A stretch of DNA of 48,585 nucleotides from a virus. Each line of letters starts with the position of its first letter. The first letter of the stretch is position 1. Below are positions 1 to 48,585 of the stretch, piece after piece. The translations under genes and the position numbers were made by a program. Where the stretch lies: IMG/VR virus record IMGVR_UViG_3300036892_000140, positions 1 through 48,585 of that record; one strand, given 5' to 3'. The notes under the pieces were generated by a model. That model was not told where the DNA came from. It saw nothing but the letters and a program-made list of their open reading frames with translations, and searched no databases.

Positions 1-942
1 GTGACTGGCGTTGATATCGAGCCACAGCCGCGCTACTGCGGCGATGCCTTTCACCAGGCCGATGCGCTCACGTTTCCGCTGGAGGGCTACGACTTCATCT
101 GGGCTTCCCCGCCCTGCCAGGCCTTTACGAAGCTTCGGCATATGCCCACAGCGAAGGAGCACCCCGATGTGATCGAGCCGGTGCGGGCTCGTCTGGTGGC
201 GTCGGGGGTTCCGTGGTGCATCGAGAACGTGGAGGATGCGCCGCTGGGCGAGAGCGGCTACCTGATCGTGCTGTGCGGGACGATGTTCGGGTTAGAGACG
301 GCGGACGGCCGCGCGGAGCTGCGGCGGCATCGTCTGTTCGAGACCAGCTTCTCGATTCCGCTGCGGCCAGTGTGCCAGCACGGATTTCGCGGCTGTCTTT
401 CGGTGACCGGCACCGGCCTGGATGACAATGCTAACCGTAACATCCGCCGGTCGGTGGTGAGCGTCGTGGGGCACACCCCGCCGCAGATCGGCCATATGTC
501 CAAGCGGCGCACGGCGATTTGCGTCAACGGCGAGGGATCGCCGATGGCTGGAACGATGACGGCGAGGAGGGATTCTATCACGGTCGGAGGTAAACGCGCG
601 ATGGGAGGACACGCGGGGCGCCGGTCGGTGATTATGGTTTTGGGCAACGGTCCTGAGGATGGAAAAGGCCGTGTAGCGAATCAGCCGCGAGGTGCGAGCA
701 GGCGGGCGATCACGGTCACCGGCAGCACCGCGCAAACCAACGTTGACCACAACCGCACGCGCGAAACGTTCTCGGTTCGGGACGCACAAGCAGCCATGGG
801 GATCGACTGGATGGGCATGCGCGGGCTTTCCCAGGCGGTTCCACCAGCCTACAGCGAGTTCATCGGCCGGCAGGTGCTGGCGCTGCTGGAGGACCAGCAG
901 TTGACCAGCAGCAACCAAGAGGTCGGCCATGGCAACGGTTGA
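1..942 (+). CDS. C5-cytosine DNA methyltransferase, N-terminus missing
   Basis: Predicted to transfer a methyl group from S-adenosylmethionine to C5 of cytosine in DNA. The catalytic PPCQ motif lies at residues 37-40 (C39 nucleophile) and the ENV motif at residues 75-77. The C-terminus has the usual AMGIDWM and PPAYSEFIG blocks. The first residues (TGVDIEP) correspond to the motif just after the SAM-binding FxGxG loop, and that loop is absent, so the window or an old deletion removes the N-terminus. The target-recognition region (about residues 130-241) contains six spaced copies of an R/RR-x-x-(V/I)-x-V-x-G element, where relatives usually show one. No restriction partner is nearby, so a protective or regulatory orphan methylase is inferred. 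The 3' end overlaps the next gene by 14 nt. Confidence 0.85.
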   Translation: MTGVDIEPQPRYCGDAFHQADALTFPLEGYDFIWASPPCQAFTKLRHMPTAKEHPDVIEPVRARLVASGVPWCIENVEDAPLGESGYLIVLCGTMFGLETADGRAELRRHRLFETSFSIPLRPVCQHGFRGCLSVTGTGLDDNANRNIRRSVVSVVGHTPPQIGHMSKRRTAICVNGEGSPMAGTMTARRDSITVGGKRAMGGHAGRRSVIMVLGNGPEDGKGRVANQPRGASRRAITVTGSTAQTNVDHNRTRETFSVRDAQAAMGIDWMGMRGLSQAVPPAYSEFIGRQVLALLEDQQLTSSNQEVGHGNG

Positions 943-1204
943 CGACGCTGCCATGGTTCGCGGGATGCTCCGCAACAATGGCGTCTATCGTGACTCCGGC
1001 GGCGAAGATCCGCGCCCGTACGTCATTGCCCAATACCTGAACGATTACGGGAAGCACGCCTGGAGCCTCTGCTACAGTGCGGCAGCGTTTGACTCTCTGC
1101 TCGCCAGCCCACATTGCCGAGACATCGTGGTGTTGTGGACGCATATGGAAGGGCTGACTGAGGACGGGGATGAGTTTCTGACGCTGGAGGCGCGCCGTGG
1201 CTAG
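929..1204 (+). CDS. Hypothetical protein, 91 aa
   Basis: Small soluble protein with no family recognised. Its start overlaps the end of the methyltransferase gene by 14 nt, which suggests translational coupling in the early operon. The sequence is mixed alpha/beta with an acidic C-terminal part (residues 74-88) and no membrane segment. It is supported by tight packing between two recognisable genes. Confidence 0.6.
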   Translation: MATVDDAAMVRGMLRNNGVYRDSGGEDPRPYVIAQYLNDYGKHAWSLCYSAAAFDSLLASPHCRDIVVLWTHMEGLTEDGDEFLTLEARRG

Positions 1205-1219
1205 CGCGGTGGTAAAGCG

Positions 1220-1648
1220 ATGAAAGGGCCACTGACGGGGGCGGCTCCCGGTGCGGTTCGCAAAGCGGTGGCGGCTCAAATGAGCGATATCGGCCTCACC
1301 GAGGCGCATGTCCAGCAGACCGTTACCGAATTCCTCCAGCTCGAGGGCTGGCGAGCCATCCGCACCGACCCGGTGAGCGACCGCAAGCGCGGCAAAGGCT
1401 TCGGCGAAGTAGGGATGCCGGATTATCTGTACGTGCGGTACGGAATCCGCCACGGAGATGGCTCTTGGATGGGGTCACAGGCCGACGTGCTCTGGATCGA
1501 GTTCAAGCGCCCCCGCCAGCATCCCACCAAAGAGCAGATCGTGTGGCACGCCGTCGAGCGCGGCCGTGGGGCCCTGGTGCTGGTGATCGACGACATCAAC
1601 TTATTCATCGCGTGGTACAAGAACAGCGGCTTGGGGAGGCGGGTATGA
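1220..1648 (+). CDS. VRR-NUC domain nuclease
   Basis: PD-(D/E)xK-type nuclease of the VRR-NUC family, which in phages is often a Holliday-junction resolvase-like or structure-specific endonuclease. The visible signature is G-x-PDYL (D68), then E94-x-K96 in the IEFKRP strand, then Q106 and WH at residues 109-110. A helical segment (residues 25-45) precedes the core. At 142 aa it is the normal size for a stand-alone phage copy. Its place beside DNA methyltransferases and a replication-initiator-like gene suggests work on replication or recombination intermediates. Its stop overlaps the next start (ATGA). Confidence 0.82.
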   Translation: MKGPLTGAAPGAVRKAVAAQMSDIGLTEAHVQQTVTEFLQLEGWRAIRTDPVSDRKRGKGFGEVGMPDYLYVRYGIRHGDGSWMGSQADVLWIEFKRPRQHPTKEQIVWHAVERGRGALVLVIDDINLFIAWYKNSGLGRRV

Positions 1649-1872
1649 AGCGGCGCGCGAGAGTAATTCGCGAGCTGCGGCTCGGCCCTACCACGGCTTA
1701 CGAGCTCGGGGCTATTTTGTTCCCCAATCTCGCCGACCGCGCCGCGATGCGCGCCGCTAGCGCGTGGCTCGCGAATCTGAAGTGTTCCGGGGTGGTAGAG
1801 GTTGTTGGTCAAGTGCCTGGCCCGACGCGGAGAGGTCGCAGCCTCTACGCTCTCAAGGCGGTGAGCGAGTGA
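1645..1872 (+). CDS. Small winged-helix-like protein, 75 aa
   Basis: Basic protein whose pattern (basic N-terminus, helix, RAAMRAASAWLANLKCSGVVE helix-then-strand, basic wing, YALK end) resembles a small winged-helix DNA-binding domain; exact family not recognised. The ATG at 1645 is chosen because it overlaps the upstream stop by 4 nt, and the gene ends 1 nt into the next ATG. This coupled spacing supports translation. A regulatory or replication role is inferred only. Confidence 0.6.
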   Translation: MKRRARVIRELRLGPTTAYELGAILFPNLADRAAMRAASAWLANLKCSGVVEVVGQVPGPTRRGRSLYALKAVSE

Positions 1873-2903
1873 TGCTCAAAGCGCCGTTTCCTTGGTTCGG
1901 AGGCAAGTCGCGCGCGGCGGAGCTGATCTGGTCGCGCCTGGGCGACGTGTCGAATTACGTCGAGCCCTTCGCCGGGTCGCTCGCGGTGCTGCTCGCTCGA
2001 GAGTCCGAGCCGCGCATCGAAACGGTGAACGATCGCGACTGCTATCTGGCCAATTTCTGGCGCGCTGTCTCTGCGGATCCGGTGAAAGTCGCACGCCACG
2101 CCGACTGGCCGGTGAACGAAGCCGATCTGCGGGCCCGGCATCAGTGGCTCTGCTCCCGCGCGAAATTCCGGGAGCGCATGCTCGCGGATCCGCATTACTG
2201 CGACGCCAAGATCGCGGGCTGGTGGGTGTGGGGCGTGTCGCAGTGGATCGGCTCGGGGTGGTGCTCGCATCCGGAATGGATCGGCCGAGGCCAGGGCCAG
2301 CGCGCGCCACGCGGTTTGAACACACTGGACAGCCGAAAGCCGCATCTGTCGAGCCGCAACGGCATCCACATCTGGAAAAATCGCCCGCAGCTCACCAACG
2401 AGATGGGCGTCCATGCGAAGCGCCCGGTCGTTGACTGGCTCCTGGCGCTGTCCGAGCGCCTGCGGCGCGTGCGCGTGTGCTGCGGCGACTGGGCGCGCAT
2501 TGTTACTCCGTCGTGCACGTGGAAGCTCGGCGGGGGCACACTGACCGGCGTGGTGCTCGATCCACCCTACGATTTGCGTGTCGCGCGATCGAGCAATGCT
2601 GGCTCGGCCGGCGCGGCGCCCACTGACAAGCTCTACTCGTTCCACGACAACGATCTCTCGGCCGACGTCCGGAAGTGGGCCATCATGAACGGCGACAATC
2701 CACGTCTGCGGATTGCGCTGTGCGGGCTCGCCGATGAACACAGCATGCCGCCGGATTGGGAAGCTGTCGAATGGAAGGCACCCAGCGGCTACAGCCGGAA
2801 GGCGCGGCGCGAGGTGATCTGGTTTTCACCGCACTGCCTGAAGCAGGAGACGCTTCTGAAGATCGGGCTGCAACGGGAACGTGAGGTGCTGGCACTGTTA
2901 TGA
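1872..2903 (+). CDS. D12-class N6-adenine DNA methyltransferase (Dam-like)
   Basis: Predicted SAM-dependent N6-adenine methyltransferase of the D12 (MethyltransfD12) class, 343 aa. The SAM-binding loop PWFGGKS is at residues 7-13, the YVEPFAGS block follows near residue 34, and the catalytic DPPY motif begins at D230. The ATG at 1872 overlaps the upstream stop and puts FGGK at the usual distance from the N-terminus; an upstream extension would add an unrelated 36-residue tail. With the C5 methylase at the left edge, the phage carries two methyltransferases of different base specificity. Protection from host restriction or marking of phage DNA is inferred. Confidence 0.9.
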   Translation: MLKAPFPWFGGKSRAAELIWSRLGDVSNYVEPFAGSLAVLLARESEPRIETVNDRDCYLANFWRAVSADPVKVARHADWPVNEADLRARHQWLCSRAKFRERMLADPHYCDAKIAGWWVWGVSQWIGSGWCSHPEWIGRGQGQRAPRGLNTLDSRKPHLSSRNGIHIWKNRPQLTNEMGVHAKRPVVDWLLALSERLRRVRVCCGDWARIVTPSCTWKLGGGTLTGVVLDPPYDLRVARSSNAGSAGAAPTDKLYSFHDNDLSADVRKWAIMNGDNPRLRIALCGLADEHSMPPDWEAVEWKAPSGYSRKARREVIWFSPHCLKQETLLKIGLQREREVLALL

Positions 2904-3535
2904 GCCGCGGCGTCGAGCGCTTCTATCGCTGGCTCGTCTGGCGCGCCGGAGATGACCAGCAGTGTCACTGGCGCCAGGAGCGCATGGCAGAGGAGCTGGG
3001 TGTCACGCTGCGTACGGTCGAGCGCTGGGTGGCCGAGCTGAAGAGGCGCGGGCTGCTGGAGGTGCGGAAGCGGTCGCAGGAATCGGCGGTCATGACGGTT
3101 AGTCGACCCCGGCAAATGACCTTGGATTTCTCCACACCGCTGGCAGAACACTTGGAAACGAGCGGGTGTCGTGCACCAGAGAACACCGACTCGAGCACTC
3201 CCGGACGGGTGGCGATCAGTGGAGAAGTTGTTGAAAACGTAACCCGACATTCCGAAATGTCGGGTCAGATGTCGGGTCAGATGTCGGGTTGCCAAAGAGG
3301 TAAGGAATCTTTGGAATTATTGGAAACAACAGCTAGCCAGCCGGCGCGTAAGCCTCCGGCTGTGGAAATACCGGAAGAGGTGATCGAGGACGAGGGCGGC
3401 CGCAGGTTCATGAACCCGGCGTTCATTCGGGTCCGTGATGCGCTGATCGCATCGGAAGAGAAAATCCGGCGGGCGCGGGCACCGGATCGCTACCGTGCGG
3501 CAATCGTCAGACGGGTGATGGGTGGTGGCCCGTGA
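2900..3535 (+). CDS. HTH replication-initiator-like protein with an internal iteron-like array
   Basis: A 211-aa protein with an N-terminal helix-turn-helix or winged-helix domain (about residues 24-62, including EELGVTLRTVERWVAELKRRG). This resembles phage replication initiators and HTH_36-type proteins. The middle is low-complexity, and residues 122-130 read MSG three times with a QMSG repeat. That stretch is encoded by a 12-bp-period direct repeat plus an inverted copy (3242-3289), followed by an AT-rich patch. The arrangement recalls lambda O-type genes that contain their own origin. The C-terminal helix (residues 170-205) is basic. It overlaps the upstream and downstream genes by 4 nt each. 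Confidence 0.65.
   Translation: MSRGVERFYRWLVWRAGDDQQCHWRQERMAEELGVTLRTVERWVAELKRRGLLEVRKRSQESAVMTVSRPRQMTLDFSTPLAEHLETSGCRAPENTDSSTPGRVAISGEVVENVTRHSEMSGQMSGQMSGCQRGKESLELLETTASQPARKPPAVEIPEEVIEDEGGRRFMNPAFIRVRDALIASEEKIRRARAPDRYRAAIVRRVMGGGP
3242..3289. repeat. Iteron-like array and palindrome; candidate replication origin
   Basis: Three copies of ATGTCGGGT start at 3257, 3269 and 3281 with a 12-bp period. The first also forms the right arm of a perfect 10-bp inverted repeat (3242-3251 with 3256-3265, 4-nt spacer). An A/T-rich stretch follows at 3300-3335. Direct repeats beside an AT-rich segment inside a DNA-binding protein gene are the hallmark of lambda O or P22-type origins. That this is an origin is inference. 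Confidence 0.5.
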
Positions 3536-3876
3536 GCCGCCGACCGTTCTTGATGGACTTCGAGCTGCACGATCCGGACGTCGGGCGCGATGGCTTCGTG
3601 GAGGAGCTCTATGCCGCGCGGTTTCGGGCTGAGCAGGCGGAGCGCGAGCTCGAGCTCGACGCCAAGATCGCGATGGGCTGGGGCACGACGAAGCCGGAGC
3701 ACATCCCAGCGGATTGGATGTTCCGGTACGGCCCAGACACCGAGGCCCGGCGCGCGGCGTATCGAAATGCGCACCAGGGGCACGGTCGGGGCGGGCGGAC
3801 TGCGAACGAGAACAAGAGCAGGAGGCTGATGGAAGCGGCTGCCGCGCGGCGCGCGAAACGATTACAAACGGTGTGA
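3532..3876 (+). CDS. Hypothetical protein, 114 aa
   Basis: Soluble charged protein with no family recognised. It has a central helix rich in Glu, Arg and Ala (about residues 22-48, likely coiled coil) and a strongly basic C-terminus (residues 85-112). The GTG start overlaps the upstream stop by 4 nt. A DNA-associated role is possible from the basic tail but not shown. Confidence 0.6.
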   Translation: MSRRPFLMDFELHDPDVGRDGFVEELYAARFRAEQAERELELDAKIAMGWGTTKPEHIPADWMFRYGPDTEARRAAYRNAHQGHGRGGRTANENKSRRLMEAAAARRAKRLQTV

Positions 3877-3882
3877 CAAAAC

Positions 3883-4293
3883 GTGCCGGCTAAGGGAAAG
3901 AGCAAAATAACCGAGCAGCAGCGGCACAAGATCGCTGCTGGGCGCGCGGCTGGGAAGACCCGCAAAGCGATTGCGGCCGAGACCGGCCTCGCGCCCGGCA
4001 CGGTCGGTAACCAGGCGAGCGATCCGCGCGTGGTCACCCTCACGCTGAAGCTGAAACAGCGCGAGGAGCCGCGAATCACACGCATCTACGGCCACACGCT
4101 GCGCACGCTCGAGCGAGACGTGAAGTCGAAGGACAACGCCATCTGCGCGATGGCGCGCGGCCAGTTCCTCAGGCTGCTGCCGATGGGTGATCCGCCGCTG
4201 CTGCGGATGGCGTCAGCGGACACGTCGGGCGGGGATTTCACGCTGGAGGAGCTGCTGATCAGCTACCGGAAAGTCACGGTGGCGGCCACGTGA
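3883..4293 (+). CDS. HTH protein, possible terminase small subunit
   Basis: A 136-aa protein whose N-terminal half (residues 8-50) reads as a homeodomain-like HTH: ITEQQRHKIAAG, then AGKTRKAIAAETGLAPGTVGN. Small terminase subunits of many phages begin this way, and the gene lies about 1.2 kb upstream of TerL, so a DNA-recognition role in packaging is the best guess. The C-terminal half has helices and no recognisable catalytic motif. It could instead be a transcription regulator. The start is GTG, 6 nt after the upstream stop. Confidence 0.5.
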   Translation: MPAKGKSKITEQQRHKIAAGRAAGKTRKAIAAETGLAPGTVGNQASDPRVVTLTLKLKQREEPRITRIYGHTLRTLERDVKSKDNAICAMARGQFLRLLPMGDPPLLRMASADTSGGDFTLEELLISYRKVTVAAT

Positions 4294-4445
4294 GACATTT
4301 GTGCCTCTTGGCGGCCCTGATATGGTCGACGGTTGGCGGCGTGTGTGTGTTCCGTGGGGATTGGAAGGGCTTCGCAGGCTGCGGTTTATTTGCCGTGGTG
4401 TACGCCTTGGTTGCGGTGGCGTTGAGGGAAACGGATGGTGGATGA
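4290..4445 (+). CDS. Tiny membrane protein, 51 aa
   Basis: GTG-initiated frame that overlaps the upstream stop by 4 nt and runs 11 nt into the next gene. The translation has two hydrophobic stretches (residues 4-20 and 28-44) separated by a short charged loop with Arg, Asp and Lys, typical of a two-pass membrane peptide. Spacing and hydrophobicity support a real gene. The function is unknown; small phage membrane proteins include holins and exclusion proteins. Confidence 0.45.
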   Translation: MRHLCLLAALIWSTVGGVCVFRGDWKGFAGCGLFAVVYALVAVALRETDGG

Positions 4446-4974
4446 GGCGCTGTTCAACCTGCACCGCGCCTGGGCCGAGGGCATCGGGCGCAGCGTTAAA
4501 CGCAGACTCCCGCCGTCGTTTGACACCCAGGAACTGGAGCACATCGCGGTGATCCAGCATTGGAAATGCGTGGAGGCCTACGATCCGGCGCTCAATGACA
4601 ATTACCGGGCGTTCGCCTACGCAGCCATTCGCGGGGCGGTATGGATGGCTTGCCGGCGGCGGGAGTACCGGGAGTCCACGCATGACGAGCTGCCCGGTTT
4701 CCAGGTGGTAGATCTGCGCGAGGGCGCTGAGGCGGCGATGCTTCGCAAGGAAGCGCGGCGCAACGTGGGAGGGCCGCTAGACCGGCGGCATTTGGCGAAG
4801 ATCCGGGCGGCGCTCGCCAGTCTGATGCCGGCGGATGCGTACCTGGTGCGGAGGATTTATCTGGAGGGCGCGGACGAAGCGGCGATTTGTGAGTTGTGGC
4901 ACATGGATGCGAAAGCGCTGGCAGCGCGGTTGCGTCAGGCAGTGGCAAAGCTGAAGAGAGAGGTGAATGGCTAA
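4435..4974 (+). CDS. Sigma-70-family-like protein
   Basis: A 179-aa protein resembling a minimal sigma factor. Residues 28-76 match the shape of region 2 in FliA/WhiG-type sigma factors: a D-T-Q-E-L-x-H-I-A helix, K-C-V-E-A-Y-D-P, then F-A-Y-A-A-I-R-G-A-V and a basic stretch. Residues 125-176 hold a degenerate region-4-like helical DNA-binding domain. The expected role is to redirect host RNA polymerase or to control late genes, and it lies directly upstream of the packaging and structural operon. It could instead be a packaging HTH protein that borrowed the fold. Confidence 0.6.
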   Translation: MVDEALFNLHRAWAEGIGRSVKRRLPPSFDTQELEHIAVIQHWKCVEAYDPALNDNYRAFAYAAIRGAVWMACRRREYRESTHDELPGFQVVDLREGAEAAMLRKEARRNVGGPLDRRHLAKIRAALASLMPADAYLVRRIYLEGADEAAICELWHMDAKALAARLRQAVAKLKREVNG

Positions 4975-5242
4975 AAGGGGCGGTTTGGTGTGCGCGCCGG
5001 CGGATGCGCCAAGGACAATTCGAGGATCGGTGTTTGATCGCCAATGTTCCAGATGCTCCCGCGTGGTGATGGTTTCGCCAATCGGCCAACAGGCGCTCAG
5101 AGCAGATCCCCAACTGGAGGTGATCTGTTTGCCATGCGCGGAGCGATGGGAACCCGATAGTCTGGCGTCCGCGCTGCTGGTGTTGTTGGAGGACATTATG
5201 GAAAGCGATGTTGTGCCGAACCTGCGGAGGCACCGCAATTGA
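4967..5242 (+). CDS. Small zinc-binding protein, 91 aa
   Basis: Contains CSRC near residue 27 and CLPC near residue 54, spaced like one treble-clef or zinc-ribbon site. The remainder is a short helix. It overlaps the upstream gene by 8 nt. No family is recognised; small zinc proteins are common next to phage packaging genes. Confidence 0.6.
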   Translation: MAKRGGLVCAPADAPRTIRGSVFDRQCSRCSRVVMVSPIGQQALRADPQLEVICLPCAERWEPDSLASALLVLLEDIMESDVVPNLRRHRN

Positions 5243-5448
5243 CGCCCGGAGTGGATCTGGTGATCGCGCTGGTGTGGCACGCGGTGTACACGATGTCTGG
5301 CCTTGAGCGTCTGCCCCGCAACCCGTACGAGCTGATGCTGTGTTGGCTGAACTTCAGCGCGGTTTTTCTCCTGGTGCTGACCGTGGATGCGGTGTGCACG
5401 CTAGTCCGGTGGGTGGTGGACGTCCTGGTCGCCGGGTACGCGCCGTGA
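5239..5448 (+). CDS. Small membrane protein, 69 aa
   Basis: TTG-initiated protein overlapping the upstream stop by 4 nt and the TerL start by 4 nt. The C-terminal half (residues 33-66) is strongly hydrophobic and can form one or two membrane helices; the N-terminus carries a shorter hydrophobic stretch. The function is unknown. Its position is held by coupling on both sides. Confidence 0.5.
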   Translation: MTPGVDLVIALVWHAVYTMSGLERLPRNPYELMLCWLNFSAVFLLVLTVDAVCTLVRWVVDVLVAGYAP

Positions 5449-7211
5449 GGCCTGAGCAGCTGACGCCGCCCCAGCAGGCCGAACTCCTTCACGCCTTCCA
5501 GGACCATCCGCGCTTCTGCCGCGAGGCACTACGGATCCGCGAGCGCATCGGCAGCACCGTACCGTTCGAGTGCTGGCCGAGTCAGATCAAACTTAACGGA
5601 GCGATCAAACGGCAACGCGCGCGCCGGAGGCCGGTCCGCCAAGTGGTACTCAAAACGCGGCGCTCCGGATTCACCATGGGCAGCTGTTCGGAGATGTTCC
5701 AGGACGTGCCCTTCTTCCCCGGCCGGCGAGGCCTCGTCATCGCCGACCACTACGACCCGGCGGGCCTCGAAGCATTCGACTACCTGGTGCAGTTCCAAAT
5801 GGGCTACGTGCCATTTGGGCCTTTTCCGGGCGCGAAGATCGCCCTGCCAAAGCTCCTGAAGCCAGAGCCGCATCGCCTGGTGTCGCCAGTGCCTAAGGGC
5901 GCGACACTCGAGCTGCTGTGGGACAACGGGTCGGCCATCGATGTGATGTCGGCCGAGGGCGGCAACGTGGGGCGCGGCGGCGGCCGGCACTGGATCCTTG
6001 GGGACGAAGCGGCGTTCTGGAGATCGGCCGAAGTGACGCTGACCGCCGTGCTGAACATGGTGCCGGATCTGCCCGAGACCGATGTGATCCTGCAATCGAC
6101 GGCGAACGGGCTGGGCGGAGAATTCTACGAGCTATGCCAGAAGGCGCAGGACCCGGCGAGTGGATCGGGCTTCGAGTTCCTGTTCTTCGGATGGCTGGAG
6201 CATCCGCTCTATCGGCTGGCGTTCGAACACGCGGCGGATGAGGTGCACCTGGCGGATCACCTGGACCGCGAAGAGGGCGAGCTCCACGAACTGCGCGGCG
6301 CCACACTCCAGCAGCTCCACTGGCGGCGGCGCAAGATAGCGACCGAGTGCCGCGGGCACATCGAGTTGTTCCACCAGGAATATCCCACCACACCCGACGA
6401 GGCTTTTCTTTCCTCCGGACGCCCGGCGTTGACGATATCGACCCTGGTCCGCATGCCGGTGTGGAAAGATCCGCTGGTGGGCGAGCTCCAGGAGGTTGAG
6501 GAGTTTCCGCACAAGCGATTGCAATTCGTCCCGCGCGAGCACGGGGCGCTGATCGTTGGGAAGAAGCCGGAAGCCGGCAAGAGCTACGCGCTGGCGGCGG
6601 ATCCGGCGAAGGGCATAGACGTATCGGAGGGCAAGCGGGGCACCGATCCGGATTGGGCGGTGAGCGGCGTGTTCGACCTGGACACCGGTGAGCAGGTAGC
6701 GATGTTGCGGGAACGCATCCGCCCGGTGCCGTTCGCCGAATACATCGCCCTGCTGGGGCGGCTCTACAATTGGGCGTTTCTGATTCCGGAGTCGAACGAC
6801 GCCGGCTTCATTGACGCTCTGTTGAGAACAAAATACCCGCTGGAGCGCATTTACACCACGCGGCGCGATCCCACCGACCGGCGCAGCATCCAGCCACAGG
6901 AGATCGGCTTCTACACCGACGCCACGACGAGGCCGTGGCTGGTGTCGGCGCTGGACGACGACATGCGCACGCTGGCAATTATCATTCGAAGCCCGATCGC
7001 GCAACAGGAATGTCGCACTTTTGTCATCAAACCCAACGGGAAGGCCGAGCACCAGGTGGGCTGTCACGACGATTGCGTAATCATGTGCGGGCTGTTCTCG
7101 GTGGGGCGGCGGGTGGCGCCGCGCAAGCTGATGCGTGCGGCTGTGGACGCGGCGCGCGCGAGGGTGTCCACGTATGGTAAACGGCGCGATCGCGAGGACC
7201 ACGAAGACTAG
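5445..7211 (+). CDS. terL: Terminase large subunit
   Basis: Packaging ATPase and nuclease that cuts phage DNA and drives it through the portal, 588 aa. The ATPase domain shows a variant Walker A (KTRRSGFT, residues 70-77), Walker B WILGDEAAF (D187, E188) and coupling motif QSTANG (217-222). The RNase-H-like nuclease begins at about residue 380 (AADPAKG, D386) with a further acidic pair, HDD, near the C-terminus. The GTG at 5445 is preferred because it overlaps the upstream stop; a longer frame upstream only shadows the membrane-protein gene. It is followed by a zinc/HTH gene and the portal, as in P22-like packaging modules. Confidence 0.95.
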   Translation: MRPEQLTPPQQAELLHAFQDHPRFCREALRIRERIGSTVPFECWPSQIKLNGAIKRQRARRRPVRQVVLKTRRSGFTMGSCSEMFQDVPFFPGRRGLVIADHYDPAGLEAFDYLVQFQMGYVPFGPFPGAKIALPKLLKPEPHRLVSPVPKGATLELLWDNGSAIDVMSAEGGNVGRGGGRHWILGDEAAFWRSAEVTLTAVLNMVPDLPETDVILQSTANGLGGEFYELCQKAQDPASGSGFEFLFFGWLEHPLYRLAFEHAADEVHLADHLDREEGELHELRGATLQQLHWRRRKIATECRGHIELFHQEYPTTPDEAFLSSGRPALTISTLVRMPVWKDPLVGELQEVEEFPHKRLQFVPREHGALIVGKKPEAGKSYALAADPAKGIDVSEGKRGTDPDWAVSGVFDLDTGEQVAMLRERIRPVPFAEYIALLGRLYNWAFLIPESNDAGFIDALLRTKYPLERIYTTRRDPTDRRSIQPQEIGFYTDATTRPWLVSALDDDMRTLAIIIRSPIAQQECRTFVIKPNGKAEHQVGCHDDCVIMCGLFSVGRRVAPRKLMRAAVDAARARVSTYGKRRDREDHED

Positions 7212-7812
7212 AGTTTTCTCGCAGCTGACCGAGAACCAACAACCAGCAACCAGCCACGGTTTCCAGTGGACGCGCTCGGAAACGCTGGCGCTGGCTGCGC
7301 CCATGTGCAACCGGTGCTTAGGTCTTGGGCTACACCCGGGGAGGTACGGAACGCGTGTCTGCGAGTGCGTGCTGCGCGCTGTCTTCAGGATCTGCTTCAA
7401 CCGCTATCGGGACGTGATGACGCGCGAGAAGTACATGAGCCACGTGAGCCTGAGTGCGACTCGCGGCCGCGAGCGGCACTCGGTGTGGGGCCGCAAGGAT
7501 GAAGAATATGCCGCCGACTTCGAGCTGATCGCGCGCCGCACCTTGGACGAGCGCCACTTCGCGATCTTCTGGATGCACTTTATCCAGGGCGCGGGGTGGA
7601 AGATGTGCTGCCAGAGGCTGGGCATGCATCGCGGCAACTTCTTCCACGCGGTGTACCGGCTCGAGCAGCAACTGGGGCGCGTGTTTCGTGAGCTACAGCC
7701 GTACGGACTCTTCCCGGTCTGTGACTACTTCCATGGGCCGGCGAAGGAAGTGCACGACTGTCTGGCCACCCCTCCGGCTGTCTACGAGCGTACTGCGGGC
7801 GCGGCAGCGTAA
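7174..7812 (+). CDS. Zinc-finger and HTH-like protein between TerL and portal
   Basis: A 212-aa protein. A CxxCxGxG element, as in DnaJ-type zinc fingers, begins near residue 45 and is closed by CEC, giving one probable zinc site. The C-terminal region (about 105-175) is a helix-rich segment resembling a sigma region 4 or similar HTH. The N-terminus contains a read-through heptamer repeat (ENQQPATS). The ATG at 7174 is chosen over an upstream ATG to limit overlap with TerL. A transcription or packaging regulator is possible; the family is not recognised. Confidence 0.6.
   Translation: MVNGAIARTTKTRVFSQLTENQQPATSHGFQWTRSETLALAAPMCNRCLGLGLHPGRYGTRVCECVLRAVFRICFNRYRDVMTREKYMSHVSLSATRGRERHSVWGRKDEEYAADFELIARRTLDERHFAIFWMHFIQGAGWKMCCQRLGMHRGNFFHAVYRLEQQLGRVFRELQPYGLFPVCDYFHGPAKEVHDCLATPPAVYERTAGAAA
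7233..7256. repeat. Heptamer repeat, ACCAACA family, copy 1
   Basis: Three to four degenerate 7-bp units (ACCAACA, ACCAGCA, ACCAGCC) inside the N-terminal coding region of the TerL-portal intervening gene. They are read as a polar Asn/Gln/Pro tail. A related array begins the portal gene, and a reverse-orientation copy lies at 29059-29090. Confidence 0.75.
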
Positions 7813-10052
7813 TGGCCGGCGCTAAGAACCAACAGCCAGCCACCAACAACCAGCTTCAGCTCCAGCTGAAGCTTCCCGACCGTGAGTTGGATCGGCTGAA
7901 GGCGCACATCTACCGCGACTTCATGGGCGCGCGCGACAACCATGACCGGCGCATCGAGAAATTCCGGCGCATTTACCGGATGTGGCGCGGCTTGGGCGGT
8001 GGCGGGACGAGAGAAGACGGCGCCGAGTTCCAGCTACCGATGATCAAGTGGTTCACCTTCGGACACTGGTCGCGGTGTATGCAGGCGCTGCTGGGCGATG
8101 ACGCTCAAATCGTCGCGGTGCCGACCGCGCCGACTGACGAAAAAGACGCGCGCATGGCCGGCGATTTCGAGACCTGGAGGTTTTTTGAGTACATGCAGGC
8201 CACCAGTCCGCTGACTGTGTGGATGTTCCGCACCGTTTTGTTCGGCGTGGGGCACGCGGAGCTGCTGTACGAGCAGCGCTACTTCTGGGAGCGCGATCCG
8301 AAAACTGGCCTGGACACCGAAAAGCTGTGCTACGACGGCCCGGCGCTGTATCCGCTGTGGCCTTCGCAGATCGTTCTGCCGGCGCAAGACGATGTGCAGT
8401 CGCAGGACGATTTCGAGTGGAGGATCCGCCGGCGCCGGGTGACGCCGCAGCAGTTGCTGGATGGGGAGCGGCGCGGAAAATACCAGGGCGTGCGCGAGAA
8501 CTGGGCGACTATCATGGACTTCGCGAAAGCGCGCCAGGAGCGCGATTACTGGTGGGATGACGAGCGCCTGGACGCTGACGCGGCCGAGGGCGTGGATCAC
8601 GCGACCGTGATGGGGACGCGCGATTCGATCGAAGTGTGGGAGTGGTACGGCAAATGGCGGCTGCTCAAGGGCAAGCAGGACGGCCGCGAGGAAAATATCG
8701 AGCGGCGCGAAGTGAACCAGTCGGAGCTGCTGGTCAAGTACCTGCCGCACGCCGAGCTGATTGTGGGCGCCCAGGATCTGCGCGACCTGTATCCGGGGAT
8801 GAAGAAGCGCAATCCGTTCGTGGACTGCCACCTGGTGCGGGATGGAAGTTACTGGGGGCCTGGGTTAGGCGAGCTGCTCGAGGACCTCCAGCGCGAGGGC
8901 ACCATCAACCATAACCTGTTCCGGAGCGCCGGAATGTTTTCGGTTGGCCCGGTGATCTTCTACCGGCCGGGGTCTGGCTTCGATCCGGAGACCTTTGAGG
9001 TCAAGCCCAAGATGGCCATTCCGACCGAAGATCCGAACGCGGTGAACGTGGTGAAGTTCGACTCCAACCTGCAATATCCGATGGAAATGGGCCAGCTATT
9101 GAAAGGCCTGGGCGAGCTCGTCACCGGGATTCCGGACACGCTGAACAATCAAACCACGGCGGGGTCGACCGTGGCTTCGCGCACGGCGTCCGGCCAAGCC
9201 ATGCTGCTGCAGGAAGGGAACGTGCGGGCCTCGCTCGATATGACCATGCTGCGCGAGGATATGTCGCAAATGCTGGGGTACTGCTGGTCGCTCGATCGCG
9301 AGTTGGGCGACGAAGAGGTGTGGTTTCGCGTGACGGGCGACGACACGCACGGCCTCTACGACACCAACAAGGGCTTTGGGCGGATGACCAGCGAGCAGCG
9401 CAATCACGAGTTCGGCTTCGAGCTGAAGTTTGCGACGTCGGTATGGTCGCGCGAGGCCAAGAAAGCCGCGGTGATGGCGCTGTATCAGCTGAGCGTGCAG
9501 AATCCCATCGTGGCGCAGAATCCGAGCGCCTTGTGGGCGATTTTGAACAAAGTGTGGGACGCGTTCGGCGAGAAGAATTTCGGGGATATTCTGCCCGAGC
9601 CGCCGGTGCAGGACACGCCGCGCCAACCCAAGCAGGAAGAGGAAATGCTGGCGGCGGGCGATGCGGACGAAGTGCACGTCAATCCGCTGGATGACGATCT
9701 GAAACACCTGGACTCGCACCGCAAGCAGTTGCTAGAGGCCACCCAGGAGCCGAAGGCGCGGCAGGACAAGCGCTTCCAGGCGGAGCTAGTGAAGCACATC
9801 CTGGATCACGAGAAGCAGCGGCGCCAGAAGATGCTGTTACAGGCCGCGTTCCAGGCGGCGATGCAAGCGCATCAGCAACAGCAGCAGAACGGCGCTCCAC
9901 CGAACGGGCTAGGGCCGGCGTTCCCGCAATCACCGGGGTTCACGGGCCCGAATCCGCAGCCGTTTCCTGGACAGGGCGGCGGAGCGCCTGGCGGGGATGT
10001 AGCGGCGGCGGGGAATATCGCGGGGCCGGGCGGAGTGGGAGCGCCGCAATGA
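7812..10052 (+). CDS. Portal protein
   Basis: A 746-aa protein, close in size to P22-type portals (about 725 aa). It forms the dodecameric ring at the capsid vertex through which DNA passes and to which tail proteins attach. The position directly after TerL, the length, the long mixed alpha/beta body (residues 25-590) and the glutamine- and proline-rich C-terminal tail fit podovirus portals. The N-terminus (residues 5-20) is a polar insertion encoded by a heptamer array. The assignment rests on synteny and general pattern, not on a single diagnostic motif. Confidence 0.85.
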   Translation: MAGAKNQQPATNNQLQLQLKLPDRELDRLKAHIYRDFMGARDNHDRRIEKFRRIYRMWRGLGGGGTREDGAEFQLPMIKWFTFGHWSRCMQALLGDDAQIVAVPTAPTDEKDARMAGDFETWRFFEYMQATSPLTVWMFRTVLFGVGHAELLYEQRYFWERDPKTGLDTEKLCYDGPALYPLWPSQIVLPAQDDVQSQDDFEWRIRRRRVTPQQLLDGERRGKYQGVRENWATIMDFAKARQERDYWWDDERLDADAAEGVDHATVMGTRDSIEVWEWYGKWRLLKGKQDGREENIERREVNQSELLVKYLPHAELIVGAQDLRDLYPGMKKRNPFVDCHLVRDGSYWGPGLGELLEDLQREGTINHNLFRSAGMFSVGPVIFYRPGSGFDPETFEVKPKMAIPTEDPNAVNVVKFDSNLQYPMEMGQLLKGLGELVTGIPDTLNNQTTAGSTVASRTASGQAMLLQEGNVRASLDMTMLREDMSQMLGYCWSLDRELGDEEVWFRVTGDDTHGLYDTNKGFGRMTSEQRNHEFGFELKFATSVWSREAKKAAVMALYQLSVQNPIVAQNPSALWAILNKVWDAFGEKNFGDILPEPPVQDTPRQPKQEEEMLAAGDADEVHVNPLDDDLKHLDSHRKQLLEATQEPKARQDKRFQAELVKHILDHEKQRRQKMLLQAAFQAAMQAHQQQQQNGAPPNGLGPAFPQSPGFTGPNPQPFPGQGGGAPGGDVAAAGNIAGPGGVGAPQ
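7826..7854. repeat. Heptamer repeat, ACCAACA family, copy 2
   Basis: About four units (ACCAACA, GCCAGCC, ACCAACA, ACCAGC) placed within 15 nt of the portal start codon and translated as NQQPATNNQ. It matches the array in the preceding gene. Both sit where an N-terminal extension would be tolerated. Confidence 0.75.
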
Positions 10053-10327
10053 GCTTCACGCGGCCGTTGCCAGATTTGGTCTTACTGGCTGAGCGCCGGT
10101 CGGCCCGGTGTGCGCCTCCCGCGCTGGTGATGAGGACCGATTCGGACGCCCTCGGATATTTGCGGCTGCTGGCGCAGTCGTTGGATTTGGCGAAGCATGA
10201 CCAGGACGGTTGTGTGAGATTGAGCGGCCCACTGGTGGCGCAATTGGCGGCTAACCTCCGCGCTGCTGAGGACATTTTGCGGCGCGGGCGGAAACGTTCT
10301 CGCGGAGAGGTCGGCGTCCCCTGGTGA
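10049..10327 (+). CDS. Hypothetical protein, 92 aa
   Basis: Overlaps the portal stop by 4 nt and the next gene by 4 nt. It has an amphipathic helix around residues 32-75 and a basic C-terminus. No family is recognised. Confidence 0.55.
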   Translation: MSFTRPLPDLVLLAERRSARCAPPALVMRTDSDALGYLRLLAQSLDLAKHDQDGCVRLSGPLVAQLAANLRAAEDILRRGRKRSRGEVGVPW

Positions 10328-10512
10328 ACAAGTACGCTGGCTCCTCGCGCGTGAAAGAGTCGCGGCGCTGTGGCCGCAAGACGCGCTATGCAACCGAGGC
10401 TGCGGCGGACGCTGAGAGAGCCCGGCGTCCCAATCCAGGCGGCCGCAGTTATCACTGCCCGTACTGCCGGTGGTGGCACATCAGCAAACAGGCGCCGCAT
10501 GCCGCAGCGTAA
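10324..10512 (+). CDS. Small basic zinc-ribbon-like protein, 62 aa
   Basis: GTG start overlapping the upstream stop by 4 nt. Cys16 together with the CPYCRWWH block (residues 45-52) forms a possible zinc knuckle. The pattern RCGRKTRYAT-x-AAADAERAR, then Y-x-CPYC-xx-WH, is common in small actinobacterial and phage proteins of unknown role. Confidence 0.6.
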   Translation: MNKYAGSSRVKESRRCGRKTRYATEAAADAERARRPNPGGRSYHCPYCRWWHISKQAPHAAA

Positions 10513-10789
10513 GCGCCGAGCGGATAAGCTTGATGGCATCGATGCCGACCATGTCTCGACCGTGCTGCGCTCCGCGGGGTGGCAATTAATCTGGCAGAGG
10601 ATCGAGCGGACCATCGAATCCAAAGTGGCTGAAGTTCTCCAACCGCTGGATCCGGTGAAAACCGCCGAAGTGCGCGGGATGATTCAAGGGCTGAAGCTGG
10701 CGCTGGGCGTGCCGGCGATTTTACAGGCGGAGGCGGCCGCCAACCGCGGCGCGGGGAAGGAAGGCGATGGATCAATCGACGAAAGCTGA
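10499..10789 (+). CDS. Hypothetical protein, 96 aa
   Basis: Helical protein with a basic N-terminus (MPQRKRR) and a heptad-like stretch (residues 28-78), possibly a coiled coil. The ATG at 10499 overlaps the upstream stop by 14 nt and avoids a longer frame that only shadows the previous gene. It lies between portal and scaffold genes, so it may be a minor head protein. Confidence 0.55.
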   Translation: MPQRKRRADKLDGIDADHVSTVLRSAGWQLIWQRIERTIESKVAEVLQPLDPVKTAEVRGMIQGLKLALGVPAILQAEAAANRGAGKEGDGSIDES

Positions 10790-10955
10790 CGCAGCCGAGC
10801 GTACCCAACGAGGCATTTACAACAAAGCTTGGGAGGCCTGGGCACTACAGAACCCAGCAACCGCCGCGGTCTCTGGCGTCAAAGGCGCGTTCACGACGGG
10901 CTTCCAGACCGGATTGCTGGCAGCGGAGCTTACCGCAGCCCCGCAGGGAGCATAG
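10767..10955 (+). CDS. Hypothetical protein, 62 aa
   Basis: Begins 23 nt before the upstream stop. The N-terminal half is polar and helical; residues 31-60 are small and weakly hydrophobic (GAFTTGFQTGLLAAELTAA). It is a short structural or assembly-associated protein by position only. Confidence 0.45.
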   Translation: MDQSTKADAAERTQRGIYNKAWEAWALQNPATAAVSGVKGAFTTGFQTGLLAAELTAAPQGA

Positions 10956-10956
10956 A

Positions 10957-11244
10957 ATGGCGTGGCCTAAGAAGATTCGCAGCCTTTCGATTGAGCCTGC
11001 GGCCAAGGGCATGATGTCGACGCCGCATCCGGCCGAGTACTCTGGCAAGTCGCCGCTGCCGACCTTCCATCCCAACGTGGCGCACCTGCAGGCGCACATC
11101 GGCAAACTGTTCGGCGCGAAGAAAGCCACGGGTGGCAGCGCATTGCGGGCTGGCACGCCGCGCTCGGCGACCAACGCGGGCGGCGGCGGTATCGCTCCCT
11201 CGCCGGCGCAGGCCAAGATTGCGTCAAGCATGTTGGGGAGCTGA
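10957..11244 (+). CDS. Hypothetical protein, 95 aa
   Basis: Gly/Ala/Ser-rich basic protein starting 1 nt after the upstream stop. Residues 60-85 look disordered. No family is recognised. It ends 3 nt before the next gene, whose start lies in a heptamer array. Confidence 0.5.
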   Translation: MAWPKKIRSLSIEPAAKGMMSTPHPAEYSGKSPLPTFHPNVAHLQAHIGKLFGAKKATGGSALRAGTPRSATNAGGGGIAPSPAQAKIASSMLGS

Positions 11245-11247
11245 AGA

Positions 11248-11712
11248 ATGAGAATCCAGAATTCAGAATTCAGAATGGCGCTACTGGTGTGTCTTTGCGC
11301 CGCAGGCATGTGCCGCCCCGCCAGTGGCCAGACGAGGGCGGCGGAGTCGACGGCGGCGCCGGTGGTGTTCGTGTACGCGCCGGGCCTCGGCATTGTGGGT
11401 GCGGTGCTGGGACCGAGCATTACGGTGAACTGCACCCCGGCTGGGGTCTGCACGATTGCGGCGGTGCTGCCGGCACCGGTCGCTGCGCCCGTGCCGGTGG
11501 GCTGCGAGGGTTATACGGCGACCGGGGCGCAGACGGTGTTCCCGCTCAAGTTTACGCCAGCCGCGAGCGTGCCGGTGTTCGTATTCAAGAATGGCAACCT
11601 GCTCATGAACGTGGGTGGCCTGGATTGGGCGCTATCCGGAGGCACGGTGACGTTGACGGCGATCCAGGCGGCGGCGCCCGGCGACCAGGTCTGCTTCAGC
11701 TATAGCCACTGA
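11248..11712 (+). CDS. Secreted fibre-like protein with signal peptide
   Basis: A 154-aa protein. Starting at the internal ATG (11275), the N-terminus is a typical signal peptide (MALLVCLCAAGM, cleavage near ASGQ). The annotated start adds nine residues encoded by a heptamer array (MRIQNSEFR). The middle has a Cys pair (NCTPAGVC). The C-terminal beta domain (from about residue 90) follows the pattern TGAQTVFPLKFTP, then NG, then W-A-L-SGG and a final Y, which resembles the C-terminal domain of the protein at 17544. A signal peptide and paired cysteines are unusual for a virion protein. Confidence 0.65.
   Translation: MRIQNSEFRMALLVCLCAAGMCRPASGQTRAAESTAAPVVFVYAPGLGIVGAVLGPSITVNCTPAGVCTIAAVLPAPVAAPVPVGCEGYTATGAQTVFPLKFTPAASVPVFVFKNGNLLMNVGGLDWALSGGTVTLTAIQAAAPGDQVCFSYSH
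11249..11276. repeat. Heptamer repeat, CAGAATT family, copy a
   Basis: About four 7-bp units in forward orientation overlapping the start of the secreted fibre-like gene. They are read as RIQNSEF, the usual translation of this array in this window. Confidence 0.85.
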
Positions 11713-12086
11713 TGGGCTGCACGGTGGATGTCATCACGGATAGTGCTGTAACGCCGCGAGTGACGGTGCGTGCGCTGCTGATGGACCGCTTCCTCGCTAT
11801 TCACCTCGCGGTCGATGGCGATCGTGGCTACACCCTCACACATATTCCGACCGGCCGCGCGGTTTTCAAAGAGCTCGGCGATTTTGAAGAGGCTAAGCGC
11901 AGGCTGGGCTTAATCCGCGATCTGGACTGGGGTTTCGCGGCACAGGAAGATCCGCGCTGTGGGGCGGCGGAGGAGGCGCTGCAGGAGCTGGCCGATAGCG
12001 GGGCGTTCGACCTGCCGCGCTTTAGTTTACGCCGCTTCATCCGAAGTCTGTGGACTGGCGATGGTTCGCCGCCCTTTGAGGTCTGA
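11712..12086 (+). CDS. Hypothetical protein, 124 aa
   Basis: Soluble protein with a beta-rich N-terminal half (residues 15-60) and a helical acidic middle. Starts on the last base of the upstream stop. No family is recognised; it lies in a stretch of small proteins between portal and scaffold. Confidence 0.55.
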   Translation: MGCTVDVITDSAVTPRVTVRALLMDRFLAIHLAVDGDRGYTLTHIPTGRAVFKELGDFEEAKRRLGLIRDLDWGFAAQEDPRCGAAEEALQELADSGAFDLPRFSLRRFIRSLWTGDGSPPFEV

Positions 12087-12445
12087 TGGCCGTTCCGATC
12101 ATTGGCGTCGGGTTCCGCGTCAAATGCCACTACTGCTCCCGCTTCTTGCCGCCTTCCGAGGTGATGAACTTCGGCGAGAGTATGGCCCGTTGCTTGCGGT
12201 GCCAGGCCGCGCACTTGGCGGCGCTGGAGGTGCTGGCGGGCTCGCCACCCCAAGGATGCGGGGAGTGTGGTGTGACTTTCGCGGAGCTGGCGGCGCGCAC
12301 GATGGGCGCCGAGGTGGGGATGTTCCTGCACTGGAAGGACGGCATGTATCAGCTGCTGTGCCGGGCCTGCGACCGCAAGTACGTCCAGCGGCGCAAGGAC
12401 CTGTACGGGCCGACGCGCTTCGGGTGGGATAGGAAGCTGTCTTAG
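12086..12445 (+). CDS. Zinc-binding protein with four cysteine pairs, 119 aa
   Basis: Contains CHYC (residues 14-17), CLRC (36-39), CGEC (58-61) and CRAC (91-94), which would make two zinc ribbons in series. It ends with a basic stretch (RKYVQRRKDLYG). DNA or RNA binding is plausible. It overlaps the upstream stop by 1 nt. Confidence 0.65.
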   Translation: MAVPIIGVGFRVKCHYCSRFLPPSEVMNFGESMARCLRCQAAHLAALEVLAGSPPQGCGECGVTFAELAARTMGAEVGMFLHWKDGMYQLLCRACDRKYVQRRKDLYGPTRFGWDRKLS

Positions 12446-12577
12446 CGCCGCAGGGCCACCCGTCCGGCGTTGGGCCAAGCGATGTTCCAGGGTGCACGCC
12501 TTCCTGTCGTTGACGATGGTTGCTGCTGGCCAGTCAGCTCCGCGCAGCGGCAATATACAAGCGGAAAGCAGGAAAAC

Positions 12578-13000
12578 ATGATCCCAGCAGGATTCGCGGC
12601 GCCCAATCCGGCGCTAAACTCGACTATCACCCGAGGGCTTGCACTGCGAACGAAGCTAGCCGTGCTCGGAATTTCGGTAATCAACTTCAACATCAACCCG
12701 GTTGAACCGGTCCAGGCCATGGTGCCGACGCAGGGCGTCAGCATCGCGGACGCCCGCGCGCAGGGGGTGGGCGACACCGATCTGGTGCACTTGCTATTCA
12801 CCTACGTGGGCGGCGGCGACATGCAGCCCGAGGTCGCGGTGATCGAGGGGCTGCTCGCCCCTGGCACGGTGAGCGCGGTGGTCGCGGTCTTCCAAGGCCT
12901 GTTCCCGGCGATGACACAGGCGCAAACCGAGGGCCAAGCGCTGGCGGCGCTGGCGAATTGCCCGGCGGTGCAAACGGCGCTTGGGGCGGTGCTGGCGTAG
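12578..13000 (+). CDS. Hypothetical structural-region protein, 140 aa
   Basis: The ATG at 12578 is preferred because GCAGGA lies 5 nt upstream; earlier starts from 12470 would add a 36-residue, low-quality leader. The sequence has small-residue-rich beta and helix segments (GTVSAVVAVFQGLFPAM) and no membrane signal. The 131 nt before it (12446-12577) show no clear promoter. Function unknown. Confidence 0.5.
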   Translation: MIPAGFAAPNPALNSTITRGLALRTKLAVLGISVINFNINPVEPVQAMVPTQGVSIADARAQGVGDTDLVHLLFTYVGGGDMQPEVAVIEGLLAPGTVSAVVAVFQGLFPAMTQAQTEGQALAALANCPAVQTALGAVLA

Positions 13001-13003
13001 CAG

Positions 13004-13957
13004 ATGCGGAACTGGTTTCTGTGGGGTCCACTATTCGATGGGGAGCCGGCCGCTGGAGGCGGTTCAGGCGCCGGGGCGCCTGCTGAGGCTGCGCTAGATC
13101 CAGGCGCGCCGTTCGAGCATAGCGCCGCTGGCGCGGAGCCCAGGCCTCCGGCGGCGGCGAAGCCCGCTGAAAAGTCGGACGTCGAGAAACGCCTGGACGC
13201 GGTGGAGCGCGACAACAGAGCCAAAGACCAGCGCATCGAAGAGTTGAGCCAATCGGAGCGCTACTGGGCCGGCAAAGCCAGAGGCACGGCGACGCCCGAA
13301 GTGCCAGCCGAAGATCTGGACGACGAACCGGCGCCGGTCGAATCTCCGTTCGAGGGCGAGAAGCCGGAGCAGTTGCTCGACGATCTGAGCGTAAATGGCC
13401 TGAAGGCGTTGCACAAGCGTGGGCTGATCACCACCGACCAATTGGTGAAACAGGTGAGCCAGCTCGAGAAGCGCATCTACGCCGAGGTGGACGCGAAACT
13501 GGCGCAACAGCGCGAATGGTCTCAGCTGGAAGCCAAGTTTTCCGAGTTTCCGGAGCTACTGGCCGACTCCGAACTGGTGAGCGCCGGTCAGCAGCCCAAG
13601 ACGGAGATCTACAAGCGCACCCAGGTTCACTTCCGCCAGATGGTGCAGGATGACCCCAAACTGAAGAATTCCACCGGGGCTATGCTGGCGGCCGCCAGGC
13701 TAGCCAAAAAGGAGCTCGAATTGGAAGGCAAGGCAGCGGGGACGGAAGGCGGTAATCGCCAACAGTCGCGGCGCGAGCGGATTGCGGCGCAGGCCCCTGA
13801 CCGTGACGGCGGATCCGGCGAAGGCGGCGAGCCAGGGGACGATCAGTTGAGCCCGACGGCGCGGAACGTGGTGAACAATCTATCGCGCTTTGGGATCACT
13901 GACGAGGACTTCCGGAAGTACGCCAAGGAGCCGGTGAACGGTAGAGTGAGGCATTGA
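13004..13957 (+). CDS. Scaffold-like protein
   Basis: A 317-aa, highly charged protein with no globular fold evident. It has a Pro/Ala/Gly-rich N-terminus, a coiled-coil stretch (about residues 58-90), an acidic middle (EDLDDEPAPVESPFEGEKPEQLLDDL), a second helical region (145-245) and a disordered C-terminus ending in a helix. Length, composition and position between portal and coat match P22 gp8-type scaffolds, which guide procapsid assembly and leave before packaging. The assignment is by pattern and synteny. Confidence 0.65.
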   Translation: MRNWFLWGPLFDGEPAAGGGSGAGAPAEAALDPGAPFEHSAAGAEPRPPAAAKPAEKSDVEKRLDAVERDNRAKDQRIEELSQSERYWAGKARGTATPEVPAEDLDDEPAPVESPFEGEKPEQLLDDLSVNGLKALHKRGLITTDQLVKQVSQLEKRIYAEVDAKLAQQREWSQLEAKFSEFPELLADSELVSAGQQPKTEIYKRTQVHFRQMVQDDPKLKNSTGAMLAAARLAKKELELEGKAAGTEGGNRQQSRRERIAAQAPDRDGGSGEGGEPGDDQLSPTARNVVNNLSRFGITDEDFRKYAKEPVNGRVRH

Positions 13958-14748
13958 TGCCCGAGAATTCAGAAGGCGGAATTCAGAATCCAGGGTCGCC
14001 GGCGCCCAAGCGCAGCCACAAGAAGAAGGCGCAGACGCAGGGCGTGGGGGCCTCGCGGCCATTTGTTGCAACCCCGGGGACGTTCGAGGAATCCTACAAC
14101 TGGGCCAAGCTGACCGTCAACGGCCAACCGATCCCTGAAGATCTGTGGGGCACCTTCCCCTATCGAATGACGGACCAGGGCGCGATCGAGTTCAACGCCG
14201 GCAAGGAACCGGCGCGCGCGGAGGTGCTACGGAGTGAGCCGCTGTCCTCGCGGCCCGCCGACGAGCTGGTCCGGACCATGCGCGATCGGAGTATCGAGCA
14301 GTCGGTGGATCAGTTCCGCGAGAGCATGGAGCTGGCCGAGCTCGAGAACCCGCAGGAAGTCCTCATGAAGCAGCACCTGCCGGCGGGGATGCGCGGGTTG
14401 TGGATGAGCGAGCGCAAGGTTGCCAAGGAAGGCATGCGGCGCGGCGTGCTGGATTACGTGCCGGTGCTGATCGAGGTCGATGGCAAGAAGGAGCGGGTGC
14501 GCTCGGGCGAGATGTTCCTGGGGATGGTGCCGGAAGCCAAGGCGCGGGCGGCGGATGCGCACTACGCGCGCAAGGCCGAGTCGCAGATGGTGGCGGCGGT
14601 CGAAACAGTCCAGGAGCAAACCGAGGCCTTTATGACCGAGGGCCGCCAGAAGCGCGTGGTGCGGCAGGGGCGCGGGGAGTACGACGGCTTCCAGCATGAG
14701 GACTCCGGGCAGGTGATGGCGGATCTAGTGAGCGATCTTTCGGGGTAG
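13957..14748 (+). CDS. Hypothetical virion-region protein, 263 aa
   Basis: Helical, charged protein. The N-terminal 40 residues are disordered and include a heptamer-encoded segment (ENSEGGIQNPG) and a KKK patch. A YNWAKLTVNGQPIPEDLWGTFPYR block follows and looks globular. The C-terminal half is largely alpha-helical. The ATG at 13957 follows an in-frame TTG at 13954. The stop is immediately followed by a GT-rich hairpin repeat. Confidence 0.6.
   Translation: MPENSEGGIQNPGSPAPKRSHKKKAQTQGVGASRPFVATPGTFEESYNWAKLTVNGQPIPEDLWGTFPYRMTDQGAIEFNAGKEPARAEVLRSEPLSSRPADELVRTMRDRSIEQSVDQFRESMELAELENPQEVLMKQHLPAGMRGLWMSERKVAKEGMRRGVLDYVPVLIEVDGKKERVRSGEMFLGMVPEAKARAADAHYARKAESQMVAAVETVQEQTEAFMTEGRQKRVVRQGRGEYDGFQHEDSGQVMADLVSDLSG
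13963..13994. repeat. Heptamer repeat, CAGAATT family, copy b
   Basis: Degenerate forward units with an interruption (AGAATTCAG, then GGAATTCAGAATCCAG) directly after the start codon of the 263-aa protein, translated in frame as its N-terminal tail. Confidence 0.7.
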
Positions 14749-14806
14749 TGGGAGGTGGGTGGTGGGGGCTGTAGCGGCTTTTCCTACGACCCACCTCCCA
14801 CCACCT
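14749..14806. repeat. GGGTGGT-family hairpin repeat directly after a stop codon
   Basis: Starts on the base after the TAG of the preceding gene. A perfect 12-bp inverted repeat (14749-14760 with 14789-14800) encloses a 28-nt loop ending GCTTTTCCTAC, then CCACC and TTTT. The arms are built of heptamers of GGGAGGT/GGGTGGT type. A second element with the same right half lies at 31931. It may end transcripts or act as a mobile repeat. Confidence 0.7.
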
Positions 14807-14896
14807 TTTGGTGATGGCAATATAGTTTCAGCAGCGGCTTCCGCGTGGCGCTCAAACCGCCCCGAGCCGCTGGACCGGGACATCCGGCGAAGCAGT

Positions 14897-14931
14897 GATT
14901 CTGAATTCTCGAATTCTGAATTCTGGATTCC
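14897..14931. repeat. Heptamer repeat, CAGAATT family, copy c (reverse)
   Basis: Reverse-orientation units (ATTCTGA, ATTCTCG, and so on) ending just before the GGAGGT ribosome-binding site of the next gene. The 195-nt gap 14749-14943 is otherwise made of the GT-rich hairpin and about 85 nt without clear features. Confidence 0.8.
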
Positions 14932-14943
14932 CGGAGGTCTTGA

Positions 14944-15489
14944 GTGGCAGCAAACGTCAATAATCCGCACGGCCTTCGGCCCGTGTTGCGCACGCAGTCC
15001 GGCGGCGCTCCGCAGGCTGAGCAGTTCTCCAAAGCTGTGGGCTACGCCTACGCGATTTTCAAGTGGGATCCGGTGACCGAGCTCGCGGGCGTACTGAACG
15101 GGCCAGCGTCCGGTATCACGCCGGGCACCACGCGCTTTTTGGGCGTGTCGCTGAACTGGGCGGCCGCGTCGGTGGCATCCACCCATCAGGTGATCGTCTC
15201 ACCCGACGCCATCTTCGAGGCGCAGGGCGACGGCACGGGCGGCGCGAACGTGGCCGCGGCCAAGATGGGCTACAACGCCAATCTGAATGTGGCGTCGGTA
15301 GCTGGCGGCGGGGTGACGCGCGATAACTCGGGCGTCCAGTTTGTGGAATCGACCATCGCGACCACGTCCACCTTCGACGTGCGGCTGCTTCAACTGCTGA
15401 GCGATCCCACCAACGCCTATGGCGCGTACGGGCGCTGCGAGGTGAAGTTCAACAAGCATCTGCGGACGGCGGAGATCACGGCCACGTGA
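14944..15489 (+). CDS. Capsid decoration or head-stabilising-like protein
   Basis: A 181-aa beta-rich protein directly before the coat gene. It has the N-terminal pattern N-N-P-H-G-L-R-P common in small head proteins encoded next to major capsid genes, then Gly/Ala-rich strands and a C-terminal FDVRLLQLLSDPTNAYGAYGRCEVKFNKHL segment. The GTG start is chosen for the GGAGGT 4 nt upstream. A virion surface role is inferred from position and composition. Confidence 0.6.
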   Translation: MAANVNNPHGLRPVLRTQSGGAPQAEQFSKAVGYAYAIFKWDPVTELAGVLNGPASGITPGTTRFLGVSLNWAAASVASTHQVIVSPDAIFEAQGDGTGGANVAAAKMGYNANLNVASVAGGGVTRDNSGVQFVESTIATTSTFDVRLLQLLSDPTNAYGAYGRCEVKFNKHLRTAEITAT

Positions 15490-15494
15490 GGGGA

Positions 15495-15561
15495 GGAATT
15501 CAGAAGTCAGAATTCAGAATTCTGGATTCGGAGCGAAGCGACATTCTGTATTCCAAAGGGG
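15495..15561. repeat. Composite heptamer element with hairpin core, copy d
   Basis: Forward CAGAATT units, then GAATTC-like reverse units, the core TCGGAGCGAAGCGACATTCTG, and a trailing ATTCC with AAAGGGG that is the likely ribosome-binding site of the coat gene. The core and trailing part match the element before 32956 almost base for base, and match those at 16494 and 28352 apart from a longer GC stem. Confidence 0.8.
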
Positions 15562-15569
15562 TTTGATCC

Positions 15570-16487
15570 ATGGAAGTCACTGGGAACTTTTCAGATTTCT
15601 ACGGCACGTCGATGCTGCCGGCGCTACGCGCGGTGATCGACCGCGGCTACAAACAGCGGCCGCAGCAGTTCTCGCAGATCTTCAACGTGCTGACGTCCAC
15701 CCGCTCGATCGAGCAGTTCTCGCAGGTGTCGGGCGTGGGGCGCTTCCTTCAGATTCCCCAAGGCGAGCCGGTGCGGCGCGACATGCCGGTGCAGGGCTTC
15801 AATTCCACCTTCAGCCACGTGCGCTATGGCCTGGCCGTTCCGGTCACCATCGATGTGGTGGAAGACGACAAGTGGGACCTGATCGGCAACATGCACAAGG
15901 ATCTGGGCTGGTCGTGTTCGGAGACCCAGGAGTTGGACGCGGTCGGCACGTTCAATAACGGCTTCAGCGGCTCCTATCTGGGGCCGGATGGCGTGGCGCT
16001 GTTCTCCGCCTCGCATCCGCTGTACAAAGTCGGCGGCGTGCAGTCGAACCTGATGACGGCGGCGGATCTGGATATGCTGAGCTTCCAGCTGGCGCTGACC
16101 CAGTTCGAAATGCAGGTGCGGCCCTCGGGCGAATTGATTCACGTGGCGCCGAGTAAGCTGATCGTGCACCCGTCGAACCGCTGGCTCTCCTATGCGCTGA
16201 CGAAATCGGGCGACGATCCGACCACCTCGGACCGTTCGGTGAACCCGTTGAAAGGCGGCGAAGACGGCATTCCAACGCCCTTCGTATGGCGTTATCTCTC
16301 GGCGCCGAACGCGTGGTTCCTGGCTGCGGTGCCGAGCGAAACCGGCCTGGTGTGGTTCTTCCGCAAGAAGCCCTACACCAAGAGCTGGACCGATGACGAC
16401 ACCGAAGTGGGTGTGACCGGCATGCGCTACAAGAAGAGCCACGGCTGGAACAACTACATCGGGCTGATTGGGAACGCGGGGCAGTGA
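15570..16487 (+). CDS. Major capsid protein (Mu gpT-like)
   Basis: A 305-aa protein that forms the capsid shell. Its order of features is typical of Mu gpT-type coat proteins: an N-terminal arm, the block around residues 40-75 (FSQIFNVLTSTRSIEQFSQVSGVG), a VPVTIDVVEDDKW strand, LFSASHPL, a central FEMQVRPSGELIHVAPSKLIVHPS segment and a C-terminal KKSHGWNNYIG strand. Its position after the scaffold and decoration genes agrees. The start is supported by AAAGGGG 7 nt upstream, inside a repeat element. Confidence 0.85.
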   Translation: MEVTGNFSDFYGTSMLPALRAVIDRGYKQRPQQFSQIFNVLTSTRSIEQFSQVSGVGRFLQIPQGEPVRRDMPVQGFNSTFSHVRYGLAVPVTIDVVEDDKWDLIGNMHKDLGWSCSETQELDAVGTFNNGFSGSYLGPDGVALFSASHPLYKVGGVQSNLMTAADLDMLSFQLALTQFEMQVRPSGELIHVAPSKLIVHPSNRWLSYALTKSGDDPTTSDRSVNPLKGGEDGIPTPFVWRYLSAPNAWFLAAVPSETGLVWFFRKKPYTKSWTDDDTEVGVTGMRYKKSHGWNNYIGLIGNAGQ

Positions 16488-16493
16488 GGGGGA

Positions 16494-16557
16494 AGAAGTC
16501 AGAATGTCGCGCCTACGGGCGCTCCGAATTCAGAATTCAGAATTCTGACTTCTGGAT
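16494..16557. repeat. Composite heptamer element with hairpin core, copy e (reverse)
   Basis: Outer perfect 12-bp inverted repeat (16494-16505 with 16542-16553). Inside it lies the reverse complement of the core, in which a 5-bp stem GCGCC/GGCGC closes a TACG tetraloop (16509-16522). Forward heptamers follow. It ends 16 nt before the next start codon. Confidence 0.85.
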
Positions 16558-16573
16558 TCTTTAGGGGGGTTCG

Positions 16574-17143
16574 ATGCCAAAGGTTGAGGGCGGCGGAACG
16601 GTTTACACGGGCGGACCGGGCTCGGCGCATCGCGGGCCGCTGTACGTCAAGTGCCCTCCTCTGCCGGGCCAGCCGGCGGGCTCGTTCACCTACCAGCAGT
16701 ACATGGACGCGGCCGGAAGCTGGGCGCTGCAAATTGCCCAGGTGACGATCCCCACGGCCTCGGTGTTGACGCTGCATAGCGTTCCGGTGAACCTCAGCTT
16801 ACTCAACGCGGTGTTTGGGGCGCCTGGGGCCGGCTATGCAATCGTTCTCGATTTCCTCACCGCCGAGTTGGTCTATAATTCGGCCACCTACGCGGCCGGT
16901 GGGGCGCTGACGATCACCTATGGATCGGGCGGCGGCGTGGCGCACGCGACCGCGATTCCCGTAGGCCTGGTGACGGCGACCGCGACGGAGGTGTTCTTCT
17001 CGCCCGGCGGCATGACCGGGGCGCAGGCTGCCTCGGCGGTGTTGAACGAAGCGCTGTGGATCCAGGCGGCGACCCAGGATTTTACCACCGGCAATAGCCC
17101 GCTGGTCCTGAACATTGGTTACCGCATTATCGGCGGATTCTAG
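16574..17143 (+). CDS. Hypothetical virion-region protein, 189 aa
   Basis: Beta-rich, Gly/Ala/Thr-rich protein with no charged helices, typical of head or tail surface proteins. No family is recognised. It starts 5-10 nt after a G6 tract that serves as its ribosome-binding site. It lies in a run of structural genes downstream of the coat. Confidence 0.6.
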   Translation: MPKVEGGGTVYTGGPGSAHRGPLYVKCPPLPGQPAGSFTYQQYMDAAGSWALQIAQVTIPTASVLTLHSVPVNLSLLNAVFGAPGAGYAIVLDFLTAELVYNSATYAAGGALTITYGSGGGVAHATAIPVGLVTATATEVFFSPGGMTGAQAASAVLNEALWIQAATQDFTTGNSPLVLNIGYRIIGGF

Positions 17144-17149
17144 CCCGCG

Positions 17150-17542
17150 ATGCCACAACAGAATTTCCCCTACAGCTTCCCGCAGGCCACCATCGCGAAC
17201 GGCGCGGCGGTCAGTAACATCGTTCAGATCGGGGTGGGGGTGCTGGTTGGGATGATCATCCCAGCGGTGTGGACGACGGCGGTGATTACTTTTCTCGCGA
17301 GCGTCGACGGCGTCAACTTCTTCGAAATGTATAGCGCCGCGGGCCAGTTGATCCAAGTGACGCCGTCGCCGACCGTGAGCACCTACGTCGCGATCGGCGA
17401 GGACTCCGACATTAAATTCGAGCACTTCCGCGGGGTGATATACCTGCAGCTGCAATCCGGCACGTCGGCGAGCCAAGTGAACCAGGCCCAGGCCAGCGTG
17501 GTTACGCTGGTAGTCGACAAATCCATCGCGGGGGCCTTCTAG
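17150..17542 (+). CDS. Hypothetical virion-region protein, 130 aa
   Basis: Beta-sandwich-like sequence with alternating hydrophobics (VSNIVQIGVGVLVGMIIPAVW is hydrophobic, but the rest is beta). The pattern SVDGVNFFEMY resembles small phage proteins whose strands hold an expected value plus noise-type domain. Probable decoration or tail protein; not otherwise recognised. Confidence 0.55.
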   Translation: MPQQNFPYSFPQATIANGAAVSNIVQIGVGVLVGMIIPAVWTTAVITFLASVDGVNFFEMYSAAGQLIQVTPSPTVSTYVAIGEDSDIKFEHFRGVIYLQLQSGTSASQVNQAQASVVTLVVDKSIAGAF

Positions 17543-17543
17543 T

Positions 17544-18044
17544 GTGCGGACGCGGTGGTGTGTGTGTGGCGGCCTACTAGCGGTCGCTTTTCTCCTACTG
17601 CCCGAGCCGCATTTTGTCCTAGCCCAATTCAGACCTGGCACCAATACGCCCACCGGTCTGCCGCCCAGCGTTCCACAGAAAGGCCCAGCGTGGTATCCAG
17701 GGCGCATCGCCTTTATCGACGCGCAAGGGTTGCTGGATGGCATCACGGGGACGCTCACCAATTGCGTGCTGGTGGATGGCAGCTCGGCGCCGTGCAGCGC
17801 GGGGAGCCCCAGCAGCGGGCCATCGTTTTCTGACGCTGAAACGCCCAGCGGAACGGTGAACGGATCCAACACGGTGTTTACGCTGGCTAACGCTCCGAGT
17901 CCGGCGGCGAGCTTGGTTCTGGTGCTGAATACTGCGGTGCAGACCGCTGGTTCCGATTACTCGCTGTCGGGCGCCAGCATCACCTTCATCAACGGTGTGG
18001 TGCCACAGACGGGCGCGACGCTGCGGGCCTGGTATCGGCACTGA
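17544..18044 (+). CDS. Secreted fibre-like protein with signal peptide, 166 aa
   Basis: The N-terminus (residues 1-28) is a clear Sec signal: MRTRW, a hydrophobic core GGLLAVAFLLLP and a VLAQ cleavage site. A proline-rich linker follows, then a Cys pair (NCVLVDGSSAPC). The C-terminal beta domain (from residue 96) reads P-S-G-x-VNGSNTVFTL, DYSLSGASITF, G-A-T-LRAWY, a pattern common at the ends of phage fibres. It is similar in plan to the protein at 11248. GTG start. Export of a phage fibre-like protein is unusual. Confidence 0.65.
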   Translation: MRTRWCVCGGLLAVAFLLLPEPHFVLAQFRPGTNTPTGLPPSVPQKGPAWYPGRIAFIDAQGLLDGITGTLTNCVLVDGSSAPCSAGSPSSGPSFSDAETPSGTVNGSNTVFTLANAPSPAASLVLVLNTAVQTAGSDYSLSGASITFINGVVPQTGATLRAWYRH

Positions 18045-18049
18045 GGGAA

Positions 18050-18078
18050 GATGAGAATTCAGAATTCAGAATTCAGAA
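18050..18078. repeat. Heptamer repeat, CAGAATT family, copy f1
   Basis: Three to four forward units overlapping the start codon of the 422-aa fibre-like gene and translated RIQNSEFR. It faces a reverse array at 18108-18138, so the pair can fold into a long imperfect hairpin with a 30-nt loop. Confidence 0.85.
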
Positions 18079-19319
18079 TGGGGCGGCCCTCGAGCTGGTG
18101 TGTGGCCTTCTGGATTCTGGCTTCTGGATTCTCGCTTCCCGCTCAAACCCTCCTCAACCTGAAGACGCAGGCGGAGAACGTGGATTTCACGCTGATGTCG
18201 CCGACCAAACCGTTTCAAATGGGCGGGAGTCTGCCGGCGACGTGTCCGCAGGGCGCGATGTTCTTCAAAACGGGAGCGCCGAGCGGCCAGAATGTATATG
18301 GCTGTATATTGACCAACGTGTGGGCGCTGGAGGGCGGGAACGCGGGCGGCGGGGTATGGGGATCGATCACGGGCACGCTCGCGAGCCAGACGGACCTGGC
18401 GGCGGCGCTAGCGGGGTTGGTGAGCCTTACGGGGAGCTACGCTTCGCCCGGGTGGTTGACGGCGATCAATTGGGGGATTATAGCCGGTGCACCGTCTATA
18501 ACCGGGCTGACCGTGGTGACGGCGGTGGGGTCGCCTGGCAGCAACACCAACGTGGCGACGGAAGCGGCTGTGCGGTCAGCGATCACGGCGGCCGTGAGCG
18601 GCGTGACGGGGCCGGGAACGACAACCACGGGGTATCTGGCGGCCTGGGGGAACACGGCTGGCACGGCGCTGAGCGTGGGATTGGCGACCTCGGCCACGCC
18701 GGGCGCGAATACAGTTCCGCAGTCGGGAGCCGGGGGACTTCTAGCTGCAGGATGGCTTCCACCGCCCGGCGTGACCACGCTGGGCGGCGTGGAGTCCAAG
18801 GACTGCTCGAGCGGTGGCGAGGTGGTGCAGAAGATCAACACCGATGGCTCGGTCACCTGCGTGGGCTCGGGCGCCGGCACGACCATCACGATTCAGGTCA
18901 ATGGCATCGTGGCTGGGGCGGAGACCGCGCTCAATCTGATCCCTGGAACCGGGATCGGTTGGAACTGTGTGGACAACGTGGGCGTGGCCATCAACTGCAC
19001 GCCCTCCTACAACGGGGCGCTGATCCCGACGCACGACACCATCCACGCCAACGAGAGCTACTGCAAATCCAGCAACGGTACAGCGGGCTACACCTGCTCG
19101 ATGCCCAACAAGGCGCTCACCGCCTACCAGGAGGGTCAGATGTTTCTGCTGAATCCGGACACGACGTGCGCGACCACCTGCACGCTCAACATCGACACCA
19201 TCGGAGTGATCACCATCACGCGCAAAGACGGCCTGACCGCGCCAGGCGGCGCGCTGGTGGCCGGCCAGGCGCAGCCGATCTGGTTCGATGGGGCAATTTT
19301 CAGGTTGGTGAACGAATAG
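18051..19319 (+). CDS. Tail-fibre-like protein with repeat-encoded signal peptide
   Basis: A 422-aa protein. From the internal ATG at 18078 the N-terminus is a signal peptide (MGRPSSWCVA, core FWILASGFSL, cleavage near PAQ); the core is encoded by reverse heptamers. The WGSITGTLASQTDLAAAL block (about residue 105) is a common phage fibre motif preceding a shaft. The shaft (140-250) is Gly/Thr/Ala-rich. The C-terminal part contains several closely spaced Cys pairs and a GQMFLLNPDTTC block. Probable receptor-binding or surface protein; secretion is inferred from the signal and the cysteines. Confidence 0.7.
   Translation: MRIQNSEFRMGRPSSWCVAFWILASGFSLPAQTLLNLKTQAENVDFTLMSPTKPFQMGGSLPATCPQGAMFFKTGAPSGQNVYGCILTNVWALEGGNAGGGVWGSITGTLASQTDLAAALAGLVSLTGSYASPGWLTAINWGIIAGAPSITGLTVVTAVGSPGSNTNVATEAAVRSAITAAVSGVTGPGTTTTGYLAAWGNTAGTALSVGLATSATPGANTVPQSGAGGLLAAGWLPPPGVTTLGGVESKDCSSGGEVVQKINTDGSVTCVGSGAGTTITIQVNGIVAGAETALNLIPGTGIGWNCVDNVGVAINCTPSYNGALIPTHDTIHANESYCKSSNGTAGYTCSMPNKALTAYQEGQMFLLNPDTTCATTCTLNIDTIGVITITRKDGLTAPGGALVAGQAQPIWFDGAIFRLVNE
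18108..18138. repeat. Heptamer repeat, CAGAATT family, copy f2 (reverse)
   Basis: Four reverse units (TTCTGGA, TTCTGGC, TTCTGGA, TTCTCGC) in the coding sequence of the fibre-like protein. In this frame they read FWILASGFSL, the hydrophobic core of the predicted signal peptide. Confidence 0.85.
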
Positions 19320-19320
19320 G

Positions 19321-19354
19321 AAGAAGCCAGGAGTCAGAATCCAGAATTCAGAAT
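19321..19354. repeat. Heptamer repeat, CAGAATT family, copy g
   Basis: About four forward units (AGCCAGG, AGTCAGA, ATCCAGA, ATTCAGA) filling the whole gap between two genes; the last unit runs into the ATG at 19353. No separate ribosome-binding site is visible apart from the AGGAG contained in the array. Confidence 0.8.
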
Positions 19355-20534
19355 GGCTACCTACGGACAGATTCGCTTAAGGCTTTCCAAGCTCGCCGCG
19401 GGCGTCGATCGCGAGCTGATCGACGGCTGGATTCAAGACCGCTATACCCAGATCCTCGACCGGCTGCCGTGGAAGCGCCTGGAGGGCGAGACGGTGATCC
19501 AGTCGCCGCCGAGCTACCAGGTGGGCACGGTCACGGCGACGCAGGGGTCGAACGCGATCGTGGGTGTGGGAACAGCGTGGACCCAGGCCATGAACGGGCT
19601 CATGATCCGCATTGCCAACGACCAGGAGTTTTATGTCTTCACGTACGTGGACGCGACCGACGCTACTCTCGACCGGCCCTATGAGGCCCAGACCGATTCG
19701 ATTTCGGCCTCGGCGATCGCCACGGCCGGCGCCGGCTACCAGGTGGGGGATCTGTTCTGGATCGCGAATCCGGACGGTCTGGGCGCGTCGGGGATCATCC
19801 AGAGCGCGGTCGCGGGCGCGGTAACCGGCTACAGCATCACTAGTCCAGGGAACGCGTTTAGCGTGGCATCGGGCGTGGCGACCACCACCAGCGGCGCGGG
19901 CTCGGGGTTCACCCTGAACATTTTGACGGTGGGGATTTCCTCGGGCCTGGCGTATCGCATCGACCAGAACATCTTCACGCTGCCCTACGATTGCCGGGTG
20001 CTGCGGGCGGTGCGGCGCTTCCATCCACCGGGCGAGTTGAAAGTGATCTCGCCGGGAGAACTCAACCGCATCGCGCCGGGGCGCCTGGTCTATGGGACGC
20101 CGCGCTATGCGGTGCAGACTTGGGATGCGGACACAAGTCCGCCGCTGATGCAGCTGGAGCTGTCTCCGATTCCCGCGAGCCCGGATTCACTCGGCAACAC
20201 GCTGTCGTTCGCGGTGGATTACATCTACGACCAGCCGGACCTGGTGGCGTCCAACACCAGCTTTAGCCTGTTGCCGTGGGCGCGGCCGGCGGCGTTGATC
20301 AAAGGCGTGCAGGCCGACATCGCGGAGTGGCAGGAGAAACTCACGCTGGCCGAGGCGCGCGAGGCCGCGTTTGAAAAGCTGGTCAAGCAGATGGCGATGA
20401 TTAACGCGTTACAGCGCGGGCCACAGGCGCTACGGCTAGCGCCGGAGCTGCGGGGGCGCGGGACGCCGGTGGGCTATCACCGGGCGAAGCACGCGGACCG
20501 GGACTATTTTGGCGAGGACGAGTACGATGCCTAG
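19353..20534 (+). CDS. Head-tail adaptor-like protein with inserted beta module
   Basis: A 393-aa protein. The N-terminal helical part (residues 1-50, ending LPWKRLEG) and the C-terminal part (from about 205: YRIDQNIFTLPYDCRVLRAVR, then a helix-rich end) resemble podovirus head-completion or tail-adaptor proteins. Inserted between them (about 55-205) is a beta-rich segment with the pattern GTVTATQGSNAIVGVGTAWTQAM that recurs in the 1352-aa hub protein. Position after capsid genes agrees. It would join portal and tail. Confidence 0.6.
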   Translation: MATYGQIRLRLSKLAAGVDRELIDGWIQDRYTQILDRLPWKRLEGETVIQSPPSYQVGTVTATQGSNAIVGVGTAWTQAMNGLMIRIANDQEFYVFTYVDATDATLDRPYEAQTDSISASAIATAGAGYQVGDLFWIANPDGLGASGIIQSAVAGAVTGYSITSPGNAFSVASGVATTTSGAGSGFTLNILTVGISSGLAYRIDQNIFTLPYDCRVLRAVRRFHPPGELKVISPGELNRIAPGRLVYGTPRYAVQTWDADTSPPLMQLELSPIPASPDSLGNTLSFAVDYIYDQPDLVASNTSFSLLPWARPAALIKGVQADIAEWQEKLTLAEAREAAFEKLVKQMAMINALQRGPQALRLAPELRGRGTPVGYHRAKHADRDYFGEDEYDA

Positions 20535-20820
20535 CACCTCCGGTTGGTACGCAAGGAACGCGGATAAAATTCTAGCGCGGCTCCGGGAGCGATATGCCGC
20601 GGAGCATCCCGTCCCGAGTCGCCGCGGTGGGCCGCGCGGCCCGCGCAGATCGCGTGAGGATGCGCTGAAGGCCAAGGCCGAGCAAATGCGCGATAGGCTG
20701 GAGAAGCGGCGCGCGAAAGCTCTGGCGCCCAAGAAAGCCGACGACCGGGAGCATGTTCGGGCACTGGGGCGCGCGCGCCAGGCGCGAGTGCGGGCGAAGC
20801 GGAGGGCGGCCGCCGCGTGA
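20527..20820 (+). CDS. Small very basic protein, 97 aa
   Basis: About a third of the residues are Arg or Lys, arranged in helical stretches (residues 43-95). This is reminiscent of DNA-condensing or ribosomal-like proteins. ATG at 20527 overlaps the upstream stop by 8 nt; the stop overlaps the next GTG start. DNA binding is likely from composition. The tight overlaps suggest it is expressed. Confidence 0.5.
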   Translation: MPSTSGWYARNADKILARLRERYAAEHPVPSRRGGPRGPRRSREDALKAKAEQMRDRLEKRRAKALAPKKADDREHVRALGRARQARVRAKRRAAAA

Positions 20821-21518
20821 CAGCTTCTGACATGCAGGACCGGTTGCTGGAGCGCCTCGGCGACAGCGCCTCTGGCGAATACGTCCAGGTCGGCTACTAC
20901 ACGCCCACCGAGGCCCTCAACTGGCTGAACGCCGCCCAGCGCATCTTCGTGCTTCTGACGCTATGCCTGGAGAATACCCAGGTCTTTGAGCTGGCGGCGA
21001 ACCAAACGTTTTACAGCATGCTGAATCAGTACGCCGATTGGATGCTGCCGCTGCGCGTCCGCATTGCCGGCGGCGCGCATCTGCGGCCGGCGCGGTTAAG
21101 CGACATGGCGGCGTACGACGCGAGTTGGAGCGTGAGTCCGGGCGTGCCCGCGCGCTACGCGCTGGTGGGATTCGATCTGTTCGCGATTTACCAGCAGCCT
21201 CTCGCGCTGACCTCGATCGACATCACCTACGCCTGCTGCCCGCCCACGCTGGTGAATCCGGGCGATGTGCCGGCGATTCCGGCCGAGTACCATCCGGTGC
21301 TGATCGACGGGGCAATTCCATTGTGTCGGGCGAAAGAAGGCGGCGGGGAGTTCCAGAAGGTGCTGCCGCACTGGGATGTGTTCATGGACGCGGCCGGGAA
21401 GCTGGGGGAGTATGTGAGGGCGCGGAACCAGGAGCAGGGGTACGACCGGATGCCGGCGGAATTGAAGCGGTTCGATCGCTCGAAACTGCTGATGCAGAAA
21501 GTGGGGAAGGTTGCCTGA
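20817..21518 (+). CDS. Head-tail adaptor-like protein 2
   Basis: A 233-aa protein starting with GTG. The plan matches the other adaptor-like proteins in this block: N-terminal helices (YTPTEALNWLNAAQRIFVLLT), a beta sandwich (residues 55-155, including LRPARLSDMAAYDASW) and C-terminal helices. Such proteins contact the portal or tail. Three adaptor-like genes within 4.5 kb suggest a multi-ring connector. Assigned by pattern. Confidence 0.55.
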   Translation: MTASDMQDRLLERLGDSASGEYVQVGYYTPTEALNWLNAAQRIFVLLTLCLENTQVFELAANQTFYSMLNQYADWMLPLRVRIAGGAHLRPARLSDMAAYDASWSVSPGVPARYALVGFDLFAIYQQPLALTSIDITYACCPPTLVNPGDVPAIPAEYHPVLIDGAIPLCRAKEGGGEFQKVLPHWDVFMDAAGKLGEYVRARNQEQGYDRMPAELKRFDRSKLLMQKVGKVA

Positions 21519-21519
21519 G

Positions 21520-21717
21520 ATGAGCATGCCTAACATCACGCGGGAACAGGTGGAGGAGCGCGGTCACGACCTTGCGCGGCAGCTAGCGGCGGCGCGGAAG
21601 CAGATCGCCGACGGCGAGGCCACCGCCCACGCCATCGACGGCGCGATCCAGGAGAACCGCTATTACCTGAAGCTGATCGCCGAACAGGAGCAGGCGCAGG
21701 CGGCGCTCAATGCCTAA
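21520..21717 (+). CDS. Short coiled-coil protein, 65 aa
   Basis: Almost wholly alpha-helical (EQVEERGHDLARQLAAARKQIADGEATAHAIDGAIQENRYYLKLI), with a heptad pattern compatible with a trimeric or dimeric coil. It starts 1 nt after the upstream stop and overlaps the downstream start by 8 nt. Possible chaperone, needle or linker. Confidence 0.6.
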   Translation: MSMPNITREQVEERGHDLARQLAAARKQIADGEATAHAIDGAIQENRYYLKLIAEQEQAQAALNA

Positions 21718-23083
21718 TTCCTCCGTAGCGATCACGCCGGGCGCCGGCGCCAACATCGCCGTGAACGTCGTATCCGGCCTCGACATGCAGGTGATCAAGG
21801 CCGACTGGGGCGGCGACGGCGCTTCCATCCCGGCCTCGAGCGACGGCACGCACGGCCTGGATGTCCACGTGAAGTTGGTCGACGGCGTGGTGGTGGTCAA
21901 CAATCCCACGGCTGCGAACCTGCAGGCGTGGGTGACCAACACGGTGGCGGTAAGCGCGGCGAGTGCGCTGCCGGTGAGCGCTCCGGCGACCGCGCCGGTG
22001 GCTGTGCAGCTCTCCAACGGATCCGCGTCAATTTCGACGCTGCCAGTATCTGGCACCGTGACGGCTGTCCAAGGGACACCGGCGGCGGCGAGCTCGCCAT
22101 GGCCCATCGAAATCACGGATGGCAGCAATGGCGTGGTAGCGGTCTCGACCATCGGTGGCGCGAAAGCGCTGAACGTCAACGTGCTGCAAAGCGCGGCGTC
22201 GGGCTCCCAGGTCGACGACAGCACCTTCACCGAGGGGACGACGCAGGTCAACGTGATCGCGGGCGAGTACAACACGTCGGCCGGCGCGGTCACATCCGGC
22301 AAAGCCGCGGGCTGCCAGATCACCCAGTATCGCGGGCTGCACGTGAACCTCCGCAACTCGAGCGGCGCGGAGCTGGGGCTGAGCACGGCGCCGGTGCGGA
22401 CGGATCCCACGGGGACGACGACGCAGCCGGTGTCGGGCACCGTCGCCGCCACGCTGAGCACTTCGACCAACGCGGGCGCGGCGGCCAACACCTCCGATTA
22501 CGACACCGGCGCCGGCACGGACACGATGACAATGTTCGGCGTGGCGCTCCCTGCCAATGGCGGAGCGGTGGCGGGCGGGACGGCCACCAATCCGCTTCGG
22601 ACGGATCCGACTGGGACGACGACGCAGCCGGTGAACGTGGGTCAGGTCCTGGGCTCGGCAGTGAGCGCGGCGAATCCGCTGCCGGCGCAGCTGTCGGTGG
22701 GCAGCGCGGCAGTGACGGCGGTGAGTGCTGGCGCCGGCAATCCGCTGCCGACGTTGAATCAGCCGAGTCCTTCGGGTTGGTGGAGGTTTGTGGCTCCGTT
22801 TACCGCCAGCCAGAGCGCACAGGTGTTGCATACGCCCGCAAGCGGCAAAACCGGCTACATCGAGGGTTTCATTGTCTGTGTGACTACGGCTGGAGTGTTC
22901 CAAATCTACGACAGCACCTTCTCGACGAGCACGCTGCTTTTCGATGGGTATCTTCCGGTCGGAGCCTATCTGGTTGTCACGCCGTCGCGTCCATTGCCCC
23001 AGGCGGCGGCCAACAACGTTCTGCGATACAACTCAGACTCCACCGTGGTGGGGACGGTCACGATTTGGGGTTACGACAACTAG
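21710..23083 (+). CDS. Repetitive tail or fibre protein, 457 aa
   Basis: Low-complexity beta-rich protein dominated by Ala, Val, Thr, Ser and Gly. The segment RTDPTGTTTQPV occurs twice (about residues 225 and 298), each preceded by a Gly/Ala-rich strand, and shorter VSAASALPV and VSAANPLPAQL elements recur. The C-terminal 110 residues (from SGWWRFVAPF) look like a compact beta-sandwich head ending VGTVTIWGYDN. Likely an elongated virion-surface protein; no catalytic motif is visible. Confidence 0.65.
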   Translation: MPNSSVAITPGAGANIAVNVVSGLDMQVIKADWGGDGASIPASSDGTHGLDVHVKLVDGVVVVNNPTAANLQAWVTNTVAVSAASALPVSAPATAPVAVQLSNGSASISTLPVSGTVTAVQGTPAAASSPWPIEITDGSNGVVAVSTIGGAKALNVNVLQSAASGSQVDDSTFTEGTTQVNVIAGEYNTSAGAVTSGKAAGCQITQYRGLHVNLRNSSGAELGLSTAPVRTDPTGTTTQPVSGTVAATLSTSTNAGAAANTSDYDTGAGTDTMTMFGVALPANGGAVAGGTATNPLRTDPTGTTTQPVNVGQVLGSAVSAANPLPAQLSVGSAAVTAVSAGAGNPLPTLNQPSPSGWWRFVAPFTASQSAQVLHTPASGKTGYIEGFIVCVTTAGVFQIYDSTFSTSTLLFDGYLPVGAYLVVTPSRPLPQAAANNVLRYNSDSTVVGTVTIWGYDN

Positions 23084-23092
23084 CGGGGTTAG

Positions 23093-23758
23093 ATGCTCGC
23101 TCTCTTACTTGCTCCGCAACCGCCTCCGCCCTCCGCCGAGTTCATCAACATGGCGCTGGTCGCCAATGACCTCTACAGCGCCCTCAACGCCGCTGGTCCG
23201 GGCGACCTGGTCTTCTGGACGCAAGCCGAGCTCTACCTCTACATCGATGAGGCGGCGCAGCGCCTCGCGCGGACCTGCGGGGTGTGGGTGGAGCGCGATA
23301 CGACCACGATTACCGAGGCAGGCGAAGGCGTGTACGCGCTCCCGCCGGCGCAGGTGTCGACGGTGCAGGCGGACTTGAATGGCCTGGTGTTGCAGCCGCG
23401 CACCGTGGCTGAGTTGGAGGCGCTGGACGCCAGCTGGCCGCTGACAGAGGGACCGCCGGTGGCCTTCGTCCAGAACCTCCAGGGGCTTGCGCAAATCGTG
23501 TTGTATCCGGCGCCGGACGACAACAATGGCGGCTTGTCCGTAGGCTTGATCCTGCGCGAGTTCCCGATCGCGCCGACGGCGAGCAATCCGTTCCTGGCGG
23601 CGCCGACGTGCGTGCGGGAGTACTTCACGTTTCGGGCGTTGGAGGCGGCGCGCGGGAAGCAATCGAAGGCGGAGATGCCGGACGTGGCGGCGTGGATAGG
23701 GAAGACCGCGGGGATGCTGGAGCAGGTCATGACGGAACTCTGGGGGACCGCTCAGTGA
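23093..23758 (+). CDS. Head-tail adaptor-like protein 3
   Basis: A 221-aa protein with N-terminal helices (residues 17-55), a beta region containing YALPPAQVSTVQADLNG and LVLQPRTVAELEALDASWP, and a C-terminal helix bundle (REYFTFRALEAARGKQSKAEMPDVAAWIGKTAGMLEQVMTEL). This is the usual order in podovirus adaptor or gp6-type proteins. The start TTG/ATG near 23093 is uncertain; an internal ATG at 23150 (MALVAND) is also plausible. Its last 14 codons are duplicated at 23889-23933. Confidence 0.6.
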   Translation: MLALLLAPQPPPPSAEFINMALVANDLYSALNAAGPGDLVFWTQAELYLYIDEAAQRLARTCGVWVERDTTTITEAGEGVYALPPAQVSTVQADLNGLVLQPRTVAELEALDASWPLTEGPPVAFVQNLQGLAQIVLYPAPDDNNGGLSVGLILREFPIAPTASNPFLAAPTCVREYFTFRALEAARGKQSKAEMPDVAAWIGKTAGMLEQVMTELWGTAQ

Positions 23759-23904
23759 AGTATACGCGCAAGCTGTCCGAGGGGAAGATGGCCAGGGTTA
23801 AGGGAGCAATTCGCCGCGCAAAGAGTGCCGCAGCGAAGAAACTGCGTCCAGATTGGAACCTCGTGACCAGACGCTGGCGACCGCGCGGATTCTGGAGCAA
23901 GTGA
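23755..23904 (+). CDS. Tiny basic protein, 49 aa
   Basis: GTG start overlaps the upstream stop by 4 nt. Strongly basic (KYTRKLSEGKMARVKGAIRRAKSAAAKKLR). Its 3' end runs out of frame through a duplicated copy of the preceding gene's tail. It may be a genuine small DNA-binding protein or a by-product of the duplication. Confidence 0.35.
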   Translation: MKYTRKLSEGKMARVKGAIRRAKSAAAKKLRPDWNLVTRRWRPRGFWSK

Positions 23905-23933
23905 TGACAGAGCTGTGGGGACAAGCCCAATGA
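23889..23933 (+). pseudogene. Remnant copy of the adaptor gene 3' end
   Basis: In frame this reads RILEQVMTELWGQAQ followed by TGA, against MLEQVMTELWGTAQ plus TGA at the end of the preceding 221-aa gene, with many third-position changes. No upstream open frame belongs to it; a stop interrupts the frame about 35 nt earlier. It is best explained as the leftover tail of a second, diverged adaptor gene. Confidence 0.55.
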
Positions 23934-24007
23934 TCGGGATGCTCCTAGGGATACTGTTCCTGGTGGTCGGTGGTTGGTGGCTGAGGCTCATCCGCAATGG
24001 CGAGTAA
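23930..24007 (+). CDS. Tiny membrane peptide, 25 aa
   Basis: ATG overlaps the TGA of the remnant above. The peptide is one hydrophobic helix (MIGMLLGILFLVVGGWWLRL) with a short polar tail (RNGE), and it overlaps the next start by 11 nt. Composition fits a single-pass membrane microprotein. It is too short for certainty. Confidence 0.35.
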   Translation: MIGMLLGILFLVVGGWWLRLIRNGE

Positions 24008-24296
24008 GACCGAAAAGACCATGGCTCAGCGCCTGGCGCTGCCGCAGCCGGTCCATAAGCGCGCCGTTCCCCACCCCATGGACCAGGCGACTCCGTGCGC
24101 GCCTGCCTTCGCGACCTGTCCAAAATGCGGCGACTGTGGTGAGGACTTCAAGCCTGGCGCGATGCACTACTGCCCGGATCCCCGCGTCGAGGTGGTGTTC
24201 GATGGTGGCGAGGCGGTGACGATGCGGGTGTGGAGTCGCGAGACCCAGAGCTGGTGGGAAGCTCCATTCATTAAAGCGAAGGCCGCCAATGGCTAG
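23997..24296 (+). CDS. Zinc-binding hypothetical protein, 99 aa
   Basis: CPKCGDCG (near residue 41) with HYC (near 57) makes one likely zinc site. The rest is beta-rich (VEVVFDGGEAVTMRVWS) and ends with a short basic tail. It overlaps the start of the large hub gene by 8 nt, so it may be a partner or chaperone of that protein. Confidence 0.55.
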   Translation: MASKTEKTMAQRLALPQPVHKRAVPHPMDQATPCAPAFATCPKCGDCGEDFKPGAMHYCPDPRVEVVFDGGEAVTMRVWSRETQSWWEAPFIKAKAANG

Positions 24297-27200
24297 CCGC
24301 ACCGATAAGCAGCCCATCGTTCCCGGCGCGCTGAACCTGCTGACGCCCGGAGACAAGATCCCGGCGGGCGGTTCGCTGCTGCTCGACAACTGGCGCGTAG
24401 ACCAGTTCGGCCAGCTCCGCTCGCGCCTGGGCACCAGCATCCAAGCAGCCCAGATCGGTTCGGGTGTCTTCCATACCATTGCGCGCGCGGCCGGTGATCG
24501 CTACTGCGGCGTCGGGAACGCCCTCTACTGGGGCGACAATGCGCAGACCGAAGTCGCTTCCGGCTTTGACGGCAATCCGCTGGGCATTGTGTTCTATGAC
24601 CAGGCCGGCTGGGTCATGAACACCGCCAAGCAGTTGCGCCTGGGATTGAACGGAGCGGGTTCGACGCCCTGGGGCGTGGGGGCGCCGGCCACGGCGCCGA
24701 CCGCTACCGCGGGCGCGCAGCAGTACAGCGTCGTCGAGGGGTTCGAACAATCCAGCCAACCGGCGGCGGGCATCGACGTGGGCTATTACGACTCCGTTGG
24801 TATCTTCCACGACGAGCCCACCAGCACCACGGTCCTCACAAGCGCTGGGACGATCGCGGTGACAAACGGTTCGGCGGCGATCGTGGGCACGGGGACGGCT
24901 TTTACGCAGGCCATGGTGGGGGCTGAAATTGAGATCACGGGCACGCTGAACGGTGTCAGCGGTTACTGGCTCGCGCCGATTGCTTCGGTCACGGATGCCA
25001 CGCACGCTAGCCTCGCACCTATCATCTGGGACTGGGACACTGCGAGCGGGTTGAGCTTCCAGATCACTACCCAGGTGCCGGCGGCCTCGGCCGACACCAC
25101 CAATTTCCAACAGGTCGGCGATGTGACGGCCAGCCTGCAGGTGAACGCCTCGGTCGTCGGGACCTGGGCGGTGACCGATGACCTCCTGACGTCGCGCGGG
25201 GGCGCGATCGACACCACCACCGAGGGCGTGGCGCAAGATGACGACGTCTTCCGCCTGTGGGTGTACTGTTCCAATCCGGCGGCGGTGGCCTCGTTCGCGG
25301 TGGTGCTGCTGTCGGGCTCGAGCGACACGGCCGGTCTGTCGGCGTATGTGACGATGCCCGGCAGTGTTCTCAACCAAACCCCGAACAGTTGGACGCTGCT
25401 GCAGATCCTGCGAAATATCAATCTGGATTCCTGGAATGCGGCGATCAACGCGATCGGGACGGTGCCGGTCTCCCCTGGCTTTCCGGAGGTGCAATCGGCG
25501 AATCCGGCGGAGCTGGCGGCGCTGATCGCGTCCTTCAGCCAGCGCACCGAGGCGCCGCATTTTACCGAAGTCGAGGGCGGCAAGATCTATACCGGCATGA
25601 CGGTCGAGATCGGCGGCAACCAGGAAGGTGGATCCGGCTACACGAATAACGGGCAGGTGACGGCCATCAATTGGAGTGCTATCTCGGGCCTGCAGGTGCT
25701 GGTGAATCTCACGGCGCCGTGCGTGTTCAACCTGGACAACTCCTACTTCGTGGGCACCGTGCAGGGAGTGCTGACGGGCACTGGAAACTACTTTGTGAGC
25801 TACGCGAACCAGTGGGACGAGGACGGGGATCTGTCGCCCATGTCGAACACGGTGACGTGCGTGGGCCAGAGCGTGGAGCTGACCAATATTCCGGTGTCGC
25901 CGGATCCCCAGGTGACGCAGCGCTGGATCTGGCGGGTTGGTTTCGGTTCGTCGCAGGCGCTGCAGGTGGGCCAGATCAATGACAACGTGACGACCTTCTT
26001 CGTCGATGCGATGTCGGTGGTGGCGGCGCAGGACGAGGGGCTAGTCGCGCCGACCGCGCGGACACAACCTCCGCCCGCCGCGGGCGTGATGGGGCCGTAT
26101 CTTTCCCAGCTGATGGCGTGGAACTGGCCCGGCCATCCATGCCGATATGGCTGGACTGAGCCTGGAATTCCGTGGGCATTTCCAGGCTGGGACGACGTAA
26201 ATGGTAACTGGGAGGATGCCGGCTCGGATGACGACCCGCTGTTGATGATCACAAATCACCAGCTGATGGCGCTGTTTTATAAGACCAGGTCGCTTGGCAG
26301 ATTGTATGGAAGTCCGGACACGGCTGACTATCAGGAAGTGGATCAAACGTGCGGCCTGGTGGGGCCGAAAGCCGTGGTCAATGGCGGCCAGGTGGACTAC
26401 TTCATGGGCCCGGAGGGGATTTACTACCGGAATTATGACTCAAAGGTGAAGATCTCCACCGATATCGACCCGATTTTCAAGGGCGATTACGTGCAATTGT
26501 CGACTGGTGAGTTCATTCCTCCCATCAGTAAAACCTGGATCGGGCTGAGCGTCCTCGAGCTCTGCAACGACCGGCTGTATGTGAGCTATGTGGAAGAGGG
26601 CGCGAGCCTGCCCACAATGACGCTGATCTGCCAGCTGCCCGGGCAGACCGCCATCACCGATGTGCCGACCTATCGCTGGTCGCGGATGTACGTGAATCCG
26701 GCCGCGGTGGGGCAGGCCGGCAATGTGGGCTTCACCGCGCTGCACTATGACGGGAATCCGTACCGGCTGATGGGCGGAGTGACCGGTAACTGGGTCTCTG
26801 GCGACCTGGTCGAAAGCGGCGGCTACCTGCTGAACCTGGAGTTCGGCGACACCAACGATTCGGGCGAGACGGTGCACGTGGCCTGGCAGTCGCGGTTTTC
26901 AGATCAGGGGTTGCCTGACAACCTCAAGTATTATTCGGACCTCGAGCTGGATGCCCAGACCGCCTTCAACGGCGACGGACTGTCCACGCTGAGCGTGTAC
27001 ATCGTCTACAACCACTCGATCAAAGTGCTGCTGGGGACCTTCACTTCGGCGGTGCAGGACACGCAAAGCTTTCCGCTGATGGGGATCGTGGGGTCTGTGC
27101 AGCATCCGCAGGGCTACTCGCCGTACGACGATCTACTGGCGAAGAACGCGGCGATCCGGGTGGAAGGCGACATCGGCTCGACCTGCATCATCTACGGCGC

Positions 27201-28347
27201 CTACCTGCACTGGTATCCGCAGGAGCGCCTGGCGACGACCTTCGACAGCGGGTTCATTGATCTCGGGCTGCCGGAGCGGGTGAAGCAGGCCGATTACCTG
27301 GAGTTCGTCGCGACCGGGATCGGGCAGCAGGTGACGCGGGCGCTCTACTCTGACCTCCCAGGGTCTGTGCTGACAGAACAGGCTAGCCTGCCGGTGACGC
27401 TGCCGAACGGGAGGGGAAACGTGCGCGCACGGCTGCCGGCGATCCTGGAAGGACGCAACCTGCGGGTGATGCTGTCGAACCCGCTCGGCTCACAGGCGTT
27501 TCAGATCCACGCAGCGCGCTTGCGCCAGCGGGTGATTGGCGAGTACATCGACGGGACGATCGGCGAGTACTTCGAGTCGCCCGAGTTCAGCGTGGCGCCG
27601 GGGCGAGACGGGGAGCTGAAGGATCTGCTGCTGGACTACGACTCGGAGACGCCTGGCGGGCAGTTGGTGCTGTACGCGGACTCCAATCCGCCGGAGGCTG
27701 GGCCGCCGGCGCTGACCGTGGCCCGCACGCTCCAGATTCCGACGGGCACGCGGCGCACATTCAGTTTTCCGTTCGAGGACTTGAGTAACAACCTGCCGTA
27801 CGGGACGTTGTTCAAGATCCGCGTGATTCCGCCCGCCGGGGGGATCATCCGGCTGCACGGGCGGGCGACCATCCGGGCGCGCATCATCGGCGTGTGCTTC
27901 GACGGCGCGGCGGGAGAGATATGGCTTACCCAACCGTTAGATCTATTTGGTGGCATTGGCGTCTTCCGCGAGATTGCGGTGGTGGCACAGACGCTCGGTC
28001 CTATGACCCTTACGATGTCCACGGAACTGCCGGGCGCGGTGATGGCGCCGGTCGCGAGCTTTCCTGTGAACTCGACCAATGCGACGAGTCGCCTGCCGGT
28101 GTACGCGCGGCTGCCGGGGACGACGAAGGGGCAGCTGCAGCAATTTCAGCTGAGCGGGGCTTATTGGGCGCGGCTGTTTGAAGTGAAGGTGCTGGGGCGC
28201 GGCCTGGGGAACAGCGAGACGGCGTGGCAATGGGTAAAGGTGCCGCTCGAGGAGACGAGCAACGAATGGCGCGAGATCAACATGCCGGTGCGGGCGACGC
28301 CGGAGGAGTTCACGTGGGTGGACCTGCCGGTGGACGCGATTGAGTAG
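24289..28347 (+). CDS. Large gp10-like tail hub protein with three C-terminal beta repeats
   Basis: A 1352-aa virion protein. The N-terminal block (LLLDNWRVDQFGQLRSRLGT, residues 27-46) and the later propeller-like strands (around 640-760, including YFMGPEGIYYRNYDSKVKISTDIDPIFKG) follow the pattern of P22 gp10-type packaged-DNA stabilising or tail-hub proteins. At this length it is nearly three times the size of P22 gp10. Residues 185-265 hold the beta module shared with the adaptor at 19353. From about 985 to 1310, three beta-sandwich-like units occur in tandem. It probably closes the portal and carries fibres; assigned by pattern and position. Confidence 0.6.
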   Translation: MASRTDKQPIVPGALNLLTPGDKIPAGGSLLLDNWRVDQFGQLRSRLGTSIQAAQIGSGVFHTIARAAGDRYCGVGNALYWGDNAQTEVASGFDGNPLGIVFYDQAGWVMNTAKQLRLGLNGAGSTPWGVGAPATAPTATAGAQQYSVVEGFEQSSQPAAGIDVGYYDSVGIFHDEPTSTTVLTSAGTIAVTNGSAAIVGTGTAFTQAMVGAEIEITGTLNGVSGYWLAPIASVTDATHASLAPIIWDWDTASGLSFQITTQVPAASADTTNFQQVGDVTASLQVNASVVGTWAVTDDLLTSRGGAIDTTTEGVAQDDDVFRLWVYCSNPAAVASFAVVLLSGSSDTAGLSAYVTMPGSVLNQTPNSWTLLQILRNINLDSWNAAINAIGTVPVSPGFPEVQSANPAELAALIASFSQRTEAPHFTEVEGGKIYTGMTVEIGGNQEGGSGYTNNGQVTAINWSAISGLQVLVNLTAPCVFNLDNSYFVGTVQGVLTGTGNYFVSYANQWDEDGDLSPMSNTVTCVGQSVELTNIPVSPDPQVTQRWIWRVGFGSSQALQVGQINDNVTTFFVDAMSVVAAQDEGLVAPTARTQPPPAAGVMGPYLSQLMAWNWPGHPCRYGWTEPGIPWAFPGWDDVNGNWEDAGSDDDPLLMITNHQLMALFYKTRSLGRLYGSPDTADYQEVDQTCGLVGPKAVVNGGQVDYFMGPEGIYYRNYDSKVKISTDIDPIFKGDYVQLSTGEFIPPISKTWIGLSVLELCNDRLYVSYVEEGASLPTMTLICQLPGQTAITDVPTYRWSRMYVNPAAVGQAGNVGFTALHYDGNPYRLMGGVTGNWVSGDLVESGGYLLNLEFGDTNDSGETVHVAWQSRFSDQGLPDNLKYYSDLELDAQTAFNGDGLSTLSVYIVYNHSIKVLLGTFTSAVQDTQSFPLMGIVGSVQHPQGYSPYDDLLAKNAAIRVEGDIGSTCIIYGAYLHWYPQERLATTFDSGFIDLGLPERVKQADYLEFVATGIGQQVTRALYSDLPGSVLTEQASLPVTLPNGRGNVRARLPAILEGRNLRVMLSNPLGSQAFQIHAARLRQRVIGEYIDGTIGEYFESPEFSVAPGRDGELKDLLLDYDSETPGGQLVLYADSNPPEAGPPALTVARTLQIPTGTRRTFSFPFEDLSNNLPYGTLFKIRVIPPAGGIIRLHGRATIRARIIGVCFDGAAGEIWLTQPLDLFGGIGVFREIAVVAQTLGPMTLTMSTELPGAVMAPVASFPVNSTNATSRLPVYARLPGTTKGQLQQFQLSGAYWARLFEVKVLGRGLGNSETAWQWVKVPLEETSNEWREINMPVRATPEEFTWVDLPVDAIE

Positions 28348-28351
28348 GGGA

Positions 28352-28425
28352 GGAATACAGAATACAGAATTCAGAATTCTGAATTCGGAGGGCCCCGGCA
28401 GGGGCTCGACATTCTAACTTCTTGC
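28352..28425. repeat. Composite heptamer element with hairpin core, copy h
   Basis: Forward units (AATACAG, AATTCAG), a GAATTC palindrome, then the core TCGGAG, stem GCCCC (28392-28396), GGCA loop, GGGGC (28401-28405) and CGACATTCTAACTTC. The stem differs in sequence from that of copy e but keeps pairing. It ends 1-2 nt before the ATG at 28427. Confidence 0.85.
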
Positions 28426-28426
28426 C

Positions 28427-29056
28427 ATGCCCGCCGCCACGTCCACGGTCCAGTTCCTCGACATCCCAGCCGGGGTGACTGGCGACGCGCTGATCGCGCT
28501 GGTCAATGACCGGCTGCGCGCCATCACGCAAGCGCTGAACACAGCGACGCCTATGCCGGCGATCGCCAGCGACCTCAACATGAACGGCTACCGCGTTGTG
28601 GTGCTCGGCAACGCCGTGAACCCCCAGGACGCGCTCAATATGGCGACCGGGGACAAGCGCTACGCGACCAGCGCGGCCATCGCGAAAGCGGTGGCCACCG
28701 CCGCTGCGGTGCCGGCCGCCGGAGGCGGCGCTAGCTCTAGCGTCAGTGTACTGATCTTAACCGTGCCGGGAACGCTCGCGATCGAGGCGAGCGCGACGGC
28801 GCTGGTTATCTTCTCGACGGCACAGAGTTGGACGAAGGTGAATCTGCTGGTGGAGCAGGCGCCGACCGATGGCGCGATCACGATCTCCGCAAAGGCCGGA
28901 ACGAAGATCCTGGGGACGGCGACGATCGCGGCCGGCGCGGTGGCTGGGAGTGCCACGATCAGCTGGACGCTGCCGGCGAACACGGTGCTGAGCGTGGATG
29001 TGACGACGGTGGGCTTGGACAATCCGGGGAGCGGGTTGAGCATCCTGCTCAGCTGA
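28427..29056 (+). CDS. Tail-fibre-like protein, 209 aa
   Basis: The stretch ASDLNMNGYRVVVLGNAVNPQDALNMATGDKRYA (about residues 46-80) is the common attachment and shaft-start motif of phage fibres. After a Gly/Ala-rich hinge, the C-terminal 100 residues are a beta domain (VLILTVPGTLAIEASATALVIFSTAQ) that could bind a receptor or another fibre. No signal peptide. It lies downstream of the hub gene. Confidence 0.65.
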   Translation: MPAATSTVQFLDIPAGVTGDALIALVNDRLRAITQALNTATPMPAIASDLNMNGYRVVVLGNAVNPQDALNMATGDKRYATSAAIAKAVATAAAVPAAGGGASSSVSVLILTVPGTLAIEASATALVIFSTAQSWTKVNLLVEQAPTDGAITISAKAGTKILGTATIAAGAVAGSATISWTLPANTVLSVDVTTVGLDNPGSGLSILLS

Positions 29057-29058
29057 GC

Positions 29059-29090
29059 GGTTGGTTTTCCTGGTTGCTCGTTGTTGGTGA
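29059..29090. repeat. Heptamer repeat, ACCAACA family, copy 3 (reverse)
   Basis: Read on the - strand this is ACCAACA, ACGAGCA, ACCAGGA, AAACCAACC. It fills the region just after the fibre gene stop and before the terminator at 29132, the third site of this family in the window. Confidence 0.65.
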
Positions 29091-29131
29091 AGAGCACCCA
29101 GGGGCAATGTATGAGGCGAGAGAGCGTGATC

Positions 29132-29182
29132 CGACCCGGGCCGCGTGTTTCTTTTCCTTTCTGACGGCCCGGGTCGCTTTTT
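29132..29182 (+). terminator. Rho-independent terminator-like hairpin
   Basis: A 12-bp perfect GC-rich stem (CGACCCGGGCCG at 29132-29143 pairing with 29165-29176), a 21-nt pyrimidine-rich loop and a CTTTTT tract (29177-29182). It lies between the fibre gene and the 913-aa receptor gene, whose GTG start is only 7 nt beyond. It may therefore attenuate rather than end transcription. Confidence 0.65.
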
Positions 29183-29188
29183 CCGCGC

Positions 29189-31930
29189 GTGTCCACGACA
29201 CTCCAGAAGTTAGATCCCCGCTACACCGTGCACCTGCGCGGCGTCGACGCGTTTGGCGCCATGGCTGCGATCACCGGCGCCAGCGAATCGGGCTTCACGG
29301 TCTCTGGCGTCTTTCGCGACGCCGCCGACTTCGCGGTGCTGTATCTGTACGACGCCGACGATTACTTTGGCCACCCCCGGCTCAAGTACCTGCCAGACTT
29401 CGACCTGAGTGGCCTGGTGCTCAGCTTCGATGTGACCTACACCGGGTTGCAGCCGCTGGATTCCGACAGTTTTCCGACAATCGATTGGCCGTATCTTGAC
29501 GCAATTTTGTCAGACGGATCGACCGCCCAGGTCTCGCTGTTTGCCAATGCCACTCAGGTCGGCGGCAACTACGTGGCGGCGCAAACGGTGCTGGAGCTCA
29601 CGGCGGGGCCAGCGGTGGCCTTCGACCGGGTGACCATCTGGTATCAGAACTACGCCTACGACTACATCGCGGCCGGCGGCGAGACCGCGGCGGCGGTGGC
29701 GGCGCTCCTGGCTGGCTACATCAACGCGACTGCCTGGGATGGCGCGCACGCGATCTCAGCGGTAGCCAGCGGTGCGACGATCACGGTGACCTCGGAGAAG
29801 GCCGGGACGGACGGCAACTTCATCACCCTCTATTCGGAATCGAAAACTTCCACTCTCACCGTAAACCCGGCGGTGGCGCCGCTGACGGGCGGCAATTCGA
29901 GTGCCACGTGGAACATTCAGCTGGATTTCACTTCCTTGGGGTTGACCAGCGTGCGGCAGTTGTGGCTGACGTTCGCGCCGGCGCTCGCGATCGCGGCGGC
30001 GTACGAGTCGACCGAGTGGACGGCAGTCTTTACGAACTGGTCGCTGACCGGCGCGGGGAGCAAGACGCTCCAGGTGGCTGGGCCCGGCAGCGTGCGGGTG
30101 GAGGATTCAAGCGCATGGTGCACATATACGGGTTCGTCCTGGTCGGTGGTGGATACGTCGGTCGGGAACTGGTCACGAGGTTTTGCCCATCAAGTCACCA
30201 ACCCAGGCGACTCGGTGACGGTTGCCTGCTACTGCCAAAGCGCCCACGACCTATACCTGGGGACGGCGCTGGAGTTCGGCTACGGAACGTTTTACATGAC
30301 CGTCGACGGCGGCCCCGCAGTGACCCTGTCCTGCGCGCTGGGATCTGGCGACGACCAGGTGATCGGGAGACGCCTGATCGCCGCCGGACTCACCTCCGGC
30401 AAGCACACCGTCGTGATCACGCTGGCGAGTGGAACGCTGGGGTATTTTGACTTCATCGAGGCCGCGGTGCTGTCGAATGTCCCCGCGCCGCCTGGTCCCT
30501 GGACCGGTAGGTCCCCGGCGTCCGATTACGACACCGACCACGGCTACAAGGTGTCTCCGACACGTTTGCTGTGGATGTTGACCAACCTGGGTTATTCGAC
30601 GGCCGAGCTGAACCTGTACATGGGCGTCTTCTGGTGGATGCAAAAAACCGGCACGGGCGGAGTCGTCCCCTTCGTGACCATCGATTTCTCGCAGACCACG
30701 TACCTCTCGGGCGACAGCGTCTTCCTGGTGCTCTCGGGCGAGGCCTTCGGCAAGACCGTGTTCCCGATCGAAGCCGGCTCGCCGGCTCTCATTGCGAACC
30801 ACTTTGCGTATTACCTCAACGAAGTGGCGGCTGGGACCTACGCGACCGTCGCTGGCTCGGTGCTGACGATCACGCTGCGCGCGGTGGGATCGAGCTACAA
30901 CTTCACTTTCTCCGCGTACAAGAACACAACGGTCACGCCGCTGACCTACACGGGCTCGCTGGAGGGTGGCACGATCGCGACGTGGGCGCTGGATCCGACG
31001 CAGACGCCGGTGATCAACGCCGCGGCATCGGCCTGGATGGCGGACCTGTTCACCCGCTCGAAGGCGGCCGGCATCAACGTGGTGGTGAGCTACTCGATGG
31101 AGCTGTGCTTCCCGCCGGCGGCGTGGGTGTCGCTGTTCCCGGACGGGAGGCCGGTGACGACGGCAACCGGGTTTGGAACCATCAACTCGAGCCAGTGCGT
31201 TCCTTCGAATTCGGCGTTTCTGGCGTACCAGCAGAAGGTGTTTCTCGCGACGGCGGCGCTCCAGACGGCGGCGGGGTTGCCGGTAATCTTGCAGTGCGGC
31301 GAGCATCTATGGTGGTACTTCCCGAACGCTTCCGGCATGGCTTACTACGACGCAGTCACAGCCGCAGCGGCCCAATCAACCCTTGGAAGGGCGCTGCACA
31401 CGTTCCTGACGCCCAACGATTCGCCCGCGGTGAACGGCTACGCGGACGCCGAGTTCCTCCGGGGGCGCCTGCAGGCGCACGTGGCGGCGATCGCGGCGGC
31501 GGTGCAAGCCGAGTTTCCAAGCGCCGAGTTCGAAGTCCTCTACCCTTACGACGTGAACTATCCGACGCCGGCCGGCGCGGATCTGGTCGGCGGGGCGCTG
31601 AACTATTTCGTGAATACGCCGCTCACCTGGCAGAAGCCGGGGACGCTCCAGCGCATCAAGATCGAGGCGCTGGACCGCGAGGTGTCGAGCCACAATCTGA
31701 CGCTCGCGATTCAGGCGATGCAGTTGCCGCTGGGCTGGGGCTGGCCGCCTGGCTTGGTGCGCTACCTGATCGGCGTGTACACGGGCGGGGCGACTTGGGA
31801 GCGCAGCCTTCTGGCGGCGGAGGCCGCGGGCGTGGCCGAGGTGATCCTGTTCGCGCTCGATCACGTGTGCCTGTTCGGGTGGGAGCTGGGGGATCCGGTG
31901 ATCGCGCCTTCGGCGCAGCTCGTGAGCTAA
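29189..31930 (+). CDS. Large tail protein with TIM-barrel hydrolase-like C-terminal half
   Basis: A 913-aa protein. The N-terminal half (1-430) is beta-rich, with DAADFAVLYLYDADDYFGHPRLKYLPDFDLSGLVLSFD and strands resembling carbohydrate-binding or fibre domains. The C-terminal half (about 450-905) alternates helices and strands like a TIM barrel. Two acidic residues sit at strand ends with aromatic neighbours, E638 in SYSMELCFPP and E705 in QCGEHLWWYF, as in glycoside hydrolases. A depolymerase or receptor-binding role is inferred. The GTG start at 29189 has no obvious ribosome-binding site; the next internal ATG is far inside the first domain. Confidence 0.55.
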   Translation: MSTTLQKLDPRYTVHLRGVDAFGAMAAITGASESGFTVSGVFRDAADFAVLYLYDADDYFGHPRLKYLPDFDLSGLVLSFDVTYTGLQPLDSDSFPTIDWPYLDAILSDGSTAQVSLFANATQVGGNYVAAQTVLELTAGPAVAFDRVTIWYQNYAYDYIAAGGETAAAVAALLAGYINATAWDGAHAISAVASGATITVTSEKAGTDGNFITLYSESKTSTLTVNPAVAPLTGGNSSATWNIQLDFTSLGLTSVRQLWLTFAPALAIAAAYESTEWTAVFTNWSLTGAGSKTLQVAGPGSVRVEDSSAWCTYTGSSWSVVDTSVGNWSRGFAHQVTNPGDSVTVACYCQSAHDLYLGTALEFGYGTFYMTVDGGPAVTLSCALGSGDDQVIGRRLIAAGLTSGKHTVVITLASGTLGYFDFIEAAVLSNVPAPPGPWTGRSPASDYDTDHGYKVSPTRLLWMLTNLGYSTAELNLYMGVFWWMQKTGTGGVVPFVTIDFSQTTYLSGDSVFLVLSGEAFGKTVFPIEAGSPALIANHFAYYLNEVAAGTYATVAGSVLTITLRAVGSSYNFTFSAYKNTTVTPLTYTGSLEGGTIATWALDPTQTPVINAAASAWMADLFTRSKAAGINVVVSYSMELCFPPAAWVSLFPDGRPVTTATGFGTINSSQCVPSNSAFLAYQQKVFLATAALQTAAGLPVILQCGEHLWWYFPNASGMAYYDAVTAAAAQSTLGRALHTFLTPNDSPAVNGYADAEFLRGRLQAHVAAIAAAVQAEFPSAEFEVLYPYDVNYPTPAGADLVGGALNYFVNTPLTWQKPGTLQRIKIEALDREVSSHNLTLAIQAMQLPLGWGWPPGLVRYLIGVYTGGATWERSLLAAEAAGVAEVILFALDHVCLFGWELGDPVIAPSAQLVS

Positions 31931-31986
31931 GAGGGAGGTGGGTGGGCCGTGGGAAAAGCTTTTCCTACCACCCACCGCCCACAACC
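31931..31986. repeat. GGGTGGT-family hairpin repeat directly after a stop codon, copy 2
   Basis: Begins on the base after the TAA of the 913-aa gene. The outer stem GGTGGGTGG (31937-31945) pairs with CCACCCACC (31968-31976), and the inner perfect palindrome GGAAAAGCTTTTCC spans 31952-31965. The right half (CTTTTCCTAC-x-ACCCACC) matches the element at 14749. Confidence 0.7.
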
Positions 31987-32006
31987 TGCTTGGGCAATTG
32001 AGTGTT

Positions 32007-32399
32007 ATGAACCTAGAGGCTATCCTGCTGTTGTTGCAGACCGCGCTGCCGCCGCTGATCAACCTGGCGGAGTCTATTTTCTCGAAGCATGGATCCGGCG
32101 CTACGAAAAAGGCGGTGGTGACCGCCCAGGCGCAGGCCATTATCCGGCCAACCGTGGCGGCGTCGCAAAGCATCGGGCAGACCGGCTGGATTCCTGTGCC
32201 GGATGAGTTCGTTGGCGGGGTGATCGAAGAGATGCTGGCGGCGATGAAGGCGTCGGGCGCGATCACCGCTCCACCGCTGCCCGCGGGGCTAGTCCCTCCG
32301 GTGGTAACAATGGATGCCGCGAATCCGGCGGCGCTGTCGAAGCTGAAGACGGGCGTGACGTTCGAGGGAGGCGGCTCCTCGCCGGGGACGCCGCGGTAA
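32007..32399 (+). CDS. Hypothetical protein, 130 aa
   Basis: Starts MNLEAILLLLQTALPPLINLAESIFSK, a hydrophobic helix that could insert in membranes or pack as an amphipathic helix. The rest is polar with a Pro-rich C-terminus. ATG 32007 is chosen because the upstream part of the frame is only repeat sequence. It may be a minor virion or lysis-related protein; no family is recognised. Confidence 0.5.
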   Translation: MNLEAILLLLQTALPPLINLAESIFSKHGSGATKKAVVTAQAQAIIRPTVAASQSIGQTGWIPVPDEFVGGVIEEMLAAMKASGAITAPPLPAGLVPPVVTMDAANPAALSKLKTGVTFEGGGSSPGTPR

Positions 32400-33227
32400 A
32401 TGGTCACCATTGCATCGCCGTTTCCGCGCTACGCCCTGCCCCGGTTGTGGCGGTGGGCGGACGCTAGCTGGCGGCAGGTGGCCGATGATTTCGCGCCACG
32501 CACGCTGGACGAGTTCGTGAGCTACTGGGAAACCAAGGAGTGCGCCGGCATGCGCAGTTGGGAGGTGATCCGCGATGGGGAAATGGGCGGCGTGGTCACG
32601 TCGCTGCGGTTGAATCCGGTCTTGGCGGACGCGCACTGTATTTTCAAGAAGTCGTTTTGGGGACATGAGACCACGGCCGAGGCGCTGCGATTGGTGTTCG
32701 AGCAGCTGTTCGCCGATGGAGTGCTGAAAATCGAGACGAAGTGTTTCCACGATAACCACGCGCTGCTGGGGCTAGTCGGCAAGCTGGGATTTGAGCGCGA
32801 GGGTACGCGGAAGCAGAGCACGCTGCGCGGCGGGAAGCTGGTGGACCGGGCGGCGGTCGGTTTGACGAAGGAAAACTGGGAGAGAATCCAGAAGTCAGAA
32901 TTCGGAATTCTGAATTCGGAGCGCAGCGACATTCTGGATTCAAAAGGGGCTTCACATGAGCTTTCTAATGGGCGGCGGGAGCAATTCGTCGACGACCAGC
33001 GGCAAAACCGCGTCCACCACGTCGGGAACCTCGACCAGCACGCAAAACCTGACGCCGGGGCAAACGTCGCTAGCGAACCCGCTGTACACCATGCTGCAGC
33101 AGATGATGACGCCGGCCGGCGCCCAGGCGACGGTAGCTCCGTACACGGCCGCGTCGATGGACGCGACGAACTCGACTTACAGCGGGCTGGCGAACACGCT
33201 GCGCAGCCAGTTCCTATCGACCGGTAA
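32400..33227 (+). CDS. GNAT-family acetyltransferase with a read-through C-terminus
   Basis: Residues 1-160 follow the GNAT plan: beta strands with GGVVTSLRLNPV, then a helix (ETTAEALRLVFEQLFADG), IETKCFHDNHALLGLVGKLGFEREGT and a final strand. Such proteins acetylate amines; phage copies near tail genes are often called host-specificity acetyltransferases. After KENWE (about residue 160) the frame enters a heptamer element, then runs about 90 codons out of frame over the next gene, which is unlikely to be the original C-terminus. The functional protein probably ends near 32880. Confidence 0.7.
   Translation: MVTIASPFPRYALPRLWRWADASWRQVADDFAPRTLDEFVSYWETKECAGMRSWEVIRDGEMGGVVTSLRLNPVLADAHCIFKKSFWGHETTAEALRLVFEQLFADGVLKIETKCFHDNHALLGLVGKLGFEREGTRKQSTLRGGKLVDRAAVGLTKENWERIQKSEFGILNSERSDILDSKGASHELSNGRREQFVDDQRQNRVHHVGNLDQHAKPDAGANVASEPAVHHAAADDDAGRRPGDGSSVHGRVDGRDELDLQRAGEHAAQPVPIDR
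32882..32949. repeat. Composite heptamer element with hairpin core, copy i
   Basis: Forward and reverse units, the core TCGGAGCGCAGCGACATTCTG, GATTC and AAAAGGGG, which is the ribosome-binding site of the next gene. It is nearly identical to the element before the coat gene. It lies inside the open frame of the GNAT gene and appears to have replaced its stop. Confidence 0.85.
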
Positions 33228-33516
33228 CGGGCAGAGCGGGAAGTACGGGACCGCCATGGTGCAGGGCAACTTGCAACGCCTGGGCGCGTTGCAACAGGTG
33301 CAAACCACCGGGCAGGAAGAGGCGGAGGCGCTGCCATTGCAGGCCGAGGGCATGGCGTCGAGCTTGCTGGAGCATCCCTTCAGCACGACGACTTCAGGGA
33401 CCAGCGGGACGTCCGGATCTACGAGCGGTTCGACTGATGGCAGTTATACGGGCGTGCAGGCCGGCGCAAACACCGGCAACTACCTGCAAAATTTGCTGAA
33501 CAGTTTTCTCCAGTAG
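32956..33516 (+). CDS. Ejection-type virion protein 1, 186 aa
   Basis: Ser/Thr/Gly-rich protein beginning MSFLMGGGSNSS, then helical segments (residues 45-125) and a Gly/Ser/Thr-rich tail. The MGGG-type start, low complexity and place as the first of three genes before the window's largest ejection-like protein match the P22 gp7/gp20/gp16 order. Such proteins travel in the capsid and enter the cell with the DNA. Assigned by synteny and composition. Confidence 0.5.
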   Translation: MSFLMGGGSNSSTTSGKTASTTSGTSTSTQNLTPGQTSLANPLYTMLQQMMTPAGAQATVAPYTAASMDATNSTYSGLANTLRSQFLSTGNGQSGKYGTAMVQGNLQRLGALQQVQTTGQEEAEALPLQAEGMASSLLEHPFSTTTSGTSGTSGSTSGSTDGSYTGVQAGANTGNYLQNLLNSFLQ

Positions 33517-33529
33517 GGGGGGGTAAAGC

Positions 33530-34816
33530 ATGGGCGGATTCATGGGCGTGATGCAGAGCATGCTGGGGGGGAACCCCAACTCGGCGGTGAAGCAGAATAA
33601 GGCCATCCAGGCGCAGCAGGCCGAGCAAGAGAAGCAAAACCAATACCGGCAGGCCCAGCAGTGGGACATGGACACCCTTCAGCACTTGACGAGCCAGGGC
33701 GCGCTATTCGGAGACCCGCACACCGGGCTCGTCAAAGAGACCACCTCCGAGCCTGACACCAGCGGGCTGAACAACGGCTATCCGATCACCACCACCATCA
33801 TGCGGGCCATGGACCCTGACCGCACGATTAAATTCAAAGACGCGGATGGGAACCAGATCCAAGCCGAGCTGCCGACGCCGGACCAGCAGCGCGCGCGGCA
33901 GTTGCAGACGCTCTACATGCAGCGCAAGGCGGAGGGCGAGGGCACGGCGGCCGGCACGCCGCAGGTGGATATTTCGGAGGACGACCCGTATAAGACCGCG
34001 AACAACCTGCCGGCGGGGATGACGCAAATTCCACAATCGGGCGCCGTGGGGCTGGCGGAGAGGACCGTGCCGGCGACGATCCGCGGGACGACGGCGACGA
34101 ACGTGGCGGGTATCAACGTGGCCGGGCGCCAGGGCGTGGCCGACACTCGTGCGCAGACCGCCAAGGACCAGCAGGATTTGCAGGCTGCGCAATTCCAGCA
34201 GTCCGAGGACGACAAAAATAAGTGGGAAGCGTCCAGGCTCGCCAACGCGCGCTTTCTAGCTGGGCTGACCACGGGCCGCGCGAAGATGACCCAGGACGCG
34301 ACCGACGCCCGAAACTTCCAGGACAACTTCGCGCGCAATGTGCAGTTGCATACGACGCTCGGCAGGAACATTCTGGCGGAGCAGCAGAAGCAGCTGGGCG
34401 CCGACAACATCCTGGGCAACGATGCCAGTGGCCAGCCCAACACGCCGGATGGGACCTCGTTCAACGATCCCTTCAACGGTGGCAAGCCCACCGCGATGAA
34501 CGGGGCGCAGCGGCTGATCCTGGGGCAGCGCAGCGCGGCCAGCAAGGCGGCGGCGGTGGACATGCTGAAGACCAAGGGGCAGCTCGAGAGCCAGCGGGAT
34601 AACATCCTCGCTCGCCTGCCAGGGGCCGCAGCCCCCGCTGCTAGTAATACACCGGCTGGTGGGCCGCCGGCCAGTAATATACCGGCAGGTACACCTGCGC
34701 CGGCCAAGGGCGGCAAGGGCGCTGCGCCTGTGCGAGTGAAGGTGCAGCTCCAGGACGGCAGGAAGGGCACCGTGGATGCCAAGGACTTCGACGCCAAGAC
34801 GATGACGAAACTGTGA
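33530..34816 (+). CDS. Ejection-type virion protein 2, 428 aa
   Basis: Begins MGGFMGVMQSMLGGN, followed by a glutamine-rich coiled coil (residues 20-60), a small beta segment (95-125) and long helical regions (195-300). The C-terminus is Pro/Ala-rich, with two similar short blocks (SNTPAGGPPASNIPAGTPAPAKGG), and ends in a small beta domain. Upstream, a G8 tract (33516-33523) serves as ribosome-binding site. Comparable in size to P22 gp20. Function by synteny. Confidence 0.55.
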   Translation: MGGFMGVMQSMLGGNPNSAVKQNKAIQAQQAEQEKQNQYRQAQQWDMDTLQHLTSQGALFGDPHTGLVKETTSEPDTSGLNNGYPITTTIMRAMDPDRTIKFKDADGNQIQAELPTPDQQRARQLQTLYMQRKAEGEGTAAGTPQVDISEDDPYKTANNLPAGMTQIPQSGAVGLAERTVPATIRGTTATNVAGINVAGRQGVADTRAQTAKDQQDLQAAQFQQSEDDKNKWEASRLANARFLAGLTTGRAKMTQDATDARNFQDNFARNVQLHTTLGRNILAEQQKQLGADNILGNDASGQPNTPDGTSFNDPFNGGKPTAMNGAQRLILGQRSAASKAAAVDMLKTKGQLESQRDNILARLPGAAAPAASNTPAGGPPASNIPAGTPAPAKGGKGAAPVRVKVQLQDGRKGTVDAKDFDAKTMTKL

Positions 34817-34822
34817 GAACCG

Positions 34823-37800
34823 ATGGGTACTCCAGCCAGCTTTATCGCGGATCCGGCCGCCAGCGCTCCGGCTAGCTTCCAGCCGGATCCCGCGCCGGCC
34901 AGCTTCCAAGCGGACGATCCACTCGACACTAAAGCGACCACTGCGGCGGCGCTTCCATCCCGCGAGGCGTTCGAGGCCTCGCACCACAGCGCGGTTGCGG
35001 ACTGGTGGGAGAAGGTCAAGGCAGTCGGCGAGGCTGCCGGGCCGATGCTGTACAAGAAGGCCCAGGAACTCACTAGCATCCCAGCCGTCAGCCCCGGCGA
35101 TGTGGGCGGGGCGGTTAGTGGGGCGTTGGGCTTCGGTGAGAAGCCCGGTCGCGATGTCGTTACCCAGCCGCCGACCTCCGTTCTTACCGGGTTGGCCAAG
35201 GGCACCGCCGAGACCATCAGCGGTCTAACCTCGGCCCAAAACATCGGCCTAGGCGCGCTGATGGGGCCGGTGGGTAAGATCGCGCCCCTGCTGTCGCGCG
35301 CGGTGAGCGCGGGCTTCGGCGTCCAGATGCTGAAGAGCGTCGTGGATCAATCACCGGAGGTGGCCGACGCGGTCCAAAAAAAAGACTGGCCGCGTGCGGC
35401 TGAGGCGATCACCAAAGCGGCGTTGACTGGAGGCCTGGGCGTCCTCGCTGGGACGCATGCGGTGCGGGGCGGACCAGAAGTCACGCCGGTCGCGGAAACT
35501 AGTCCAATCGAGAAGGCGACGCCGGAGAGCTTCGAGCCGGACCATCAGGCCACCGACACTGGCGCCGAAAACTTAACCCCCCCGTTAAGAATTAACGAGG
35601 GGGTTAAGAAATCCACACCGTTGTCGGGGGAGACGACCGCTCCAACGCCGCCGTCGTTCGTCGCGGAGCAGGCAGCGCCGCCATCCTTCCGGCCGGAGGC
35701 AGCCACTACTCCTTTTGCTCCCTCAAGTGAGGGGCCGAAAGGAGAAGTGACCGCGCCGCAACCCGCTGAAACGGCAGGCGTGCAGCCTGAAAGTGCAACT
35801 ACGCTTCCTGGCGTCACATCCGCCCCGCGCGAACCTGCCACGCCGCCCGCCATCGGCCGCGACGCCAATGTCCTGGTTCCAGGCGAGGCCACCACCTATC
35901 CGGCGCGCTACGCGGTGCGCGAGCTCGCCGATGTCCAGCCTTCGCACAACGCTTTCAGCTTCGAGCCCAACCCCGCGTACGAGTACACCAACGACCGCGA
36001 TTACAGCCGGCCGCAGAACGCGGCGCGGGTGGTGGCCAACGCCGCGCCCGACACCTTCAATCCGGACTACCCGACGACGGACTCGCCGACCGCCGAGCAC
36101 GGCGCGATCGCGCCGCAAGCGCTCCGCGTGGAGGGCCGCGAGGGTTGGCAGGTGACCGACCAGCTCAAGCAGGGGATCGCGCTGGCCGAAGATGCGCGCG
36201 TTCACAAGATGCCGGTGGAGGACGCCGCGGCGCAGTCGGTGATTGGAGGGGAACGCAGCTACTCGCCCGAGGCGATCGATATCGCCAAGACGCTCGAGCG
36301 CGGGCCGGTGAATGCGGCCAAGGCTTTCCGCGGCTACGCCAACGATGAGGCGCTGTCGCGGCCGGGAGCGCAGACGCAATTCTTCACCGCGCCGACGCGA
36401 GCCGAGGCGTTCAAGGACGCGTTCGGTCGAGAGCCCGCTAGCGCGACGACCTTGGGCGGCGGCCTGGGAGCGTTCGAGCCGTTCTTCCGCGAGTCGATGG
36501 ATGAGGGCCGGGCCCTCCTCGCAAAACGCCGCGCGGCGATGCAGGCGCTGGACGCTCGATCTGGCACGCCGGAGCAGCAAAAGGCGGGCGAAGCGATGCG
36601 GCAGTGGTTCACTGGCGAGCGCGACCTATGGTCCACGCGCGTCAACCAGGCGCTCGACCGGGCTTCGCGCATGTTCACTCCGGACGTGAAGACGCGCGAG
36701 GCGGTGGGAATCATGCGCGAGTTCGCGCACCGGCCCGGGGAACTCGAGAAATTCCTGGACGGCACGCATCCGATCCTGGCGGGCGCCGACCAGGCCACGC
36801 TCGATCGCATCGAAGCCCTGCGGCCGGCCATGCGCCAGGCGCTCGCGCCGACAGAAAAGATGCTGAAGGCGAATCGCGTGTATACCAACATCGCGCAGAA
36901 ATCGCTCGAAGAAGGCGAAGCCGGCGGGTGGCTGGGATCGCGCTGGAAGTCGGATGAATACATGCCACACCTGCTGCACGCGGGCGCGGACCAGGGCGAA
37001 GTGCCGGCGCCGCCGGCCGACAAGATCCAGTTGGTCGGCAACATCGGCAAGCATTTCCAGTTTGCCGAGCGGCGCTACGACGAGTATCCGACCATGCTGC
37101 ACGCGATCGCGGATGGCAAGATTCCGAAAACGATGGATCCGGCGGACGCATTTGCGATTCACGGTTCGAACTTCGCGCGAGCTCGCGCCACCCACCTGTT
37201 CGAAGCGCAGATGGCCACGGCCGGAATGGGCAACTGGGGCACGCTCGACACGGCGCCGCACGGCTGGGTGCCGCTGGCGGCGCACTCGGATGAGTTCTCA
37301 CGGGGACTGCAAACCGGCGGCGCTGAAAGGCTCTTCGTGCCGCCGTTCATCCAAGAGGCGCTGAAGCCGCTGACAGATCCGGACGTCCGAAGCCGGGCGT
37401 TCCAGGCGGTGCGCGGGGCGCAGCGCGGGTTGAAAGAAGCGATCCTGGGGCTCAGCGGTTTCCACCTGCTGACCGAGAACTGGATGGCCGGCTGGGATAT
37501 GGGACCGGGCGGCATGTACAAGGCGCTGACGACGTCGCGGGATTCGCCGGAGTTCCTGCAATGGGAGCGGGACGCTGCGCTGCACGGCGAGCCGACCTCG
37601 ATCCAGGGGCGGACGATGGACGCGTACCGGAACCTCGCACCGGGTTCGATACCGACGCGCGGCGAGATCATCCGCGCCTACATTCCGGGAGCGAAGCAGG
37701 GACTGGAGGTGGCGCGCGCGATCACGCAATTGACGTTCGACAATATCCAGCGGCGCTACAAGGTCATCAGCTACATGCTGCACTCGATGGCGTGGGACCG

Positions 37801-38695
37801 GGAAAATCCGGGAGGAACCGCCGCCCAGCGGAGTGCGGCGCGCCAAGGAATTGCCAGCTACGTCAACGGCGTCTATGGCGGCCTGCACTGGGAAAATCTG
37901 GGCTGGAACAAGGCGCTGGTGGAAACGGCGCGGTTGTTGCTGCTCGCTCCGGACTGGACCGGTTCGAATATTGCGCTCGGTAAGTACGCCGTTGACGCGA
38001 AGCCGTCGATGCAGGAGCTGCCGTTCCGAGATAAGCTGGCGGGCGCGACGGACAAGGAATCGGCGCAGGCGCGGCTCTCTCGAGCGTTCTGGGCGAAGTC
38101 GCTCGCGGGCGGCCTGGTGGCCACGCAGTTGATGAGCCTGGCGGTGTCGGGCCACTACAGCAAGAAGCCGTTCATGGTCTACAGCGGCAAGGACAAAGAC
38201 GGCAACGAAGTCTACTGGAACATGGCCTTTCGCGGCGCGGCCGGCGACCTGGTGAACCTGGCGCAGAAGATGCAGGAGCACGGGCTGCTGACAGGCGTGG
38301 GTGAATTCGCGGGAGGGAAAGCAGCGCCGTTCGTGAAGGCCGGCGTCCACGTGCTGACCGGGCGCAACGACTTCGGCCGCGAGATCGCGCCCAAGGGGCT
38401 GAACCCGGTCGCGAACACGGCGCGCAGTGTGGGCCAAGCCGTGTCGGACGTGTCGCCGATTCCCATTTCGCTGAAGAGCATCCAGCACACGACGTTCGGC
38501 GACGAGGCGGATAAGTACACCTGGTCCGAGCGCGTGCTGTCGCTGTTCGGACCCCCGCCTAGGCACATGCCGCCGGAAGGTCAGAAGCGGACGGCGCACG
38601 GGCTGCAAGCGGTCCCGCAGCAGCCGGAGAACTCGACCTGGCAGCAGATCATCACCGGGCGCGAGCATCCCTCTACCAGGCGATCAGCCCGCTGA
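34823..38695 (+). CDS. Ejection-type virion protein 3, 1290 aa
   Basis: Largest protein of the trio. The N-terminus has three ASF-x-x-D repeats (residues 5-33), then a helical region, and a Pro-rich linker (about 215-345) that contains a coding hairpin. The central and C-terminal parts (450-1230) are helical, with the conserved-looking block LSGFHLLTENWMAGWDMGPGGMYKALT near 880 and a hydrophobic stretch SLAGGLVATQLMSLAV near 1095. Large helical podovirus internal proteins form a channel through the envelope for DNA. The size is well above P22 gp16. Assigned by position and composition. Confidence 0.6.
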   Translation: MGTPASFIADPAASAPASFQPDPAPASFQADDPLDTKATTAAALPSREAFEASHHSAVADWWEKVKAVGEAAGPMLYKKAQELTSIPAVSPGDVGGAVSGALGFGEKPGRDVVTQPPTSVLTGLAKGTAETISGLTSAQNIGLGALMGPVGKIAPLLSRAVSAGFGVQMLKSVVDQSPEVADAVQKKDWPRAAEAITKAALTGGLGVLAGTHAVRGGPEVTPVAETSPIEKATPESFEPDHQATDTGAENLTPPLRINEGVKKSTPLSGETTAPTPPSFVAEQAAPPSFRPEAATTPFAPSSEGPKGEVTAPQPAETAGVQPESATTLPGVTSAPREPATPPAIGRDANVLVPGEATTYPARYAVRELADVQPSHNAFSFEPNPAYEYTNDRDYSRPQNAARVVANAAPDTFNPDYPTTDSPTAEHGAIAPQALRVEGREGWQVTDQLKQGIALAEDARVHKMPVEDAAAQSVIGGERSYSPEAIDIAKTLERGPVNAAKAFRGYANDEALSRPGAQTQFFTAPTRAEAFKDAFGREPASATTLGGGLGAFEPFFRESMDEGRALLAKRRAAMQALDARSGTPEQQKAGEAMRQWFTGERDLWSTRVNQALDRASRMFTPDVKTREAVGIMREFAHRPGELEKFLDGTHPILAGADQATLDRIEALRPAMRQALAPTEKMLKANRVYTNIAQKSLEEGEAGGWLGSRWKSDEYMPHLLHAGADQGEVPAPPADKIQLVGNIGKHFQFAERRYDEYPTMLHAIADGKIPKTMDPADAFAIHGSNFARARATHLFEAQMATAGMGNWGTLDTAPHGWVPLAAHSDEFSRGLQTGGAERLFVPPFIQEALKPLTDPDVRSRAFQAVRGAQRGLKEAILGLSGFHLLTENWMAGWDMGPGGMYKALTTSRDSPEFLQWERDAALHGEPTSIQGRTMDAYRNLAPGSIPTRGEIIRAYIPGAKQGLEVARAITQLTFDNIQRRYKVISYMLHSMAWDRENPGGTAAQRSAARQGIASYVNGVYGGLHWENLGWNKALVETARLLLLAPDWTGSNIALGKYAVDAKPSMQELPFRDKLAGATDKESAQARLSRAFWAKSLAGGLVATQLMSLAVSGHYSKKPFMVYSGKDKDGNEVYWNMAFRGAAGDLVNLAQKMQEHGLLTGVGEFAGGKAAPFVKAGVHVLTGRNDFGREIAPKGLNPVANTARSVGQAVSDVSPIPISLKSIQHTTFGDEADKYTWSERVLSLFGPPPRHMPPEGQKRTAHGLQAVPQQPENSTWQQIITGREHPSTRRSAR
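35572..35608. repeat. Coding hairpin of 17-bp arms
   Basis: CTTAACCCCCCCGTTAA (35572-35588) and its inverse (35592-35608) pair with one mismatch across a GAA loop, within the linker of the 1290-aa protein. It is read NLTPPLRINEGVK and is far more A/T- and homopolymer-rich than its surroundings. Confidence 0.75.
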
Positions 38696-38873
38696 TGTGC
38701 TGTAGAAGCGCCCAGGACGGGAGGATTATAATCCCCCAGGATATGGCGGCCACGTAATAAGCAGCCTCCAGAACCCCTGCGGCTTCGAGCGTGAGAAGCA
38801 GGGCGATTCCGACCCAGCCCCAGACGGTAATCGGACCTTCGCTGGCCATTCGCAGTTGGTCGATGATCCGCAT
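38673..38873 (-). CDS. Small membrane protein on the minus strand, 66 aa
   Basis: Hydrophobic protein with two to three membrane helices (GPITVWGWVGIALLLTLEAAGVL, then YYVAAISWGIIILPSWALLQ). Upstream on the minus strand is AAAAGGAGCC, a strong ribosome-binding site; it fits an alternative TTG at 38879 slightly better than the ATG at 38873. No + strand gene covers 38696-38957. It overlaps the 3' end of the convergent ejection gene by 23 nt. Holin-like or superinfection-related function is possible. Confidence 0.6.
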   Translation of the reverse strand: MRIIDQLRMASEGPITVWGWVGIALLLTLEAAGVLEAAYYVAAISWGIIILPSWALLQHISGLIAW

Positions 38874-38978
38874 GGCCAAGCGTGGCTCCTTTTCGCGCGC
38901 CCGTCAATTCCCCGCGCTAACCGCGTGGCCTAGGCCTCCGGCGGGTAGCAGTGGCAATTGTGGAGTATAGGTGTTTGC

Positions 38979-39389
38979 GTGCAGCTAGACGCACAGGTCG
39001 TGGTCAGTTTATTCGGGTTCCTGGGAGCCATGGGGACGCTCTTCTATCAGGGCTACATGCGCCGGCAGGAGCGCAGTTGGGACATCCAGGACCGTATGCG
39101 CCAGCATGAACAGGTGGTCGAGAAAATCGGCCGGGTCGAGGTGCTGACCAAGGAAGCCGCGGTGGTGGCCGAAAAGGCCTACAACGAAGCGAACCACACC
39201 AACAACAAGCTCGCGGTGCTGACCGGCCGGCGCGTGGAGTTGCTGGAATCCGCCGCAACCGGGCCGGCCGGTGAAAAGGGCGACAAGGGCGACAAGGGCG
39301 ACACTGGAGCCGCTGGAGCCGCTGGAGCCGCTGGAGCTCCTCCGGTGGTGGTGGTCGCTGAAACGGTGCGGCTGACGAAGAAGCAATAG
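38979..39389 (+). CDS. Membrane-anchored coiled-coil protein with collagen-like tail
   Basis: A 136-aa protein with an N-terminal membrane helix (VVVSLFGFLGAMGTLFYQGY), a charged coiled coil (about 33-85), and then a collagen-like run of Gly-x-y triplets (GPAGEKGDKGDKGDTG followed by AAG repeats), ending in a Val-rich segment. An in-frame TTG at 38958 could extend it by seven residues. Collagen-like triplets trimerise, so a trimeric envelope protein is inferred. Spanin, holin or adhesin roles all remain possible. Confidence 0.6.
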   Translation: MQLDAQVVVSLFGFLGAMGTLFYQGYMRRQERSWDIQDRMRQHEQVVEKIGRVEVLTKEAAVVAEKAYNEANHTNNKLAVLTGRRVELLESAATGPAGEKGDKGDKGDTGAAGAAGAAGAPPVVVVAETVRLTKKQ

Positions 39390-39390
39390 T

Positions 39391-39462
39391 ATGGGCGGCG
39401 CACCAGGCGACAGCTATCGGGCCGTAGTTCCCGCGAACCAAGCCTGTGGACAGGGTGAATAG
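39391..39462 (+). CDS. Possible 23-aa leader peptide
   Basis: ATG directly after the upstream stop; the frame ends in TAG two bases before the next ATG. The sequence around its start (AATAGTATGGGCGGCGCAC) is repeated at 39458 before the next gene with two changes, so this may be a duplicated translation-start segment instead of a gene. Confidence 0.2.
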   Translation: MGGAPGDSYRAVVPANQACGQGE

Positions 39463-39463
39463 T

Positions 39464-39667
39464 ATGGGCGGCACACAGCAAGAGCACTTCCTCCTGTCGG
39501 TGTATCTGATGCTGTTCTTCTTCTCGGTCTCAACGCTGGAACAGTTGGCCTACGCGTTGCACTGGACTGCGGTTGTGGTGGGCGGCGACGGGGCGCAGGC
39601 GGCGTACCTGCTCTTCAGCGGGGTCGCGGTGGGGATGATGCGCGGGATGGCCCCTGATAAGCCGTGA
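39464..39667 (+). CDS. Small membrane protein, 67 aa
   Basis: Two hydrophobic helices (FLLSVYLMLFFFSVSTLEQL and a C-terminal AAYLLFSGVAVGMM). ATG at 39464 is preferred to an upstream in-frame start because it repeats the start context of the preceding short frame. Size and topology fit a class II holin, but there is no endolysin nearby to support that. Confidence 0.55.
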   Translation: MGGTQQEHFLLSVYLMLFFFSVSTLEQLAYALHWTAVVVGGDGAQAAYLLFSGVAVGMMRGMAPDKP

Positions 39668-39833
39668 GCCCTAGCTCCCGGAAAGCCCTAGCCACCACGC
39701 GCGCCTCCCGCAACTTCTTGCGGAGCAGCACCAGGATCGGGTCGTCTTCGCGCCGCGGGCTGAGATCGCGGATGCGTTTCCCGGCGAGCAGCAGGACGGC
39801 GCGGAGTTCGTCGTGAGAAAGCAGCAGATCCAT
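39615..39833 (-). CDS. Hypothetical minus-strand protein, 72 aa
   Basis: Helical, charged protein (MDLLLSHDELRAVLLLAGKRIRDL, then DDPILVLLRKKLREARVVARAF). It starts 23 nt after the stop of the secreted protein upstream on the same strand, so the two form an operon. Its 3' end overlaps the convergent + gene by 53 nt. Function unknown. Confidence 0.5.
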   Translation of the reverse strand: MDLLLSHDELRAVLLLAGKRIRDLSPRREDDPILVLLRKKLREARVVARAFRELGLTAYQGPSRASSPPRPR

Positions 39834-39856
39834 GAGCGGCCGCCCCGGCGTGTGGG

Positions 39857-40066
39857 CTAGTTGCACCGCTCCTCGAAGGTGTGGCCGCGCGAGCAGCGGT
39901 ACACGCCGACCAGAACTCCGGTGACGACGCGCGATCCGACGTAGCTGCCCACGGCGCCGTCGTGGATCGGACAACTGGCGGTCATAGCGCACGCTTGCGC
40001 GAGTGCGGCGACGGTCAATAGAGCGAGCGCCGCGAGGGTGAGTTTCAGGGTGGTGATGGTTTTCAT
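39857..40066 (-). CDS. Small secreted cysteine-rich protein, 69 aa
   Basis: Typical signal peptide MKTITTLKLTLAALALLTVAALAQ with cleavage after AQA. The mature part of about 45 residues has four Cys (CAMTASC, YRC, ERC) and a His pair that could form disulfides or bind zinc. Minus strand, followed by the 72-aa gene. A lysogeny-conversion or superinfection-exclusion role is inferred only from its location in the minus-strand cluster. Confidence 0.6.
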   Translation of the reverse strand: MKTITTLKLTLAALALLTVAALAQACAMTASCPIHDGAVGSYVGSRVVTGVLVGVYRCSRGHTFEERCN

Positions 40067-40400
40067 GCTGGGGAAGTGAGCGCGGCGCACGGAAATTATC
40101 GCCAAATGTCGAGGATTTTTGAGCGAATTCGCGGGGAGAGCTGTTACCCCAGGGCCCTCCGTCCGGTTGTTTACGAGCCGATGTTGTTCCGGGCACGCAG
40201 GCTGGGGTATTTCCAAGTCGATGTTGCTCCCGTGGACAACTTCCGGTTGTCTTCGACCGGGCTGCGGGCACGACTCCCGTGGCGTCTTCGCTGGGCCTGC
40301 TGGCGGGATACTACTAAGCAGGAAAACAGGGGAATCCGGTAAGTCCAACGGATAGCTATCTATTGTGCCGGCTTTATGATTGAATTCGGGCCACCGCGAA
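40067..40400. other. 334-nt gap without a clear gene; possible control region
   Basis: No convincing coding sequence. It contains a direct repeat CGATGTTG(T/C)TCC (about 40189 and 40219), two copies of CCGGTTGT (about 40173 and 40243), and a GACAAC-5nt-GTTGTC inverted repeat (40235-40251). Read on the minus strand, GATAAT (40095-40100) could be a -10 box for the secreted protein gene. Function unproven. Confidence 0.35.
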
Positions 40401-40604
40401 TTATTTCAAACCCTGTTTCCGAATGGCCTCAGGCTGGGGTTTGGGCGCCGATTTGGTTTGCTCGTACCACAGGCGGATGGCCGCTTCGAGCGCTGCGCTG
40501 TCGCTCGAGATGTGCTCGGTGGCGGCGCGCTCCCGTAGCAGCCAGATGACGGATTGCGGCAGGTACACCGTTGTTTTCACCTTAGGTTCCGAGCCTGCCG
40601 GCAT
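40401..40604 (-). CDS. Ribbon-helix-helix regulator, 67 aa
   Basis: The segment KVKTTVYLPQSVIWLLRERAATEHISSDSAALEAAIRLW (residues 8-47) has the short strand, turn and two helices of Arc/CopG-type ribbon-helix-helix repressors. A basic, Lys-rich tail follows. AGGA lies 5-8 nt upstream of the ATG. It is divergent from a second ribbon-helix-helix gene at 40695, and the two share a 90-nt control region. Candidate lysogeny regulator. Confidence 0.7.
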   Translation of the reverse strand: MPAGSEPKVKTTVYLPQSVIWLLRERAATEHISSDSAALEAAIRLWYEQTKSAPKPQPEAIRKQGLK

Positions 40605-40625
40605 TTATTTCCTGAATCCTTTCAG

Positions 40626-40635
40626 CGTCATGACG
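40626..40635. promoter_or_regulatory. Candidate operator palindrome in the divergent intergenic region
   Basis: CGTCATGACG is a perfect 10-bp palindrome between the two regulator genes. Its TGACGG half recurs as a direct copy 27 bp away at 40658, overlapping the -35 box of the rightward promoter. Spaced half-sites suit ribbon-helix-helix dimers, but binding is inferred. Confidence 0.4.
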
Positions 40636-40656
40636 GAAATACCATCCTGTGGCCTA

Positions 40657-40686
40657 TTGACGGTAAACACCGCATAGCTGTATTCT
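40657..40686 (+). promoter_or_regulatory. Sigma-70-type promoter for the rightward regulator
   Basis: TTGACG (40657-40662), an 18-nt spacer and TATTCT (40681-40686). The predicted start of transcription, near 40693, is only about 2 nt before the ATG at 40695, so the mRNA would be almost leaderless. No ribosome-binding site precedes that ATG. Confidence 0.5.
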
Positions 40687-40694
40687 GGGTCGCG

Positions 40695-40928
40695 ATGGCA
40701 AGCAATACGTTAACACAGCCTGACAGCAGAGCGGCGGTAACGACCACCTTGCGGTTTCCCGAAGATCTGCTGAAACGGGCCAAGCGGGCCGCGATTGACT
40801 TCAACACGTCCCTGCAACAGTTGGTGCGGGACGGCCTGGAGCTGCGGCTGCGCGAGTTGGAACTCACGTCAGCCGTATCGGCCGGAAACGGCGACGGCGG
40901 TAGTAGTCCGCGGAAAGCGAAGAGGTAG
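40695..40928 (+). CDS. Ribbon-helix-helix-like regulator, 77 aa
   Basis: RAAVTTTLRFPEDLLKRAKRAAIDFNTSLQQLVRDGLELRLRELE (residues 13-57) is a ribbon-helix-helix pattern: strand TTTLRFP, helix, turn, second helix. It faces the minus-strand regulator across a 90-nt region, a plan seen in phage decision switches and in toxin-antitoxin autoregulators. No toxin-like neighbour is evident. It is the first gene of the early + strand operon. Confidence 0.65.
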   Translation: MASNTLTQPDSRAAVTTTLRFPEDLLKRAKRAAIDFNTSLQQLVRDGLELRLRELELTSAVSAGNGDGGSSPRKAKR

Positions 40929-40932
40929 GGCG

Positions 40933-41250
40933 ATGCCAAAACTTGATCTGACGAGCGAGGACGTGCGGCTGCTGGACGAGTTTGGAATCACGGATCCGGC
41001 CCAGATCACGCGCGAGCGGCTGCGGGGATTGGACGCGCGCATGTGGGACGAGGGCGAATACCTCACGGGCGCGGACCGTCCCGAGCTGTGGGCCTCGGAC
41101 CGCCGGCTGAAGCTGGAGCGCGATGCGCTGGGACGCCTATTGGACCGTGCGGAGCGGCAGAAAAAGCGGCGCTATCGCGTATGGTGGGCGCTGGGTTGGC
41201 TGTGGCTCGCGACGGTAGCGCTGGTGCTGTGGAAGCTGGGGTGGCTCTAG
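40933..41250 (+). CDS. Tail-anchored membrane protein, 105 aa
   Basis: Soluble charged N-terminal part (residues 1-80) with DLTSEDVRLLDEFGITD, then one C-terminal membrane helix (WWALGWLWLATVALVLWKL). Such tail-anchored early proteins are frequent in phages and often act in exclusion; no family is recognised. ATG at 40933 follows the upstream stop by 4 nt, with AGAGGTAGGG as ribosome-binding site. Confidence 0.6.
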   Translation: MPKLDLTSEDVRLLDEFGITDPAQITRERLRGLDARMWDEGEYLTGADRPELWASDRRLKLERDALGRLLDRAERQKKRRYRVWWALGWLWLATVALVLWKLGWL

Positions 41251-41568
41251 ATGGCTGGCTGCTATCCGGGCGGCGTGACGCAGGCGAGCTTCGACTGCGA
41301 CATGGATCCGCATTGGCCCGCGCGAGCTGGCGCTAGCACCGGAGCCATGGATCGCCTACGGAAGAGCTTGGCGAGTGCGCCCCGCAATGAACGTGCCGGC
41401 GCCGGCGCGGAGCTGTGTGTCGCGTGCGAGAACGGCGACCATGGCTTTCCGCTGTTGGGAGAGCGCAGCGACGAAGAGTGTCCCTGTCTGTGCCACGGCC
41501 GGCGGGAGCTGCAGCAGCTGCTCGAGGCCCTTAGCAGGGCGGCCAACGCCTCCGGCGGTAAGAACTGA
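41251..41568 (+). CDS. Cysteine-rich hypothetical protein, 105 aa
   Basis: Starts directly after the upstream stop. CVAC, then ECPCLC and H near residues 57-82 could bind zinc. The C-terminus reads ASGGKN, encoded by CGCCTCCGGCGGTAAG, a GC-rich motif seen elsewhere in the window. It overlaps the next ATG by 1 nt. Confidence 0.55.
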   Translation: MAGCYPGGVTQASFDCDMDPHWPARAGASTGAMDRLRKSLASAPRNERAGAGAELCVACENGDHGFPLLGERSDEECPCLCHGRRELQQLLEALSRAANASGGKN

Positions 41569-41729
41569 TGGCGCTGCAAACGTGGGGCGAGCACGAGGAG
41601 CGGCGGGAAGCCGCGGCGCGGACTTCTGGATTCTGGATTCTGAATTCCTTGTTGACGTGGCTGCTGGCTGCGGCGTGGTGGGCGTTGATGCTGCGGGATG
41701 TGGTGACGATCGCGAAAGGGTGGTTCTGA
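41568..41729 (+). CDS. Small membrane protein with heptamer insertion, 53 aa
   Basis: ATG shares a base with the upstream stop, and the frame ends right before the ATPase GTG. The translation has a charged N-terminus (EHEERREAAAR), the heptamer-encoded SGFWILNS, and then a membrane helix (LLTWLLAAAWWALMLRDVV). The repeat extends the hydrophobic part. Coupling on both sides supports it as a gene despite its length. Confidence 0.5.
   Translation: MALQTWGEHEERREAAARTSGFWILNSLLTWLLAAAWWALMLRDVVTIAKGWF
41622..41648. repeat. Heptamer repeat, CAGAATT family, copy j (reverse)
   Basis: Reverse units (CTTCTGG, ATTCTGG, ATTCTGA, ATTCC) inside the 53-aa membrane protein gene, read as SGFWILNS. Here the array adds hydrophobic residues before a membrane helix, as also happens in the signal peptide at 18108. 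Confidence 0.8.
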
Positions 41730-42992
41730 GTGGCATTTCAAAGAGCAGTAAAGCGCGACGCCAAAGGACGTGTGGCTCTGGTGGGTCCGGCTGGATCCGG
41801 TAAGAGTTTCACGATGCTGACGCTGGCTCGCGCGATGGCGGGACCGCAGGGAAAGATCGCGGCCATCGACACCGAGCACGGCTCGCTGTCGAAGTACGCG
41901 GACCTGTTCGACTTCGACGTGGCGGAATTGGCCAGTTTCACTCACGATGCGTTCCTGAAGGCGCTGGAGGACGCGGCCGCGTCGGGGTACGCAGTGTTTT
42001 GTTGCGACAGTATTTCGCACTTCTGGATGGGCAAGGACGGCGCCCTGGAGTTCGTCGACACGCGATCGAGGAAAAACAACGGCGACTCCTTCGCCGGCTG
42101 GAAGGATTTCCGGCCGCACGAACGCGCCATGATCGACGCCATCATTGCCTCGCCGATGCACGTGATCGTGACCATGCGGACGAAGAACGAGTACGTCACC
42201 GAGAAAAATGCCAACGGCAAGACGGTGCGGCGCAAGATCGGCTTGGCGCCGGTGCAGCGCGAGGGCATCGAGTACGAGTTTGACCTGGTCGGGACGCTGG
42301 ACGACGACAACACGCTGATCGTGGACAAGACGCGCTGTTCCGCCTATGCCGGCAAGGCGTTGGCGAAGCCTGGAGCCAAGGAATTTCAGCCGTTCATCGA
42401 ATGGCTGAAGGGCGCGCCGGCAGCGGCGCCTGGGCCGCGAGGCGATGTGGCTAGCAGCACTGCTGGGTATTCGCCAGATGCCGAGCGTCAAGCGGCAACC
42501 TCCTCACAACCAGCAGTAGATTTACCGCCGGCTGGAACTGCCGGAGGCGATGGCCCCGGCTTGGCGCCGGTGCAGCGCGAGGGCATCGAGTACGGCGGTG
42601 TCCCCGTGCAACTCCGCGCCATCTTTGAGCGCCTGCATAAAGGCGGCTACGGGCGCGAGGCGCTGCGGCTGATCAAGACCTGGATGATAGAGGCCATGCC
42701 GGTGGCGGGCGAAGGCGAGCATGCGCGATTGGTGCGCAAGTGGAAGCTGGAGGGCAATAGCGGAACGCTGGCGGATCTGAAGGGCTGCCTGCTAGAGATG
42801 TACGGGGTGGTGGAGTTCGCGCGTGCGGAGAAGGCGAAGCGCGAGGGCGGCTATCAGGCGACGGACGACGATGTGCCCAAGTTTGAGGATTCAGGAGTCA
42901 GAATCCAGAATCCGGAACCGCTGGCGCGCCACACGGATGCGAGCGATGGGTTGTTCGACACCACCAAGGATATGAGCTATGCAATTGACTGA
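41730..42992 (+). CDS. RecA-fold ATPase, Sak4-like recombination protein
   Basis: A 420-aa protein. The N-terminal ATPase (1-235) has Walker A GPAGSGKS (19-26), the nucleotide-sensing AIDTEHGS segment (45-52), and Walker B YAVFCCDSIS (D93). This resembles Sak4-type phage recombinases, which anneal or exchange single strands. The linker (235-275) is low complexity. GLAPVQREGIEY appears at about residue 170 and again at about 276, encoded by 38 identical bases. A helical C-terminal domain follows. The extreme end holds a heptamer-encoded VRIQNPE. A Gp157-like gene follows, as in many recombination modules. Confidence 0.8.
   Translation: MAFQRAVKRDAKGRVALVGPAGSGKSFTMLTLARAMAGPQGKIAAIDTEHGSLSKYADLFDFDVAELASFTHDAFLKALEDAAASGYAVFCCDSISHFWMGKDGALEFVDTRSRKNNGDSFAGWKDFRPHERAMIDAIIASPMHVIVTMRTKNEYVTEKNANGKTVRRKIGLAPVQREGIEYEFDLVGTLDDDNTLIVDKTRCSAYAGKALAKPGAKEFQPFIEWLKGAPAAAPGPRGDVASSTAGYSPDAERQAATSSQPAVDLPPAGTAGGDGPGLAPVQREGIEYGGVPVQLRAIFERLHKGGYGREALRLIKTWMIEAMPVAGEGEHARLVRKWKLEGNSGTLADLKGCLLEMYGVVEFARAEKAKREGGYQATDDDVPKFEDSGVRIQNPEPLARHTDASDGLFDTTKDMSYAID
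42239..42276. repeat. 38-bp direct repeat, copy 1
   Basis: Perfectly identical to 42557-42594, 318 bp apart and in the same reading frame of the ATPase gene. Copy 1 lies in the conserved ATPase core. Confidence 0.9.
42557..42594. repeat. 38-bp direct repeat, copy 2
   Basis: Identical to 42239-42276, including third codon positions. It joins the disordered linker to the C-terminal domain. The lack of any difference suggests a recent copying event. Confidence 0.9.
42885..42914. repeat. Heptamer repeat, CAGAATT family, copy k
   Basis: Forward units (ATTCAGG, AGTCAGA, ATCCAGA, ATCCGGA) near the 3' end of the ATPase gene, read in frame as DSGVRIQNPE. Confidence 0.75.
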
Positions 42993-43725
42993 AGGCGGAA
43001 TCCAGAAGTCAGAATCCAGAATCGCCTGCGGCGCGGACTCTCCGGTAAGTTCGCTGTATGGCATTCTGGACGAGCTGGTGGAGCTGGTCGCCTTGGCCGA
43101 CGATCCGGACCTGGCCGACGACGAGCGCCTGGCGATTGAGCAGCAGATTCAGAAGTACGTGGGCGCTGAGATCGGGGGCCGCAAGGTGGATGGGATCGCG
43201 GCCACTCTGCGGGAATGCGAGGCCCGGGCGGCGATCGCGGCCGAGGAAGCCAAGCGGCTGGCCAAACGCGCCGAGAGCTGGCTAGCGCGATTCCAGCGCA
43301 TCAAAGCCTCGACGCTCAGGGCCATGCAGACCCACGGTGTGACCAAACTGGAGACGCCCACCAATCGCCTGCGCATCCAGGCGAATGGCGGCAAAGAGCC
43401 GCTGGATGTGTACGCGCCGAGCGAGCTGGCTCCCGAATTGCTCCGTGGGACGCTGGATATCAGCGGCTCCGACTACGCAGCGCTCTGCGCGTTCCTAGCG
43501 CAGTTCCGAGCGCCGAGTGAGCTGCTGCCGGTAATGCCGGTGTTCAACCCCGATAACGATGCCATCCGCGCGGCGCTGAAGGGCCGCGTGGTGTGCCCGG
43601 AGTGCAAAGGCATCCTGGACGTGAGCGCGGGATGTAAGACCTGCGAAAACGGCTCTGGAACCGTGCCGGCGTCGGTGCCTGGGGCGCGGCTGCTGCCCAG
43701 GGGCGAACATCTGAGGGTGGAATGA
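42979..43725 (+). CDS. Gp157-like phage protein with zinc ribbon
   Basis: A 248-aa protein. Residues 25-140 have the pattern of siphovirus Gp157-like proteins: a helical acidic region with LYGILDELVELVALADDPDLADDE, then GRKVDGIAATLRECEARAAIAAEEAKRLAKRAESWLARFQRIKASTLRAMQTHGVTKLET. Homologues are linked to phage recombination or resistance, but the biochemical role is not established. The N-terminus has a heptamer-encoded insertion (GGIQKSESRI). The C-terminus carries CPEC and CKTC (a zinc ribbon), not usual in short family members. It overlaps the ATPase gene by 14 nt. Confidence 0.75.
   Translation: MQLTEGGIQKSESRIACGADSPVSSLYGILDELVELVALADDPDLADDERLAIEQQIQKYVGAEIGGRKVDGIAATLRECEARAAIAAEEAKRLAKRAESWLARFQRIKASTLRAMQTHGVTKLETPTNRLRIQANGGKEPLDVYAPSELAPELLRGTLDISGSDYAALCAFLAQFRAPSELLPVMPVFNPDNDAIRAALKGRVVCPECKGILDVSAGCKTCENGSGTVPASVPGARLLPRGEHLRVE
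42998..43023. repeat. Heptamer repeat, CAGAATT family, copy l
   Basis: Forward units (ATCCAGA, AGTCAGA, ATCCAGA) just after the start codon of the Gp157-like gene, read as IQKSESRI. It is 84 nt from copy k in the preceding gene. Confidence 0.75.
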
Positions 43726-43934
43726 GGCACATCGCAGTGAAGTCCAGCAACGTCGCCTCGATCGCGTACGACGAACCGTCGCACAACATGCAGGTGAAGT
43801 TCAAAAATGGCTCGACCTACCAGTACCCCAATGTGCCGCCGGAGGTGCATGCGAAGTTCCTGAACGCGAGTTCGCCCGGGAGCCATTTCGCGGCGCACAT
43901 CAAGCCCTATTTTACGGGGAAGAAGGTGTCGTAA
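43722..43934 (+). CDS. KTSC domain protein, 70 aa
   Basis: The pattern V-x-S-S-N-V-A-S-I-A-Y-D, then L/M-x-V-x-F-x-N-G-S-x-Y-x-Y-x-x-V-P, then F-L-N-A-x-S-x-G-x-x-F is diagnostic of the KTSC family, a small beta-barrel of unproven function found in phages and bacteria. It covers the whole protein. It overlaps the upstream stop by 4 nt. Nucleic-acid binding has been suggested from fold, not shown. Confidence 0.85.
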   Translation: MRHIAVKSSNVASIAYDEPSHNMQVKFKNGSTYQYPNVPPEVHAKFLNASSPGSHFAAHIKPYFTGKKVS

Positions 43935-43936
43935 GA

Positions 43937-44257
43937 GTGCCCGGGTGCGCGGTGGTGGTGATGGAGCGGGAAGCGGTGGCGGCTGAACGGCTGGACTTTC
44001 GGGGTGTGTATCGCACGCGCTGTGGCGCGATCGTGCGGATTCTGTACTGGCATGCGGTGCTGGGCAAGTGGGTAGGCAAGATCGTGGACGCGTCGCCCTG
44101 GCAGCAGAACCTCACCTGGGATGAGAAGGGCTACGCGTACGTGATGGGCGGGTTGCGGGATCCGGAGTTCGATCTGATGGAGCGGGTGACGGGCTACCCG
44201 GCCGAGGAACTTAAGTTTGGGCTGCTGCGGGGGGCTGATGGAATCCAACGCGTTTGA
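43937..44257 (+). CDS. Hypothetical protein, 106 aa
   Basis: GTG start 2 nt after the KTSC stop. Beta-rich (RGVYRTRCGAIVRILYWHAVLGKWVGKIVDASPW), then a helical acidic end. Overlaps the next start by 20 nt. No family recognised; early-operon position. Confidence 0.55.
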   Translation: MPGCAVVVMEREAVAAERLDFRGVYRTRCGAIVRILYWHAVLGKWVGKIVDASPWQQNLTWDEKGYAYVMGGLRDPEFDLMERVTGYPAEELKFGLLRGADGIQRV

Positions 44258-44813
44258 AGCTCTGCGGGACGCCACGCGCGAGTCGGCGCTGGTCAGCGTC
44301 AAGCTGAAGGAACTGATCCAGAGCGGCAACCGGCACGGGGATTTGCAGGTGGCGCGATCGGCGGCGTTGCGAATTGTCGAGCACGTGGACCGGCTCATTG
44401 GGTACGAGCAAGGTGAGCCCGCGGCGCCCCCATGCCTCCGGCGGAGCGGCCCGCGCTCGGTGTCGCCTCCGGCGGAAAGGACCGCCGCGCTCGTCAAGCG
44501 TCGTGGGGGGCCACCCGGCAGTAAGAACGCGGTGGTGCGCGCACGACCCACCGCCCACCGCCCACCGCCTGCGGCTGAGGAGCTCGGCGCCAACGGACGG
44601 CCGCCCAGTGGCACACAGGCAGCGCTGGTAAAGCTGATCGAGAAGTCGCCCGGCAAGCTCACCTCAGGCGATCTAATCCACCTGACGAACCTCAACGCGG
44701 GGACCGTCTACACAGCGCTGGGCGCGATGAAAAAGGCTGGGCGTATCTACACCCAGAAGGATGACGACGGTGACGGGCAATCGAAGTGGCATTCGACGCA
44801 GGATGGCGCTTAA
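44238..44813 (+). CDS. Winged-helix protein with repeat-expanded linker, 191 aa
   Basis: An N-terminal helical region (1-55, ESALVSVKLKELIQSGNRHGDLQVARSAALRIVEHVDRL) and a C-terminal winged helix (about 128-182, AALVKLIEKSPGKLTSGDLIHLTNLNAGTVYTALGAMKKAGRI) flank a long Pro/Arg-rich linker. The linker is largely built from repeats: two CCTCCGGCGG motifs (about 44435 and 44466) and a CCCACCG heptamer array (44545-44569). A DNA-binding regulator is inferred. ATG 44238 is chosen because it avoids a Cys-rich leader. Confidence 0.6.
   Translation: MESNAFEALRDATRESALVSVKLKELIQSGNRHGDLQVARSAALRIVEHVDRLIGYEQGEPAAPPCLRRSGPRSVSPPAERTAALVKRRGGPPGSKNAVVRARPTAHRPPPAAEELGANGRPPSGTQAALVKLIEKSPGKLTSGDLIHLTNLNAGTVYTALGAMKKAGRIYTQKDDDGDGQSKWHSTQDGA
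44545..44569. repeat. CCCACCG heptamer array in coding linker
   Basis: Three to four CCCACCG units in the linker of the winged-helix protein, read as PTAHRPPP. They match the arms of the hairpin repeats at 14749 and 31931. Confidence 0.7.
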
Positions 44814-44838
44814 TTCTGGCTTCTGAATTCTGAATTCT
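44813..44838. repeat. Heptamer repeat, CAGAATT family, copy m (reverse)
   Basis: Reverse units (ATTCTGG, CTTCTGA, ATTCTGA, ATTCTTC) filling the gap between the winged-helix stop and the GGGAGGG ribosome-binding site of the next gene. Confidence 0.85.
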
Positions 44839-44849
44839 TCGGGAGGGTT

Positions 44850-45623
44850 ATGAACAACGCGACGGAGTTCGATCGCGCCAGTATCGGCGCCGTGGAGCAT
44901 CGCATCAAGAAGGGCGCGGTCTCCAGCCGCGTGAAGGTGGTGGCGATCGCGACGGCCAAGATTGCCCGCGCGATCGGGGCGCGCTGGCTGCTCGACAAGG
45001 ACGCCCTGGTGAAACAGGGCTTCACGTCGGTGGAGCTCGACTACGAGTTGAAAAACGTGCGGGTTAAGCACGCCATCGAAAAGGTGGCATCGCTCGAAGT
45101 GGTGGCTGATCTGGTGACAAAGTTCAAGGTGTTCCGCAAGGGCGACGACAAGAAGAAGGCCGCGCGCCTGATGGTGTCGTTCGTGGTGCACACCACCGAG
45201 CCGCCGTTCACGCTGCTGGAGCATTTGATGAAGGTCGGGGCAGGCGAGGGAGCGTGCACGCTGGTGCCGCTGCAGGCGGAAATGTTCGATACGCCCAAGG
45301 AAGCGAAGCCGAAACCGAGCCGGCAGAAGAAGCTTCCGCTGGAGCCGCCGGCAGCGAAAAAGCGCCCAGCGGCGCCATCGCCGTTGGCTCAAAAAGCCGC
45401 GAAGCGCCGCGTGGCCAAAGCCGATGCGAAGAAGGCCGCGCGTGGTGCGAGGCTGGCGGCGAAGGACGGCGCGGATCGCCGACTAGCGCGCAAGAAGGGC
45501 GACGTCACGAATGTGAAGCTGAACGGTCCCAAGGGCGAGGTTCTGTTCGAGGGTTCAGGTGAAGAGTTCAGCGGGGCGGCGCGCGCCGTCGCCGCTGGTG
45601 AAAGGGATCCGGTGCTGGGATGA
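44850..45623 (+). CDS. Hypothetical protein with basic C-terminal tail, 257 aa
   Basis: The first 140 residues look globular (alpha/beta, with repeated VVADLVTKFKVFRKGDDKK). Residues 150-225 are a Lys/Ala/Pro-rich, disordered tail (KPKPSRQKKLPLEPPAAKKRPAAPSPLAQKAAKRRVAKADAKKAARGARLAAKD) like those of DNA-binding proteins. It ends with a short acidic strand. GGGAGGG lies 7 nt upstream. Not recognised; DNA association is inferred from the tail. Confidence 0.6.
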   Translation: MNNATEFDRASIGAVEHRIKKGAVSSRVKVVAIATAKIARAIGARWLLDKDALVKQGFTSVELDYELKNVRVKHAIEKVASLEVVADLVTKFKVFRKGDDKKKAARLMVSFVVHTTEPPFTLLEHLMKVGAGEGACTLVPLQAEMFDTPKEAKPKPSRQKKLPLEPPAAKKRPAAPSPLAQKAAKRRVAKADAKKAARGARLAAKDGADRRLARKKGDVTNVKLNGPKGEVLFEGSGEEFSGAARAVAAGERDPVLG

Positions 45624-45970
45624 GTCCGTCGGAGAAGGCCGAACAGATCGTCAGGATGCACCTGCCGGATGGCCCGGAAGCCGCCCGGTTAGGGCTGACG
45701 GAAGCGATCCGCTGGGCCATCGTCCAGGGGCAGATCGAGGCGCGGCGGCCGCCGGAAGTGGAGCTGGCCAGGGCGCCGGCCATCGTGCAGCAGATTGTGA
45801 GCTTCGTGGACGAGTACTTGCTGCGGATGCGCGGGGCAAATTACGTGGAGCAGGCCAACGAGCTGGAGGCTTTACGCGCGCGAGTAGCGGCGGCGCACGG
45901 CCTTTCCCAGGCTTGCGACGCCTCCGGAGGTAAGAAGCTGATGGGAAAGGCGCAGATGGCGCGTGGGTGA
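45620..45970 (+). CDS. Hypothetical protein, 116 aa
   Basis: Helical, with a mixed-charge N-terminus (SPSEKAEQIVRMHL) and a central hydrophobic-amphipathic stretch (IVQQIVSFVDEYLLRMRG). Near the C-terminus, DASGGKK is encoded by the same CCTCCGG-type motif as the ASGGKN at 41568. It overlaps both neighbours by 1-4 nt. Confidence 0.55.
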   Translation: MSPSEKAEQIVRMHLPDGPEAARLGLTEAIRWAIVQGQIEARRPPEVELARAPAIVQQIVSFVDEYLLRMRGANYVEQANELEALRARVAAAHGLSQACDASGGKKLMGKAQMARG

Positions 45971-46383
45971 TGGGACAAAAATGCAGTAGGTGTCGCCGGG
46001 ATCTTCCCCTTGAGGCCTTCGCGATTGACCGTTCGAGGCCGCGTGGCAGGACGTACGTGTGCACGGAATGCCGCAATAGCGGCGCGCGCGCAAGGTACGT
46101 AAAGAAGGGCCCTGCTGGCAGGCGCGGCTGGATTGAGCCGACGCGTGACGGTGATAGAAAACAGGCGCGGCGACGGATCAATTATCTGGTAGAGCAAGGT
46201 CTGATCCCGCACCCCGATGACCTGCCGTGCTTCGACTGCGCCGACATGGTGTTCGTCGGAAACTTCAGGCATGAGTACGACCACGCACGCGGGTACGACG
46301 GCGAGAATCAGCTCTATGTAGAGTCGGTGTGCTCGAAATGCCATCACGCGCGAGAGGAGGTGCGGCGTGGCCTCGCAGCGTAA
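45970..46383 (+). CDS. HNH-like zinc-finger nuclease, putative
   Basis: A 137-aa protein. CSRC (near residue 5) and CTEC (near 32) form an N-terminal zinc ribbon. The C-terminal part (from about 88) reads CFDC, then HEYDHARGYDGENQLYVESVCSKCHHAREEVR, which has the H-x-x-DH, N/L and C-x-x-CHH pattern of HNH endonucleases. Catalysis is inferred from these residues only. It overlaps the upstream stop by 1 nt and the next gene by 17 nt. Confidence 0.65.
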   Translation: MGQKCSRCRRDLPLEAFAIDRSRPRGRTYVCTECRNSGARARYVKKGPAGRRGWIEPTRDGDRKQARRRINYLVEQGLIPHPDDLPCFDCADMVFVGNFRHEYDHARGYDGENQLYVESVCSKCHHAREEVRRGLAA

Positions 46384-47323
46384 CGGAGGAATAGCCTGGT
46401 GCGATGAAACCTGGAATCCGGTCCGCGGGTGCTCGCGAGTGAGCGAGGGCTGCCGGAACTGCTACGCGGAGCGCACGGCCGCGCGGTTCGCTGGTTCCTC
46501 CGGCCACGCCCTTGAGCGATTCGATGCGTTCCACGGGTTCGCGCAAATGACCCCCTCGGGCCCGCGCTGGACGGGCAAGGTCGAGCTGGTGGAGAAGCAT
46601 TTGGAAGACCCGCTGCACTGGAGGACGCCTAAGCGGGTGTTCGTGAACTCGATGAGCGACCTCTGGCATGAGAAACTCCGCAGCGACGATCCGGCAGAAA
46701 TTTATGCGGTGATGTCGGCCGCGTTCTGGCACGACTATCAGGTTCTGACCAAGCGGCCCCAGGTGCGCCTGGATGGATTCCGGGACATAGCCTTTTCGCG
46801 TGAGGTTGAGCAGCGACGACGACGCCACTTCGTAAACGGCGATGCGCCGCGCTTCGAGTGGCCGCTCCCCAATGTGTGGGAGGGCGTCTCCGTTGAAAAC
46901 CAGGCGACCGCCGACGAGCGCATTCCGCTGCTATTGCAGACGCCGGCGGCGGTGCGCTTTGTGAGCTACGAGCCAGCGCTCGGGCCGGTGGACTTTCATA
47001 GCTTCATCGGTCCCGATGTCACATACCACGTGCCGTCACTCGACTGGGTGATCGTGGGCGGCGAATCCGGGCCCGGCGCGCGGCCCTTCGATATCGCCTG
47101 GGCGCGCAACATCATCGCGCAGTGCAGGGCGGCGGGTGTGGCGTGCTTCGTGAAGCAGCTCGGGGCGAAGCCATACCAGTTTGGCGATCGTCCGTTTGAA
47201 CTACCGCGCGATCGCAAGGGAGGCGATTGGGACGAGTGGCCCGAGGACCTGCGCGTCCGCGAGTTCCCCGCGGTCCCCATTCTGGATTCTGAATTCTCGA
47301 ATTCTCCGGCGGTGTCGCCGTGA
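46367..47323 (+). CDS. Phage Gp37/Gp68 family protein (DUF5131, three-Cys radical-SAM-like)
   Basis: A 318-aa protein. The WNPVRGCSRVSEGCRNCYAE block (C22, C29, C32) is the diagnostic three-cysteine motif of this family, thought to be radical-SAM-like, with activity not established. The remaining segments FVNSMSDLWHE, VLTKRPQ, WEGVSVENQATADERIPLL and DWVIVGGESGPGARPFD also match the family and cover its full length. The usual three-Cys-motif partner gene (TcmP) is not seen; an HNH-like gene lies upstream. The C-terminus (ILDSEFSNS) is encoded by a heptamer array. GTG start. Confidence 0.9.
   Translation: MASQRNGGIAWCDETWNPVRGCSRVSEGCRNCYAERTAARFAGSSGHALERFDAFHGFAQMTPSGPRWTGKVELVEKHLEDPLHWRTPKRVFVNSMSDLWHEKLRSDDPAEIYAVMSAAFWHDYQVLTKRPQVRLDGFRDIAFSREVEQRRRRHFVNGDAPRFEWPLPNVWEGVSVENQATADERIPLLLQTPAAVRFVSYEPALGPVDFHSFIGPDVTYHVPSLDWVIVGGESGPGARPFDIAWARNIIAQCRAAGVACFVKQLGAKPYQFGDRPFELPRDRKGGDWDEWPEDLRVREFPAVPILDSEFSNSPAVSP
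47278..47306. repeat. Heptamer repeat, CAGAATT family, copy n (reverse)
   Basis: Reverse units (ATTCTGG, ATTCTGA, ATTCTCG, AATTCTCC) at the 3' end of the Gp37/Gp68 gene, read as ILDSEFSNS. Confidence 0.8.
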
Positions 47324-47379
47324 CCGCCGTATTGACAGCAAGCCATCTTGATAACCTGTTTCTCAAAGGAGAACAGGAC

Positions 47380-48585
47380 ATGGCGCGTCGTCGCGGACAG
47401 AGAAAAGGCTACCTGCGGATCGAGCACGGTAGCTGGCTGCTCACCTACCGGATTTACCAGTGGAACGTCGAGAAGAAGAAGAACCTGCCGGTTCGGGACA
47501 CGGTCACTATTGGGCCTGGCGAGGGGCCGGGAAAGCTCACCGAAAAGCAGGCTCAGCGCTTCGCCCATGACCACTTCCTAGCGCCGCTCGACAACACTGT
47601 CCTGCGGCCGCTCTCGACGCTCACCTTCGAGCAGTTCTGGGACAAGAGCTACGAGCCGCACAAGATCATCCGCAAAACGCTGAAGCTGGCCGCGCGGATG
47701 CAGTACGTGAGCCTTTGGAAGTGCTGGATCAAGCCGGTGCTGGGCACCGTGAAGCTGTGCGAATTGCAGCCGGACCATGCGCAAACGCTGGTGGACCGGA
47801 TCCTCGCGGCTGGCCGGAGCACCAAGACGGCCAACAGCGCCCGGATTGTGGCGTCGTCGATCTTCAGCTATGCGAAGATGCTCCGCGCGGCCTCGGGCGA
47901 TAATCCGTTCGGCCTGGTCGAGATGCCGGAGCAGCAACCGGTGCGGCCGCCGCGGGCGCTGACCTGGGACCAATGCAAAGGGCTGCTCGCCCTTTTGCCT
48001 AGCTTAGTGAGGGAGATGGTCCTTTGCGCGATCACGCTGTCGATGAACGTCAGCGAGCTGCGCGGGTTGCGCTGGAAGCACGTCAACCTGTCGCCCGAGT
48101 GGGCGCCGCTGGGCGGAGATGATGTTGCGCCTCCGCTGATGATCGCGGTGCGCGAGCACTACTATTACCGCGAGCGCGGGACGCTGAAGACCAAGAACCG
48201 CAAGCGTAACCTGCCGCTGCCGGTAGCGCTGCAGGCGGCGCTGGCACAATTAAAATTGTGCTCACGCTTCAATTCGCCCGATGACCCAGTTTTCGCGAAC
48301 CAGGCCGGGAAGCCGATCAGCGACAACAACGTGGTCAAGCGGGTGTTCGCGAAGCTGCCGATCGAGCTCGCCTGGGTGACATGGCACGTGTTCCGGCACA
48401 CGCATGCGACGTTGACCAAAATGTTGGGAGCCAGCGGGCAGGACCGGCGGGGGCTGATGGGGCACGGGTCGTTCGAGATGCTGGAGGTGTACACGCATGA
48501 GGACTACGAGCGAATGCGCGAGATCGTCGAGGGGCTAACCGCCCGGCTGCTGCCTCCGGCGGCCGGAAGGGGGACGGTGCAATGA
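47380..48585 (+). CDS. int: Tyrosine-family site-specific integrase
   Basis: A 401-aa recombinase expected to catalyse phage integration and, with an excision factor, excision. The core-binding domain (about 80-185) precedes a catalytic domain with R228 (ELRGLRW), K270 (TLKTKNRKR region), H336 and R339 (HVFRH), H362 (MGHGS) and nucleophile Y371 (EVYTHEDY). An N-terminal arm-binding-like basic segment is present. ATG at 47380 is preferred because AAAGGAG lies 8-14 nt upstream; a GTG at 47320 would add 20 residues. The gene reaches its own stop at the window edge, so any attachment site lies outside or is not visible. Confidence 0.95.
   Translation: MARRRGQRKGYLRIEHGSWLLTYRIYQWNVEKKKNLPVRDTVTIGPGEGPGKLTEKQAQRFAHDHFLAPLDNTVLRPLSTLTFEQFWDKSYEPHKIIRKTLKLAARMQYVSLWKCWIKPVLGTVKLCELQPDHAQTLVDRILAAGRSTKTANSARIVASSIFSYAKMLRAASGDNPFGLVEMPEQQPVRPPRALTWDQCKGLLALLPSLVREMVLCAITLSMNVSELRGLRWKHVNLSPEWAPLGGDDVAPPLMIAVREHYYYRERGTLKTKNRKRNLPLPVALQAALAQLKLCSRFNSPDDPVFANQAGKPISDNNVVKRVFAKLPIELAWVTWHVFRHTHATLTKMLGASGQDRRGLMGHGSFEMLEVYTHEDYERMREIVEGLTARLLPPAAGRGTVQ

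Follow-up and report, generated by a model that had tools for sequence, protein, structure and literature searches.

Related short repeats in bacteria and phages

Small dispersed repeats (SDR), said to have been described in Nostoc punctiforme by Elhai et al. in 2008, are reportedly very small, form hairpins, often lie within tandem heptamers, carry compensatory changes and are thought to be mobile. In build, these SDR within tandem heptamers of Nostoc appear to be the closest counterpart of the elements presented here. REP and REPIN palindromes are short, extragenic and tagged with GTAG or CGTC (PMC3116915, PMC3733652); the first of these two papers also cites Elhai et al. Heptamer repeats of the unit TAACTGA are found in Beggiatoaceae and Cyanobacteria, and for this unit it has been stated that intergenic heptamers are scattered across distant bacterial phyla by a transfer route that is not evident (PMC4679880). 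In phages, Cluster K mycobacteriophages possess 13-bp start-associated repeats (SAS), about half of which are accompanied by a 17-bp inverted repeat (ESAS) (PMC3203893).

Here, four composite elements are described that resemble the tiny repeats, dispersed or mobile, known from bacteria. The window, that is, the whole stretch of DNA that was analysed, is a virus record of 48,585 bases (64% GC) coding for terminase, portal, major capsid protein (15570-16487) and tail proteins, with a tyrosine integrase gene at the right end that makes a temperate life style likely. As in the SDR of Nostoc, small hairpin repeats are embedded in tandem heptamers; in contrast, the phage elements reside in a 64% GC genome, are present in four copies only, and their mobility is deduced from element-free joints. 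With REP and REPIN sequences they share short palindromes between genes, in both orientations, and variable stems in which pairing is kept, but they have heptamer flanks, neither GTAG nor CGTC was recognised by eye in the core letters, and the window holds no RAYT/Y1 transposase. The likeness to the TAACTGA repeats lies in intergenic tandem heptamers near starts that occur sporadically across phyla, whereas TAACTGA is another unit, lacks a G+C hairpin core and is found outside phage.

Sequence and layout of the elements

In their common orientation, the elements consist of a left arm of 7-nt units, a switch point at which the units reverse and so form a perfect hairpin, the block TTCGGAG, a G+C core whose length varies, CGACATTCT and, on the right, one further heptamer (Table 1). 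The left arm is almost letter-identical across the four copies, the reversal point included. The pattern ATTCGGAG-N2-20-CGACATTCT has exactly four matches in the window (15526, 16501 on the minus strand, 28383 and 32914), with 0 expected and 0 in 100 shuffles. An earlier note on this DNA had listed the four elements with the copy at 16494 inverted, the common blocks GAATTC, TCGGAG and CGACATTCT, the core stems GCGCC/GGCGC and GCCCC/GGGGC with their 4-nt loops, and an AAAGGGG common to the copies at 15495 and 32882; all of these are present as listed. The latter two copies are ~90% alike, AAAGGGG included, and a Shine-Dalgarno-like tract is absent between the element at 28352 and the ATG. At 45-49%, the GC content of the four elements lies well below the 64% of the genome. 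No clear target-site duplication was found at the four copies; AGGGG flanks two of them but is not separable from the purine tracts that are expected before starts.

Table 1. Composite elements and heptamer arrays in the window.
Feature	Position	Strand	Context
Composite element 1	15495..15561	+	Upstream of major capsid gene 15570; heptamers on the left, a palindrome of heptamers, GGAGCGAAGCGACA as short core, a heptamer on the right, AAAGGGG
Composite element 2	16494..16563	-	Inverted; upstream of ORF 16574; core stem GCGCC/GGCGC 16509-16522; 12 bp outer stem
Composite element 3	28352..28421	+	Upstream of ORF 28427; core stem GCCCC/GGGGC 28392-28405; outer stem mostly lost
Composite element 4	32880..32949 (copy 32882)	+	Between GNAT-like gene and ORF 32956; GGAGCGCAGCGACA as short core; outer stem of 10 bp; AAAGGGG
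Heptamer array	11251..11277	+	Encodes N-terminus MRIQNSEFRM of ORF 11248
Heptamer array	13964..13996	+	N-terminal codons of ORF 13954
Heptamer array	14898..14931	-	Immediately upstream of ORF 14944
Heptamer array	18054..18079	+	Encodes MRIQNSEFRM of ORF 18051
Second heptamer array	18108..18138	-	N-terminal codons of ORF 18051
Heptamer array	19326..19350	+	Adjoins ATG of ORF 19353, upstream side
Heptamer array	41615..41648	-	Upstream of ORF 41730
Heptamer array	42887..42916	+	C-terminal codons of AAA ORF 41730-42992
Heptamer array	42997..43022	+	N-terminal codons of Gp157-like ORF 42979
Heptamer array	44809..44838	-	Between ORFs 44217-44813 and 44850
Heptamer array	47274..47307	-	C-terminal codons of DUF5131 ORF 46367-47323

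It had also been proposed that all four elements adjoin the starts of virion genes. A PHROG search bears this out for ORF 15570, the major capsid gene and the sole clear virion gene among the four; ORF 28427 has a weak tail-fibre match, and ORFs 16574 and 32956 have no PHROG match. The GNAT-like ORF (window positions 32400-33227) extends ~110 codons beyond its conserved domain and across the start of ORF 32956. A loss of this gene's stop codon through the insertion at 32882 was considered and rejected, since element-free relatives run on in the same frame and the overlap is therefore not caused by the element.

The four elements are the richest members of a larger set, ~15 arrays of a 7-nt unit, AGAA[T/G][T/C]C or its reverse (AGAATTC, with variants such as AGAATCC and AGAAGTC), so that the four leader repeats reported earlier are indeed present but form only part of it. 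Double units match 29 times in the window versus 0.14 expected. The arrays lie mostly at gene joints and some in coding ends; on an approximate gene list drawn from the ORF table, 12 of the 15 are at most 50 nt from a gene boundary, versus ~2.5 expected at random placement. Where arrays are translated, as in the Gp157-like, AAA and DUF5131 ORFs, the protein ends are encoded by heptamers. Two unrelated ORFs share the same heptamer-encoded start MRIQNSEFRM (11248-11280 and 18051-18080), and the second array of ORF 18051 falls within an apparent signal peptide (FWILASGF). Separately, the AAA ORF contains an exact 38-nt direct repeat (42239-42276 and 42557-42594, 318 nt apart).

Growth of the heptamers in place, by polymerase slippage from seeds resembling ribosome-binding sites and with a G+C core arising by chance, could be invoked for such arrays: heptamers are the commonest long simple repeat class in several bacteria, for which slippage has been proposed (Mrazek 2007, as relayed in PMC4679880), and a seed-like GGGAGGAATTCT is found at an element-free joint in the related contig L087. 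Slippage leaves unexplained, however, why TTCGGAG and CGACATTCT recur at four places, why one copy is inverted and why the orientation switches inside each array, and we regard it as quite improbable.

Folding and covariation

All four elements (66-70 nt) fold better than every one of 200 dinucleotide shuffles, with z scores of -3.9 to -4.9 as RNA and -4.6 to -6.4 as DNA, and the usual single-stranded fold is an outer heptamer stem enclosing the heptamer hairpin and the core. A long G+C core stem is formed in two of the four copies only, 16494 and 28352, while the cores GGAGCGAAGCGACA and GGAGCGCAGCGACA allow a core helix of 2-3 bp at most. The two long stems differ in length and sequence, and the 5' half of the 16494 core forms a slightly more stable pairing with the 28352 3' half (-10.9) than with its own 3' half (-10.1 kcal/mol). 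As the stems differ in length too, compensation by substitution is indistinguishable from the independent insertion of two palindromes. Chance is an unlikely origin of the hairpins, yet two sequences are insufficient to show compensation.

Within the heptamer helices, no compensatory pairs were found among the four aligned copies: the heptamer hairpin is invariant, and in the aligned register of the outer stem all variation consists of broken pairs. Covariation of this outer stem between copies was also considered and rejected, given the lack of compensatory pairs and the fact that the two outer arms of a copy show no preference for each other over the arms of other copies (8 of 24 permutations as good or better). 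The evidence for covariation is weak. The covarying stem put forward earlier is real to the extent that two copies have different paired stems, but these are two of four, unequal in length and without compensatory pairs in the heptamers around them.

Element-free joints in relatives

At the 15495 joint, seven related contigs (L038, L039, L040, L041, L043, L044 and L045, with L043 and L044 near-identical) have the capsid gene preceded by the same gene as in the window and no element between the two; the capsid protein of L038 is 86% identical to that of the window. L038 also has the two genes of the 16494 joint, with the next start shortly past the capsid stop and no element between them. At the 28352 joint, the genes overlap as ATGA in L087, versus 79 nt between them in the window. 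The element at 32882 is absent in L071, L072, L073 and L087, where the next gene starts right where the GNAT-like gene ends; L072 reads ACGAAAGAGGAGTTCGCACATG, versus ACGAAGGAAAACTGGGAGAG, the element and CTTCACATG in the window. The relatives at the 28352 and 32882 joints are distant (37-49% amino acid identity), so that loss in the relatives is less strictly excluded there, and these two joints weigh less than those beside the capsid gene. Nine relative records searched with the element yielded no match, against 15 places that a query of this type finds in the window itself. In another 25 loci of relatives, heptamer arrays of at least four units are absent. A very close relative of the phage was not found among the records searched. 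L041 and L044 have no comparable repeat family at gene joints; L044 carries tandem 18-nt repeats (TCAAAGCTGGCCGGGGGA and variants) at its contig end (1-126).

We regard this comparison as decisive: since the same gene joints are free of elements in relatives, the elements are taken to be lineage-specific insertions and not conserved late-leader devices, and insertion in the phage lineage is the simplest account. The earlier note preferred RNA structures in the leader, through which translation or processing of the downstream gene would be controlled, with selection for these structures at late genes, and held that loss of the elements at those genes in close relatives would speak against its reading. 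In line with this, each of the four elements lies directly before a start and folds better than shuffled sequences, AAAGGGG precedes the ATG in two copies, and in Beggiatoaceae a role as regulator sites has been proposed for heptamers that precede starts (PMC4679880). However, these genes lack the elements in relatives, even beside a capsid gene as similar as that of L038, one copy is inverted, the core stem and with it any covariation is limited to one hairpin in two copies, the heptamer helices are devoid of compensatory pairs and related arrays lie within coding ends. Selection for late-gene RNA control is thus not supported, and we consider control as the reason for these elements unlikely. 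Repeats of this type in phage leaders had further been called undescribed, which is too strong a statement given the Cluster K repeats. SAS and ESAS likewise lie directly before translation starts in a phage, about half of them with an inverted repeat and variable spacer; related phages keep them at the same genes, in the non-structural half of the genome (PMC3203893), whereas relatives of the present phage lack the elements, which here extend into the capsid region.

The joints also bear on whether the elements are boundary sequences, kept because they help phages to exchange modules through homologous recombination. The presence of 40-nt blocks that are almost identical from one gene joint to another would suit such a role, and the phage encodes Sak4-like AAA and Gp157-like proteins; yet the blocks are absent in relatives, which leaves no recombination partner, and the gene order of the capsid region is the same in relatives that lack them. 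We judge this role to be very improbable.

Mobile palindromes as the preferred explanation

The elements are multi-copy and structured, one copy is inverted, and all four joints are empty in relatives. From these sequence comparisons, we consider it probable that they are small dispersed palindromic repeats, flanked by heptamers and probably mobile, that were inserted into the phage lineage. The earlier note had named a mobile palindrome as an alternative, and this gains support from the element-free joints, the inverted copy and the sister arrays in coding ends. Also in its favour are the four near-identical left arms beside unrelated genes, the low GC content of the elements, the clustering of arrays near gene boundaries, the same heptamer variants in other replicons and the integrase gene. 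Filled and empty versions of the same sites point to recent mobility, with the movement itself deduced from them. A small palindromic unit may have been moved or copied, as DNA or via a structured single strand, into gene joints, which would be the places of least harm for an insertion in a packed genome. The heptamer family could have been acquired from the host or another replicon, easily so during a prophage state, and the integrase makes acquisition from the host likely. The copies at 15495 and 32882 may derive one from the other or from a common recent source, and the AAAGGGG common to both suggests that the copied unit can include a ribosome-binding site. Insertion would change the leader of the next gene, and any control of that gene would be a by-product and not the element's reason to exist. 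The mobile reading is weakened by the lack of a Y1/RAYT domain (PF01797) in the window, a domain that 5 of 14 control genomes have; a host-encoded copy is possible. It is weakened, too, by the lack of a clear target-site duplication and of an exact second copy of the full core in the public collections searched, and by the distance of the relatives at 28352 and 32882.

Whether these elements represent a new family of very small mobile palindromes in temperate phages, with a unit that passes between host, plasmid and phage and settles at gene joints, sometimes with its own ribosome-binding site, is more doubtful, and we offer it tentatively. If true, it would provide a path by which intergenic heptamers could have come to be scattered sporadically among distant phyla. 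An integrase-bearing phage with ~15 heptamer arrays, some of them around a hairpin, and with joints that relatives have without elements, offers a concrete vehicle and a datable set of insertions. The case also teaches that repeats at phage gene starts need checking in relatives before they are read as regulators.

Occurrence elsewhere

The full core has no second copy in 2.9 million IMG/VR contigs, in INPHARED or, at useful coverage, in PLSDB, and neither the exact short core nor the exact left arm occurs elsewhere in IMG/VR; a host family is thus only a candidate. The window gave no Rfam match above the gathering score and no hit in a tRNA scan. Two candidates were set aside: a loose core pattern in 26 IMG/VR contigs, none with flanking heptamers, is ascribed to chance, and a partial core match on a Nostoc plasmid (L064) covers 25 nt and lacks CGACATTCT. 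Heptamers alone, in the same variants, are found on plasmids of Nostoc and other Nostocales, in a Desulfonatronum MAG, in a Fibrobacter MAG and in one other high-GC virus record. Probing GTDB contigs with 22 nt likewise recovered heptamers without the core only, in the Fibrobacter and Desulfonatronum MAGs. Within the class of Desulfonatronum, 2 of 199 genomes have heptamer matches, and their spread is therefore sporadic. On two plasmids of Nostoc sp. C052 (L048 and L049), an imperfect hairpin around GGGGATTCAGACCC comes after heptamers of the same variants. In the other high-GC virus record (IMGVR_UViG_3300036987_000359, 1180-1560), G+C hairpins (GCGGCGCAACGCGCCGCG) come immediately after GAATTC heptamers and form with them an analogous composite whose core differs.
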